From positions 186,001 through 250,000 of the forward strand of contig JANFAH010000001.1 of assembly GCA_024663395.1 (NCBI GenBank): a stretch of DNA of 64,000 bases, in the 5' to 3' direction. The DNA is from Pisolithus tinctorius (taxonomy: Eukaryota; Basidiomycota; Agaricomycetes; Boletales; Pisolithaceae). Each line of letters begins with the position of its first letter. Position 1 is the first letter of the stretch. Both the position numbers and the translations under genes were made by a program. The notes under the pieces were generated by a model. It did not search any database, was not told where the DNA came from, and worked only from the letters and a program-made list of their open reading frames with translations. This document shows positions 1 to 64,000 of the stretch, piece after piece.

Positions 1-39
1 TGTTTCGCCGATGTCCGTCTGTGTAGGGCAGCAGAGTGT

Positions 40-435
40 AGGAGGAAAGCATATAGCATTTGGCAGGAACCTTTCTTCCATGCCACGGCTGGTCGAGAAG
101 GTCTTATCGAGGTCGCTGTCAAAATGGTGGAGACAGGCGACGTCTGCTATGACGGTACAGTGCACAATTCGTTGGGTGACCTCATCCAGCTTATGTACAG
201 AGAAGATGGGATGCATGATGTGTTTATCGTGCACCAGAGGATTGACGCGTTCGGGCTCAGCGACAGGGAGTTGGAGCGAAGATTCCGCATTCCTTGAATC
301 CTTCTTCGCCATCCCAGATGATGAGGGGAGCATCAAGATGAAGATGGAGCGGGTTTTGGGACTGACGGTGTCAATTTGAAGGCAGTGATCTGCGTTCCAG
401 GTGTCGACTTGACTTACCTTGGTCGCTATGAACCC
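40..435 (+). pseudogene. RPB1 (RNA polymerase II largest subunit) fragment A
   Basis: A broken piece of the RNA polymerase II catalytic subunit. Reading across frames gives [11 protein letters not shown] (about 75-110), then [18 protein letters not shown] (about 150-205), GLSDRELER (about 260-285), [12 protein letters not shown] (about 290-325) and VNLKAVICVPGVDLTY (about 366-415). These blocks are in Rpb1 order, but intervening codons are missing: the stretch between the AETG and CYDGTV blocks, and a long stretch between FFAIPD and GSIK. There is a frameshift near 362. In a working enzyme this region forms the funnel, bridge-helix and trigger-loop side of the active centre. The fragment starts at the window edge, so more of the copy may lie upstream. 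It cannot encode a functional subunit. Confidence 0.8.
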
Positions 436-559
436 AGTCGTGCTCGCTGAGATCTCCTAGGTAACTGTCCTTACCTCGTTTGCTTTCTGTACCTGACGAA
501 CTTTCTGCGCCTCGTATGGATTGACCTGCTATACATACTTTTGCCCAAAGGGGCACCCT

Positions 560-775
560 GTCATCTCCCTACTCTCTGGTTCGCTGGAAAGGATGACTTC
601 AGCCTGGAGGTGAGGGGATTTGTGGAGAACTCATACATATGCAGTCTGACCCCTGCAGGGGGGTACTTTTTCCATGCCACAGCTGGTCGAGAAGGTCTCG
701 TCAATACCGCTGTCAAGACAGCAGAGGCGAACTATATCCAACGACATCTCGTCACATCATATCCCCCTCCCCGGC
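560..775 (+). pseudogene. RPB1 fragment B
   Basis: A second, partly overlapping copy of the same RPB1 region. It reads [16 protein letters not shown] (about 589-636), then after a frame change [30 protein letters not shown] (split across about 664-755). The [11 protein letters not shown] block is thus present twice in under 700 bp, here with the YIQRHLV codons that fragment A lacks. The two are therefore independent duplicates or the product of unequal recombination. No complete reading frame links them. Confidence 0.75.
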
Positions 776-820
776 TTTCTCTGCACCCCCCCACCCATGC
801 ATGTCGGTGTCAAATATCTG

Positions 821-954
821 TCAGCCAAAATCGTGTCCGCATCATCTTCGCCAGGGTACTCCTCGATGGAGCACGTATGGACCTCTGTCAGCCAAAATCG
901 TATCCGCATCGTCTTCGTCAGGGTACTTCTCGATGGAGCACGTACGCACCCCCC
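821..954 (+). repeat. 67-bp tandem duplication inside RPB1-derived DNA
   Basis: The sequence beginning TCAGCCAAAATCG occurs at 821 and again at 888, a 67-bp period, with most of the unit conserved between the copies. It lies in the disordered interval between RPB1 fragments B and C. I cannot assign it to a protein block. Confidence 0.7.
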
Positions 955-1059
955 CTATTGTCGAAGATGGAGATGTTCGCGTTCGCGTCACCTGCTGTTT
1001 GGTAAACACCTTTTGGTTCTTCGCATTCGTTTTGTGTCGATCTCACGGACAATGACAGT

Positions 1060-2562
1060 GGCTTGTTCACATCTTCCACATCGACTGCCGCAAGCCTAGC
1101 GACCTCACGTCAACAGTCCACCAGCTTCATGGAGAGGTTAGCAGGGAAGCGCAGGCGAACGCTTCACTGACCTTCCACATGCACGTACGAGCCACACTCA
1201 CTACCCACCACATATTGGAAGAGTTCCACCTCAACCGCGAAGCGTTTGAGTGGGTGTTGGACGAGATTGAGGCAAAGTTCAACCATACTCTGGTTAACCC
1301 TGGAGGGATGTGCAGTACTGTTGCTGCCCAGTCTATTGGTGAACCAGCTACTCAAATGACTCTCAACACCTTCCACTATGCTGGTGTGTCCAGCAAAAAT
1401 GCTATGCTCGGTGTCCCCCGTCTGAAAGAAATCATCAACGTCACTACCAATATCAAAATGTTTTCACCTTCTGCATACTTGGAATCCGACATGGCCCAGG
1501 ACAAGAAGACTCCATGTTCGTCGAATCTTTCTTCGCTATCGTTGAACCAGTTACTCAAAGTGACTCTTAACGCCTTCCACCACGCTGGTGTATACAACAG
1601 AAACGCTAAGCTTGGTATCCCCCGTCTGAAAGAAATCATCAACGTCGCTACCTGGTACGACCCCAACCCTACATCCACCGTTATCAAAGACTCCATGTTC
1701 ATCGAAGCTTTCTTTGCTATTGTTGAACCAGTTACTCAAATGACTCTTATACAACAGAAACGCTATGCTCGGTATCCCCTGTCTGAAAGAAATCATCGAC
1801 ATCGCTACGAATATCAAAACGCTTTCACTTTCTGTGGATTTGGTACGACCACGACCCTACGTCCACCATTATCAAAGAAGACTCCATGTTCGTCGAATCC
1901 TTCTTCGCCATTCCAGACGAGGAAATCGAGTCGAAGCTCCACCTTCAGTCACCATGGCACCCTTGGCTGGCGCTCGACTGTGCCAGAAAGATTGATTGGA
2001 GTCTTGCTGTGGTCGCCGGCCGTATCGCTGGGAGCTTCAAGACGGACCTCTTTGTCGTCTGGAGTGAAGATAACTCGGAGAAACGGGCAGGGTACAGTCA
2101 AAGAAGACATCTTCCTCTGCCAATTCAAGAACACAATGTTGAACTCGGTCAGCCTGCGCGGTGTCCCTACCTCGTATTTCTGTTGGAGTACGATGAGGGG
2201 AGCATCAAGACGAAAGGATCAGGTTTTGGAGACTGACAGCGTCAACTTGAAGGTGGTGATCTGCCTTCCAGACGTCGACTCTACTCGCACATACTTGAAC
2301 GGCCAGTGCGTTGAAGCTTCCAACGTGCTCAGGATTGTAGTTGCACATGCAGCGATCATGAAGAAAGTGCGAGGAGTCATCGAATTTGGTGGTTCATACG
2401 TGAACTACTGCCACTTGTCATTGTTCTGCAACCTCATGACCCATCGTAGAACACCCATGGCAATCGCTCCTCATGGTATCGACCATGCTGACACCGGCAC
2501 CCTGGCATCGCTCATTGGAGGAGAAACAGTGGGGATTTCGATGGAAGCTGCTGGGCGTCACT
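1060..2562 (+). pseudogene. RPB1 fragment C, trigger-loop region with internal triplication
   Basis: Reading starts in frame at about 1066 (HIFHIDCRKPSDLTS) and runs through LTTHHILEEFHLNREAFEWVLDEIEAKF, NPGGMCSTVAAQSIGEPATQM, TLNTFHYAGVSSKNAMLGVPR and LKEIINV. This is the Rpb1 domain that holds the trigger loop. The GEPATQ...LKEIINV...FFAI segment is then repeated twice more (starts near 1341, 1546 and 1726), with frame changes between copies. After the third copy other frames give FVESFFAIPDEE, LHLQSPW, AGRIAGSFKTDLFVVWSEDNSEK, NTMLNSVSLRGVP, SCVE-like and VIEFGGSYVNYCHLSLFCNLMTHR, the normal Rpb1 order up to about 2560. A single 461-codon frame is open by chance through much of it but mixes real and shifted segments. 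This is a dead, internally amplified gene fragment, not a polymerase subunit. Confidence 0.85.
1341..1922 (+). repeat. Three tandem copies of the RPB1 trigger-loop coding unit (about 180-205 bp)
   Basis: GAACCAG(C/T)TACTCAAA recurs at about 1341, 1546 and 1726. Each copy runs to a TCCATGTTC(G/A)TCGAA segment (FVESFFAI) at about 1511, 1692 and 1885. Spacing is about 205 and then 180 bp. The junction always joins FFAI(V) to GEP(V/A)TQ, so one breakpoint has been reused. Confidence 0.8.
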
Positions 2563-2564
2563 GA

Positions 2565-2832
2565 CTTGATGGGGCGAGGGGTATTCATAACTATGTGTAC
2601 GACGTATTACTAGCATTATATTAATTACTGTTCCAGTTTCATTGTCGCACTCCTGTGCACATTGATTGTTGAGGGCTTCGCACCAAATATGATGTCACCG
2701 AATTGATTCTGAAAGAAATAGTAGCTAGTTGACAGTGCAGCTACACTACAAACTGACTTCGTTTGCGACTCCCACACACTGGCTGGTTGGGTTCAGGCCA
2801 CTTGTGGAGGGAACAAACATCCTGTACATGCC
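2565..2832. other. Intergenic, no gene seen
   Basis: AT-rich interval between the RPB1 remnants and the Crypton reading frame. The left end of the Crypton element should fall here, but these elements lack terminal inverted repeats, so the boundary cannot be placed by eye. Confidence 0.5.
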
Positions 2833-5579
2833 ATGGTCAGACAGAAGGCATCGACAACAAAGAGCATTGCCTTACCTAGCTCCCCTGACAAGAGAAAGAG
2901 GAGGGCGAAGGCATCTTCTCCAAAGGAACAGCCCAGCCTACACACCGTTCATCAGATCAAAGAGGCCGGCAAACAAACTCACCTTCGAGCGGCCAAGACA
3001 AGGGCGACGTACACCAGGCATGTCCGCCAGGTGCAGTCGTGGCTACAGAGCCACTTTCCAGCGGAGGGGATGCAGCTGTCTCCAAGTCCGAGTCATGTTG
3101 GCAGTGGGGACCTGAGCTCGGAAGTGTATGGCGATCCAGACTTTAAGAACGCGTTCGAGCACGTGCCAAATCAGTGCTCGGACAAGGCCCTGGCCCTTTA
3201 CCTTTCGTGGAAGGGTTTCCAGGAGAACTGCAGTCAGAGTACGATCGACAGCGTTCGAGCAGTGTTTAAATTGATGTGGGACGAGGCATATGTCTCGCAT
3301 GACTCTACCTTTGCCAGCGACTAAAACAGATGCTCCCGACAGTGATGGTGGGACATTCTGTGAGGCCTGGCATTACAATAGTGAACGCCAGCGGTGGGAG
3401 GGGAATCCGGTGCACTCGGCGGAAGTGGATGATGTCATAGCATCTATTCGGCATAAGGTCAATTCTCAAGGATCCGAGCGCACACACTCTGGCGCCATGA
3501 AGAAAGAGTACCTGGACATGATCCTCGCCTGGTCCAATTCTTGCTGTCCCCTTGACTCCCCATTGCAGTACATCCATTCGGTGATGACACACTCGGAGCC
3601 CTCAGTGCCGCTGTTAGGCAAGTGGGCGACAGATGCGAAGACAAAACTAACCACCATGTGGCACATCGAACAGCTGGCCTGTGCTGCTGTCGCATTCACG
3701 CTGTGGACCAGGTAACTAGCATGTGGCTTTACCTCCGAAGCCGATGATGACAATTTACAATAGGAACTACGAACTGGTCAGGCTGAAGCATGGGGACATA
3801 AAACTTGACAGGACCGCTGTAGATAACGTGTTCCTGAAGTACCTTCGAGGTGAGGAAGGATCGCTCACCATCAACGACCTTGGTGTGTACTTTGAGGTGC
3901 ACCTGAGGAATCGAAAGGGGTGGCAGAGAAAGTTGGACAAAGGGATGAGGGAAATTGACTTACAAAGTATGTTCAATCCCATCTTCATGACGTGGCGCTC
4001 TGACGTCCATTTTCGATGGCACGTATCCATAGGTAATTGCTACAAGGTTTATCCACACCCAGATATGGGCAAAGCATGTGATGTCTTCATGTGCCTGGTT
4101 TTCTGGATGAGATGGACCGAGATTGTCCATCTTGGTTGACCAATGGCCAACGACGACTTCCTCTTTCCTGCTGTCGGTGCGAATGGGGTGCTGCAGCCAG
4201 GCGAACCACTCTCCCATGATATGGTTCAGAAGTGGATTGACGAGGGAGTGGCAGGTGCTGGGATTCCTGGAACATTCTCCACGCATTGCTACCGTCGGGG
4301 AGGAGTGCAGTACAGGTTCATGTATGCCCCAGTGGGGCAGCGATGGACCCTCGCGCGTGTCTGATGGTGGGGGGGGTGGGCAGAAGGCGAACATGTGAGT
4401 CTTGTGTTCTTTCCTATCTGGGTGTGTTGGAGCGAACCAGCGCTTCTCGCTTTGTCTTTGACACCACACACACAGCACGATACGCTGATGCATTACCTGC
4501 TCGACGAACTTCATTGCTACAAAACCGACCACAGTGATGCCCTGGGCCTGATCTCGCAGGAAGCTGAGGACTCGCTCACTGGTGAAGCTGCACTCGTCTG
4601 GCCAGCATCTACAGAAGCACTCCGCATGGCCCATGCGGCGCTAACAGCAGACGTCGCAGCACTGCACTCAACGGTGAAAAAAATGTCTCATTCACAAGCG
4701 GCGATGTCAGTGGATGTAAGGGAGATTCGCCAAAAACTGGGCGACATGAGCAACGTAGTCACAGCACTGGCCTTGACATCTGCTGCCTCTGGTGCGTACT
4801 CATATTCTGCACTGACGGTGCCACGTCAGGGCACTGGCGATGCTGCGACAGATGGTGAGTCCATTCCATTCCTCACTGTCACCGCATGAAGGCCAAACTA
4901 AAATCCGCAACAGCCCACCAATGTCAATGCCATCAACGCTCATCCATGCAGTATCGGAGCACCGTCTTGCCACCTCCAACGGTTCAGTCCATTCCGGCCA
5001 CCCAACCACATGATTCACAACCATTGCTGCTCAGATTGCCGCACCTCGTCCAACTACCCCCGGATGTCTCTGCCATGACGCAGTCCCTCACTTCACACAT
5101 CGGACCTGAGAGGACCAACAGCCGCTCGAGTTCCTCTGCTGCTCCCCTGGGACTGCTCATCCCGGATGTTCCCGTCTTACGGGCAGACGGGACACGCACT
5201 CCAAGGTCAGACTCCTGGAAGGACATCGTGCGCCACTGGACAAAGGGCAAGCCGTGGCTCAACCTGCACACTCCGCTCAAGGACTGGCCCCATCACTACT
5301 ACAATGGTAAGTGCCGGCGCCTCAACACTAAGCACTACCAGCGCAAGGTCGTGGCCACCGAATTTCTGAATGAGTACGTACTACTTCGATCTGTCCTACT
5401 CCAGCGTCTCTGACGGTTGTATCTGGCTCTCCAGGTTCCAAGGGAACGAGGATGCATTCCTCCGAGCTTACGGAAGCGCTGCCCGTCTAGGACATACGAG
5501 GCTCCTCAACGCCATCATAGCTGCTCGCAAACGGCATCATGGGGATGGGGAGCGCCGCCGCCAGGCAGAGCAGCAATGA
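2833..5579 (+). pseudogene. Crypton tyrosine recombinase with C-terminal GCR1_C domain, decayed
   Basis: The element-encoded recombinase of a Crypton DNA transposon. The N-terminal part (TRATYTRHVRQVQSWLQSHF, about 3000-3060) looks like a core-binding domain. The catalytic half has THCYRRGG (HxxR motif, about 4283-4306), WWGGWAEGE (about 4365-4391) and TLMHYLLDEL (candidate nucleophilic Tyr, about 4482-4511). The C-terminus has WKDIVRHW and TPLKDWPHHYYN...KHYQRK, the GCR1_C DNA-binding signature (about 5215-5350), and FLRAYG. Spliceable introns are visible at 3712-3763, 4395-4475, about 4855-4911 and about 5375-5433. Two in-frame TGA stops (4137-4139 and 4362-4364) stand where relatives have Arg before PMANDDF and before WWGGW, consistent with CGA to TGA. 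The first junction, near 3290-3340, does not splice in frame. This is a dead copy; the stop at 5577-5579 ends a QAEQQ tail. Confidence 0.75.
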
Positions 5580-6032
5580 GCGATCCTTTTTTATATATAT
5601 ATAAAATATCATTCACCATTGCATCGTCTCTTATGCTTCTTACTCAACATACTGTGGTGTAGTGGTAGATACTCTACCTACACATTCTCCATAATACATG
5701 TTCTCTACACGAAGCTCGAAAGTTCATCAATCAAGAGATGGCAATTGCCATTTACTAACATAAATTGCATGGGCCGGCGGCCCTTCCCTACAATTTATAC
5801 CATCGATCGCGATCGAAAGCAGACGACGACAGTTGCCTCGTACGGCAATTACGAAATTACCAAATGGGTCGGACCGTCGCGGAGGACATGCCAACATGGC
5901 CAGCTTGCTGAGGGGCGTGACAGCATGACGTCACTGGGGGCCTGTGCGAGCGTCTTCGACCGTTCGGGGCAAGTTCCCACGCCCGCCGGATGAGGCAGGT
6001 GGGCCTCACCGCCACTGTGAATTTCTCGTGCT
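5580..6032. other. Intergenic, no gene seen
   Basis: Contains a short TA-rich tract (about 5588-5604), and GC-rich sequence near 5770-5780. No reading frame with recognisable content. Confidence 0.5.
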
Positions 6033-6516
6033 AAGTATTGTTTCGTTACGAGGATGACGCCTGTATGGAGCTGGAAAGCGAGGATGATTCCTTCCCTGCC
6101 TCCTTATTCGCACTAAGCATCGGAACAAAGGCAGCATCAACACTAATGATTCTGCCTACTTCAGCCGTTTCGAGATGAGAGTAAAGCTGACCTCACTTCG
6201 CTCGGTCCTTCCTCAGTCAAGTATGATCGAGATCAAGACAAGAGCGGCACGCAGGCAACTGGACTGTAAAGAAGTCTACGCCCAGTTATACCTGTCACAA
6301 ACACCTTACTTTTACTTGGAAAAGCACACGCGTGGCAATAGCTAGGAGAAGGCATCCTACGTTAGGGAGGCCGAAGTTGCAATGGCTAAATTGGAGGCAC
6401 TTCTGAGTGCCATTCTGAAAGTCGTACGTATTGGCGAGGGAGTATCCCTAAGCGCAGAGAGGGGACTAGACAACCTTTCGGGAAGGACGTTTAGAGCAAG
6501 TTCCAACGTGTAGTTT
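6033..6516 (+). pseudogene. Degenerate copy of the gene at 14688-15983 (copy A)
   Basis: Aligns by eye with the last exon of the intact paralogue 9.4 kb downstream. VLFRYEDDACMELESED at about 6033-6083 matches VLLRYEVDACVELESEH. The shared block LTSLRSVLPQSSMIEIKTR (about 6189-6245), QLYLSQTPYF and MAKLEALLSAIL follow. Several indels and stops are present: the codon after GNS is TAG near 6343, and a deletion removes the VYRAGKLQLY block. Homology continues past the stop into non-coding DNA up to the Plavaka left end at 6677. It can produce no full-length protein. Confidence 0.75.
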
Positions 6517-6886
6517 CTATCTGGCAAATTTGTTAACAGTAGGATGGAAGGATGGAGGTCAACGGAAGCAATGGGATGATGAAAGTAATGGTGAGTTTCA
6601 AATGCCGTTATGCCATCACGGTTTGTGTGTACATCTGCGAAATGCCTGAAATGAACGCTTAGCAAGCGAGACCCTCACAGGTGACGAGAGGTTACGTTCA
6701 CTCAAACAGTGACTGCTGATTGGCTGACATTCTTTTTGTTTTTCCTTTGTTTCTTTTTATTTTTCTCTAATTAGCGGTCACTTAACTGCAAGGCATAGTA
6801 GATTGCAATCCGTCACCGACAGAATATCGTGCTACGAGGTATTGAGAAAACTGTTCTAAAATTTCAGCCGTAACAGTCATATCTAC

Positions 6887-9693
6887 TCAAGTGTATAGAT
6901 GATACAACGTGTCGAAGGCCTCTTTGGTAGTGTATGAATTAAGAAAAAAGCGATCATATAATTCCTGAGAGGTAGCCATTGTCACCGTACGGTCCACATT
7001 CTTCCCAAAAACAGGTACTAGATCTGCAGGATGAGTGACCTCAGTTAAGGGGATGATAAAACCACTACGGCACGCCAGCGCCTGGGGTGAGTGCGGGCTG
7101 TATCCTCTTTCGAGGATCCAGAGACGCGTATCCGGTTGATCTTCTGGCGTGGCGATGATATGGAATGGCCGAACGTATATGAGAGGTTGAGTTAGGGAGT
7201 CAGGGAGTGAAGAGTCTCTAAATTGGTGGGAGCGGTTCAGCTGAAATATAACGCGTACTTCTGCAACATGACCTGTATGAATAAATGATACATTAGCGCT
7301 ATCCAGGGACATACATTATGGAACATACAATTAGGGTTGTCTGGATTCTGTCCATCCACATTAAGAAGAACGGCGTCGCAGTTCCCGTAGGGGAAGTCGG
7401 GTGATGGAGGCTGAGCTTGAACCACTTGACTCGGCATGATCACCGAGGGCCTGCAGGTCGAGTATTGTTGAATGCGGAATTTATACCACACTGAGACTCC
7501 GTCAAACATCTGCAGGGCGATGTGGGATGTGACGCTTTCCGCACGGCGCACGACGTATTCGTTGAGCCTCTCGAAAAAGTCGGGAAGTGCATAAGTGGTA
7601 CCGATGTCAGCGATATTCAGTTTGACACGATCGGGAGTGATCGTGACGGATAGCGCAGCTACAGTTCCTTTGGACATTAAACCCTTCGTGAATAGATTTC
7701 GAATAGAGCGGGGGGAATTAAAGTGGCGTTGTTCGCCAGGGGCAACACGAGAGATCCATGATGAGGTAGGGTCCGCCGAACAGAGAAGATTCTCTTCATC
7801 CTCGGTGGCATTCACCAAGGGCTCGTTATGTTCACGGAGCAAAAGGTATACGTCGAACAGACGAATGCGCTCCTCACGGTCAAGGAGGCGGACGATCTGT
7901 TCAGCGAAGTCGGATTGCCTATTGGTGTGAGTGAATGGCGTCTTGCAGTGAGTGATGAGAAGACGTTCGGAAACATCGGCACTATACTGGATCAACCCGC
8001 CATTTCTTCTGATGGCATCCGCGAAGCTCAGCATGAGCTCTAGCTTGGGGATATTGAAATCCTCCTTTCCAGCGCGAGCCCCGGTGTCGAGAATGCTGTT
8101 CTTTGTTGAATGAAACTCAGCAAGTGAGGCTTCCATATCTCTAATGGATGATTCGGTGTGGACATGCCTTTGGGCAAGATAAAAGAAGTCCATGAGCGCG
8201 CGGATAGGCTGAACCATCGCAGCGGGGGCAGCACCAGCAATCATGGGAACAATCGTGCGCTGTATGTCACGATATTCACGTCCTGTCATTTGGGTTGCGC
8301 GCGATATCCCGGAAGCAAAGTGGCGAAAACCGACGCGTTTGTGGTGGACCTTGTAGCGAGTGTTGAGTTCGTCGATCCCAACCACTTCCTTGCACCACTT
8401 CAGTACATGATCCCAGAAAAATTTGTGGAGGGAATGAAGAACTTCGGGCACGAGAAACCTGGCAGGGTCGCTGTGTTGCCAATTTCGGAAGAACGGAAGT
8501 TGCACTCCAAGGAGTTGGTTAGCCTTCGCCACCTTCTGGAAACTATCTACCTTCCAAGGGTCCCTTCCGCCCCCCGTTCTACTGATCTGGTGAATGCGAT
8601 CGAGGGTATACTGTTTCGTGCGAGGGGGCTGACATGTTGGGTCTCCGAACTGCTCAAGAGTTGCCAGGGTGATAGGGGATGCATTTCTAGCCACTGCTGC
8701 AATTAATTGTTGTTCCAGCAGGTCAGCCGTCCACGCAACCAAGGGTGTGAAGCAGAATCGGACGTCACCGAAAGCGTCCGTCATGAACTCTCCAACATTA
8801 GCAACACGCTTCAATCTCTCCATGACAATGTCCATACATCTGTGCCAGAGCCGAGCCTGCAAAATCGTCTGGTAGTCCGGATGAACGTCGAACTTAATAA
8901 TCGGCATGAAGGCAACACAACGCCAGGCATGTGCCGTGGCCTTCATGCGGATGTCAGAGTCAATGTTGGCGATCGTTAGAAACAGGGGATGCATTTCGAG
9001 GTTACCAGTATGCTTCGTGACAGGCGTCTTGTCTGATGCAGCGATAATGGGAATGATGGTCGCGCCCTCAGGAAGTGTGTCCTTAACAAACATTAGCCTT
9101 GTGCAGGAGGCAGTAAGTGCTTTGAAACAGCTGACCTGGATACGGGTTGCCTCATGAGCCGTGAACCATTCACTGTACTCGTGCTCTGTATTTCTCCACA
9201 CATGAAGGGGGTCAAAGGACATGTTTTGTGCGAATATTGGATTCCCAAAAAGACTTTCTACAACCTCCAGTCCATCTCGATAAACGAGTTCGATCTTCTT
9301 CTCTGTGTTGTAGCCATCGACTTCGAGTTGCATGACTTGCCATTTCGGCCCTGATGGCAGGGTGTCCATCCACTCAAGGAGCTGGCGAGCTGACGAGAAC
9401 GATGGTTTTTGACCATTCAACTACATTGGAATGTATGAGGCAAGCGTTCCGGGTAGTACTAACACGAAACTCACCCACTCCAATTTGAGAAATACGTTGA
9501 TTTGAGTCTGCATGAGGTTTTCAACAAGAAATTTTCCCAACCTCCACTCTGCGTGACTTTGGAAAGGCCAGTAAATGTTCGTTTCACGATTCTTCTGATA
9601 CCGATCATCTTCTATTCGTTCCAGTGTGTTCTTCGACTGACCATACACCCAACCCGATCTCGCATGGTATTGGGCAGTGCGATCCCCCGACTC
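6887..9693 (-). CDS. Plavaka transposase
   Basis: Transposase of the Plavaka family, the enzyme that would cut and join the ends of the element. Exons read from high to low coordinate: 9693-9475, 9420-7329 and 7272-6887. Both internal introns (9474-9421 and 7328-7273) are GT-AG and keep frame. The first visible exon has SGWVYGQSKNTLERIEDDRY and NIYWPFQSHAEWRLGKFL. The long exon has QLLEWMDTLPSGPKW, YRDGLEVVESLFGNPIF, IIAASDKTPVTKHTGN and MHPLFLTIANI, then MKATAHAWRCVAFMPI, HKRVGFRHFASGISRATQM and TGREYRDIQRTIVPM. The last exon has HVAEVRVIFQL and ends in the usual region with LTEVTHPADLVPVFG. No stop interrupts the frame. An acceptor (CACAG) sits just upstream of 9693, so a further 5' exon with the start codon, and possibly a zinc finger, must lie between about 9700 and 9930; I could not place it. 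Confidence 0.85.
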
Positions 9694-9863
9694 CTGTGTC
9701 GAACGAAGAGCAGGGGGAAGTGGGCGTATTCAAGTATCCATATCGATATAGTGAGAGAGGCTCGAAAACTCTCTAAGTCTTTCAAGCTCCGCTTCCCAAG
9801 TTCCACTTGCCTCTGGCATTGTCCACCCAGGCCGCATCTGTAGTCCCATTGGTGATTGTGATT

Positions 9864-10836
9864 ATGTCTTCTCACCTTACCCCTCCCCCAAGCTCTCCCC
9901 AATCCCATCACTTGGATACTAGCAGACATCGCAGCAAATCCCCACCCCTTTCTCCCCTTCGCACCTCCAAGACCCAGAAATTATCCGATAGAAAGATTGA
10001 TACGGGAATTACGCCGTTGCCGAGTACTCCCCTCCCAAAGCATTTACCGGAACGTAACAGCTTGCAAGAAACGCTTCGCATTTCCTGCAGTGTCGAAAAG
10101 GGTCCCACAGGAGATCACTCAGGGGACTATCTCGCTACATCCCTCCCTCCTACCGTTCATAGGTTATCGGCCTGTGCAAAGCAAGCTCGTAACAAGTGTA
10201 CACCATACCAGAAGCCACGCGGTGCAAGTTCTATTGAACTCCGCTTTACCGAGAAGTCCCTCGGAAGACAGACATACAATGGTATCACTTTGGAGGATGC
10301 GAGAGTGGTAAAAGATCTCTATATGTCTGTTTCATCCATTCTCACACATTATTCAGGGAAAATCACTTCTCATGCGTGGACTGCGAGCGATGCCTGAGAA
10401 TGCATTCAGCAAGGCCTTGGCGATGAAGGAGGCCGACAGAGAATCTGCACGACTGCGCGCTCTTACGACTGCCTGGGAGCTGGAAGCCGTCAACCGCCGG
10501 AGAGAGTTCCTTCTCGTGATCCAGGAAGAGAATATGCAGAAGTTCCTTCAATCAACTGATGATCTCCGGTTGTTCATGAGCACCATGGAACATCGCTCAG
10601 TCAATGAACTGAAACATGAGGCAGACTTTGAGGTCGGGGCATATGGTCAAGATTTAACATTGCTTGCATTGGAAGACGAACGTCTCACCCAGATGGAGGA
10701 GGTGTCAGGCGAAAGAGGGGAGAGGGAAGCAGCTGACTCCGAAGATGACTTGTCGGCCATCTTGGCTGCTTCAATTACTGTGGATGCTTTGCAAACAGAT
10801 GGGAGTGAGCACAGCGACTCTGAAGATGATTCGTAA
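9864..10836 (+). CDS. Unknown protein encoded inside the Plavaka element, divergent from transposase
   Basis: Two-exon gene, 9864-10307 and 10357-10836, with a 49-bp GT-AG intron in phase 0; predicted 307 residues. I do not recognise a named domain. The N-terminal half is Ser/Pro/Lys-rich (MSSHLTPPPSSPQ, then RSKSPPLSPL). The C-terminal half is helical and charged (FSKALAMKEADRESARLRAL, then WELEAVNRRREFLLVIQEEN), suggesting a coiled coil. The C-terminus is acidic (SEHSDSEDDS). The start lies within about 170 bp of the first visible transposase exon on the other strand, so the two genes share a very short divergent promoter. Its position between the element ends makes a role as a DNA-binding accessory protein, comparable to the second protein of CACTA elements, a reasonable but unproven guess. 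Confidence 0.6.
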
Positions 10837-11049
10837 TACAGTAGTAAGTGCTGTTTTCGACAAGCATCGCCGTATCTCTAATGACAGTAGCTTCAGATTT
10901 AAGCATGTGTTGATAGCAGGTTTCCCCGATATATAAGTGTTGTACGTCTGGAATTGCCGTACGGTTGAATTGAGAGAATCAGTGAACCCTATCGGCATCT
11001 GCGATCATGATAAGAACGACACGTGAACTTCTTTTCTTCACTAACCACC

Positions 11050-12661
11050 ATGAGTGCTTCGTCGAGGGGAAAGCGAGGGAGAAAGGTGAGTACTCCGTCA
11101 TCTGTAAAACTGTTTCTCGAATGATACTAATCTACTTAATCTAATTCAGACGAAAGAAAAGTTTCCTGAAAATTGTGGGATGAACCCGTCTGGAAACTCA
11201 GCGGCGACCCAGATTGGCCTCACGGAGGAGCAACCTTTACCAGCGTCCGACATCGAATGGCAGCTGCGGGTCGAGGCCCACAACCACTATTTGAACAATA
11301 TTGACAGTCATCGAGAAGATCGGATACCTCCTATGGTCGGGCCCTCATCGTATGCCGTGCAGCCGGCTCTTCCCGGCGTGCCCGAAGCACCAACTTATTT
11401 TACGCCTGAACACGCATACGAATACCCATACCCACCCGTGCCTGAGGTGTCCCACTCCTACGGTCCCACATTGGGACCTTACACGTATCTTCCACCTGAG
11501 CTCGACTACGCCCCGCCCACGCTCGCTGCAAGGTTCGTGCGCTCGACGGCCCCTCATCCTACTCCATACAGCGTACCGTCGCAACACCCCGAGTTAGCAC
11601 AAAGGCGGCTTTGGCCTGGAGAAACGACACCGAACGAAGCCTTTTCTATCCCTAAACGACATGTGATTCGAGTAAGTCGTTCATCGCTACCATTACGCTA
11701 TGGTCTGATCTCTGGTTCGCTTTGCAGCAGGTGGGCCAAACCACTCGAAGTGTCACTCGGGACGGATCCGGCTCGCGACTTCCCCCCCCACATGTACCGG
11801 AATCTGGATCAGCGACTGACCACAGACCTGTGGCTGCCTTGGGAGCACAGGAGGTCCGCGCGATCACCACCAATGCAAGAACCGCTTTGAAGCGAATCCT
11901 ACTATCGCAAAATCTCCTTCCTGATAGCGATGAGCTCGTGACCATGATCAAACAGGCATTGTACAATGCGGCGACACCATACGATCGAGGTAAATGCCTT
12001 CTTACTACATGACCTCTCTGACCACTGATATTTATTACAGCCGGTTTCAAAAACTGGCTGGAGCACAACGCCACGAAAGAAACGAAAAAACTTCAAGATA
12101 TCGCGACAAACATCCGCAACGACTTCAAGAACGTTGCGCGCATCTTAGCGCTACCGCTATATGGATTAACCGTCCATATACAATCTCGCGGACAAGAAGT
12201 CAGGTTGCGACGAGAGCGAATACCCATGCTTTTTTCCGGATACACGTGGTTGGACGAAGTTGTAACGGTAGGCCTCGTCCATCTTACAATCCGAACACGC
12301 CCTGACCGTTTTGTTTCAGAATGAGTATGGTACAAGCTGCATGCCTTTCGGCCACCCAGCGCTTGTTCAAACTGTTGTCACCCTGCTCTGGGGTGATAAG
12401 CAATACCAGCGGTATCTCGATGTCGAGAGAAAGAACCTCACCCCCATTATCATCTTCGCCGGAACAATTTTATACCAAGTGCTCGACGAGTATTCGAACG
12501 GCATATTCTTACCGCAAGACTTCAGCGCGAGAACCAATGGCTCGCTGCATCGCAAATTGCATTCTCGCGCGACTACTCTACAAGACAACGAGTTGGAATC
12601 TTATAATAAGCTTTTAGAGGACATACATGCACGAGGGGCAGAGATGTTAGGGGCGTGTTAA
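11050..12661 (+). CDS. DUF6532-like protein inside the Plavaka element
   Basis: Five exons: 11050-11085, 11150-11671, 11728-11989, 12041-12261 and 12320-12661. All four introns are GT-AG with matching phase; about 460 residues. The first exon encodes only MSASSRGKRGRK, a basic and probably nuclear-targeting start. A Pro/Tyr-rich linker follows (YEYPYPPVPEVSHSYGP). The C-terminal half has ALKRILLSQNLLPDSDELV, GFKNWLEHN and FGHPALVQTVVTLLWGDKQY, then IIIFAGTILYQVLDEYSNG. The FxHPA...DE(Y/W)xxG arrangement is what I associate with the fungal DUF6532 domain, whose function is unknown and which is highly multicopy in Agaricomycetes. The gene is intact and ends 116 bp before the right element end, so it is probably element-borne cargo. 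The last-exon acceptor at 12319 and the alternative acceptors at 11727 and 11730 leave small uncertainties. Confidence 0.65.
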
Positions 12662-12780
12662 ATGTAATTAGCAGTCGTTGCTAAATTCAATTACTACTCG
12701 ATTATTTGCAAGATAACTACTGTTAACTCTGTTAACGGTCTTGCCCGAACTACACGTAACCTCTTAAGTCACCGTTGTCA

Positions 12781-14687
12781 CGACGTTGCCAACACGTGTC
12801 CATTATGGTCCATTATAGCCCGGCTAGTTTTGCAGATGTACCAGTAGTGTTGTCTGTGATTTATTAAGACATCCTAATTGTGCTTTTCGGTTCGGTGCTG
12901 CTCCATGTAAACCGAATTACATTTCGCACTGCGCTGTCCATCACCATTGTACGTTGAACATTATCAAATGAGCCAGTCCTGACGTTGAACCTACTGCGGA
13001 AGATAAGACGCCGGACCGATCGGTGGTACAAAATCGTCGTATATTGAAGTCTTTGCATTGACGTCGCCGAAAACTAACGCCTAGTCGCGAGGTTTATTAG
13101 GACCAGTATGACACGCAATCGCAAAGTGAGAGAGCGAAACACCCGATAGAGCAACATAGTCATTACAATCCATGTGCCAGACACCGGACAGACACTAATC
13201 CACATACGATCCACGAGTCCTGTCCATCGGGAACCCCCTCTGAAGCTGTTTGCATTGCAATGAAATTCCTATTTTCGACGACGAGTTGGGTCAACAATGG
13301 GGCTTGTCCATCAAGTATTATCGTCGCGGATGTCCTCTGCAGGGACATGCCGACACTTCGATGGATGAGTTTCGTGATTCGCATTGCAAGAATATTCCGA
13401 TAGTAACGAAATCACCCCCCCCTCAGTATCATGAAACTTGGGAGGCGGAACTTAGAGTAGGTCTGCGCACTGTTTCAAGCGTCGGTTTGTGTCACTGCGG
13501 ATAGGCGTCCGGCGCGCAGGGAAGAAGGAAAGAAGGACGTACCCAAAACGCAGTGCTCCCGTCTGTGCTTGCAATTCAAGGGTCACACTCCGGACAGATC
13601 GAAAAGTAGTGATGTGATTTGGCTCGCTTCACATTGAACATTGCTGAGTGGTGGATCTGGAAGAGAGGAAAACGTACCTACAATCACAACGTCGATACTT
13701 TTCCATGCGATAAAAGGGAGGATCCAATGACAAGGGGATGGATGCATTCGACTCTTTGTCTTTGTCTCTGAACCCTGGCCCTACTTCGAGATGAAGGTTG
13801 AGAATCGACATATCGAGTTGCTGCGTGCTGAATGCACATGAGTCGTGAAAAGTACGAGTCCGAATATTGCTTTACCTACCCCACCAGCGCTAACGATTGA
13901 AATGAGGATCCATTCCGGTTTGATTCCGGTAATATCTTGCCCAGGAGTGGAAGAAGGAAAGAAACGCACGCATTCTGCACTCCACATGTATTGCTCGCTC
14001 CCACCTTGTATTCGCATCCGACCGAGGGATACACGAGAAGGGTGTCAATGTCAACACCGATGAAAATCAAAGATACAATGAATATGGTGGACATGAAGGT
14101 AGTACTGCCGGTTACGGCCGGGTATCACCATAGTGCTTGCCTTGCGGCTGGTGATGGAGTCGGCGCAAGGTGTGTAGGTGAAGGTACATGTTGTGGCCAA
14201 CTTCCGGTGATGCATCCTCTGTTCAGTCCTGGGGTTTTCCTCGTACCAGCAAAGTGTTACATGTTGCAATTTGTGTTCCAGTCCGTATGTTCTCACTTCT
14301 CAGAGTCACCTTGGACTCCTTTCAAGTTCCTCCGCACCACCACAGCCTCAAACTCAATATGCCCTCGGCCCTAATGCGATCCTTCTCTTGGCACGTGTGG
14401 GATGTCTTCCCCTACGATACGAACCCCAGGCTTCCTAGTTCCCTTTAACAGTTGGAATCTCGAAATGGAACAAGGATAAGAATCGAAATACGATCACGAG
14501 AGTACATCTGCACAGGCTGCGCAGTCATTTTTGGGATCCTTGATTGCACCCAGTCATTCTTCCGTCCTAGGACCTCCGCAGCATCATGATCTGCGATTTA
14601 CAAAATGCGACGGTTAGGTTCAACTTTTGGCACTATAAACGAGACATTATAGTGCGCGCGCTACCGCCAAACACCTCTGCTAGCACC
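12781..14687. other. No confident gene; holds right flank of interrupted copy A
   Basis: Near 12947-12985 CCATTGTACGTTGAAC followed by GTCCTGACG resembles 16145-16185, downstream of the intact paralogue. This fits the idea that this stretch was once joined to copy A before the Plavaka insertion. Hydrophobic minus-strand frames near 13780-14094 with a possible splice site were considered, but I cannot assign them. Confidence 0.4.
14634..14640 (+). promoter_or_regulatory. TATA-like box for the gene at 14688
   Basis: TATAAAC lies 54 bp before the chosen ATG, a plausible core promoter distance. Confidence 0.4.
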
Positions 14688-15983
14688 ATGTCTTACAGAA
14701 CGACATTTGCCACCTACCCATCTCTTGCTAATGATGGTTTCCTCCTGAAGGGCCTGGATCCAGGGCCTGTTGAAACCTTTTCTCCCGGTACCTCAGCCCA
14801 TGTTCCTAGCAGGGTACAGCTACGCAATGTCAAGCCGATCGCCTCCTATTCGTGGGTCGACGGGACAACACCTAGCATCGCCGTTCCAGGTGGGGAAAGT
14901 TAGTAGAAGTTTATGTATTAACGCTTACATAGCGCGTACTAGGATATCCACGAATATGGAAGAACACCACCGTTACAACCGTTCCGGCCGACTCGGGTAT
15001 CCATTATGTCAATCACAACGCGTTGCGCATGGGGCATCACTCCCTTTTCATACCCATATTTGCTGCTATCGACTCACTGAATGACGACTTCCAGTACCGT
15101 GACGTAGACCTCATCACGGACAGGAGTAACCTACGCAAATTGTTACGTTGCGTCGACCAACAACATCACAAGACCTTTCGCATTGACCTTGACTTGCTAG
15201 GGAATGCATGTCTCCTTACATGCTGTGAAGAAGCCTGGGTAGTGACTATTGATAAATTCTGTGGATACGGCCACGAGTACGAGCTAGCTGCAACCAAACC
15301 ACGACGTGGTTCCGAGGACAACATAAGTCACCATCGCATCATTACCTACGTAGGTCACTGCGAACATGACACCTCAATAACTCCGTCACTCACCATACCG
15401 CTAGGATTTCGGGGGAATCAAAGTACTGCTTCGTTACGAAGTTGATGCCTGTGTGGAGTTGGAAAGCGAGCATGACTATCTCTTTGCCTCCTCCGCAATG
15501 AGCGTCGAGACGAGAGAAACATCAGCATTCCCTGATGATTCGGCTTACTCCAGCCAGTTTGGGATGAAAATAAAGTTGACTTCACCTCGCTCGGTCCTTC
15601 CTCAGTCGAGCATAATCGAGATCAAGACGAGATCAGCACGCAGAGAACTGGACTGGAAAGAAGTCTACCCTCAGTTATACCTGTCGCAAACACCTTACTT
15701 GTATTTGGCAAAGCACACACGTGGCACGTTTGGTCCAGTAGAGAAGGTGCAGATCAATAGCCAGGGGATGATAGCCCACACTAGGGAAGCTGAGGCTACG
15801 ATGGCTAAATTGGAGGCACTTCTGAATGCTATTCTGAAGGCCGTACGTAAACATGGTGAGGGAGTGCCACTAACATTGGTGTATCGGGCAGGGAAGTTGC
15901 AATTGTATACACGCAAGGCAGGGACTGGACAATCTTTCGGGAAGGACATTTTGAGCAAGTTTCAACGTGCAGCACCTACATGA
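14688..15983 (+). CDS. Protein of the fungal family often mislabelled geranylgeranyl pyrophosphate synthetase (copy B, intact)
   Basis: Three exons, 14688-14889, 14943-15349 and 15405-15983; both introns (53 and 55 bp) are GT-AG and keep frame; 395 residues. Recognisable blocks: VKPIASYSWVDGTTPSIAVPG, then the GYPRIWKN junction, then VPADSGIHYVNHNALR, ITDRSNLRKLLRCV, KTFRIDLDLLGN, YDFGGIKVLLRYEVDACVE (formed across the second intron), VLPQSSIIEIKTR, LDWKEVYPQLYLSQTPYLYL and the C-terminal GQSFGKDILSKF. Many fungal database entries of this type carry the name geranylgeranyl pyrophosphate synthetase, yet I see no DDxxD prenyltransferase motif here, so I make no such claim. The function is unknown. 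A degenerate copy lies at 6033-6516. The gene looks expressible, with a TATA-like box upstream. Confidence 0.7.
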
Positions 15984-16233
15984 TGGATTTGTTGAGTGGG
16001 AGGAAAAGGTGGAGTTCGGTGGAAGCACCGCGAGAATGGCTTGATAGAAGGAGCAATGGCGAGTTATGTATGTTGAGACAACACCACGCTTATATGCTGC
16101 TAGCATTTCTGTCATTCGTCGATTTGATGCTGCCACGCCCACTCCCATTGTACGTTGAACGTTTCCGAAAAAGTAGTCCTGACGCGCGTCAAGTCCAGGT
16201 CAGAATATGTGGTAAACAGTAGTGAAGGCACAG

Positions 16234-16587
16234 CTCGTACATACAGTACTTATTGTTTGACCAGAGCTGCAAAATATGCAGTGCGACATCCTACACCGCA
16301 ATCTAAGCCGTGTAGTCGTACACAGAGCATGTCACACAATAGCCCAAGATGACTGGGTACTTTTTTAAAAGATAAATTACATCTGTATGGTAGCAGGAAC
16401 CCATTTACTGCTCGAGAGGGGCGGTTTTCAGAGTAACACGCCAGGACTGAGGTCACATCAGATGAATATACAGGCTGTCAGAGGGTTCCTCAGACATTCC
16501 CCTACCTTCTAAAAAATTTCAGACAATCAAAAGAGAATTTTAGTTGCGATCATTGTTGCAATGAAGTGATGCAGTAGCGGCGAAGTG
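16234..16587. other. Intergenic, no gene seen
   Basis: AT-rich. It ends with the left direct repeat GAAGTG (16582-16587) of the large element that begins at 16588. A second GAAGTG at 16563-16568 is noted. Confidence 0.5.
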
Positions 16588-16695
16588 TATGACGCTGCAT
16601 CTGTAACATTAAACAAACAAAAATAAAATAGCCGATTGCGCGACTTTTGCAGCACTGCGCAACTTAAAAACAGTGACCCGCAATTTTTGCAGTCA
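16588..16695 (+). repeat. Left terminal inverted repeat of the 20.8-kb element
   Basis: Starts TATGACGCTGCATC. It contains two similar subrepeats (TGCGCGACTT and TGCGCAACTT) and two TTTTGCAG motifs, and is followed by a poly-T tract at about 16707-16722. Confidence 0.65.
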
Positions 16696-16849
16696 CCCCT
16701 CCATTTTTTTTTTTTTTTTTCGAGTGGATCAATAAGACGTTTTTATCATAATATGAAGATACCCATACTACAGCTCAGAGATCTGACTACCTCGAGTAGA
16801 CCTGTGGCAGACGGAAGTACAAGTAGGACAAGGAAGAACGTGGGGGGTG

Positions 16850-18860
16850 TGTCCTCAGAGCCTTGCGTTAACTGCGTGGAGGACGCATTCTCTGCGCCGC
16901 GCTTCTCGTACACCTTCTGGAAAAGGCCTAGCGAAGCTTGTTGAGTCTCGCCAATCTTCTCCTTGATTTGCTCGGCAGTGACAGAAGCATCGCCAGGAGG
17001 CCTTTCGAGGCCAATTCACTAAGTTCGCCAGCGAGTTTCGACACCTTCTCCCTCTCGGCAGCATCAAGCTGTTCCTTGAACTCGTTCAGTGCTATCACAG
17101 GTGCGAATCAATGCGGGAAAGTGAAGCACCATGTAGTAAATACGTACCCTTCTGTGTCAACACAGACTGACTTGCCCTTGTTTGCTTCCTCGATGAGTTC
17201 CCAATGGGCCTTATCCACATCAGCATACTTCTCAGCGTCGGAGATCATGCGCTCAATGTCCTTGTCACTCAGACCCGACAAAGACGTGATCATCATAGAC
17301 TGGTCCTTGTTGGTTGCCTTATCCTTGGCGGTGATGTGGACGATATCATCTACAAGGGATGAGGAAGTTATCTGAAGACCTGTATAAGAGACATACCAGC
17401 ATCGATGTCGAAAGTGATCTCAATTTGAGAGACGCCCTTCAGGGCCAGAATACCGACGAGATTGAAGTTGTCAAGGAGTTTGTTGTCCCTGATGAGTTCA
17501 TGTTCACTCTGGAAAATCTTGACCTCGATGGCGGTCTGGCCATTGGCAGCGGTAGAGAAAACTTGCGACTTCTTCGTTGGGATGGTCGTACTGCGGTTGA
17601 TGAGTTTTGTCATGATACCATCGAGAGTCTCAATGCCAAGGGAGAGTGGGGTGACGTCGAGAAGTAGAATATCGGTGACATTTCCGGCGAGAACACCACC
17701 CTGGATAGCAGCACTAATGGCAACAGCTTCATCGGGATTGACACCTTTACTCGGCTCACGACCAAAGATCGACTTCACGGACTCGCCGACCTTAGGCATG
17801 CGGGTCATACCACCAACGAGGAAGACTTCGTTCACCTCACTAGACTTGACTCCAGCATTGGACAACGCTTTCTTGCAGGGATCAATGGTACATTGGATCA
17901 GAGGGCCGGTAAGGGTCTCAAATTGAGTGTGGTTCAACTTCAAGTTGATGTACTTTGGACCGGTTGCGTCCACAGTGATGAACGGCAAGTTAATTTCGGT
18001 CTGCATCGTGGAGGATAATTCAATCTTGGCCTTTTCAGCAGCCTCACGAATGCACTGAATGGCCATGCGGTCTTGATTGAGGTCAATGCTTGACTCTTTC
18101 TTGAATTCGTTGAGGATGTGGGTAACAAGAGTGATGTCAAAGTCCTCGCCACCAAAGTGGGTGTCTCCATTGGTGGACTTGACCTCGAAGACTCCTTTGT
18201 GCATCTCCAGAATGGAGATATCAAAAGTACCACCACCAAGATCGTACGTGGCAATCACTGATGATTCGGTACGATCAAGGCCATATGCCAGTGCCACAGC
18301 CACCAGCTCGTTGATGACTCGAAGAACCTCAAGGCCAGCGATTTGACCAGCATCCTTGGTGGCCTGCCGTTGTGCATCGTTAAAGTACGCGGGGACTGTA
18401 ATGACCACATGGCTAATAATAGTAGTCAACATTGGGGGACTCCTAACTAGTATACGCACAACTTACTTGACTTTCTTGTTGAGATACTGCCTGGCAGTCT
18501 CATGCATCTTGGTAAGTACCATGGATGATAACTCCTCAGCACTCTAGAAAGTATATTAGTTCTCTTACTGATCCAGAGGGGTGGGAAGGCATACGAATTG
18601 TTGTCTCTCACCACTGACGTCAACCTCGACAGCTGGTCAAGCATCTGGCTTCTTGACCATCTTGAACGCCCTGCAGATGATATAAGATGCTTTCCTATTT
18701 AACAATTGTCGCATGTACTAACCTGTGCTTCATGTCCTCCTGGACCTCCATGTCCTTGAACTTGTGGCCGATCAAGTGCTTAAATGCGAAGACAGTTTTG
18801 GTGGTGAGTGGACCAATGGATGGAGTTTGGTGCGGTGAAGGGCAAGAGCAGTGAATTTCT
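16850..18860 (-). pseudogene. Mitochondrial-type Hsp70 (Ssc1-like) pseudogene, introns retained
   Basis: Chaperone ATPase relic. Minus-strand blocks in order: [169 protein letters not shown] and TAEQIKEKIGETQQASLGLF. GT-AG introns remain (for example between FDIDA and DDIVHIT), so this is a DNA-level duplicate and not a retrocopy. Lesions: no N-terminal IDLGTTNS part, a TGA at 18637-18639 where relatives have Arg before [17 protein letters not shown] replacing the normal INEPTAAALAYG, loss of codons after FDIDAG in one reading, and a frameshift near the C-terminus (after ELASKG). It lies just inside the left inverted repeat, so it may be captured host DNA. Confidence 0.85.
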
Positions 18861-19144
18861 GTATCTTGGTCTTCAAGCTGGACGAGGATGGGGGCAACTC
18901 CCACCCTTGGCAGCAGTTTTTGGGCCTTCCCATGGTCTTTAGATATATTTATTGTGTACGCAATAATGTACCTAATAGATGCCATCATCAGGGGGAGGTT
19001 CCAGCCAATTCCAGCAATGGTCGCGAGGCACCCTCCCTGCCACTAATGGCAAAGATCAACGTTGTGGGGAAGGTAAGCTGAGCGTGTTACATCCCTCTAC
19101 AGAGGTCCACCCGTCTATCGGGCGAGATTCACCGTGTAGCTAGG

Positions 19145-19350
19145 CGGGGTCCCCGAGTGTTTTCTATCCCTCCCAGGAGGATTCCCAAGCCATTTTCCGT
19201 CGTTCATCTACCTATGTCCCAACCATCTGTCAGAGGCACTAATCAGACTGGGAGGGTTCTCTGAGTATTCTATCCCTCCAAGGAGGCTCCTCGAGGCTTT
19301 TCCTGGGAGCTCATCTAAGTATATACCGACTATCTGCCAGAGGTACTCCT
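19145..19350. repeat. Imperfect tandem duplication, period about 106 bp
   Basis: TCTATCCCTCC recurs at 19163 and 19269. ATCTG(T/C)CAGAGG(C/T)AC recurs at about 19225 and 19332. Both units are flanked by (T/C)CC(C/T)GAGT and AGGAGG. No coding meaning seen. Confidence 0.55.
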
Positions 19351-19688
19351 CCAGTTTTGTTTCACGAACTTTATGTTGCTATATCACAACGCATTAATAT
19401 GTCGTGCATGGAAAGGTGTATTGCATGATGACTAATACACAGCATGAGGTAATCTCGAGTCAAGGAAGAAGAGCGTGAAAATAGAACGTTCAGGGTAGAT
19501 GCGACTCGTAAATAGAAAAAGACATAGATCAAGATACGGACATCAAAATGTTGCCACCCCACTAGATGCAGGATCTTCCACAGACATCTGACGGACTACT
19601 CACCAGACGACTTTGATGTTGTCATGTCACCAAGATGCGAGGGGGGTGGGTACACGTGAGCAGAATTAGGATCAGGGAGGGGGGCAGT

Positions 19689-22600
19689 TCATCCAGGTGG
19701 TGCGAGGTCATGGTGAACGTTACCGCCAAAATGGTAACCTGGCCCATGAGCGACAGCAGCGTGTTGGGCACCATAGTTTGGATGCCCTGTGTTGTTGGTG
19801 GAGGGGACGTGGGAAGCACCGGGATCTGCGTACGAGCCATGGTAGGCAAGATGGGGTGGGGGATATGTGGGATGGTAAGGAGCCACTGGATGGTTGTACC
19901 ACCCTCCGTGTAAGCCAGCGTTGTAATCATACGGTGCACCCAGCATCTGCCATGGTGGCACTCCAGGCCCAGGGAGCTGATCAACGAAACCGTGTTGCTG
20001 AGAGGGATGGACAAACGACTCTTGGCGAGATATAGGATGGGGAGCGGGGTAAGGATGGGGCAGATGAACTCCACCCACTGTCAGATCGGAGTGCCCACCA
20101 TGATCGCTTCCCTGGGGACCATCAGCTTCTCCTTTAATTGTGGGCAAACGACCTTCCTCGGCAGCCAAAAGTCTTGCAGACACCGTAGACGGACACTCGC
20201 CAGATAATCCTGGCTCATCCAACTTGGGAAACGCCCGGCGCTGAAGGTTAAATGGTTCAGGCTCATCACCTGAACAGGTTCCACCCTGCACAACGTGAGG
20301 CCTTGGGCGCTCTGCTTGACTTGTCATTGGCGGATTGACATAGATCGCTGGGGGTTCTAAGTGGGATGGCTGTGGAATCGATGAACCCAATCCAGCAGTG
20401 GTGTCGCTCGTACAATGGGAGAAGAAGTCCATGTCTGAGGGGGCAGTTGGTCCGTCACCCTGTCCAGTAAAAAGGTCAGCGGCATCACGAGTATCCGGGC
20501 TTCTTGCAGCCGGCATAACCGATTTCAGGGCTAGACAATCGATAGTGATGACTCATTAGTAGTGCACATAATCGAGGTAATTGTACGCACCTCTAAAACT
20601 ATTGCCTGTCACTCCAGGAGTATCATGCGAGCGAGCGCTATTGCCACCTACAGTTCCGGGAGCATCAGATAAGTTGTTGGGAATGCTGTAGGACGTCCCA
20701 GAAGTGTCCAGCAAACTGGATATAATGGTGTCAGAAGAGGGTTCAAGCGAGAAGTGACAGGGATGGACAGATTATCAGAGTCAGTAGGTGAGATATTGCA
20801 ATCAACAGAGCCGCCCGGGGTAATAGTAGGGATGATCGCCTTTGGAACATTGACAGCCTCCTTGTGAGAGTCCCGAACATCGCATGAAGTACGTTCCTTT
20901 GCGGAACTGGGAATGTCAGTATGACGAGCAGAGTCGGGAATGATTGGAGGGGCGAGCGCCCGTGCAGTCTGAACGGACTCCTTGCAAGCATCCAGTGGAA
21001 CATCAGATCGAGTACCTCTCCGCACAGAAGCATCCTCTTCCGATGAAATATACGTCGGTGAAGAAGGAATGCGACGGCGGGCCTTGCTACTGGTCATAGG
21101 AGCTGACGAGCCTTTGAACCTTACAGTCTTGCTCCGTTTAGATACGCAGCCCTTGCTACACAAAGGTGAGACATTCCTTTTCTGCTTTGGATCGCCCACT
21201 TCACGGCCCTTGACTTTACGCTTACGTGACAATGGTTCTTGCGCATAGTCAGAGTCACTGTCCTCAGCACCATTCCTTTCGACCTCACCATCATCTATAT
21301 CCATCTCACTGTCCTGGACACCTCAGGATTGTTGATCGGGCAGGTAGTCATCGCTGGGCGACTCGCTTTCAGAAATCAAGCTATTGTCGGAGATGACAAG
21401 TTCGGAAGTTGTTGTGATTTTTGACTTGGAAGACTGTTGAGGACGCAATACACCCACGAGCTGCATCCCAGAGGTGATGGTGGAAGTACCAGGCTTGGCT
21501 GCAGGAACCTCTTCGACGCTGTCAGAAGCGTTGATGGCGGCCGAGTTTCCCTTCTCGACATCACCTCCAGCAGGTGCGGCCTTCTTCAGCTTAGTCTTCT
21601 TGACGTGAGTGGCAGATCGATTGAGGAGTCGAGCCGGTCCGAGGTGGTCAACTTCGAGACTACAGAAGATCTGCTTTCCCCTTGGCAGTTTCGAGTCAAA
21701 TGATGGCGGGGCGCTGATGATAACTGGACTCTTGGATGTGAGCAGATTTGCTATAGCTGCATTAGTACTCATCAACCATAAAAAAATGGAGGACATACTT
21801 TTGTTTTTGGGGTCGTGCCAGATGCAGAGTTTGCTTTTGCTAGTGTCCACAAGTGCGGCAACGAGCTTAGAACAGTCTGTGCATGTGAGGTCCGAGATCC
21901 CTTTCCCAGATGCCTTGCCGCGGCATTCCTCACCTGGGAAGATAACATCTGCTGGCCAGTTATACATGACGAGTGTGCTGCCTGCCAGCTGATTCGGGAG
22001 AGACTTCCAGGGAAATAGCTTTTGGGACGCCCATTTGAATCCAAAGTTTTCTTTAAGAATCGTTAGATGACTAGGAAAGCTAATATTGGAAGGACGCACC
22101 GATAAGCTTTCTAAGATGTTGTTTGACTTGATCATGATCAGGTCGCTCGCTATTTTCGATAATCTCGACTTCGTCGTCAGACTGATCTTTCTTGACATTG
22201 ACAGCGCATTGTTTCCCTTTTCCTCTGCAAGCAACTACCTCCTTAGCTTCTTCGGTGCGGTCTTCGAAGACTTCGGCCAAACTATCAAGAGACACCTTGT
22301 TGCTAAATAAAAGATATGAGACAGTGAATCACTAACACCAACACTACTTACTATATATGTGCCTTGAAATGCCCGATGATTTCATCGGTATCCGCACGAC
22401 AACGAGAATGAAAGAACTATAAAATGAATATTGAGTACATGGTATTGAAACACATCACGCAGTGACTTACTCCTTCAGCGCCTGCTGTAGTGAAGGCGTG
22501 GGCAAGTCCAACATCTTGGTTCACAATCTTCCCAGCCAACATGTACACACCTTCGATCCCATGCGCTTTTGAGAGCCCAGCAAACTATAAAAGAAAGCAT

Positions 22601-24074
22601 TCAGCACGTACTATAAGTAAGATGCCTAGGAAACACCTACGATGTGATCTAGATTCTTCACAGACTTGTTGAAAAGTTGCTGATGCTGAGCGACTGTTCC
22701 ACCTAAATCTTGCAGTTCTTCTGACTCCTTCCATGTTTCCAGGATGTCGATATAGTTTTCTGAGTATACTTCTTTGAAACGTGTGTAACACTGTTTCCTA
22801 ATATCTACGGAGGGGCTCCCTTCGATTGTGTGGTTGCCCTGAGGGAGCTGGGCAAGTTCGGATTCCAAGTTCTTTGCAAAATACGCCAAGTACACGTTCC
22901 AAAGATTTTGTGCATTCGAGCGAGAATATTGGCGATTGTAGCGGTCCTTGACTTGTTGCCATGGCATTCCTTGACTTTCCCCGAGCTTGCTGAATATTTC
23001 ATTGACCTGCCGAAAGCCCTCATTGAATTCATCTACAGTGGCGGCCGGCAACCTCCCATGAGTATATAGACCGTCGTTGCCATCCCCATAGTGCCCATCA
23101 GTCTCGACACTGAGCGTGTTTTCTTGAGAGGGTAGAGGTGACGGCTGATCGTGTCCTTGCAAAGGACTGGAAGCGGCGCGACAAGGAGTGGGTGACTCTG
23201 GACAAGTAATCGATGATGTATCAGAAGGTGGAACGATCTTGGAAGTCTGACAATATTAAATGATTAGATGATTGTCTGGGGATGACGAGTACTTACATTG
23301 TTGAAGGTAACGAAACTCTCTGTAGGCTCGAAGCCCAACCTATCCAGAGCCGAAGATGGAGCCAAACCATGGGTGCGAGTCAGCACTGATGTAGAATGTG
23401 GCTTGTGAACTATGGGCACTGATAAACCAGGAAGTCGTTTGGATGACACTGCCGCAGAATTGAGAGGGGGTACAGAAGGTCGGCGGGGAGGCAGCTTGGA
23501 TGGCACTGCCACAGTATTGAGAAGGGGGGGAGAGGGTCCGTGGGGAGGGGTCTTGGATGGCGCTGCTGCAGTATTGAGAGGGGGGGGAGAGGGTCCACTG
23601 GGAGGGGTCTTGGATGGTGCTGCCGGGGTATTGAGAGGGGGGGCAGAGGGTCCAGGCCCAGGATGTGGTGTGTCGTCGCCTTCAGCAACTAGATTGATAT
23701 AAATAGTGGAAGCGTCCTTCAAAAGCAGTAAATGACTCACTGGCAGCCGTACCAAGGGAGATGTCTGACCGAACCGTCAGGGTAGGCTGGATAATGGGTT
23801 CTGACAGGAAAGGATCGATATCGTCGTCAGCATCTCGGGAACCCCCCATTGGAGACATTGGGGGTTCGACTGGGGGCAAATGACCTCGGCGGAGTGATGC
23901 CTCACGAACTAGACCGGTGTCTCGAGTGGTTGCCTTGATTTTCTGGCGGAGACATGTTGGAGTCACCACCGGGGCTGGTGATGGATTGCGGTGACCACCC
24001 CCAACCTGGATGATGACAAAATCATCCTGTGTGCTTGTAGACTGTCCTGGATACACCAGGAGAGTGTCCGGCAT
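19689..24074 (-). CDS. Large multi-exon protein of unknown function beside the KDZ transposase
   Basis: Begins at 24074 (MPDTLLVYPGQSTS) and continues through several exons joined by GT-AG introns, for example after SLGTAAS, after FVTFNN and after KNLDHIV. Blocks: four 19-residue Pro-rich repeats (GPSxPPLNTxAAPSKTPP), then MPWQQVKDRYNRQYSRSNAQ, LWNVYLAYFAKNLESELAQL, YTRFKEVYSENY, KAHGIEGVYMLAGKIVNQDV, RCRADTDEIIGHFKAHIY, FPWKSLPNQLAGSTL, NWPADVIFPGEECRGKASGK and GISDLTCTDCSKLVAAL. Similar arrangements recur in large predicted proteins of Agaricomycete repeats; I know of no assigned function. An in-frame TGA at 21323-21325 splits the frame before GVQDSEMDIDDGEVE, either a real end or a CGA to TGA change. 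The distal exon, ending near 19689, is Pro/His/Gly-rich. Exon edges in the last third are uncertain. Confidence 0.55.
23437..23665 (-). repeat. Coding minisatellite, four 57-bp units
   Basis: Four in-frame copies of a 57-bp unit encode 19-residue Pro/Ser/Ala-rich repeats with the pattern PLNT(P/A)AAPSKTPP. The last copy is the most diverged. It lies in the large unknown gene, and because 57 is divisible by three, copy changes keep the frame. Confidence 0.7.
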
Positions 24075-24935
24075 GTCGATGCAGGTCGCGAGGAACTACC
24101 CAGAGGGTCGAGCACTCCTGACTCACTAGAACCTCACATTTTTTTCTGAACGACATCAGATAGTGTGAGATACGGGATAGATAGTACAAACCAAAGTTGC
24201 AAAAATTTCCAGTTGCGCAGAGATTGGTGAATGGAGGAAAAGTACAACCAGGACTGGTGCACCGTCTTTATGCAAGATGAGCATTGCGGCAGATCTAGTG
24301 AGGATCGCAACAGGCATCTCAAGAGTAAGGCAGTCGGAAGCTTTCAAAGAAGGAGAAAGGACATAATAATTCCAAGCCGAGGAGTTGTCTCGAGATGGTG
24401 ATGGCGAACTTCAAACGGAGAGGTTGGAGAGGGTGCGGAGAGGCTCTAGGTAAGAATGTGAGAGTGTTTGCTGTGATTTTTTCCCCGGATTGCAAAATAT
24501 CCTGAACCCTTCTACTCAATTTTTGGGCAGAATGACCATAGCAGTGGTCATTGCGGGTCATCTACGAATAGTGATCAGTAGTGGTAAGGCACTGAGGATG
24601 GACTCGGAGTGCGACTTGGAATGCTGAGGAAACGTGTCAAACCAGTGTGCAATAACAGTAGCCAATCACAATCTGAATAGCCTTCCTACTGAAAGGAAAA
24701 CATAGCTAGAACACCACCGAATGTGTTTTTGCAGGCAGAAAGAGTCGGAAATGTTGCACTACTTCCCCCCCCAACGAATGTCACCACAATTCATACGTGT
24801 TATGCTACAATTTTATCCTAACTGTGACCGTCTGATACTTGGCAGCAAGTGTGTAGTACTCTGGTTTTGTACTTTACCGACGTGTCACAACTGACTCAAG
24901 TTAGCCAATTGTCCCTTACTGAACTTCGCAGTTAT
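24075..24935. other. Divergent intergenic region, no gene seen
   Basis: About 860 bp between the start of the large minus-strand gene and the ATG of the small plus-strand gene. It would carry both promoters. No clear TATA box could be chosen. Confidence 0.5.
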
Positions 24936-25695
24936 ATGGGACGCACTGCTAAATACTTCACTCTACACGAAAGACAGGCTGCTGAATGCAGACAGAAGGC
25001 CATCTATGCATTGACAAAGTAATTATTCCCATGTTTCTACAGCTCAGTCCTCAATTACAACACATTTCAGAGGCAAAGAACTACAACCTGCTCAGAATCA
25101 CCGTGCATACCACAAGCGTGCTGGACGGCATCTCAGTAAAGATGCTCTCCGTTCGATGATTCCATCTGTGTCAAGTATCATCCATCCCGGTGTCATTTCC
25201 TCTGTCCCATCCCTTCCACCAGCTCTTATCGCCTATGCAACGATACCTCTACCTATGTCACCCCTATTTCTGGAAGCCGCTGAGAGTGCTGATGCTTTGG
25301 ATGAATCAGATCTACTTAAGTGGGAAAGAGAGCCTCCGTATACGTATGCCGAGCCAGACCCAACACCGGAAGAACAAAGGTTTACACGCAATCTGGTGGA
25401 TGTCATGCTCGGGCGACGTGCAAGGCTGTTAGGAGAAGCAGATACTCATCGAGCGAAACATCTTGAAAACAGAGACCATCAGCAGGTGTTCACTGAACTG
25501 ATGGGCAATATCGCAGAGAAGTTAGTGCGATGGTCGGCCGTATATGATACTATTGGGGGTCCTGGCATGTCAGACGACCACAACATTCGAATGGCAGCAT
25601 GTTGGCTGCAGTGGCAAGCTCAGGATATCTACCATATTACACAAGAAGCGTTGGAATTGGAAAACGGCAGGGATCGTCATGCAGGTAGTTCATAG
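24936..25695 (+). CDS. Small basic/helical protein abutting the KDZ transposase gene
   Basis: Two exons, 24936-25018 and 25071-25695, with a 52-bp GT-AG intron in phase 2; 235 residues. It starts MGRTAKYFTLHERQAAECRQ, a Lys/Arg-rich helix followed by QNHRAYHKRAGRH, which suggests DNA or RNA binding. The C-terminal half is acidic and helical (YTYAEPDPTPEEQRFTRNL, DVMLGRRARLLGEA, WLQWQAQDIYHITQEALELE). No named domain recognised. Its TAG stop ends at 25695 and the KDZ stop on the other strand begins at 25696, so the two genes converge with no spacer. The tight packing suggests it belongs to the same element as the transposase. Confidence 0.65.
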
Positions 25696-28600
25696 TTACA
25701 CTGGTATGCGAAGTATAAGACATTGGAGATAACGACGAAAATCGCGCATATCCGCCTTGCGCAAGTTTGTAATGTTGCAGCCTCGCAGAACCGCTGTGAC
25801 CTGAGCCAAAACCCAAAGTCCACAGTCGTACCCGTTTGATTGCAGAGGGCCGAGCTAGTAATTTGATAAGGGAGCCATTTTCACATGTATTTTTAGTACG
25901 TACTGCAATCGGGTGCGCAGACCAGCTTCCAAAATCTCTCCGAGGAATTCCGAGCCTCTTCGAGGCTATGAGGGACAGGCGAGTGACGAGATGGGCAATA
26001 TCCTGTGAATCGTCAGTAAGAACGCTAGACAGAGATGATGGAATACCTTGACATCGCGTTTCCAAGGTTTTTGTTCTGCAAGACTGTCAAAAAGGAGTAT
26101 TTGTTTTGAAGTAAACTTGACAATGCAAACGACCCAATGGCCGGCTGGGGATGGTCGATGGATGGGGAGTATCCAGATGGGTTTCTCCCAATAACATGTT
26201 CGTGAGGTGTTGCGCCACAAAATGTTGTCTTCAGCGTGGTATTGAATGCAGGGGAGATCGTGAGTCGACAGTATCGCGCACCATGCAGCATTCAAAGACA
26301 GAAATTCTGAGTAGAGTAGTGCAGCACAGCCATTGATACAGCTATCATTGAGCAAACCGGTGGGGGAAGCGAGCCGCTCATAGTCGTCCAGCTCAAAGAT
26401 GTACCGAGGAAAACCATCCTGTGATTGTTGGACGCGCCTTGCATAAACGCCGCAGACGAGAGGCAGGTCATTGTGGACATTGATCATATCAACCACGGGG
26501 ATCTGTGTAGCAAATTAATCAGGACTTGTGCGCTCGAATGGAACTTACGAAGGGAATTTCCCAAACAAGATTCACGTTATGAGTCTTCTGATCCTCATCG
26601 TCGTTGGACAAACCATCTTCATCGGCATTGGATGGTACATCTTCGAGAATGTCTGTGAACGCAGTCTGATCGGGGTCCAAAACGTGTTCTCCTGCATCAA
26701 CATCAGTCAGTGGTAACGTGGAGTCTGCCTCGCTAAGGCCATCCGCAGATACATCACATTGAATAGGCGGCAGCCATCGCAGCTCAAGAGGGGCAGGGGT
26801 ACCGGCGAGGGAAGTAGAAATAGCCTGGGCGCTGCGGGCTTGACTCGCATAATGAACCGTGGAGGCCAACGGCATGGGCCACCTTTCCTGCATCTTGGCC
26901 AGTGATTCGCGATGTTGTTGAAGAACCAGAGAGTACATAGAATCTTAAAGATCTTTAGATCCTGAATATAATCAGCGGTACCTTGACTTACTTTCTGGCT
27001 GCCGAATTGCAAGCTCAACAGCACACAGCTCGCTGCCAAACCATCGGCACATGTTGTCGGCCTCCATGCCAAGGCAGTGTTGTTCTTCGAGACAGCAGTC
27101 GGTCTTCAGGACTGCTCTAATGCCCTCTCTCACGTCAGAGTCTTGCAACCACTGCGGGATTTCTCCAATAGAGGGAGTGATCCAAACATCTTCGAAGAGG
27201 GATTGATCGTTACGTAGTTCAGCTAATTTTGTTGGGAGCGGCGAAGGAAGGGGGATGCCGGATGAGGCGTCATATAGTTTTGCGAGACGTTCACAATACA
27301 TGTTGAATTTTCGGATGGCCGACATGAGTGCGGGCTGACACTTTGCAATTGCTTTGCGAGTCTGCTGGTGGAGCTTCGTACCTAGAAAGAAATGATCAGC
27401 ATTGCGACACCGAGTCGAAGGTTCAGCGATACTACCCAAGGCTTTCTGCTTTCCCCCTACTGTGCGATCGAGTTTGTCCCACTCAAAAAAGCTCCCAATT
27501 GCCTGTTTCCGGATGTTGATCTTCAAATCGCAAGCCAAAAGAAGCATCCGAATGAACTCCATGTCGATGCCGTTGAGCTCAGGAAACTTGTCATGGATGT
27601 TGAGGGACGCATATAGTAGGTCCACCTTGTTTAAAAGACGATCATGGCTGCGCTCCAAACTCTCCAGAGCTGCGAGGGTATCCTCTGTCGCATCCTTCTC
27701 AATGATTGCACGTGCAGCTTGAAGTGCTCGGTCAGCAACCTCTAAGTCAGCCTGCAACACGAGTACAGTATCCAATTCTTTTTTCAATCAAGCCGGCGCA
27801 TCTAAAGGCGAAGAATGAATGATGCAGTCTAGTAGATGTGGAAATACTTATGAGCCCGTATGGAAAGCTGAGCGCTACATTGGCTAGCCCACTCGTTCTG
27901 CAATTCTGGGATATCAATTCCGCAATCACCAAGAATCTGATGCGCTTCGCTACCTTGTTCAGCAATTCCTTTCCTCAGTCGGCGTCGAATCCAGTCACCA
28001 AGATCGTTTCGCATCTCCAGCCCTATTGCAGCAGCGTGACAATCGATAAGCCAGATACAGTGCTGGCGCTAATCGAACGCTTTTTCAGTTCTGGGTAAAC
28101 TAGAGTAATAAAATGAACTTGCCGACGATGCTCGCTCAACGCCAATGAGCTTGGTGAAACAGGACCAGAGGCATTCAGTGCCCTCTCCATCAGAAAGACC
28201 GAGTCCTGTAGTAATGCAGGGGTTATAAACGAGCTGGCACGCCCATTCGTGGCCATAGGCGTGCATTGCAGTTGTTGCAAAGTGGATGTGACAAACAATT
28301 TCATTATCAAGGATTTCAAACTGCAGGAAGTCAGTACTAGTGTATGGGGATGAGATTTGTAAATACCTTGTCTAAAGAACGTGCGAGAACGCAACCAATA
28401 TCATACAATGCAACGACAGTTGCAGTGGCTGGCAAGTGGGAGAAGAGGTGTTCGAGAAGGGCAACGCTATACTTCTGTTGCTCACCAGGCGTGTCGATAT
28501 TTGCAAAGAAGAGAGGGATGTCGTGACAGCATATCAACGCCATAATTCCAGTGTCGTCGAAGCAGTCCATTGTGGCCTTCTGCTTGTTGCCGTCAGCTGC

Positions 28601-29936
28601 TTCATATGACGCTTCACATTGATCGATTGCTTCATCAGGAACTTCGACACGCCATTGTCTCGGTGGCCGCTTATGCACTCGTTCGATCCGGCATCCAACA
28701 TTGTCAACTTGAACCTTGGGAATGAAATATGCGGGGTCATAAAATGCGGGACAACTACCGGCGGAGTGCCAATGACGATGGTGAAAGTTCCCATCAAGTG
28801 CTATATGAATATCACCACCGCCACTCAGCGGCCATCCAAATGTGCGACCTGCGAAACACGCTGGGCACCTTTGGACGAGTATGGATGCACATTGTGACAA
28901 TGAGAACTGTTTGGAAGATGGTGGGATCGCAGTGAATGACGGTTGCTGAGCAGATTGCGTGTGGTTGAGATGGTCGAGAACAGTTTGGCGACAACGTTTG
29001 ATAATACTTTCGGCACGGCGCTCAATATGCACTTGCAAGATATTGTACCACTGGACAGCATTGCCAATGCTACGACGGAACGGATCTCGAATCACTCCAC
29101 CCTGTGTGCCATACTTGTAAGTACGAGCAGGAGGTCAGCAAACAAACGACTGACCTCTCGGGTGGTCATCCAGAACCCTCGGCGTTCATAATGTGCATTG
29201 AGCGCAGAGGCGAGGGCGTTGATCGAGTCGCAAGAACGTTCAAACAGTGCCCGATAGAAAGCAAGTAATTCCACAGAAACGGCCAGGCGAGGTTGAGAGG
29301 GGGCAGTGGGAAAGAGTCCGGAATGTAAGAGTAATTGAGGAAGCGATGTGCACACACAACTTAGAACTGTAACAGTTGCAAAACCTGAAATGAGATCAGC
29401 CTCCGCGAGGAGATGTGAGGATGTTACGCACGGTCAAAATATAAACAGAGTAGGGAAGAATGCTTGAGTTCACATCCTGCCTGACAACCGGAGAGTGGTT
29501 TATCATAGGTTATAAGTGGTTTTCCGACGGTTTCCGCCATATATTGGAGATATGGCTCGATAATCGTAGGGATAACTGCCATCCAATTGTCGTACAGCCG
29601 GTCGACGGCCACGCTTGGCATGGAATAGTCAGCAACATCTTTGGGCGACAGTTCATCACCGGAGTGCTGGATAGTATCAGTGTCGTCCAGCGCATCTGGA
29701 ATGGTTGGTTCAGGGGGAGGGGAGTTGATAGTAGACAATGGACTGGGAGATGACTTGTGATTCAAAAGATCGCTCAACTGTTGAAGGAGACATTGCCATT
29801 TGGCACTTTGACCTGGAATGATAACATTAGTCTGCGTTTTCCTCTTGTTATGCCGCTTTGTTGGACTCGAGAAATGCTGGCCCAAGCCAAAACTTGTGCT
29901 AGGCAATGAGCGGCGAGTCCCAGGATGGGGATGCAT
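25696..29936 (-). CDS. KDZ-type transposase with C-terminal Ulp1-like protease domain
   Basis: Transposase of the Kyakuja-Dileera-Zisupton class, apparently intact over about ten exons. It starts at 29936 (MHPHPGTRRSLPSTSFGL). A Cys cluster follows (GCQAGC, LLCLYFDR, LSCVCTSLPQLLL across an intron), then HSGLFPTAPSQPRLAVSVEL. The RNase H-fold catalytic core has IHIALDGNFHHRHWHSAG (first Asp), VVALYDIGCVLARSL (second Asp) and GLGLSDGEGTECLWS (Glu). Between these are KQKATMDCFDDTGIMAL and FFANIDTPGEQQKYS. A long helical region follows (WIRRRLRKGIAEQG, LESLERSHDRLLNKVD). The C-terminus is a Ulp1-like cysteine protease with GHWVVCIVKF (His), ILLFDSLAE (Asp) and QSNGYDCGLWVLAQ (Cys) formed across two short introns. 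The stop is at 25696-25698. One intron, after GVERASS, appears to use a GC-AG pair. No premature stop seen. Confidence 0.85.
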
Positions 29937-30054
29937 GTTTCAGAGAAAATATGAAGGCAAAAAAAACATACCGTGGGACATATGAAACATGGGAGCCGTA
30001 CAGAGCCAACGTTGGAGGAGGCTCCCCGAGAGCATCCCCGGCGAGTTTGCGAGA

Positions 30055-31399
30055 TGGTAGTATGAGGGTTGAAGAGACGTGATGTAGTAGGGAGGCCTGG
30101 GGGCCAGAGGTGAGGACACAGCCACATTAGGCTTAGTCAGACGGAGGTAGACACGGACGTGGACATGTTCAGTAGATACATCTTCCTACAGCTTGCCTCG
30201 AGCTCAGCTCATCGCTCGTGAGGCTCTCTCCCACTGCTCCATCTTGGTGACGATAGTGCGATTCGACCCACACCAGCTTCCCTTTTTTTTTCCATCTCAG
30301 TCACCATCATCTCCAGACTACTTTTCGGGCTGTGTCAGTTGCAATGTGGCAGCGACTCTTCGTTTTTCATGGCGACTATCAGAATGCACATGAATGGCTT
30401 ACAATAGCAGATCAGCATGTCATCATCCGTGATAAAGGCCACGAGAAAATCCAAGTTGTCTCCTGCAAACTAGACTCGAAGGCGTTTGAGTGGTTTTCAC
30501 AGCTCCCTATGGGTTTTAAGAAACACTGGGACATTTTCAGAGAATTGTTTGTCGCAAAGTGGGTTGATAGGCTAGGGGAAGTAGAGATGAAGGAAAAAAG
30601 GTTAGCTCTGTTACAACGTTTGAATCCTCTCGAGGCAGGTACCCTTGCCCTGGATGTCTTCTTTACTGTTCCAGAGGTGGAACCTGACATGAGGCCAGCC
30701 ACTGAGGGTGAAAAGCAGAGGGAGGAGAATGGAGTACCCTCGTTCAGTTGGGCGGATGATGTCGACACAACTGTCATTCCAGCTACCAGACTCGTTTCAC
30801 CTGTTACTCACGTACCTCGTGACTTCTCAGGCCTTCGTTCGAGCACCAAGAACCCTTGGGAAAGTCTAAACCGTCACCACCATCATTCTTGCCCACGTAC
30901 ACAGAATTTATGCCATTCACACAAGTATGCTACATGCGGTCATGCACCTCAACCCCCTACATTGTCGCAGTTACCACCGAAACCACTGGCGCCAGTGCCA
31001 GTTCAACTCGTCGAGACCATTCGACACCCTCATGGGATTGTGCTGACAAAGCCTGTGGTTAGGACAATGTCACCTTCCACAGGTACTTGTACAGGTTCAC
31101 CTTCATGGTGTTCATGCATCCTTTCTTTAGGTTGGAGCAGGGACCCCCTTCTTGCGGGTCTTTCCAGGGTTTTGGAGGTGTTAGGGTGGAGGCGAGACTG
31201 CAGCGTGGTGAGGACGCCGCTATGTTTTGAAGGGGGCACGTGTAGTAGGGAGGCCTGGGGGCCGGAGGTGAGGACACAGCCACATTAGGCTTAGTCAGAC
31301 GGAGGTAGACACAGACGTGGACATGTTCAGTAGATACATCTTCCTACAGCTTGCCTCGAGCTCAGCTCATCGCTCGTGAGGCTCTCTCCCACTGCTCCA
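30055..31399 (+). mobile_element. Short non-autonomous LTR retrotransposon (gag-only), 1.3 kb
   Basis: A 159-bp sequence is directly repeated at 30083-30241 and 31241-31399 with two mismatches seen by eye, and ends in CCA. Similarity extends weakly upstream on the left to a TGGTAGTATG start at 30055. GCGAGA flanks the element (30049-30054; 31400-31405), a 6-bp target duplication. Just after the left repeat TGGTGACGATAGTGCGATTC looks like a tRNA primer-binding site. A purine run (GAAGGGGG) precedes the right repeat. Only a gag-like frame is inside, so mobilisation would need another element's polymerase. Confidence 0.7.
30332..31288 (+). CDS. Gag-like protein of the 1.3-kb LTR element
   Basis: Frame of 318 codons at most. 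The N-terminal 110 residues look like a retrotransposon Gag core: LFVFHGDYQNAHEWL, KIQVVSCKLDSKAFEWFSQL, WDIFRELFVAKWVDRLGE and MKEKRLALLQRLNPLEAG. The later part is Pro/Ser-rich, and the frame runs into the right LTR, so the true protein probably ends earlier or continues only as read-through. No protease, reverse transcriptase or CCHC knuckle is visible. The start is uncertain: the first ATG in frame at 30332 lies 90 bp after the putative primer-binding site. Between the repeats, this is the only coding content. Confidence 0.55.
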   Translation: MSVAMWQRLFVFHGDYQNAHEWLTIADQHVIIRDKGHEKIQVVSCKLDSKAFEWFSQLPMGFKKHWDIFRELFVAKWVDRLGEVEMKEKRLALLQRLNPLEAGTLALDVFFTVPEVEPDMRPATEGEKQREENGVPSFSWADDVDTTVIPATRLVSPVTHVPRDFSGLRSSTKNPWESLNRHHHHSCPRTQNLCHSHKYATCGHAPQPPTLSQLPPKPLAPVPVQLVETIRHPHGIVLTKPVVRTMSPSTGTCTGSPSWCSCILSLGWSRDPLLAGLSRVLEVLGWRRDCSVVRTPLCFEGGTCSREAWGPEVRTQPH

Positions 31400-31405
31400 G
31401 CGAGA

Positions 31406-32038
31406 TGGTCTAGATATGGTGGGATGAAGGTTTGGGGAAGGTGAGGTGAACACGGGGCGAGCGTAGGGGCAGGAAGAGCACCACCCAAAAATGGAGAACG
31501 GTTCTCAAAGTGATTCTCAAACCTATTATTAGTACCGGTCAGGTGATTCCGGCGCGGATGGTGGGTCTATTAGATACATTGTTTATGTCACAAAAAGTAT
31601 ATCTAATAGACCCTTAATCCCACTGAAAAGTGGTGCCTAAGGTGGCAACTCCGGGCAAGCGAAAAAGCGGGTGATAAAATGAGTACGAAGAGGCATCAAA
31701 TTGAAATATGTTCATGGCTGTAGTATTCATCTTGTCATGCGATGGGCTGTGTCGGTGGTGGTTTCGATGAAAATATGGTATGGGAATCCGATGTCGACTG
31801 CAGGTGCCCACACTCGCACTGGTAGTTGGTACATAGCAAGTCGTGTTGCAGTATATCCGTCTTCCTCAGGCTCCTTGGCACTTGCATCGTCGGTAGTCTT
31901 GCATGGTGTCATGATGACGAGGGCAGTGGAGCTGATTCTAGTGCAAGGTAAGTCCACACCTGTGGGTGCGTGACTGTGGGAAATGATGTCTCACTACTGA
32001 GACAGTGGCGACACACCAGCAATGTCGATGCTGTGGAC
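31406..32038. other. No gene seen; contains a 14-bp hairpin
   Basis: GGGTCTATTAGATA at 31563-31576 is repeated inverted at 31600-31613 with a 23-base loop. The rest has open frames on both strands near 31700-31970, with no recognisable content. Confidence 0.5.
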
Positions 32039-34069
32039 ATGAGCTCCATCGCCCAGCTAGTGTTCCCGCCCCTTCCACAGCCCAGCCTTGGTAGATGGCC
32101 AGCTAATATCCAGACCGCTCATGGAACCATCAAGAAAGTGTATGATCAAGCTCTTTATGTCCTGCGATCTGATAGTTTTCCGGATCCCACTCGGGTTTCA
32201 TTCCACATAGACGCACTCACTTCAACTGCACTTCCCATCCTCGAAGCACTTATCCCTAGTGGTGCTAGTCATGAGGACAAATCTCTGCCTCAGGAGTGGT
32301 TGGTGGGTGTCGCAAGGCTCATTGGGCAGGCAGTGCAAGATCTTCGGGACGTGGCACAGGTTGTTAATATGTTGTATGTCTGATTTTCTGTCGGTGAATG
32401 GTGCTTGACTTCTTTTCAAGTGAACGGCGAGAGGTTAGTATACCTGAGCTTGTAACAGAGTCCAAGAATGGTCGGCGTGGACAGCCTCAGAAGTCTGTAT
32501 GCCCTGACTTCCTTACTGAGGTTGTCACCAATAATAGCTGTCACATCAGTCTCAGTGAACTTGCTCACATCCTAGGCATTAGCCACATGACACTCTGGTG
32601 AACTATGCAGAAACATGGCCTGAAGCAGAGCTACACCATATTGAGCAACGATGACTTGGATGTAGTTGTGAGGGCATTCAAGAAACACAAACCAGAGTCT
32701 GGATTCCGCTATTTACTTGGACACTTACACCATCATGGGATTCAAGTCCAACAAAAACAAATATGGCAGTCATTGTCTCACGTTGATAGACTAGGTCAGC
32801 AGTTACGTGAACATTGTGTTATAAAACGCAGGGTGTATCGTGTCAAGAGGTCAAATGTGCTCTGGCACATCAACGGACACCACAAACTCATCTGATGGGG
32901 ATTTGTGGTCCATGGAATTATTGATGGTTACTGTCGAACGGTGTGTCGCAGTGCTTACTGACATGTTTGATTGACCTTACGCTTTCAACAGATTACTGGT
33001 TTATGTGCCAGTACAGACAACCTCGCATCAACCATTTTCAATGTATTCCTCAATGCACAGGCAGAGTATGGAATGCCATCACATATGAGAGGTGATCGTG
33101 GTGGTGAAAATATTGACGTGGCTACATACATGGTAGCTGTCCGAGGTCCCAACCGTGGATCATTTATGTGGGGATCGTAAGTCACAACTACATGCCAATG
33201 GCTGTCTTTTTGATGTCATGTACTACAGGTCTACCCGAAACTCGAGGATTGAACGTGTGTGGGTCGAAGTTGGAACTCAATTTGTATGCCACTGGTGGGG
33301 ATTTTTTTCTCAGTGCGAAAGACTTCACTGCCTTAATCCTGGTGACAGCAGTCACCTGTGGCTCATTCAAAGGCTCTTTCTTCGGGAAATTAATGATGAT
33401 TGTGAGGACTTCCAGTGCGAATGGAACCTTCATCCAATTAGCAGGCCAACGACCAATAATAAAAGTCCACAGGTATGTGAAGCATATCATTTTAAGGATG
33501 GGCCGCACTCAATTTTACTGACATATCCACAGGATTTATGGCTTATCAGTAATGTCACGCTAGGAGAATACTACGACGAATACGAGGGGATCCATCCCCT
33601 CACTATTGAGTGATATTATGGCATTCACGGCCATGTACAGGTTCGGCAGAATGGCCAAACAGGTGCGGGCCATTGCCCTGATGAGGAGCCAGAGGCCGAT
33701 GACGAAGAAATTGCCACAAACGAACATAATGGTATTCTGAGAAGGGTTGGAGCTGACCTCCAGGAGCAAGTGTGCCATGAAGCAGTGGAAGTTCCTGGCA
33801 AAGGATTGCCTTTTGCATGTGTCAAAGACGAGGCAGAATTTTGGTCAGTGCTTGACCGCGTTGTCATTGAAGATATCACACCAGCAGGGTATGGAGATGA
33901 TCATGGGACAGAAGGTGATGAATCAACAGAGGAGCACATTGCAATTGGTCGGCAGGGAACACGGTTTGTTACAGTATCATTAGCAGAGCCCATATGGGCA
34001 AGACGGGCAAAAACCTGGTGTCAGGCACTCGCTGTTCTAACTCTCTTCAATGCAGATGGTTATTTTTGA
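32039..34069 (+). pseudogene. Integrase-core (DDE) protein of an Agaricomycete element, inactivated
   Basis: Retroviral-type integrase core (the broad fungal/metazoan integrase core family, rva_4-like). Visible exons: 32039-32373, 32421-32940, 32992-33176 and from 33229, joined by GT-AG introns in phase. An N-terminal helix-turn-helix region has ISLSELAHILGISHMTL and GFRYLLGHLHHHGIQVQQKQ. The core has VLWHINGHHKLI*WGFVVHG, IIDGYCRT, YGMPSHMRGDRGGENIDVAT (second Asp) and SRIERVWVEVG (Glu), followed by FQCEWNLHPISRPTTNNKSP. Three in-frame TGA codons (32599-32601, 32893-32895, 33611-33613) stand where I would expect Arg. The first catalytic position is Asn (32872-32874, AAC) where the family has Asp. 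Past the third stop the frame stays open to 34069 (EAEFWSVLDRVVIEDI). The protein cannot be active as written. Confidence 0.75.
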
Positions 34070-34266
34070 TCCCCCCCTAGTCATACATGCAATGTATTTA
34101 CCGTACATATGGTCATGGTCAATTCAGTGGCTGTCGAGTTGAGCACGAGCACAACACTACTGGCTTAGTCAACATTAGACAGACACATCAGAACTCAGAG
34201 TCCTGCCTCAAGCTTCAGTCTTCACTCACTCCTTCTCTCATTGCCGGTAGTTGGTCCAATCCCTCC

Positions 34267-35921
34267 ATGCCAGATGTCAACGAGCGGCTCTGCTGCTATT
34301 TCAATGAGAATGGAAAACAATGCAGTTGCAGGATGTTTACCGCACCTGCCAACAAGAATGCACGTTATCACTGTCATGAGTGCATGCATGGTTTCAGTAA
34401 TCACCCAGAAGCACAGTTTAGCAACAAATCCCCGAAATTGACTATGGATGTAAAGGTAGAGCCTGCAACTGGCAACTGGCTTTTGGATGTGTTCCGTCAA
34501 TGGAAGACATCTCGCACCATGGAGTTGCCCAACTCCCTCCAGCATGTATGTGAAGAGGTCCTGAAAGGATTCCGTGCTGGTAGCAGTGGGACACAACGAG
34601 TTACATCAACTAACATTAAGGTGTGTTGGACCACTTCCTAAGCCAGTGTCCATACTCCAATATTGACAATCACAGAAACCTAACTCTACTGGGAAGCGGG
34701 TCCCATCTGGTAATCATGATGGGTCCCAGCAGGATGTTTTAGTTGGAACGTGGTTACTACTGATCAATGCATTGGATGAGGTATGTGCTATTGAACTAGC
34801 TCCTAACAAGTATTAATCACAGATTTACAGGCAGGTGAATTGATCCAGACAAAACCACTGTCGAGAACAGAAATGTACACAGCAGAACATCGGCAGTGTG
34901 TGCACACTGGTGCCAATGCGGCTAAATTCGCATTCCGGCGGGACTGGACTCATGACAATGTCGACAAGTACCTCAGAGAACATGTTTTCCCACGTCTGAT
35001 GGAGTATGCACTTATGCACAAGAAGGGTAAAAGTAAGGCAAGCTGTTGTTGGAAACTTGCCTTCAAGGAGAAACAACGATTCGGACTCGCAGTGACTGAG
35101 GACCTTCCAACTGGCCAGGATCTATTCTACTATCGAGGACGGTTTAAATGTGGCACAGATTCGAGCATAATTATAGGTATGAGTTATGCCTTCCACCTGT
35201 TAAACTACTAATATATCAACACAGCATTGTGCAGTCATGTCCCGGAAGAGGAATATGCGTCTTGGGGTCCAAGGAAGCATCAGGAGAGTAGTGAATTCCA
35301 GCCAGCAAAGCTTCGAGAGAGTAGCGACTCCATCCCTCCAGCAGCCTCGAGTGAAGACTCCGAAGACAAATGGACAATATTTGAATCCGTGATGCGGAAG
35401 CAAGGACACAGTCAGCACCCTGGTACGATGACCAGAACCCTGTTCTAATCACAGCTGACCTCTGAATTTTCCCCTCTGTGCAGACCAACCAAAAGGGAAA
35501 CGAGGCCGATATCAATCACTGGTAATCGAGATCGAGAGTTCAACTGACTCTACTCAGCCACCACCCAGCACCCAAGTTCCTCGCATCCATGGTGGATCCA
35601 TCAGGCCATCAACATGTAAGTCCCATTTCTTTGTTTTTGACATGTGCTCACACCACAACAGTTTTTCTCCCATCAGGTGATAGCGACTTATTGGATGTGG
35701 CTGACCTCCTGACTCAATTGAAGGGTCTCTCGGTTTCTCCACCTCCACCCACATTCGTTGGCTGGGCGCCTCTCGCCACTGCGAATCGCTATGTCTCATT
35801 GCCCCCCAGATTTTTACAGGATCTTGATCCCTTTGGATCACTGGTCAACTCCCCCCTCTTACACCCACATGTAAACCCGTGGTCACCTGATTATTTCCTT
35901 GGTGCGGCCGACTACCTTTGA
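34267..35921 (+). CDS. Cys-rich protein of unknown function, intact, next to the integrase-core gene
   Basis: Six exons: 34267-34620, 34676-34780, 34831-35176, 35225-35422, 35484-35615 and 35662-35921. All are GT-AG and phase-consistent; 464 residues, no stops. The N-terminus has a compact Cys/His cluster (LCCYFNENGKQCSCRMFT then YHCHECMHGFSNH), probably a zinc-binding module. The middle has NWLLDVFRQWKTSRTMELP, FAFRRDWTHDNVDKYLREHV, FPRLMEYAL and WKLAFKEKQRFGLAVTEDLP. The C-terminus is Ser/Pro/acid-rich with KGKRGRYQ, a possible nuclear signal. The function is not recognised. It starts 198 bp after the integrase-core gene in the same direction, so both may be genes of one element; unlike that neighbour it has not decayed. 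Confidence 0.65.
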
Positions 35922-36159
35922 TTTGGAGGTAACATGCTATTGAGTATGAATGGTCATCCACTTACATCTAACCGTAATCCACATTCATGTCTATGGAATT
36001 TTGAGGTACCACCCACATTCGTTTAATCAGCATTCATGTCAATGCAGTTACATCCTGTAATCACTTGTCCCCAGCATTAATATACCATTGATCTCAAGGC
36101 TTAGCCCTCTTCGCAAATATTGTTGTGGTTTGTTTACTCCTGTCAGTGGAGCCAGCCAC

Positions 36160-37229
36160 ATGTCCTGCTCGTCGATGCAAGTCCAATCCCTCTGCAAAAT
36201 GATGGATGACCAAACCCAAACCATGCCCATGCAACGACATCACATGTTCTACTACAAAGACAGAACCCATGTCTTCCAGGTGAGTTACCTAGCATCGTAG
36301 TAACATCTATCAGGCTGTTTACAATACATCCAGGCTCAAAGTTCACTATTCAAAGTCCATAAGAGTGTTCTCTCCGACAAATCCATTGCCTTTAAGTCTA
36401 TGTTTGCTGCACAAGACAGTACTGGACTTCCCCAAACTGATGGACACAGCGACGAAAAACCAATTATTGTGCCTGATCAGGTCTCTGACCTAGGATTTGA
36501 ACTGTTTCTGTCTGTGTGCTACAACAAGTAGGTCGATCCATATGCTGCCATTGAAAATATGCTATATATTGATGTTGTTATTTCAGATGGCACCCAGATA
36601 CTTCACAGGCATCTGAAACCACCCTTCTTCAGCTCCTTGAGCTTAGTTGCATGTATGAGTCCAAGGCCATCCGTGAACATGCCATCAAGCAACTCACCTC
36701 TCACCACTATACCATCAAACCCATCACACTGATCTCCATTGCCCTAAAATATCATATCAAGGACATCTTCTGTTACACATTCAGATGGCTCATCCCAAAG
36801 CCTATAAACGAACTCAACCATGCCGATTATGAGCTTCTTACTGTCCCTGTATGGATGACACTCCTCAGAGTCAAGGAGCGACTCGAACTCCACCGCCGTA
36901 TTGTGGCGTGTGAGCCACCACCTATGGTGCATTCACCATGTTGCCAGGACCACAAGAGGTGTGTTGATGACTGGCACCAAGTATGGTGGAATGGCATGGG
37001 CCGGTACTTGCTTGATGGTCATAGTCCTCAGCCATACAACTCTGCGGTCAAGCAATTTGAAGGTCTTAGCTATGGGAGTGTCGACCCCGAGTGTCGGAGA
37101 GTGATGCTCGCTCTTGTCAAGGAGGGGAAGGCATTTCAGCACGAAGATGATCTCATTTACTGCACAGCTCGGGGACTGGCAGAGTACTTGATCCACGAAC
37201 CCTTCTTCGGCGATGATATAGACATGTGA
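36160..37229 (+). CDS. BTB/POZ domain protein, intact
   Basis: Three exons, 36160-36279, 36334-36527 and 36587-37229; introns of 54 and 59 bp, GT-AG, phase-consistent; 318 residues. The BTB fold is seen as FYYKDRTHVFQ (exon 1), then SLFKVHKSVLSDKSIAFKSM, FELFLSVCYNK and WHPDTSQASETTLLQLLELS. Downstream is a helical region usual for this Agaricomycete family: MYESKAIREHAIKQL, LISIALKYHIKDIF, KERLELHRRIVACEPPPM, then CCQDHKRCVDDWHQVWWNGM and GRYLLDGHSPQPY. BTB domains mediate dimerisation and often recruit cullin-3 ubiquitin ligases; here the partner is unknown. The stop lies 74 bp from the right inverted repeat of the 20.8-kb element, so the gene is probably cargo. The upstream in-frame Met choice is uncertain. 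Confidence 0.8.
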
Positions 37230-37302
37230 TCCTACAGTTGTACATCTAGTGTCGTGGCCATCCACCCAAAAAATCACAGGCCGTATATATTTAAAGTATT
37301 GA

Positions 37303-37389
37303 TGACTGCAAAAGTTGCGGGTCACTGTCTTTAAGTTGCGCAATCACCCGATTTATTTTGTTTGTTAATGTTACAGATGCAGCGTCATA
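37303..37389 (-). repeat. Right terminal inverted repeat of the 20.8-kb element
   Basis: The reverse complement begins TATGACGCTGCATC and matches 16588-16695 apart from small indels and a 19-base block absent here. It is followed outside by GAAGTG (37390-37395). Confidence 0.65.
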
Positions 37390-37395
37390 GAAGTG

Positions 37396-38385
37396 AGCAT
37401 CAGCAGTCACAAGATCTATAGGTTATCGTTATTATCAAACCTGTCGGAGTAGCAATGTATCATTTTGGGGCCATAAATCGGCATCACTTTGGCAGCTCCA
37501 TCAACTGTTTTAATTTCTATCAGAAATTTCTATGTACATGGTCCCCCACCTGATCATGCAATTTTTTTAATTACATTTTTAGACATGTGGTTGTGTAGGT
37601 CTGAGACGGGGGCGTTTTGATTTTGTAACTCCGGTCAAACGATGGTGGCTAACATGTGCATGGGCAGAAAAATCACCTTCTCCCTCAGCCGTGGGAAACG
37701 TGTCCAACACTAAGAGTTCACTGACTACTTAGGTTCCCAGAGAATGAGAGGGTGATGTTGAAGAGGTCATGATCTTACTGACGAGAAATTTTTTTTCTCG
37801 TCCTGATGACCATTAGTGTTCAATACGCGACGTAACAGAAGGCGTTGGCTTCTGTGTAATTTCGGAGAGCCTACATGAAAAACGCTGATTGACATTCGAA
37901 GCTAACGCCTGGTCATCACGAAGGAGGAATGTGACCAGTTCCCCGGACATCATGAACTTTCTCAACAAAGAGCCCGAGGGACCTCCGCACGGATGGATAT
38001 TACTCATGAAAATGGGTTTAAAAACGCACAGAAATATATGACAATGCAGTCGTGCGTGTTGATGGCGGTTTAATGCTCGGTGCGGTAGTGGCTGCTGAAG
38101 CAGTACTGAAGTCAAGATTAGTGGAGGCTTGATCCCAAATGTGGAGAAGAAGGTTTTCCACAGCTGAAGCCCATCTGCGGGCGACTATGTAGTTCTGAGG
38201 CTATCCTCTGAGGGTTGACGGAGTTTGGAATGTTATTGGCTGTTCTGCGTGCACAAGATTGGATGAAGGTATAGCACATTCTCTGGTTCAGGATTGCAGT
38301 GAAGCTGTCACACTCTGCGTCGTGAGTTCAGTGGTGGAAGAGATTGCGTAGACACATGCGGCGGGGGCACATAGTGTAGTCACAC
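37396..38385. other. Intergenic, no gene seen
   Basis: Lies between the right end of the 20.8-kb element and the palindrome. Only short frames without recognisable motifs. Confidence 0.5.
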
Positions 38386-39517
38386 TTAGTCACAACACAT
38401 GGGCAGCCTGTGCGCCAAAACACCAACACTTATATACACCCCGAGACGGGCCCGCCTAAATAGATTAGCCAGTACACATGGACAGGCCCGAGGGACTAAA
38501 GTGTGAGCAACATATGTATGGGCCCGTAAGTGCATTACCACAACATATGGGAGGGCCCATGGTGGGTAAGGATGTTGAAACATTTAGACGGGCCCGTGAC
38601 CAATTAAGAATACTGAGCTGCTATAAGATGTGGGTGGGCCTGTCCTGGTAGGTTACACCCCTGTCACAACATCAAGGCGGGCCTGCCTATCATAACATGG
38701 AGAGGGTCACAACATAAGGACGGGCCTGGGAGGAATATCATTTATGGTGTTGCAACATATAAATGGGCCCGTTCATCATAAGCCATACCCCTGTCACAAC
38801 ATATGGACGGGCCTGTCAATAGCAAGATGTACCGCTGTTGAAACATAAAGACGGGCCCGTCATTAATATCATTTAATAGAGTCACAACATATGGGCGGGC
38901 CTGGCCCCAGTAAGATGTACCCTGTCAAAACATAAAGACGGGCCCGTCATTAATATCATTTAATAGAGTCACAACATAAGGGCGGGCCCTTCAGTAGTAT
39001 TATTTATATTGTTGCAACATATGGACAGGCCTGTCCACAGTAAGATGTACCTCTGATGAAACATAAAGACGGGCCCTTCAGTAGTATTATTTATATTGTC
39101 ACAACATATGGGTGGGCCTGGCCCCAGTAAGATGTACCCTGTCAAAACATAAAGACGGGCCCATCACTAGTATCATTGAATAGAGTCACAACATATGGAC
39201 AGGCCTGTCCACAGTAAGATGTACCTCTGACGAAACATGAAGACGGGCCCATCAGTAATCTCATGTATAGCATCACGACATATGGACAGGCCCTTCAGTA
39301 GTATAATTTATATTGTCACAACATATGGACAGGCCCGTCCACAGTAAGATGTACCTCGGATGAAACATAAAGACGGGCCCATCAGTAATCTCATGTATAG
39401 CATCACAACATATGGACGGGCCCTTCAGTAGTATTATTTATATTATCACAGCATATGGGCAGGCCCAGCCCCAGTAAGATGTACCCTGTTGAAACATAAA
39501 GACGGGCCCGTCACTAA
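38386..39517 (+). repeat. Left arm outer array of about 45-50 bp GGGCCC-containing repeats
   Basis: Degenerate repeats of the form CACAACATA(T/A)(G/A)G(A/G)C(G/A)GGCC(C/T)G, alternating with AAACATAAAGACGGGCCCGTC-type versions (20-base core written in part). Two half units make a period of about 97 bp with AGTAAGATGTACC between. Many copies contain the self-complementary 12-mer GACGGGCCCGTC. Confidence 0.75.
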
Positions 39518-41700
39518 TGGATGTGGTATCCCTGGCACCCACTGAACAGCGGCTTTCAATGGACACCATGCTGGCATGAATTGGAGATGATTTGAGTGAC
39601 CCAGATCTCACAAGCTGCAGTCTGGATGTATTTGGCATTAATTGGACTATTGCCAGCCATCCGCCCATCCACATTGAGCGGATGTGGCATCCCCAGCACC
39701 CCCTCAATATTGGCTTGCCATGGACACCATTCTGGCATGGATTGGAGCTAATTTGAGTGACCCAGACCTCACAAGCTGCACCCTTGGGGTATTTAGCATT
39801 AATCAGACTATTGCCAGCCATCCGCCCATCTGTATTGAGCGGATGCAGCATCCCTGGCACCTGCTCAACAGTGGCTTTCCATGGAAACCATTCTGGCATG
39901 AATTGGAGCTGATTTGAGTGACCCAGATCTCACAAGCTGCACCCTTGGTGTATTTGGCATTAATCACACTATTGCCAGCCATCTGCTCATCTGTATTGAG
40001 CGGATGTGGTATCCCCAGCACCCGCTGAACAGCAGCTTTCCATGGACACCATTCTGGCATGAATCGGAGCTGATTTGAGTGACCCAGACCTCACAAGCTG
40101 CACCCTGGATGTATGTCCCATTAATTAGACTATTGCCAGCCTTCCGCCCATCTGTATTGAGCGGATGAGGTATCCGCAGCACCCGCTCAACAGCGGCTTT
40201 CCATGGACACCAGTCTGGCATGAATCGGAGCTGATTTGAGTGACCCAGACCTCACAAGCTGCACCCTGGATGTATGTCCCATTAATTAGACTATTGCCAG
40301 CCTTCTGCCCATCTGTATTGAGCGGATGAGGTATCCTCAGCACCCGCTCAACAGCAGCTTTGCATGGACACCAGTCTGCCATGAATTGGAGCTGATTTGA
40401 GTGACCCAGATCTCACAAGCTGCACCCTTGGTGTATTTGGCATTAATCACACTATTGCCAGCCATCCGCTCATCTGTATTGAGCGGATGTGGTATCCCCA
40501 GCACCCGCTGAACAGCAGCTTTCCATGGACACCATTCTGGCATGAATCGGAGCTGATTTGAGTGACCCAGACCTCACAAGCTGCACCCTGGATGTATGTC
40601 CCATTAATTAGACTATTGCCAGCCTTCCGCCCATCTGTATTGAGCGGATGAGGTATCCGCAGCACCCGCTCAACAGCGGCTTTCCATGGACACCAGTCTG
40701 GCATGAATCGGAGCTGATTTGAGTGACCCAGACCTCACAAGCTGCACCCTGGATGTATGTCCCATTAATTAGACTATTGCCAGCCTTCTGCCCATCTGTA
40801 TTGAGCGGATGAGGTATCCTCAGCACCCGCTCAACAGCAGCTTTGCATGGACACCAGTCTGCCATGAATTGGAGCTGATTTGAGTGACCCAGATCTCACA
40901 AGCTGCACCCTTGGTGTATTTGGCATTAATCACACTATTGCCAGCCATCCGCTCATCTGTATTGAGCGGATGTGGTATCCCCAGCACCCGCTGAACAGCA
41001 GCTTTCCATGGACACCATTCTGGCATGAATCGGAGCTGATTTGAGTGACCCAGACCTCACAAGCTGCACCCTGGATGTATGTCCCATTAATTAGACTATT
41101 GCCAGCCTTCCGCCCATCTGTATTGAGCGGATGAGGTATCCGCAGCACCCGCTCAACAGCGGCTTTCCATGGACACCAGTCTGGCATGAATCGGAGCTGA
41201 TTTGAGTGACCCAGACCTCACACGCTGCACCCTGGATGTATGTCCCATTAATTAGACTATTGCCAGCCTTCCACCCATCTGTATTGAGCGGATGAGGTAT
41301 CCACAGCACCCGCTCAACAGCGGCTTTCCATGGACACCAGTCTGGCATGAATCGGAGCTGATTTGAGTGACCCAGACCTCACAAGCTGCACCCTGGATGT
41401 ATGTCCCATTAATTAGACTATTGCCAGCCTTCCACCCATCTGTATTGAGCAGATGAGGTATCCTCAGCACCCGCTCAACAGCGGCTTTCCATGGAAACCA
41501 TTCTGGCATGAATCAGAGCTGATTTGAGTGACCCAGATCTCACAAGCTCCACCCTTGGTGTATTTGGCATTAATCACACTATTGCCAGCCTTCCGCCCAT
41601 CTGTATTGAGCGGATGTGGTATCCCCAGCACCCACTGAACAGCAGCTTTCCATGGACACCATTCCCACATGAATTGCAGCTGATATCCATGACCCAGATC
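39518..41700 (-). repeat. Left arm 161-bp satellite array, about 13.5 copies
   Basis: The 161-bp period is seen from landmarks such as ATTGAGCGGATG, CATGGACACC and GACCCAGA(C/T)CTCACA repeating at 161-bp steps. A three-unit (483-bp) higher-order block occurs twice in tandem (40125-40607 and 40608-41090). Each unit happens to keep one long minus-strand frame open, which explains a series of 85-codon frames that are not genes. Confidence 0.85.
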
Positions 41701-42602
41701 ATATCTGCCCACCCCCCCTCATGCCCTTTGGAGTTTCTCCCCACAAATCCCCACAGTTTATTTTCATCACTCCTCTGAATTTTATGGAATTACATAAGCC
41801 ACAAAAAGCGCAGCCACTACTCCCAGAAACATGTCCTCATTTGGCATGTGCCTGATATCCAACATTCCCACACACTGCCCTCATTGTCCCCAGCCTCCCC
41901 TTTCTTTCTGGGCTCTGTCCCTTCACTGTAGGCATTGTATAAGATAGTTACATGTACTATAAGTCCATTAGACCATCAATGAATGCTTTTCTGCCCATCC
42001 TAATGGGCCTAAATAATTCCAATGTCTGATTGGGGCAAAACCAGAAAAAGCAATTGCTTTTTTGATATATTGGTCATATCTATCTATTTATTGTGTCCCC
42101 TTGAAGGGGCCATGTGTCCCTACAACATATCACAAGTTGATAGGCTGGGATGGCGTGCTTCAAGTGTAGTAAAACTGGCAATTATCTTAGGGGCTCAAAC
42201 AAAAAAGTGTTCGCATTTTTGATATATTTGACATGGGCACTTGAAAAAGGAACTAGCTTTGAGGATGGTTCTGTACCTACAACATATCAACGGCTCATTA
42301 TGTGGGGCAGACACCTTGAGGTGTTGTGCCATGATCTCTTCCTGCTGGTATTTAGGGGTTTCATCATGTGCTAGGCTGTTTACTGCTATTCTGACTATCT
42401 AGGCAGCACTGTAATACTGATTGGCAGTCACCACAACATTCCCAAGCTCATCCCTTCAGGGGAGAGCACTGGGGAACTGAAACAATCCTCCAGAGAGCGT
42501 GGGAAAAGGTGCAAAAAATTACGGAGACTTTCAAAACATATCAAAAACATGAAATTGCTCACCCCACACAAGGTATGACATCCAATGGATTGTAGTACTG
42601 AG
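41701..42602. repeat. Left arm inner non-repeated segment
   Basis: About 900 bp without tandem structure, matched essentially base for base in inverted orientation at 42821-43722. No coding content recognised. Confidence 0.7.
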
Positions 42603-42820
42603 TGTCCCTTGGTAATGGGATATTTATACATGTAACATATTATATTCATCAGTCATTCAAACCCAAAGATGCAAAAATTGATAAACTAGGACCTGTCATT
42701 CAATGGATACATTTGACTACTCAAGGTGTAGGAGACTAACACCAAGTCTGAAGTTCTGAGTTGTGTTATACTCAAGTGGGTCTAATATAGTCCCAGGAGG
42801 TCCTATCATATGAACAAAAT
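42603..42820. other. Palindrome spacer (218 bp)
   Basis: AT-rich, unique, non-coding; the loop of the possible giant hairpin. Confidence 0.75.
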
Positions 42821-43722
42821 CTCAGCACTACAATCCATTGGATGTCATACCTTGTGTGGGGTGAGCAATTTCATGTTTTTGATATGTTTTGAAAGTCTCC
42901 GTAATTTTTTGCACCTTTTCCCACGCTCTCTGGAGGATTGTTTCAGTTCCCCAGTGCTCTCCCCTGAAGGGATGAGCTTGGGAATGTTGTGGTGACTGCC
43001 AATCAGTATTACAGTGCTGCCTAGATAGTCAGAATAGCAGTAAACAGCCTAGCACATGATGAAACCCCTAAATACCAGCAGGAAGAGATCATGGCACAAC
43101 ACCTCAAGGTGTCTGCCCCACATAATGAGCCGTTGATATGTTGTAGGTACAGAACCATCCTCAAAGCTAGTTCCTTTTTCAAGTGCCCATGTCAAATATA
43201 TCAAAAATGCGAACACTTTTTTGTTTGAGCCCCTAAGATAATTGCCAGTTTTACTACACTTGAAGCACGCCATCCCAGCCTATCAACTTGTGATATGTTG
43301 TAGGGACACATGGCCCCTTCAAGGGGACACAATAAATAGATAGATATGACCAATATATCAAAAAAGCAATTGCTTTTTCTGGTTTTGCCCCAATCAGACA
43401 TTGGAATTATTTAGGCCCATTAGGATGGGCAGAAAAGCATTCATTGATGGTCTAATGGACTTATAGTACATGTAACTATCTTATACAATGCCTACAGTGA
43501 AGGGACAGAGCCCAGAAAGAAAGGGGAGGCTGGGGACAATGAGGGCAGTGTGTGGGAATGTTGGATATCAGGCACATGCCAAATGAGGACATGTTTCTGG
43601 GAGTAGTGGCTGCGCTTTTTGTGGCTTATGTAATTCCATAAAATTCAGAGGAGTGATGAAAATAAACTGTGGGGATTTGTGGGGAGAAACTCCAAAGGGC
43701 ATGAGGGGGGGTGGGCAGATAT
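42821..43722. repeat. Right arm inner non-repeated segment
   Basis: Inverted copy of 41701-42602. Confidence 0.7.
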
Positions 43723-45583
43723 GATCTGGGTCATGGATATCAGCTGCAATTCATGTGGGAATGGTGTCCATGGAAAGCTGCTGTTCAGTGGGTGCTGGGG
43801 ATACCACATCCGCTCAATACAGATGGGCGGAAGGCTGGCAATAGTGTGATTAATGCCAAATACACCAAGGGTGGAGCTTGTGAGATCTGGGTCACTCAAA
43901 TCAGCTCTGATTCATGCCAGAATGGTTTCCATGGAAAGCCGCTGTTGAGCGGGTGCTGAGGATACCTCATCTGCTCAATACAGATGGGTGGAAGGCTGGC
44001 AATAGTCTAATTAATGGGACATACATCCAGGGTGCAGCGTGTGAGGTCTGGGTCACTCAAATCAGCTCTGATTCATGCCCGACTGGTGTCCATGGAAAGC
44101 CGCTGTTGAGTGGGTGCTGAGGATACCTCATCCGCTCAATACAGATGGGCGGAAGGCTGGCAATAGTCTAATTAATGGGACATACATCCAGGGTGCAGCT
44201 TGTGAGGTCTGGGTCACTCAAATCAGCTCCGATTCATGCCAGACTGGTGTCCATGGAAAGCCGCTGTTGAGCGGGTGCTGTGGATACCTCATCCGCTCAA
44301 TACAGATGGGTGGAAGGCTGGCAATAGTCTAATTAATGGGACATACATCCAGGGTGCAGCTTGTGAGGTCTGGGTCACTCAAATCAGCTCCGATTCATGC
44401 CAGACTGGTGTCCATGGAAAGCCGCTGTTGAGCGGGTGCTGCGGATACCTCATCCGCTCAATACAGATGGGCGGAAGGCTGGCAATAGTCTAATTAATGG
44501 GACATACATCCAGGGTGCAGCTTGTGAGGTCTGGGTCACTCAAATCAGCTCCGATTCATGCCAGAATGGTGTCCATGGAAAGCTGCTGTTCAGCGGGTGC
44601 TGGGGATACCACATCCGCTCAATACAGATGAGCGGATGGCTGGCAATAGTGTGATTAATGCCAAATACACCAAGGGTGCAGCTTGTGAGATCTGGGTCAC
44701 TCAAATCAGCTCCAATTCATGGCAGACTGGTGTCCATGCAAAGCTGCTGTTGAGCGGGTGCTGAGGATACCTCATCCGCTCAATACAGATGGGCAGAAGG
44801 CTGGCAATAGTCTAATTAATGGGACATACATCCAGGGTGCAGCTTGTGAGGTCTGGGTCACTCAAATCAGCTCCGATTCATGCCAGACTGGTGTCCATGG
44901 AAAGCCGCTGTTGAGCGGGTGCTGCGGATACCTCATCCGCTCAATACAGATGGGCGGAAGGCTGGCAATAGTCTAATTAATGGGACATACATCCAGGGTG
45001 CAGCTTGTGAGGTCTGGGTCACTCAAATCAGCTCCGATTCATGCCAGAATGGTGTCCATGGAAAGCTGCTGTTCAGCGGGTGCTGGGGATACCACATCCG
45101 CTCAATACAGATGAGCAGATGGCTGGCAATAGTGTGATTAATGCCAAATACACCAAGGGTGCAGCTTGTGAGATCTGGGTCACTCAAATCAGCTCCAATT
45201 CATGCCAGAATGGTTTCCATGGAAAGCCACTGTTGAGCAGGTGCCAGGGATGCTGCATCCGCTCAATACAGATGGGCGGATGGCTGGCAATAGTCTGATT
45301 AATGCTAAATACCCCAAGGGTGCAGCTTGTGAGGTCTGGGTCACTCAAATTAGCTCCAATCCATGCCAGAATGGTGTCCATGGCAAGCCAATATTGAGGG
45401 GGTGCTGGGGATGCCACATCCGCTCAATGTGGATGGGCGGATGGCTGGCAATAGTCCAATTAATGCCAAATACATCCAGACTGCAGCTTGTGAGATCTGG
45501 GTCACTCAAATCATCTCCAATTCATGCCAGCATGGTGTCCATTGAAAGCCGCTGTTCAGTGGGTGCCAGGGATACCACATCCA
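43723..45583 (+). repeat. Right arm 161-bp satellite array, about 11.5 copies
   Basis: Same unit as in the left arm, inverted. It has only one copy of the 483-bp three-unit block (44397-44879) but one extra single unit near 44075-44235, giving a net deficit of 322 bp against the left arm. Confidence 0.85.
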
Positions 45584-46715
45584 TTAGTGACGGGCCCGTC
45601 TTTATGTTTCAACAGGGTACATCTTACTGGGGCTGGGCCTGCCCATATGCTGTGATAATATAAATAATACTACTGAAGGGCCCGTCCATATGTTGTGATG
45701 CTATACATGAGATTACTGATGGGCCCGTCTTTATGTTTCATCCGAGGTACATCTTACTGTGGACGGGCCTGTCCATATGTTGTGACAATATAAATTATAC
45801 TACTGAAGGGCCTGTCCATATGTCGTGATGCTATACATGAGATTACTGATGGGCCCGTCTTCATGTTTCGTCAGAGGTACATCTTACTGTGGACAGGCCC
45901 ATCCATATGTTGTGACTCTATTCAATGATACTAGTGACGGGCCCATCTTTATGTTTTGACAGGGTACATCTTACTGGGGCCAGGCCCACCCATATGTTGT
46001 GACAATATAAATAATACTACTGAAGGGCCCGTCTTTATGTTTCATCAGAGGTACATCTTACTGTGGACAGGCCTGTCCATATGTTGCAACAATATAAATA
46101 ATACTACTGAAGGGCCCGCCCTTATGTTGTGACTCTATTAAATGATATTAATGACGGGCCCGTCTTTATGTTTTGACAGGGTACATCTTACTGGGGCCAG
46201 GCCCGCCCATATGTTGTGACTCTATTAAATGATATTAATGACGGGCCCGTCTTTATGTTTCAACAGCGGTACATCTTGCTATTGACAGGCCCGTCCATAT
46301 GTTGTGACAGGGGTATGGCTTATGATGAACGGGCCCATTTATATGTTGCAACACCATAAATGATATTCCTCCCAGGCCCGTCCTTATGTTGTGACCCTCT
46401 CCATGTTATGATAGGCAGGCCCGCCTTGATGTTGTGACAGGGGTGTAACCTACCAGGACAGGCCCGCCCACATCTTATAGCAGCTCAGTATTCTTAATTG
46501 GTCACGGGCCCGTCTAAATGTTTCAACATCCTTACCCACCACAGGCCCTCCCATATGTTGTGGTAATGCACTTACGGGCCCATACATATGTTGCTCACAC
46601 TTTAGTCCCTCGGGCCTGTCCATGTGTACTGGCTAATCTATTTAGGCGGGCCCGTCTCGGGGTGTATATAAGTGTTGGTGTTTTGGCGCACAGGCTGCCC
46701 ATGTGTTGTGACTAA
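45584..46715 (-). repeat. Right arm outer GGGCCC-rich array
   Basis: Inverted copy of 38386-39517. Mismatches with the left arm include several C/T or G/A differences in GGGCCC-type positions, for example near 38561 against 46540. Confidence 0.75.
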
Positions 46716-48820
46716 ATGGACTACATGGGGTCGCAGGGGTTAAGCAATGGAGTAAGGCCATTTGATCAGGGCGTTCCACATTTGTTCCTGTGATGGCACT
46801 AGCAAACGCTAGCCATTTATAACTAATGGGAGAGTGGGGTAAGTGAGGTTCCTACTCATTATCTGGGCAATCTGGGTGGCTTGCGAGAACTTCGGTATAT
46901 TGGGTGGTGAGATGATTCTCTAGCCTTGGGTTTGAAAGGGGATGACAAACTCGCCCCCTGCGAGAACGCATGCACATGAGCGACTCACGCGTTCGGAGTT
47001 TATATTTACAGTATTTCAACAGGTCGCAAAGAATCACAGCAGTGCCACAAAATCAAATGGACATCGTCAATTGAACCTACCGTCTCGTGAAAGACTCCGG
47101 GGTGGCATACAGATTTGAAATTGCCAAATGGTGAGGTCAGCTGGTGCTAAAAACGCTGCGCTCGGGTCGCAGCACTGGGCAAGGGTAACAACTGCGACAT
47201 ATCCTGATTCTCTCGGCAGCAGCTATCTTGACGTGACCGCTATCTCAATACGTTTTCTTCCCTTGCGAGCAGTGTTTCATCTTGTTCTATACATTAGTAT
47301 CTTGGGACTCGCGGCACCTGGTATAGAACAAGTGATTGTGACAATTCGCTTCAGTCGTGACTTGGTTTTATTCCCGCATCCGCTCCCCGCTCTCGGGTCA
47401 TCAAAGTAAGTACCTACTTACCTCATTTACCCCTTCATAAACCGTGTGATTGATACGCCTTCAGAGGCTACAGCGATAGCAACGGCATTGCTGACCTGCT
47501 AGGCTAGGGGCTCAATATGTACATTCTAAGACACCATGTGCGCAAGTCCAGAGCAGGGCAGTTGGAGTGGCCTCGTGATTAGTGCCTACGTACGCCTTTG
47601 TTTCCTCTTTATTCCCACGTCTATAGTCCCCGAATATTGTGGTACGTTACATTTCTTCACTTGCTTTGCACCCTGTCCGACTCTCCATTTCTTCTCTTGA
47701 TACAACTGTTTAAACATCGTTCCACAGTACCTTCTCTCTCAAATGAAAATGCATCACAGGACCTATCAACTTCCCATGCAAAACCGGTATCCAGCGGTAT
47801 CCTTGCCACCTCTATTTGCTTCGCTGTATACGAGTGTATACGCCCCCTATAAGTACATTAACATGTACTGGGTCCTCGGAGTAATCGTGGCTTGATGGTC
47901 CACGGTGATTAACGACGAAAAAATCTTTCACGATCCCCCTCCTACCCAACCCTGTCTCCTGACTTACCAACAGTCTAGCCCTTACTCCCATAAGATAACC
48001 TTGCAGCTGATCAAATGCCAAGCCCATTCTTTTATATTAGTTCAATCCTTGATGTATCAAGGCAAGCTTCGCTGAGTTTTCTCCGCATCCCTTTCAGCAA
48101 CATCCTTTCAGCTTAGGAATGTTGTTCTAGCGGGGATTTCCCCAAGCGGTGCTGGCGGCAACACGGGGTAGCTCGGTTGGTGAGTGATAGTGAGTGATGA
48201 TACATACGTGGAACTGGAATAAATCATCGTCACATCCACATCCTCCGATTGAGCGAGGCGTCCAGTGGGTATGATCAAGGATATAATGCGGCCACCAGTT
48301 AATGCGACGATATGCTCGTGTCGTTCATCAACTTCTTTAACAATCTCGAAGGGTTCCGCATATACGGCCGCGATACGTGTTTCATTTGTCCCGCTACCGC
48401 GGGTGTCCGTGAATAGGTATCGTACGCATGAGAGATAAGTTGCATTGAAAAATATCAATATCTGTGGTGCTGCATCGAATGTACGACCCCCATCACGGCC
48501 CAGCAAGCACACGCTGCACACATTGCTTGCACGAAAGGGCAACTTACCCTGATGAAGATGTACGGCACCATCACTACACGCCTCCGGCCACGGGAAGGAC
48601 CGGACGCCGAGATGAGCTGACCTCGCTTACCTTAAAGAAGGTTGTGTTCCCAGAGGCCGGCGGAGATGCCACTACTCACTGGATGTACGATGGGACACTT
48701 AGGCATATGTATTTCGCGAAAATTAGGAAGGAATTGCAGGAAGACAGTGCGATAAATTAGGATTACACTTGGAAAAGACGCTCATGCCGGATCTTGGACT
48801 AGGAGAGGGATAATAGTCAG
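46716..48820. other. No confident gene
   Basis: Frames near 47128-47409, 47598-47852, 47812-48027 (minus) and 48108-48542 (minus) carry no recognisable motif. I see no RNA gene. Confidence 0.4.
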
Positions 48821-49918
48821 CTGTGGTCTGCATCCCCAGGAAAGAGTTTCTAAAAACGTGGGTATGTATACGTAGATGGAGTCATAGAAGGGCGTAATCA
48901 GCGACAACTCGTGACTTTTCTCTAATGCACAGTAGCCTCTTTAATAGCGACGACTTAAGTTCGATCAATTTCCATGAGAATGTAGGGCCATCGCAGAATG
49001 AACACAGATGACTACACAGCATCTTGCGACAAGCGTGAAGAGTTAATGCTGTATTAAACTAAACGCGGGATGGTGGACTAGGAACATGCCGTGAGTTTGA
49101 GTCTAGCGTCTTGAATGTGAGGTAAGGCATCTGCCTCGACCAAGCCACGCCCATTCCTGATTCCTGATTAAACGTCTACCAGGCAAAACTGAGTCGCGGT
49201 AGCTGATGAACACTCGAACGTGCCCACAACTGCCAATCATAAAGAGCAGGAGATCACTCCGGCTTGCTGTGTCTAATTTGAACCTTACCAAAATGTGGGC
49301 GTGGTTGGCCATGAAAGGATGCACCTTCGAAAACGAACCCGGTCAAGCTTGGCCGCTTTTTGATGGAATCATAGGAGATAGGTCCCATGTCCTAAATTCA
49401 GTAGCAATGCGGGAGCAGAGCCTTATATTACCTTCCATTCCCAGTACTGTTGCAGTGCTGGCCGGTGGACACAGGTTAGGGTCCCTGATCACGACTCGTA
49501 GAAAAGTCAGCAAACGTGTAAGGTGACTTTCAGCGGGTGGTGCATGGGCTCTGATTATCTAATATATTCGTAGGTCCCACCTCACACGTTCAGTTCACTT
49601 GCGGCCGTGTGAATGTTCTCCGGTGAACGTTCAGTGACGATTATACTAGCAGAACACTACTTTGACTTGGTCCATTCCTGCTCTTCAAAAACCATTTGGA
49701 GCGGGAGTAAGGCCGGGCATAGCGCCCAGGGGCAGTCACGTACATTGAAGAATTTGCCATCGCGATGCCCTCTCGCCCATAGAAGATGCGGGAAAATGAA
49801 TCAAGCCATACGAAGCCCCCTCTCATGCGTTGGTCATGCTGCCCAAAAATCCACGCATACTGTGCACCTTCACGTTATCACCCCTTGAGCAAACAAGTAC
49901 TCACTTTCATCCTGAGGG

Positions 49919-49925
49919 TATAAAA
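49919..49925 (+). promoter_or_regulatory. TATA box of hydrophobin 1
   Basis: TATAAAA, 85 bp before the ATG. It follows a 28-bp upstream block (CCCTTGAGCAAACAAG part) conserved in both hydrophobin copies. Confidence 0.6.
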
Positions 49926-50003
49926 TGCCCGCCGATCAGACTCACACTCCCCAGCAAACTCTCCAATTCGCAGCTAACCTTTCATACTTGGAACTCAGTC
50001 GAG

Positions 50004-50456
50004 ATGTACTTCCGCGCATCTGCTCTTCTCTTCCCAATCTGTGCCCTCGCTTCCCTTGCTGCGGCTGTCCCAGGGGCTATCGACGCCCGCGGCGGCAGCG
50101 GGGTATGCTATGGCGATTACCTGTGCTGCCAAACGATATACCCTGTACGTATCGCAGCGTCGCTTGCCATCATGCTCCCGGAATGCTAATGGACTGACCA
50201 ACTGCATGCGCAGGCCAACGAAGTTAGTGCCCAGGAAATCCAAAACCTTTACAGTGTCATCATCAATCCTATCATTGGGCCCTATTTTGCGACCGAGTGT
50301 GCGGGCTTCACTGGCAATTGCAATGCTAATGTGCTCTGCTGCACGAACAGCATTGAAGTAAGCACCCAATAAACATGGAGAATCTGTCCGGTTTCTAACT
50401 GAAGCTTTTCACAGAGAGGTCTAGTCTACGATGGCTGCAGCAAGTACGTGGAATAA
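50004..50456 (+). CDS. Class I hydrophobin 1
   Basis: Small secreted amphipathic protein that self-assembles at hyphal and fruit-body surfaces. Exons 50004-50144, 50214-50357 and 50415-50456; both introns are GT-AG and phase 0; 108 residues. It begins with a signal peptide (MYFRASALLFPICALASLAA, cut expected near AVP). After it, the eight-Cys hydrophobin pattern is complete: VC, LCC, TEC, GNC, LCC, GC (spacing C-Xn-CC-Xn-C-Xn-C-Xn-CC-Xn-C). The extra Cys in the signal peptide is not part of the set. The long spacing between the CC and the next C, and the hydrophobic NPIIGPYF segment, are class I features. TATA box 85 bp upstream. Paralogue at 56523. The C-terminus ends SKYVE. Confidence 0.92.
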
Positions 50457-50989
50457 GTGTCATGAGGAGGTCGTGTGAATGGTCTTGTATAAATATGCCG
50501 ATCGTGCTGTAGTTTTGGTTTGTACCCAAGAAAACGTGTTGTAAATCGTGGTGATTCAAAGATGAGAAGCTCCTCTGCGGGCGCAGATTTACCAATGGAC
50601 TATTGCTATAGCGCTATTACGACGAGGACGGAAATTTACTATAGGAGCGCATGTAACATGCTGTTCGGGTTAGCCGTAAGCCCGCATACTCGGGCCAGAA
50701 GAGCACAATGCTCGTCGGCCATCAGCAATATTATTGTCACCAGATACACGATTTTGCTTCCAAAAAAGTGCGCTGCTTCTCTCGAGAGTTCGGTCGCAGA
50801 AGGCTTACGTGGTACTTGTATTTATCTTTCGGAGTTCGGGCTTCCGTGACCTGTACGCCGGTTTCTCTGAAACATCACCACGCGGGTTCCATTCGCCAAC
50901 TCCTCGGGCTGGCGCTGCGAAGGCAAAAAAAAAGCCTATCCGTTCTGGTAAAGTCGGCGATCTTCCTTTTCAATATAGATAGGGATAAC

Positions 50990-52853
50990 GCCATCCTCGG
51001 GAGACCTGGAAAGAGACAACTACATGAACTGGCCAGTTCAGGTACGTCGTACATACTACATCCCGAGAACCCGCAAATATCATGCGCAGCGTACCCGCGT
51101 GAAAGTAATCCGACATCCGTCCGTTTCGAACCTCAGTGACGTAGAAGAGGACAGAGAACCTGACCTGTCATGGACGGAGTGCCGTAGCGAGCATAAGGAT
51201 CTGAGTTTGGCATACTCGGAATCCACAACGCCCTACGCCTCCTTTCGACCCCCACCTTCCCTTGATTCATTTGTTACCACTGCCCCTCACTACCCTAACC
51301 ACCCCGCCATCATAACCCCTTTAACTTCCAGTGGAGAGAACCTCCCGAGCGCTGAGCTGAGCTCGAGGCAAGCACCTCGATGAACTAAACAGAATATGTG
51401 CATGTCCGCGTCTACCCTCCTTCTGACTAAGCCCAATGTGGCTGTGTCCTCGCCCGGACTTCATCGGCCACGCACGCTTTCTTCGTCATGTCGAGGGTTT
51501 CCGTGCATACCACGAACTCGGGTCTTCCGCGCATTGGCGTCAGTACATACCCAGTGTGCCACAGCGGCTGTTCCCTAGCGGTACTGAGACGCTTGGCAAT
51601 GAAAACCTACCATGAGGCGAGGGTGATGCTGACAACAGCCAGATAATAGAAAACAACGAGCATCACTGGTCAAATCTGAAAACGGGTTCTGCAACGTCTA
51701 ACCGTCAGGGACGATCCCGCAAAAATGGTGAGTCGACTACGTGGGTTCAAGGAGCTCTAGGAGAGGCAAGAGTTAAGATCCCGGTATGTTATCTGTTATC
51801 TTTGATCCTCCGTCTGCGTCTGCCTATCTTTCCCTCGTCCATTGGCGTTCATTATAACCACCTGTTATAACTGGTACTAACTTCACTAGAAGTTACTCAA
51901 CAGGAGAGTCTTTGAGCAAGGCCATGCCGAGGGAATTGGAGTTGACGAACGAAAGAATGCCGGGCTTGGAGGTGGCGATGAGAGAACGCCGCACACATAG
52001 GACGCCACAGTCAGAGCGAGCCTGGGACACGAAGTTGAGGGCGTTGGCAGAGTTTCCAGATAGGTGGTTCAGCCAGTGCGTACCTTGGTTCACCGTGCCG
52101 TCTGTACTTTGCCAAACGGAGACCTCACGTACTCAGGTACGGTCGCTCCACGGAACAATGCTAGATACACAGAAGTGAATCTAAGGTACGCGTACCGTAT
52201 GGTGTCTATATGAGAGGAGCTAGGTCGCGATGCAGTGAGGAATGTCGGATATACGCTGAACAACACTTCCGTTCCCGATGTTACTTCAGTCCGGCGTGCT
52301 GGGTAAATATCGATCATTAGTGCGGTCCGCGGGACGCAGACCCGTTCCTTGTACGAACTATTGCTATTAATCCACCAAAACCTTTGGCGGAAATTTTCGA
52401 GGCCCGCTGCGGTTGATGATGCAGGTTCTGCTTAAGTCACAGCAAACGGGCGTTCCGGCAGAACTCCTTACATAGACCTCTCCCAATATGCAGCCAGCAT
52501 TTGCAACAGATCATCTAGCTAGTTATTCTTCCACATACACCTCCCGAGTCGCCCCATCTTTGTGCAGCCTCCATCTCGATCTCGTTTCCGCGGGCCCAGA
52601 CTCTTGCTTCGATAATCGGGCACTTTGTCCCGGTCTTTAGTTGCCTTCAGAACTGAATCGTGCCCATACTTGTCCTGCGAATATGCCTGTGGACCAATAT
52701 CTGGACTCTTCCCGAGGACAGCCCCATGCAGGTGCATACATGCGATTCATCCGGATTTGTTCTCATTATGAACGCACACAGTACTTCCAGTTAAAGAATT
52801 CTAGTATGAGGTCGAGCACAAGGAAGGCTGACACCATCGGTTGGCTGGGGTGA
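50990..52853. other. No confident gene between the duplicated blocks
   Basis: Frames at 51024-51383 (plus), 51893-52093 (minus) and 52090-52317 (minus) have no motif I can name. Confidence 0.4.
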
Positions 52854-53181
52854 TCAATGTGACCAGTGTAAGACACAGGTAATGCCCACGTAGCCATTGA
52901 AACTTGGAAGGTGGCACGGGTGTTCAATGTACACACTCAAGCCTTTTAAATGAGGCCCCTGCAGAAAGAAGGCATAGAATAAAAGGTGCCAGTCAACAGC
53001 GGGGTGCACCAAGGCAACTTCCTGGAATGGAGCATCCAAGATGATTTTTCCGGCTAGTTTTACACCCAGTAAGGTAAAGTGCCATCGACTTACCAGCGTA
53101 TCGCTTCAAATGGTTGATCTCGACGCCTCTGGTTGTTCGCAACATTCTCCTGTGGCTGTCTCGGATTAGTGCGTCCTTCAT
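52854..53181 (-). CDS. Possible small two-exon gene or gene fragment
   Basis: Exons 53181-53094 and 53053-52854 with a GT-AG intron of 40 bp that keeps frame, giving about 95 residues. The second exon reads GKIILDAPFQEVALVHPAVD then WHLLFYAFFLQGPHLKGLSV and a C-terminal ITCVLHWSH. I do not recognise the family. The consistent splice and non-repetitive composition favour real or formerly real coding sequence; it may be the tail of a larger gene whose 5' part is lost. No upstream promoter is evident. Confidence 0.3.
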
Positions 53182-53849
53182 TCTTCGTCACCACCAATAA
53201 CAAGTGCTTTGTCTTCTGAGCGTATGTATATGCATATGTACATCACCCATTGTGAAGATGTCAGAACACCTTATGGAGGCATTTCCTGGATATTCGTGAG
53301 CTCGATTCCATCCTCGACACTACCGCTGGAGCGACGGATGTATTCAAGCCATTGGACAGGGTATATTTTACAGGTCTCTCTCTCGTCTCATTAAACATCA
53401 ATTTCGCATCCCCTGTCATGTCTTCTGGTAATCAAGTTCATATTTCCCGGAACTTTCATCCTCTCAAACCTTGCCGGCTCTCGTGCGCAAGACAATGACA
53501 TGGTTGGATATACTTGCGTACCTCAAGACATGCGACACTCCACACAGATTTTAGGAGATGCAGGTGCACTCGGAGGAGGCAACTGAGGGAACAGTCGAGG
53601 TAAGGTTTTGGAACAGCTTGAGGGGAGCGTCAATAGGTACTAATAGTAGTGGCAGTGGCGGTACTGACGCTAGTGGACAAAGTGGGGTTGGAAATAAGGA
53701 GTGTGAGATGGCCGCCCTGGGCATAGCTATGATTTCACCCGGGAGGGTATTATACCAGAGGGAGGTCGCGAATCGGTAAACTGTGACGACGACATCATGT
53801 GCATGTAAGTTCATTAATGCCATTCAAACGTGAACCAAAAAGCTGTCGG

Positions 53850-54745
53850 CGAGCATCAACACATGACCTCTCTCGCGAATGTGTCAGTACGCATACTATC
53901 CTTGTTCGCAGTTAGGTTCATCTTCTCTATTAACCGCTCTTCGTACTCAACGCAATACAAAGTGGGAGGTAACTTGAACGTGATCTTAGAGATGTTGAAT
54001 TTGACATCAGCCGGTGCAGCGAGCATCACATTGATATCGAATGGTTTGAGCTCCATATCAAGGTCTCCGGTGATGATGTATAGTGCAGAGTATTCCATGG
54101 CGTCGTACTGGTATTGTCGATCATTATCCTCGGTCGTGACTTTTCTGTGCCGGGTGCGCCTGATGGCGACTCACATTGTACCAACGATGGACCCAATGTT
54201 AATGACGAGACCCTCATGTCGTTTCATCATAGGCGGCACGGTAGCCTTGGTGACGCAGAGAGCAGCAAAGCTGTTGAACTCGAATGCTTTCCGGGTTTGC
54301 ACGGCCGTCGCTTCGGCAACTGGACCTGGTACCATTGCACACGTATCATATCAGCTATCCACTCTTCGAGTATACGTCGAACGACCTAACAGAAGAACGA
54401 AAGACAGCTATACCATATTCTCGTCCTTGGTGAAGTCCAAAGCCTTCGTGCGGATGACGTCGTGTTAGGAGCCTTGCATGGTCTCGAGCCTGAGGGACGT
54501 CGCGTACTTTTTCTGTAAATTTTTCGCAAGTGGTACTCTTCGTTAGTTAGCAGCCATGGCCAAACCGCGTTGTACAGTGCCAACCCAAGACCCAGAACCC
54601 ACAGCAAAGACGGCGGTCTCAAACCGAATAAGCAAACAACATAAATCATAGACACGGACGTACAGACGAAATCCATTAGCGTCGTACACTCGGTCACGAG
54701 GGCCACCTTGAACGTTGAATAGCTTGACATGGACAGCTGCAGTCC
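53850..54745 (-). pseudogene. Short-chain dehydrogenase/reductase (AYR1-like) pseudogene
   Basis: Minus-strand remnants in SDR order: FKVALVTECTT (Rossmann start, TGxxxGIG lost), YATSLRLETMQGS, IRTKALDFTKDENMV, VAEATAVQTRKAFEFNSFAA, LCVTKATVPPMMKRHEGLVI, NIGSIVGTM, PWNTLHYTSSPE and LDMELKPFDINVMLAAPADV then FKLPPTLY. The order and the KRHEGLVINIGSIVG block resemble NADPH-dependent 1-acyldihydroxyacetone-phosphate reductases. The catalytic YxxxK is destroyed (YTSSP), a stop follows MQGS, the NNAG part is missing, and frames change at least twice. It lies between the two hydrophobin duplication blocks. Plus-strand frames here are antisense shadows. Confidence 0.7.
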
Positions 54746-55600
54746 CGTCGCAGGCATTTCACTCGGGTGGTGGCAGTGGACGTCTGATGAAACCGGCATC
54801 CACGTTATCTGACCTCGCTCCTTTTTCTTCTTTTTTTCCCCTTATTTTCAGCCGCCGCTCGATCCGCGGGCTACGACCTTGTTTCGATACTGCGTTGGTA
54901 AATTGTACCGATTTTCTCGCAAATGTTCGTACACATGATGGTAGGAACTTCCGAAGTGAGTACATACCTTGTACGTTTCCTTCCTACTATAGAAACACAT
55001 TAGCACGACGCATGGCATGTGTCCAAATTGGATGCCGGGTCGTAAGACCGCGTCGATCGGTGTGGACAGCAGTAGTAGAAACAGGACTTTGGCGAAACTG
55101 GATTGACAGATTGACAACTGACACAAACAGAACAAATTTTTTTTCGACGATATCATTCTGGGATGCGAACTCATCCCAGTGCCGATCGATAAGGAATAGA
55201 ATCCGTGGGTTGCAGACGCAAACGTTGTAGACATTCTCGTACTACAGACTGCAACAAGGCACGCGACGCTGAACGCGAGTTGTGGTAATCCACGTGATGT
55301 TTGTTAGGCGTCGGCTAAAAATAAGGTGAAAATGGGTTTCCAAAGTCCAAAGGAGAACGGACTGTACACATGTCCCTACCTTGTTCTTCTCAAAATGTCA
55401 ATGTCGAGCCAAATAAGGGCCCAAATGACAACAGAGTAATACAACGCTCGACTCACCATTCACTCCTTGGGCGATATACGATAGAGTACCAGGCATTTTG
55501 CATTCTGCATTTTGAAAAAAATTGCTAGAAAAACATGCCACGGATTACACTTGAGACAGGCACCAACGCCCGCCAAGGAATAGTAGTCAAAGATTTCCGA
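54746..55600. other. No gene seen
   Basis: Interval between the SDR pseudogene and the second duplicated block. Only motif-free frames on both strands. Confidence 0.4.
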
Positions 55601-56437
55601 ACCCCAGAAAGGGCTCCAAAAACGTGGGTACAGGTGCGGGTTTAGAGGGACCCGAACGGCGGCCACTTCCTTGCACTCATAAAGTTTTTTCTCCCCTACC
55701 TGCTGTTGACCTTTGGATCGTGAGGGACATAGCAGCCTCGTTTCAAGGTTGGTTTCCAATATTTGGGAATATTGGCACAGAAAATGAATACAGATTAGTA
55801 CCAGTAACCTGTGACCTGGGCGGGGAGTTGATGTTATTGAACGTAACGCGACGTGGGGGACTAGGAACCCGGGATACTGATGACGTAAGATTGCCTCTGC
55901 TGATCCAAGCCCATGCTTAATTAAATGCCTACCAGGCAAAACCGCGGACCCAGAGCGTCGCCAACGCTGAAACATGCTCCCCATCTGTCAATAGAAGAGG
56001 AGATCGCTCCACTATATTGTACCTGATTTGAGCATTATCAAAATATAGGCGTAGTTAGCTGTCAAGAGCTGCACCTTCGAGGGTGAACCTTGTCGTCTGC
56101 TGTTGAGCTCGGCCGCATTGGGATGAAATCATAGTGGATGGGTCCCACGTCCTAAAGTCTGCGGCAATGGGAGAGCAGAATTTGAATCGTCTTCCGTTCC
56201 TGCTCCCTCGAGGACCATTTGGAGTGGGAATAATCAACGGCAGCCATCGACCATCAGACATCAAGTCCAGGGGCAGTCACGTACAAAGAAGAATTTGCCA
56301 TTGCAATCCCCCTATCGCACGTGGAACATGCGAGAAAATGAATCAAGCCACCTCACTCTGCCCAAAAAGTCACGCACACTGTCCGTCTTCGTGTCATCAC
56401 CCCTTGAGCAAACAAGTACTCACTCTCGTCCTGGGGG

Positions 56438-56444
56438 AATAAAA
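56438..56444 (+). promoter_or_regulatory. Position of TATA box of hydrophobin 2 (altered to AATAAAA)
   Basis: Lies exactly 85 bp before the ATG, like the TATAAAA of hydrophobin 1, but the first T is A. The upstream conserved block is retained. Confidence 0.5.
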
Positions 56445-56522
56445 TGCCTGTTGGTCAGTTGCATATTCCCCAGAGGAGTCCTCAATCTTCAGCCAACCTC
56501 CAGTGCTCGTTGCTCAGTTGAA

Positions 56523-56982
56523 ATGTACCTTCGCGCCTCTGTTCTTCTCTTCCCAGTATATGCCCTCGCTTCCCTCGCCGCAGCTGCCCCAGGGGCTCTC
56601 GATGCCCGTGACGGCGGCAACTCGTGCACCTCCGGTAGTGCGTTATGCTGCACAACGGTAGTCTCTGTACGTATCGTGGCGTCACTTGCCATCTTGCTCC
56701 CGGGACTCTAACGGACTGACCAACTGCGTACGCAGGACGACTCGTCTGGCGTTGCGCTGATCGAAGCACTTGTGGGTGTTACTATCAATCCCATCATTGG
56801 GCCCCTCCTTGCGACTGGCTGTATAGCCAATGTTGGTTCCTGCACTGGTCAGACGGTCTGCTGCAAAGGCAGCCAGAATGTAAGTATCCAATAAATGTGG
56901 GAAAAAATCAGCCAGGATTCTAACTGAAACCTTTTCACAGAATAATCTTGTCTACGTTGGCTGCAACAACATCGCTTTGTAG
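56523..56982 (+). CDS. Class I hydrophobin 2
   Basis: Exons 56523-56666, 56736-56879 and 56941-56982; introns GT-AG, phase 0, same positions as in hydrophobin 1; 109 residues. Signal peptide MYLRASVLLFPVYALASLAA. Eight Cys in the canonical order: SC, LCC, TGC, GSC, VCC, GC. The block VTINPIIGPLLATGC corresponds to NPIIGPYFATEC in the paralogue. The signal peptide, intron positions, the INPIIGP block and the LVY(D/V)GC ending are conserved, while the loops between Cys residues have diverged strongly (for example SSGVALIEAL against EVSAQEIQNL). This is typical of tandem hydrophobin families. The promoter block is conserved but the TATA box is changed, so expression may differ. Confidence 0.92.
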
Positions 56983-57647
56983 TTGAGTGTCAAGAAGAGA
57001 ATATTGTGTGAACTGATCTTGTATGAGTGTGCCGATTGTGCTGCATTATTGTTTGTACGAAAAGAATGTGTGCTGTAAATCGTGATTATTATTCAAAGAA
57101 AAAAATATTAGTGTGGCCCACTTGCAAACACGGACTTACCGATTGACAATGGTTGTGAATGCAAGCAGCCGTTCAGGTTACCCACGAGACCGCACACCAG
57201 TTGGCAGAGGTGACACACGTATGTCCTCGCCAGAAGAGCACAACGCCTGCCAACACCCTCAGCCATTAGCATTGTCAGAGTGTAATCTGCCCACAGGACA
57301 TGGTCAATATTCTCCAGGTACGACAGAGCGGGTGCACATCCAAAAAAAGAGCGCTGCCTTTCCCGAGTTGACTTACACAGAACTACATCTATCTTTTGGA
57401 CTTCAAGCTTTTGAGGGCACTATTGCAGTCTGTATGCTAGTCTCCCTGAAACATCTCCATGTGGATCTCATCCTCTTCAGCTGGTGCTGTGAAGATCAAA
57501 AATGCTCAATTTGGCAAGCTCATCCATTCCAGCAAGGCTAGTGATCTGCCTTTTCAATGCAGTTTGGGGATAGTGCTATTATGCAGAGGACTAATCATGG
57601 GGATAGGCAAAGACAAAGTACTTGCCTTTATTAGCAGTTAGGTGATT

Positions 57648-58363
57648 TGTGTCAAGTCCGGGCCTACTCTGACCAACTCCGACACTTAACAAGGTCTGGA
57701 GAAGGGTTTGGAAGCAAGTCCGACACAGAAGAACAGAACTCTGACTAGTGGAGTGTCGGCAGGAATGAAGACTGCCAAGACAAAGGTGGAGTGGAGTGAG
57801 GGCGTCGGGTTTAGCTTGTGCACTACCCCCTTGCACAATCTCAGCCCTCATATTTCAGAGGGAGAGTACAGACGGAGAGTTGGAGATAACTCTGACAGGC
57901 AGAAGACGGAATCAGAGGGAGTAGGAACTAAGTTGATATTCATACTGAAGAACAGCAGAGTACAGTACATGCTTTTATACTGCTACAGAGGTACAGTAAT
58001 CGGAATCGGAACTGACATACGGAGACTCATAAATTTTCAAGTAAAATTTCCTGGACAATGAATGAAGGGTAGATGGAGGACATATGAATGGGTAACACAG
58101 AACATCCAGAAAAGGAAACAGTCCAGGTGCTGGACCATGCAGTGAGCATGCTGCAGAGTACCTGACTGTGAAGGTAGTCACATGACCCCTCAGAGAACAG
58201 ACTGCTCAGTCCGGTAGGAGAGCAACACAAGTCCGACAGCAGTCAGAGCGGAGATGGTTCGCAACCAACAGAAGTTGGGTGGAGTTGGTGCGGAGTGAGT
58301 GGATGACCGGCGGAAAAGGTTGTGGAGCAAGCAAAGACTTATGACGAATGCATGGTTATGACA
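57648..58363 (-). repeat. Probable 3' LTR of the chromovirus
   Basis: On the minus strand the sequence starts TGTCATAACCATGC at 58363, directly after a purine tract (AAGGAGGGGGCAC, 58364-58376). It has TATAAAA at 57979-57973 and a probable CA end near 57648. Only one LTR is in the window, so the lower boundary is inferred. Confidence 0.5.
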
Positions 58364-58558
58364 GTGCCCCCTCCTTAGGGCCTGAACCCCTGAAGGCTGC
58401 ATGTATGGGATGAGATCAACACGAGTTGATCATTTGAAATTATTTTGATGCCTTGAGGATGATGGCTTTAGCTGTGGTGGAGCTCTGTTGGAGTTCGAAG
58501 TACTGCTTAAAAACACGTGTTAGGGTACCGAACCTTCGTACCTTCTTCCCTCATCACC

Positions 58559-59791
58559 ATGTCCTTCCAGCACAAGAACACAACCCCCCAGCCAACCCCA
58601 GGCCACTCCTGCGACTACTCCCAAGTCGCAGACAACGCATTGGTCGTCCTTACTGACGACTCAACCGACACCAAGCACGAGAAGAACACGGAGAAAGCAT
58701 GTCAGCAAGTGGAGGCGGAGCAGAGAGAGAAAGAGCACGAGGCGGAGCGTAAGGCCAAATGGGAGGAGGCCAGATGACGAAAGGCAGAGGAGGCGTGACT
58801 GGAGGTGGAGCAGAGACAGAGAGAGGAGGAGGAAGTGCAGTGGAAGAAGGCAGCAGAGGAAGAGGCCGAAAGGCAAAGACAGAGAGCAGTGGAAGAGGCA
58901 GAGAAGCAGAGGCAGAGGGCCCAGGCCAGGCAGGATGAGGCCGCACAAAGGTGAGTGACAGAATCCTACAAGTCAGGCGGAGCTGACTTGTATTTTTATT
59001 TCAGGTTAAGCAGTGTGGTCTACGATGTCAACACTGCCCAGAGGGTCCCTGGGACCTCTGTGGTGGTCACCGTGACCAGGCGGCCCCCTTGCACTTGCTG
59101 CATAGCGAGTCTGATGGCAGGTCAGTGCGAGCCAGGGCAAGGTAAGACCAGGGCCTGCATGCCCTGCCACAACAAGAAGAAAACCTGCAGCTGGATGCAG
59201 GAAGAGGTGGCAGCGGGACCTTCGCGGAAGAGGGCAGGGACAGGGAGCTCCCAAGGGGAGAAGAAGAAGAAGCCACAAGGGAAGGGGAAGGTGAGGGCGA
59301 TGGAGACGGAGGAGGCAGATGATGAGTGGGAGGTAGGCAGAGAAGAAGATGAGCCTGTGACCCCACTCAAGGGTCCCTCAGGTGTGGGAGTCCACATGTG
59401 GTGGGCGGAGTGCGAGTGCGAGTGACAGCTGCAGGCCATGGAGAGGCAGGCCAAAGTGCATGAGGTCACTGTGCTGGCCTTCGAGAGGATGGCAGAGGCT
59501 GCGGAGCGGATGGTGGAGGCTGCGGAGCAGACAGCCGATGAATGGGGGCTGTACCATGCCTGGGCAGAGTGGGCAGAGATGAGGAGAAGGGAGGATGTGC
59601 GTGAGGCCAGGGTGGCTGAGTTTGAATGCACAGGAGGAGGATGGAAGAGGCCACAGTCGGAGGCGGAGGGAAAGTTCAAGGAGGCAGATGAAGGTGCAGA
59701 GGGGGATAACAAGGAAGAGGGAGAAGTCGGAGGAGAGCAGGATGGTGGAGAGGAACAGGAGGGTGGTGGAGAAACAGCGATGGAGGAGTAG
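58559..59791 (+). pseudogene. Antisense Zn-cluster/coiled-coil ORF inside the chromovirus, with three stops
   Basis: Plus-strand gene tail-to-tail with minus-strand pol, between pol and the 3' LTR. Starts MSFQHKNTTPQPTPGHSC. The first part is a long charged helix (QQVEAEQREKEHEAERKAKW; QRQREEEEVQW). A GT-AG intron (about 58951-59004) leads to exon 2 with a Cys cluster: PPCTCC...GQCEPGQGK...ACMPCHNKKKTC, close to the pattern of fungal Zn-binding modules. Basic (GPSRKRAGTG, EKKKKPQGKGK) and acidic segments follow, then a second helix (FERMAEAAERMVEAAEQTAD). In-frame TGA codons lie at 58775-58777, 58796-58798 and 59423-59425, each where Arg would continue the charged pattern, fitting CGA to TGA. 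Similar proteins are very abundant in Agaricomycete repeats; the role is unknown. Confidence 0.6.
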
Positions 59792-59977
59792 AGTAGTTTT
59801 TTCTATTATTATTATTATTTTTGTTTGTATATTTTTTGTACCACTACAAAATAGACTTGTGACTTTGTTCGCGACTCTGAGAAGTGAAATGGATAAGCGG
59901 AGAAAATTCTAAAGTACTTAAGGTAGTCCAGTAAGGGGCGGAGTTGGCCTGTGGAGGATGGTTATGTAGGCGGAGTA

Positions 59978-62900
59978 TTATGGTGGAGGTTGGTACAGGC
60001 CAGGTTTATGTGGATATCGTTCATGGAAAGCAGAGACTATGTCGGAAGTGTGATCCAGTTCAGTTGCAAGCAACCAAGAGGTTTCTTCATCGGTGTTCTT
60101 GTAACCAGCCCAGTGGACCAGGTACAAGAGTTGACAGTGGCAGCAGCGGCAGTCCACCTTAGAGTCAAGTATCTCTGATACTCCATACTCAAGGTCACCA
60201 TCGACATCCACTGGTGGAGGCAGAGGTTGTTGTCGGTTTGGGAAAGGGCTAGCCACTGCGGCTTCCAGTTGTGAGACATGGAAGACCGGATGTACCAAGT
60301 GCATAGAGTCAGGGAGCTTAAGGGTGACAGAATGTGTACCTGGCCTGGCCAAGATGGTGAATGGACCTAAGTACTTTTCAGAGAGTTTTTCCAAAGGACG
60401 AGTGGAGTGGAAGTACTTGGCTTTGATGTAGGCCTGTTCTCTGACCTTGAACTCAGGTGGTGTCACACACCAAAGGTGTTGTGGACATGGTTACAGCTGA
60501 CTCTGCCTAACTTGTTGACGAGTTGTGCACAATGCCCAAGCATGCAGATGAAGACTAAAGGCCTCATGCATAGAAAGACTGTTGGATGTTAACAGTCATC
60601 CTTCACACAAGAATGAGTCATCAGTGCTGAAGAGAAAAGAGGAAGCAGGTTAAGTGCACGTTAAAGGTTTTTAGTGCCCATGTACGGCATTCTGGTTTTT
60701 GTCATATCTCCACCATTTCCAAAGATATCGACTCGGTTCTCACACTCACTTAAAGTGCTCAGCCCCACGATTCTTCCTTCCAAATTTGGAGAGGATCCTC
60801 GCACCCTGCGCATTTCTAAAGCACTCCATCCATCAGATGCTCATTTTGCTAAGTCCATCAATCATGGCCACCTCTTTGTCAATCATCTCGCTTGTCTCAT
60901 TTGCCAGAGACAGTGGCTATGTATATCTGCCAGGCATTCCCACCAGCTTCTGTCCTGAAGCCCCCTGGTTCATCCTGTCATTGTCAGCCCCATCTCATCC
61001 CATGCAGCTTGGTCAGCATGTTCTCCTTGTCAGTATGACTTCCAGAAGGACATTCTTTGGTCGCCTCAGGTCTGTCACTTGGTTGGAAAGGTCTTATGTG
61101 GTCATTTCAGTCTCCCTGGTTGATGAAGCATATGGATCATTCCTCCCTGCTCCCTGCACTGTCTTTGTTCCAATCTCGTCCATCATTCTTCCCACATTGT
61201 GACAGCTGCAGTATAATCTACTGTCCTCCAGCCTCCCTGATCGCATTCATGATGAGTATGACATGCATCTTGCCTTCTTACTGCAAGATCCAGCAGAAGA
61301 CGTCCCCCCTTCTCCTCCTCCTCCATCAGAGCCCCGTTCATGAAGTTTTTGTTAACTTCACTGAGAGGATGAAAGGGTGGGAGACGTGATCATGTGTGCT
61401 CCCATTGCCCCACAGACCCCCAATGCCTTAGCCCCCTTTGACACCTGACTCATGCCCTTCAATTCTGGAATTAATACTTCCCTATCTGGAAACACTGTCC
61501 ATCTGTCATGCCATCTTTGGATCTAGAGATGTCTCTGCTGAGATCCAACTTGCATTGCCACCCCCTAATGTGATATCAGTGCGCTTACTCAGTTTCTGAT
61601 TCTATTTGACTCATTCTGTGATATTTTGACTATCCTTGACTCATTCATTGCCAATACTTACCAATCTTCTTTGCTTGCTTACTTTTCATTTCTTGCTTAC
61701 TCATCATGATTACTCAGTCCTTACTCATTACTTACCAAGTGTTTGTGCCTTGTTTGTCACAAGCTGTGCTCCCCCCTCAGTATATAAACCCCCATGTACT
61801 TAGCTACCCAAGAATCAATTCAGAATCAATCCAGAAGTCAGCTCAGCTCAGCATATCTTGTTGTTGACAGTTGAGGCTCATTTGGAAGAGTCTATCTGTC
61901 TTCATTTATATCATTGGTAGTTGAGGCTCCATCAAGGGTCTATCTACCTTCATTCATTCATCTGAAGTATCATCTGTGCTCTGTCAGCACACCTGCATAG
62001 TCATCCATCCACTCCTGCATAACTTGTCATCAACTTGTGCCAGGAGCATGTCTTATCAAAGTCCATCATCCCAAGTCCTTTCAGCTGAACACCTTCACTC
62101 TGTTCAGCATCCCCCATCCAATCATCACTTGCTTGTCTTCTCCTGCATAACTCGTCGTTGACTTGCACTAGGAGCACCTGCCATCAAAGTTTCCCTCACA
62201 CATTTTAGGTTCTCTGCCCTCCAGGTTCCATGGAGGTAAACCACCACTTGCTTGTATTTGTCTTTGGTGTTGGATTTGTTTGGTTTACACCAGCTTTCCA
62301 CACTTTGACTCACAGTGGAGGTATGTGTTTGGCATCTGCTGGACCCTGGTAGCACTGCTGAGCGGCAGACATTTCGGAGCAGAGGAAGTCATGAAGGGCG
62401 GAGAGCTCGACAACATAGTCGTGAGCCCTTGGAGAGGTGAAGTCTTGGTCAAGGACCACAGACAGACTTGGATGGTATCCCTTGTTAGCAAAGAAGGGAG
62501 AAACTCCAGTAGTTGCACTCGGTGTGTTATTGAAAGTGAACTCTGCTAGAGGTAAGAGCTCAGCCCAGTTGTCTTGTTGGTAGTTACAGTAGACACGAAG
62601 GTACTGCTCGAGAGTCTGGTTCGTTCGCTTGGTCTGGCCATTGCCTTCTGGGTGGTAACCTGAAGTGAAGTGAAGGCGCATATCAAGGGCTTTTCCTAGA
62701 GAGCGGAAGAAGTGTGAGACAAACTCAGGACCTCTGTCGGAGGTGACATTAGCTGGCACTCCGTGCTTGGAGAAAACATGGGTTAGGAAGAGCTTAGCGA
62801 GTTCGGCGGAGGTGACGGAGTCGTGGGTGGGGATGAACACTGCCTGTTTTGAGAGGCGGTCCACTACCATGAGTATGGTGGAGCAGCCATCAGAGTTTGG

Positions 62901-64000
62901 GAGGTGTTCGATGAAGTCCATGGAGATGGAGTTCCAGGGTCTCTCTGGGACAGGGAGTTGCTTCAGCAGACCATAAGGGCGGTGGCACAGAGTTTTGCTC
63001 CATCCACAGGCGGTGCAAGACCTGACATATTCCTTCATGTCGGAGCAGAGGTTAGGCCACACATAGTCCCTGCGGACGAGTTGCAGGGTGTGGTTTTGCC
63101 CAAAATGGCCTGCTAGAGGGTGGTCATGCTTAAACTGAAGCACTCGAAGGCAGAGGCCATCAATGTCAGGGACAAAGATGCGACTGTCAAGGCAGAGTAG
63201 ACTGTCGGAGTTGGAAGATGGTTGGTGGAGATGGGGTCAGAGGGTAGGGCAGAGATGATGTCAGAGTGCAAGCACTCAACATTGAAGACCATGGTGGCAT
63301 GGAGTACAGGTGCCATGAGGGTGGTGGTACAGAGGGACGATGCGAGTTGCTCCTGTGTAAACATAGGGCAGAGATTGTGAGGATTTACTTGTGCGTAGTC
63401 CCTACCCCCCCCCTTTGGGTAGACGTCCCAACGTCACATAAGTGCGTCAGGTTTGGCTCCTAAGCGGCCAGGTCAGAAGCAGATGGAAAGATTAAACTGT
63501 GAAAGGTACTCTGACCAGTGGGCCTGTCGACGAGTGAGAACCTTAGAGGTGGAGAAATACTCAAGGTTTTTGTGGTCCATCACCACGTTGACAGGTAAGG
63601 CAGAGCCTTCTAGGTAATGCTGCCAATGGCGGAAGGCCTCAAAGATCACCAACAGCTCCTTGTTGTGGGTATCACAATTGAGTTCTGGTGCGGTCATGGT
63701 CCAGGAGTAGAAAGCGACTGGGCAGAGTTCACTGTCGGAGCAGGTGATCAACAAAATGCCAGCAATGGCATAGTCGGAGGTGTCGGTTTCCACTGTGAGC
63801 AGAGCATCAGGGACCCAATGAGTGAGAATAGGAGCGGAGCTGAAGGCATCCTTCAGGTGGAGGAAAGTGGAGTGGCACTCCTCAGAAAAGTTCCAAGGAG
63901 CACCCTTTTGCGTGAGGTGAGTGAGTGGAACGACGATGTCAGAGTAGTTATTAATGAATCGTCTGTAGAAATTTGCAAAACCAAGGAAAGACTGGATGTC
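59978..64000 (-). pseudogene. Ty3/gypsy chromovirus pol (RNase H, integrase, chromodomain), interrupted and truncated by window end
   Basis: Minus-strand pol, read from high to low coordinate. RNase H: VETDTSDYAIAGIL, THNKELLVIFEAFRHW, VVMDHKNLEYFSTSKVLTRR (about 63793-63500). Then PGRLGAKPDAL with stops. The integrase has a zinc-binding HHCC part (HDHPLAGHFGQNHTLQLV, CTACGWSK), a catalytic core SISMDFIEHLPNSDG (Asp), HVTSDRG-type NVTSDRGPEFVSHFF (Asp) and YHPEGNGQTKRTNQTLEQY (Gl​u). After the insertion at 60461-62314 the frame resumes with TPPEFKVREQAYIKAKYF and MHLVHPVFHVSQLE, and ends with a chromodomain (LLYLVHWAGYKNTDEETSWL), stop at 59978. TGA codons at 63473-63475 and 63434-63436 replace Arg around PGRLGAKPDAL. 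Reverse transcriptase and the 5' LTR lie beyond the window. Confidence 0.88.
60461..62314. mobile_element. 1.85-kb LTR-like insertion inside the chromovirus integrase
   Basis: Splits the pol frame between IPP (right side, after QGPADAKH) and TPPEFKV (left side). The four bases GTGG lie on both sides (60457-60460 and 62315-62318). The insert starts TGTCACACACC and ends GACTCACA, i.e. TG...CA. A TATATAA at 61781-61787 with a CT-rich downstream part resembles an LTR promoter. I see no convincing coding sequence, so a large solo LTR or a non-autonomous element is the best reading. Confidence 0.6.

Follow-up and report, generated by a model that had tools for sequence, protein, structure and literature searches.

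Three nested mobile elements in Pisolithus tinctorius: an IS3EU-type transposon with a BTB gene and a captured SSC1 fragment, interrupted by a KDZ element

Transposons of the IS3EU type are described as having TA..TA termini, terminal inverted repeats (TIRs), a 6-bp target site duplication (TSD), an integrase-like DDE transposase and accessory genes (PMC10045372, PMC12730594). In the TET-carrying families a TET/JBP gene lies between the transposase gene and an oppositely facing alpha-kinase gene, and for the rust families of this kind the termini are given as TAYGG..CCRTA (PMC12730594), TA..TA being the general IS3EU feature (PMC10045372). For KDZ (Kyakuja-Dileera-Zisupton) elements, TSDs of 8 bp are on record for Zisupton and a Dileera, and a 7-bp TSD without TIRs for Kyakuja. 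As regards host genes inside DNA transposons, histone H3 was transduplicated by a fungal hAT element, amplified and then mutated (Dhillon et al. 2019, PMC6710886), and the Pack-TYPE transposons of plants are described as non-autonomous (PMC8903248).

We analyzed a stretch of 64,000 nucleotides of P. tinctorius DNA (hereafter the window). It contains a 20.8-kb object made up of three nested mobile elements, namely an 8.05-kb integrase-type carrier of the IS3EU type, a 12.7-kb KDZ unit interrupting it, and an LTR-type element within the KDZ unit; the carrier captured a host gene fragment, and its window copy has decayed. We regard this reading as very probable. Coordinates are given in Table 1. 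The sequence-only reading had described inverted repeats with an identical terminus and an abutting GAAGTG on both sides, and named KDZ, integrase-core, BTB and Hsp70 genes inside. The ends were found exactly so: the 108-bp and 87-bp TIRs, a pair also returned by the repeat search, can be aligned over their full length with gaps, and their first 24 bases agree at 24/24 positions ungapped, whereas 20,000 random placements within the window reached 14/24 at best. The four domains were each confirmed by Pfam matches, that of the integrase core (rva_4, PF24764) having an E value of 1.7e-14 and that of HSP70 (PF00012) 5e-155.

Table 1. Positions of the nested elements and their parts in the window
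Feature	Position	Strand	Basis or remark
6-bp TSD GAAGTG, left copy	16582..16587		sequence read
Left TIR, TATGACGCTGCATCTGTAACATT...	16588..16695	+	repeat search; 40 scored matches among 87 candidates in own genome
Mitochondrial Hsp70 (SSC1) fragment, 1.95 kb	16852..18801	-	introns retained, first exons absent, 1-bp frameshift near C-terminus
8-bp duplication GCAACTCC, left of KDZ element	18894..18901
Nested KDZ transposon, 12,743 bp, CACC...GGTG ends	18902..31644		missing from C6 copy
Ulp1-type protease stretch in KDZ element	25969..26514	-	PF02902, 8e-6
KDZ transposase domain stretch	28340..29134	-	PF18758, 4e-26
CxC1 cysteine cluster, KDZ-associated	29095..29433	-	PF18802, 5e-8
Short LTR-type element in KDZ element, ~1.3 kb	30083..31399	+	159-bp terminal repeats, 98.7%
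8-bp duplication GCAACTCC, right of KDZ element	31645..31652
Integrase-type (rva_4) transposase gene, intron-split	31952..34066, outer limits approximate	+	rva_4 PF24764
Third gene: Cys-rich stretch, then domain without Pfam match	34081..35445, limits approximate	+
BTB-domain protein gene, three exons in manual reading	36160..37229	+	BTB PF00651
Right TIR	37303..37389	-	repeat search and alignment
6-bp TSD GAAGTG, right copy	37390..37395		sequence read

The carrier resembles IS3EU elements in its TA..TA termini, TIRs longer than 30 bp, 6-bp TSD and DDE integrase-type transposase. Its outer termini are TATGACG...CGTCATA, and thus differ from those of the rust families in reading TATGA instead of TAYGG, although three sister elements in the same genome do end in TATGG..CCATA; they also have a 6-bp TSD, although the search that found them required identical 6-mers. 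The D, D and E motifs of the transposase can be discerned by eye in an alignment, and an HHCC motif appears to be lacking, as judged solely by the absence of a Pfam match. In the window the codon of the first catalytic Asp reads Asn (32872-32874), followed by an in-frame TGA at 32893-32895. The transposase of a related copy, on contig C81, matches both rva_4 and HTH_11 in the Pfam scan, and no Pfam name was found for an extra ORF of that element. No Pfam match was obtained for the third gene at E 1, nor any TET/JBP match in the scans of the window ORFs. The element also departs from the described IS3EU elements in a BTB gene mostly head-to-head with the transposase, in its third gene without a Pfam match, and in captured fragments of SSC1 or ERG1. 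Neither the word Hsp70 nor BTB occurs in the main text of the IS3EU paper PMC12730594, and a literature search, with most subscription journals outside its scope, returned no earlier description of an IS3EU element with a BTB gene or with gene capture. Polinton/Maverick elements carry DNA polymerase B, packaging ATPase and capsid genes alongside an integrase. This class was considered in view of the 6-bp TSD, the integrase and the Ulp1-like protease, but none of the three genes was seen among those window ORFs that were scanned, and the Ulp1 domain belongs to the KDZ insert; a Starship was dropped on the TIRs and the integrase.

A second copy of the carrier, 7.3 kb long and flanked by a different TSD (CCGGTT), lies on contig C6 with the same ends and cargo; its transposase is broken as well. 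The two copies differ at 176 of 7,188 aligned columns, and 172 of these differences are transitions, 150 lying at CpG. The observed/expected ratio of CpG is 0.59 in the window element, 0.80 in the C6 copy and 1.06 in the host SSC1 gene. The 10 kb to the right of the element is even lower (0.41), so that the element is not alone in having lost CpG.

Both copies carry the Hsp70 fragment, which is 90.7% identical to the resident SSC1 gene (contig C13; eight exons in manual splicing, the protein being 100% identical to a P. tinctorius entry). It might be supposed that this Hsp70 is functional and under selection, as a chaperone that helps transposition, since both copies have an open exon of 364 aa and dN/dS between host and C6 copy is 0.13. 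However, the first exons with the start of the nucleotide-binding part are absent, and the 1-bp frameshift is common to both copies. The low ratio, moreover, is due mainly to the host branch. When changes were polarised with older Hsp70 copies, an eight-locus Hsp70 repeat, as the outgroup, host-derived changes fell 1/2/23 on codon positions 1/2/3 and element-derived ones 10/8/16, while those specific to the window copy were flat (14/12/13). The slight lean of the element-derived changes to position 3 (one-sided binomial 0.067) leaves room for a short constrained phase. We consider a selected chaperone very unlikely; judging from these substitution patterns, the captured fragment appears to decay almost neutrally. 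The repeat used as the outgroup lies on C92, C2 (twice), C8, C23, C33, C124 and C10, and three of its eight loci were read.

Alternatively, the fragment may have come from another species along with the element. The shared divergence of ~11-12% at third positions and in introns looked high initially, and it showed a strong codon-position bias. In the exon 6 protein tree, however, both element copies group with P. tinctorius SSC1, inside Pisolithus (support 100/97), and changes at third positions and in introns are similar in number on the two branches (23 and 6 on the host branch, 16 and 7 on the element branch). On the tree and the polarised changes a horizontal origin was rejected, and we hold it to be very unlikely.

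That the object is a nest and not one giant transposon follows from the KDZ unit, which is absent from the C6 copy and has its own ends and its own 8-bp TSD. The C6 copy is uninterrupted at the site of the insertion. Counting the window's own, five KDZ copies have both ends close to these, and each of the five is flanked by a different 8-bp TSD (GCAACTCC, CTCAGTCC, GTCCCATC, AGTTCACC and GAAAAACT). The headline of the sequence-only reading, a giant KDZ transposon of 20.8 kb that has BTB and a chaperone as cargo, is thus not supported: BTB and Hsp70 sit in the 8.05-kb integrase-type element, whereas the KDZ gene is part of the separate insertion. Its closing alternative, that an older integrase-type element was invaded by a KDZ unit to give a composite, is borne out by the C6 copy and by the ends and TSD of the KDZ unit. 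What it had called an open KDZ-Ulp1 transposase does contain both domains, but in separate stop-to-stop stretches of the minus strand. It is true that the whole stretch is bounded by TIRs and a 6-bp TSD, as would be expected if KDZ transposase, integrase, BTB and Hsp70 moved as one; the C6 copy nevertheless shows that a single transposon was not the ancestral form, the KDZ part has copies elsewhere with ends and TSDs of their own, and we consider a single transposon extremely unlikely. Genome searches of the family copies revealed no second place where a KDZ part is joined to an IS3EU-type part. With its KDZ domain, CxC cluster, Ulp1 domain and 8-bp TSD, the insert looks like an ordinary KDZ member, notable only as a part of the nest. 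The LTR-type element within it has a single 343-aa frame between its terminal repeats, gag-like by eye, for which no Pfam match was found, and no clear TSD was seen.

Both ends were seen in 17 family copies. An exact 6-bp duplication is present in 12 of them, as 12 distinct sequences, one of low complexity (TATATA). The remaining five (L017, L020, L021, L035 and L013) have no matching TSD. No empty site for the outer element was found in this assembly, where the 600 bases of the left flank match themselves and two places at 67-70%. The sequence-only reading had named, as evidence that would speak against it, a wide occurrence of the TIR by itself, as a repeat flanked by separate duplications. 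Such repeats do exist: MITE-like elements of ~630 bp, with ends ~95% identical to those of the window element, are common in the genome, and most of those read have their own TSDs. The C6 copy, however, repeats both interior and ends under another TSD, which means that the outer two ends belong together. Two unrelated MITEs inserted 20 kb apart and facing each other by chance, which the abundance of such MITEs might suggest, can be dismissed as almost certainly wrong, since the C6 copy refutes it, the GAAGTG flanks match, and the similarity of the MITEs to the window element stops ~70-85 bp inside the termini (seven loci compared).

The BTB domain was matched at an E value of 1e-5 on a single exon and 1e-7 on the manually joined exons. 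When the last exon, which follows the BTB core, was used as query, 48 homologous loci were obtained. An rva_4 transposase lies within 10 kb at 34 of them (chance co-location at most 1.2% per locus), head-to-head in 32 of the 34, and 14 have no rva_4 match within this distance. It suggests that the BTB gene is a standing accessory gene and not stray cargo. Only the window copy and that on C81 have a domain that exceeds the Pfam cut-off; two other families give sub-threshold matches (E 0.03 and 0.08), and the domain was not seen by Pfam scan in two further stretches, L045 and L070. Between the window and other loci dN/dS was 0.15-0.27 in 6/6 comparisons (dS 1.7-2.9); among closer copies it was higher (0.21-0.62 in 7/7 comparisons), which indicates that recent copies are less constrained. 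Taken together, the BTB gene seems to be handed down in these elements as an accessory gene and to be under constraint between families.

From these observations the following course emerges. The carrier is a cut-and-paste IS3EU-type element of 8.05 kb with transposase, third and BTB genes, as its ends, TSDs, genes and second copy show. Before the window and C6 copies split, it had acquired the SSC1 fragment by DNA-level copying, as the introns, breakpoints and tree position show, with the fragment head-to-head with the transposase; the copying may have been abortive gap repair or template switching during transposition. A KDZ element of ~11.4 kb (12.7 kb including the LTR element) inserted into the window copy with an 8-bp duplication. 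This copy has lost function through CpG-to-TpG decay, of the kind expected for transposon DNA that is methylated, as it presumably was here. BTB proteins generally act as ubiquitin-ligase adaptors or bind host factors. By analogy with these roles, the BTB protein may aid the element in either capacity.

A second IS3EU family carries a squalene-epoxidase (ERG1) fragment in the slot where Hsp70 sits here; in the ORF list of a further long interval (C19) no captured gene could be recognised. As in the histone H3 case, a housekeeping gene of the host was captured by a DNA transposon. That case differs from the present one in superfamily and gene, in that copy number is low here, in that decay here is at CpG in a basidiomycete and not by RIP as in ascomycetes, and in that related elements here took up two different genes at one and the same slot (PMC6710886). 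As in Pack-TYPE transposons, a host gene fragment lies within the ends of a DNA transposon; the family here, in contrast, keeps its transposase, third and BTB genes, even though the transposase is broken in the two near-identical copies (PMC8903248). We offer, as a tentative conjecture that we ourselves think somewhat improbable, that IS3EU elements of mushroom-forming fungi form a three-gene lineage in which BTB is a dedicated helper, for example a Cullin-3 adaptor through which a silencing factor is removed, and in which fragments of host housekeeping genes that lack their 5' part (SSC1, ERG1 and perhaps a third in the C81/C90 element) are captured repeatedly in the divergent promoter region separating transposase from BTB, head-to-head with the transposase.

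With the breakpoints, introns and datable branches that they offer, the SSC1 and ERG1 captures open gene capture by IS3EU elements to direct testing, and the window and C6 copies form a clean record of CpG decay in one transposon copy against its sister. Should BTB be a regular component of IS3EU elements in fungi, some of the genes annotated as BTB in mushrooms may belong to transposons; BTB would then also stand beside TET/JBP and alpha-kinase among the accessory proteins that possibly explain how such elements deal with silencing.

The assembly holding the window comprises 92.5 Mb, and the window lies within its contig 1. The two outer termini of the window element, an IS3EU-type integrase element, agree at 24/24 of their first 24 bases (20,000 random places gave at most 14/24), and GAAGTG adjoins both of them without a gap, as the sequence-only reading had described. 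That reading had taken everything between these ends as a single 20.8-kb transposon, with a KDZ unit inside an older integrase element as the alternative. The single transposon was not upheld and the alternative was, since a sister on contig 6 (the C6 copy, 93-98% identical, duplication CCGGTT) lacks the KDZ segment, and this segment has a duplication of its own: GCAACTCC is uninterrupted in the C6 copy at the first gap, and flanks the inserted segment on both sides in the window. The segment begins with CACC, finishes with GGTG and contains KDZ, CxC1 and Ulp1 domains.

Coordinates of the elements and their parts (C, contig; L, locus read; unprefixed numbers, window)
Feature	Location	Remark
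C6 copy	L016 301-7631
Window blocks aligned to C6 copy	16585-18901, 31641-31972, 32833-37075, 37060-37389
KDZ element	18902-31644	absent from C6 copy
LTR-type element	30083-31399	inside KDZ element
Further KDZ copy	C3:4099358-4110822	ends 11.5 kb apart
Further KDZ copy	C36:336838-350189	ends 13.4 kb apart
Second IS3EU family	C6:947601-955246	TIR TATGGCG...
Second IS3EU family	C44:419022-426704	TIR TATGGCG...
Second IS3EU family	C6:2905106-2912624	TIR TATGGCG...
Squalene epoxidase fragment	L049 5880-7594	a C6 copy of the second family
Additional gene, C81 element	L041 6142-7288	unnamed family

The KDZ element was found in four further two-ended copies, each with a private 8-bp duplication; this count refers to two-ended copies, broken copies and relatives at about 79% or less standing outside it. 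In two of the four the ends are 47 and 56 kb apart, presumably because of additional insertions, and the pairing there was therefore judged by orientation together with matching target site duplications (TSDs). The 1.3-kb LTR-type element has 159-bp terminal repeats (98.7% identical) enclosing one frame, which looks gag-like and received no name from Pfam; its repeat stretch was matched at more than 25 additional places. The assembly seems to contain some allelic duplicates, because the small contigs C191 and C203 repeat stretches of C36 (C191 9557 repeats C36 350189 with the same flank, and C203 repeats C36 565000-571600).

The window termini recur at many places in the genome, with at least 40 scored matches per end (87 and 78 candidates), and most of those fetched belong in pairs to MITE-like elements about 630 bp long. 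The expectation that the same ends would occur with other duplications held in part: an exact 6-bp TSD was present in 12 of the 17 two-ended copies and absent in five. Six family MITEs (L029-L034, on C177, C51, C42, C32, C10 and C7), about 11-35 kb from the contig ends, directly adjoin telomere repeats, CTAACCCTAACC beside TATGACG. A single insertion in a subtelomeric block, later copied among chromosome ends, is their probable origin.

Transitions account for 172 of the 176 differences between the window and C6 copies, and 150 of the 176 fall at CpG; in 124 of these 150 the C6 copy has CpG where the window has TpG or CpA. The observed/expected CpG ratio is 1.06 in the host gene against 0.80 in the C6 copy, 0.74 in the KDZ part and 0.59 in the window element; the 10 kb to the left and right have 0.95 and 0.41, respectively. 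Methylation may lie behind this decay. In the window transposase the first DDE motif has Asn instead of its catalytic Asp, and a TGA follows seven codons downstream; judged from its sequence, a working transposase should not be expected from this copy. The transposase gene of the C6 copy is without its 5' part, about 0.86 kb of that region being removed by an internal deletion.

With the last BTB exon as query, 50 matches were obtained and merged into 48 loci. At least 34 of the 48 have a locus of the integrase-core transposase rva_4 within 10 kb (chance, at most 1.2% of the genome), loci within one family not being independent, and 32 of the 34 are arranged head-to-head. The two exceptions are the window element and the C6 copy, in which BTB lies behind the transposase and an Hsp70 fragment takes the head-to-head place. 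For the remaining 14 loci, some of them short fragments, no rva_4 lay within 10 kb among the 150 scored of 464 rva_4 candidates. Identity of the homologues to the window protein ranges from 92% down to 23%, which indicates that several lineages hold a BTB gene near rva_4. The BTB domain passes the Pfam cut-off in the window and C81 copies (C81, 2.9e-8). Values of 0.027 and 0.082 in two other families miss this cut-off, and Pfam found no BTB domain in the L045 and L070 stretches. The dN/dS of the window gene against six others was 0.15-0.27, with dS near saturation, and seven comparisons between closer copies gave 0.21-0.62. Direct search for the third, Cys-rich gene found homologues only on C81, C90, C6, C36 and in the window. 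Any function assigned to these two genes would be putative.

In its minus-strand Hsp70 frame the window has part of SSC1, the mitochondrial Hsp70 gene, whose hand-spliced protein on contig 13 is 100% identical to a Pisolithus tinctorius entry. This fragment runs from within the third exon to shortly before the stop codon, with no gene start in the window, and was copied as DNA, since the intervening introns are retained. A 1-bp frameshift near the C-terminus is common to the window and C6 copies, and the window copy has an extra 2-bp gap. In a protein tree (16 taken of 120 listed proteins; Phlebopus, Imleria and Hydnomerulius, three of the 16, left out) both element copies group with P. tinctorius inside Pisolithus (support 100/97). 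Three older Hsp70 copies served as the outgroup for polarising changes; of the 84 shared differences, 9 went unplaced because these copies conflict, and two had a third base. At codon positions 1, 2 and 3 the resident branch has 1, 2 and 23 changes, and its introns have 6; the corresponding numbers for the element branch are 10, 8, 16 and 7. Window-private changes number 14, 12 and 13 over the codon positions. Tree position and codon-position changes together point to near-neutral decay of a piece captured in the P. tinctorius lineage, perhaps by template switching or abortive gap repair as the element transposed. The older copies (88.3% to the host gene and 87.7% to the element, host versus element being 93.2%) appear to stem from an independent, earlier acquisition of SSC1. 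This older fragment is repeated at eight loci (L053-L055 on C92, C2 and C10, and five more), and adjoins IS3EU-like ends at the loci read.

A second IS3EU family has perfect 20-bp TIRs and 6-bp TSDs, the latter not being independent evidence because the search demanded an identical 6-mer. It carries a transposase, a third gene (a weak homologue, E 2e-7 for the pair) and a BTB gene. A fragment of squalene epoxidase (ERG1; L049, L050, L052, L048; PF08491 in L049, E 2.3e-33) occupies the interval separating the transposase from BTB. A gene on C48 with a 446-aa frame matches the fragment at 93.9% identity over 1.73 kb, and a second 446-aa copy is on C8; as with Hsp70, the fragment lacks the gene start. 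A related element on C22 also has such a fragment (87.3% to C48), and another lies on C17. In the C81 element an additional gene occupies the head-to-head slot, possibly another capture. The interiors of the C81 (L041 4325 to L042 1993) and C90 (L043 from 4297) elements are 99% identical, but directly inside the outermost 20 bp their terminal repeats differ, as would result from an exchange of ends.

One account gives IS3EU elements TA..TA termini, usually a 6-bp TSD, and a transposase close to those of IS3/IS481 (PMC10045372); another lists transposase, TET/JBP and alpha-kinase as the genes of families with TET (PMC12730594). No description of BTB or Hsp70 in IS3EU was found in the open-licence literature, nor was squalene epoxidase, itself not a query, met in that on IS3EU. 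Histone H3 offers a known case of a housekeeping gene captured by a fungal DNA transposon (PMC6710886), and the present element resembles that case. Given these precedents, the present nest varies kinds already known, an ordinary-looking KDZ element being nested in an unusual IS3EU element. Taken together, the SSC1 and squalene epoxidase fragments indicate that, within one genome, 5'-truncated pieces of housekeeping genes occupy the same head-to-head slot in two IS3EU families.
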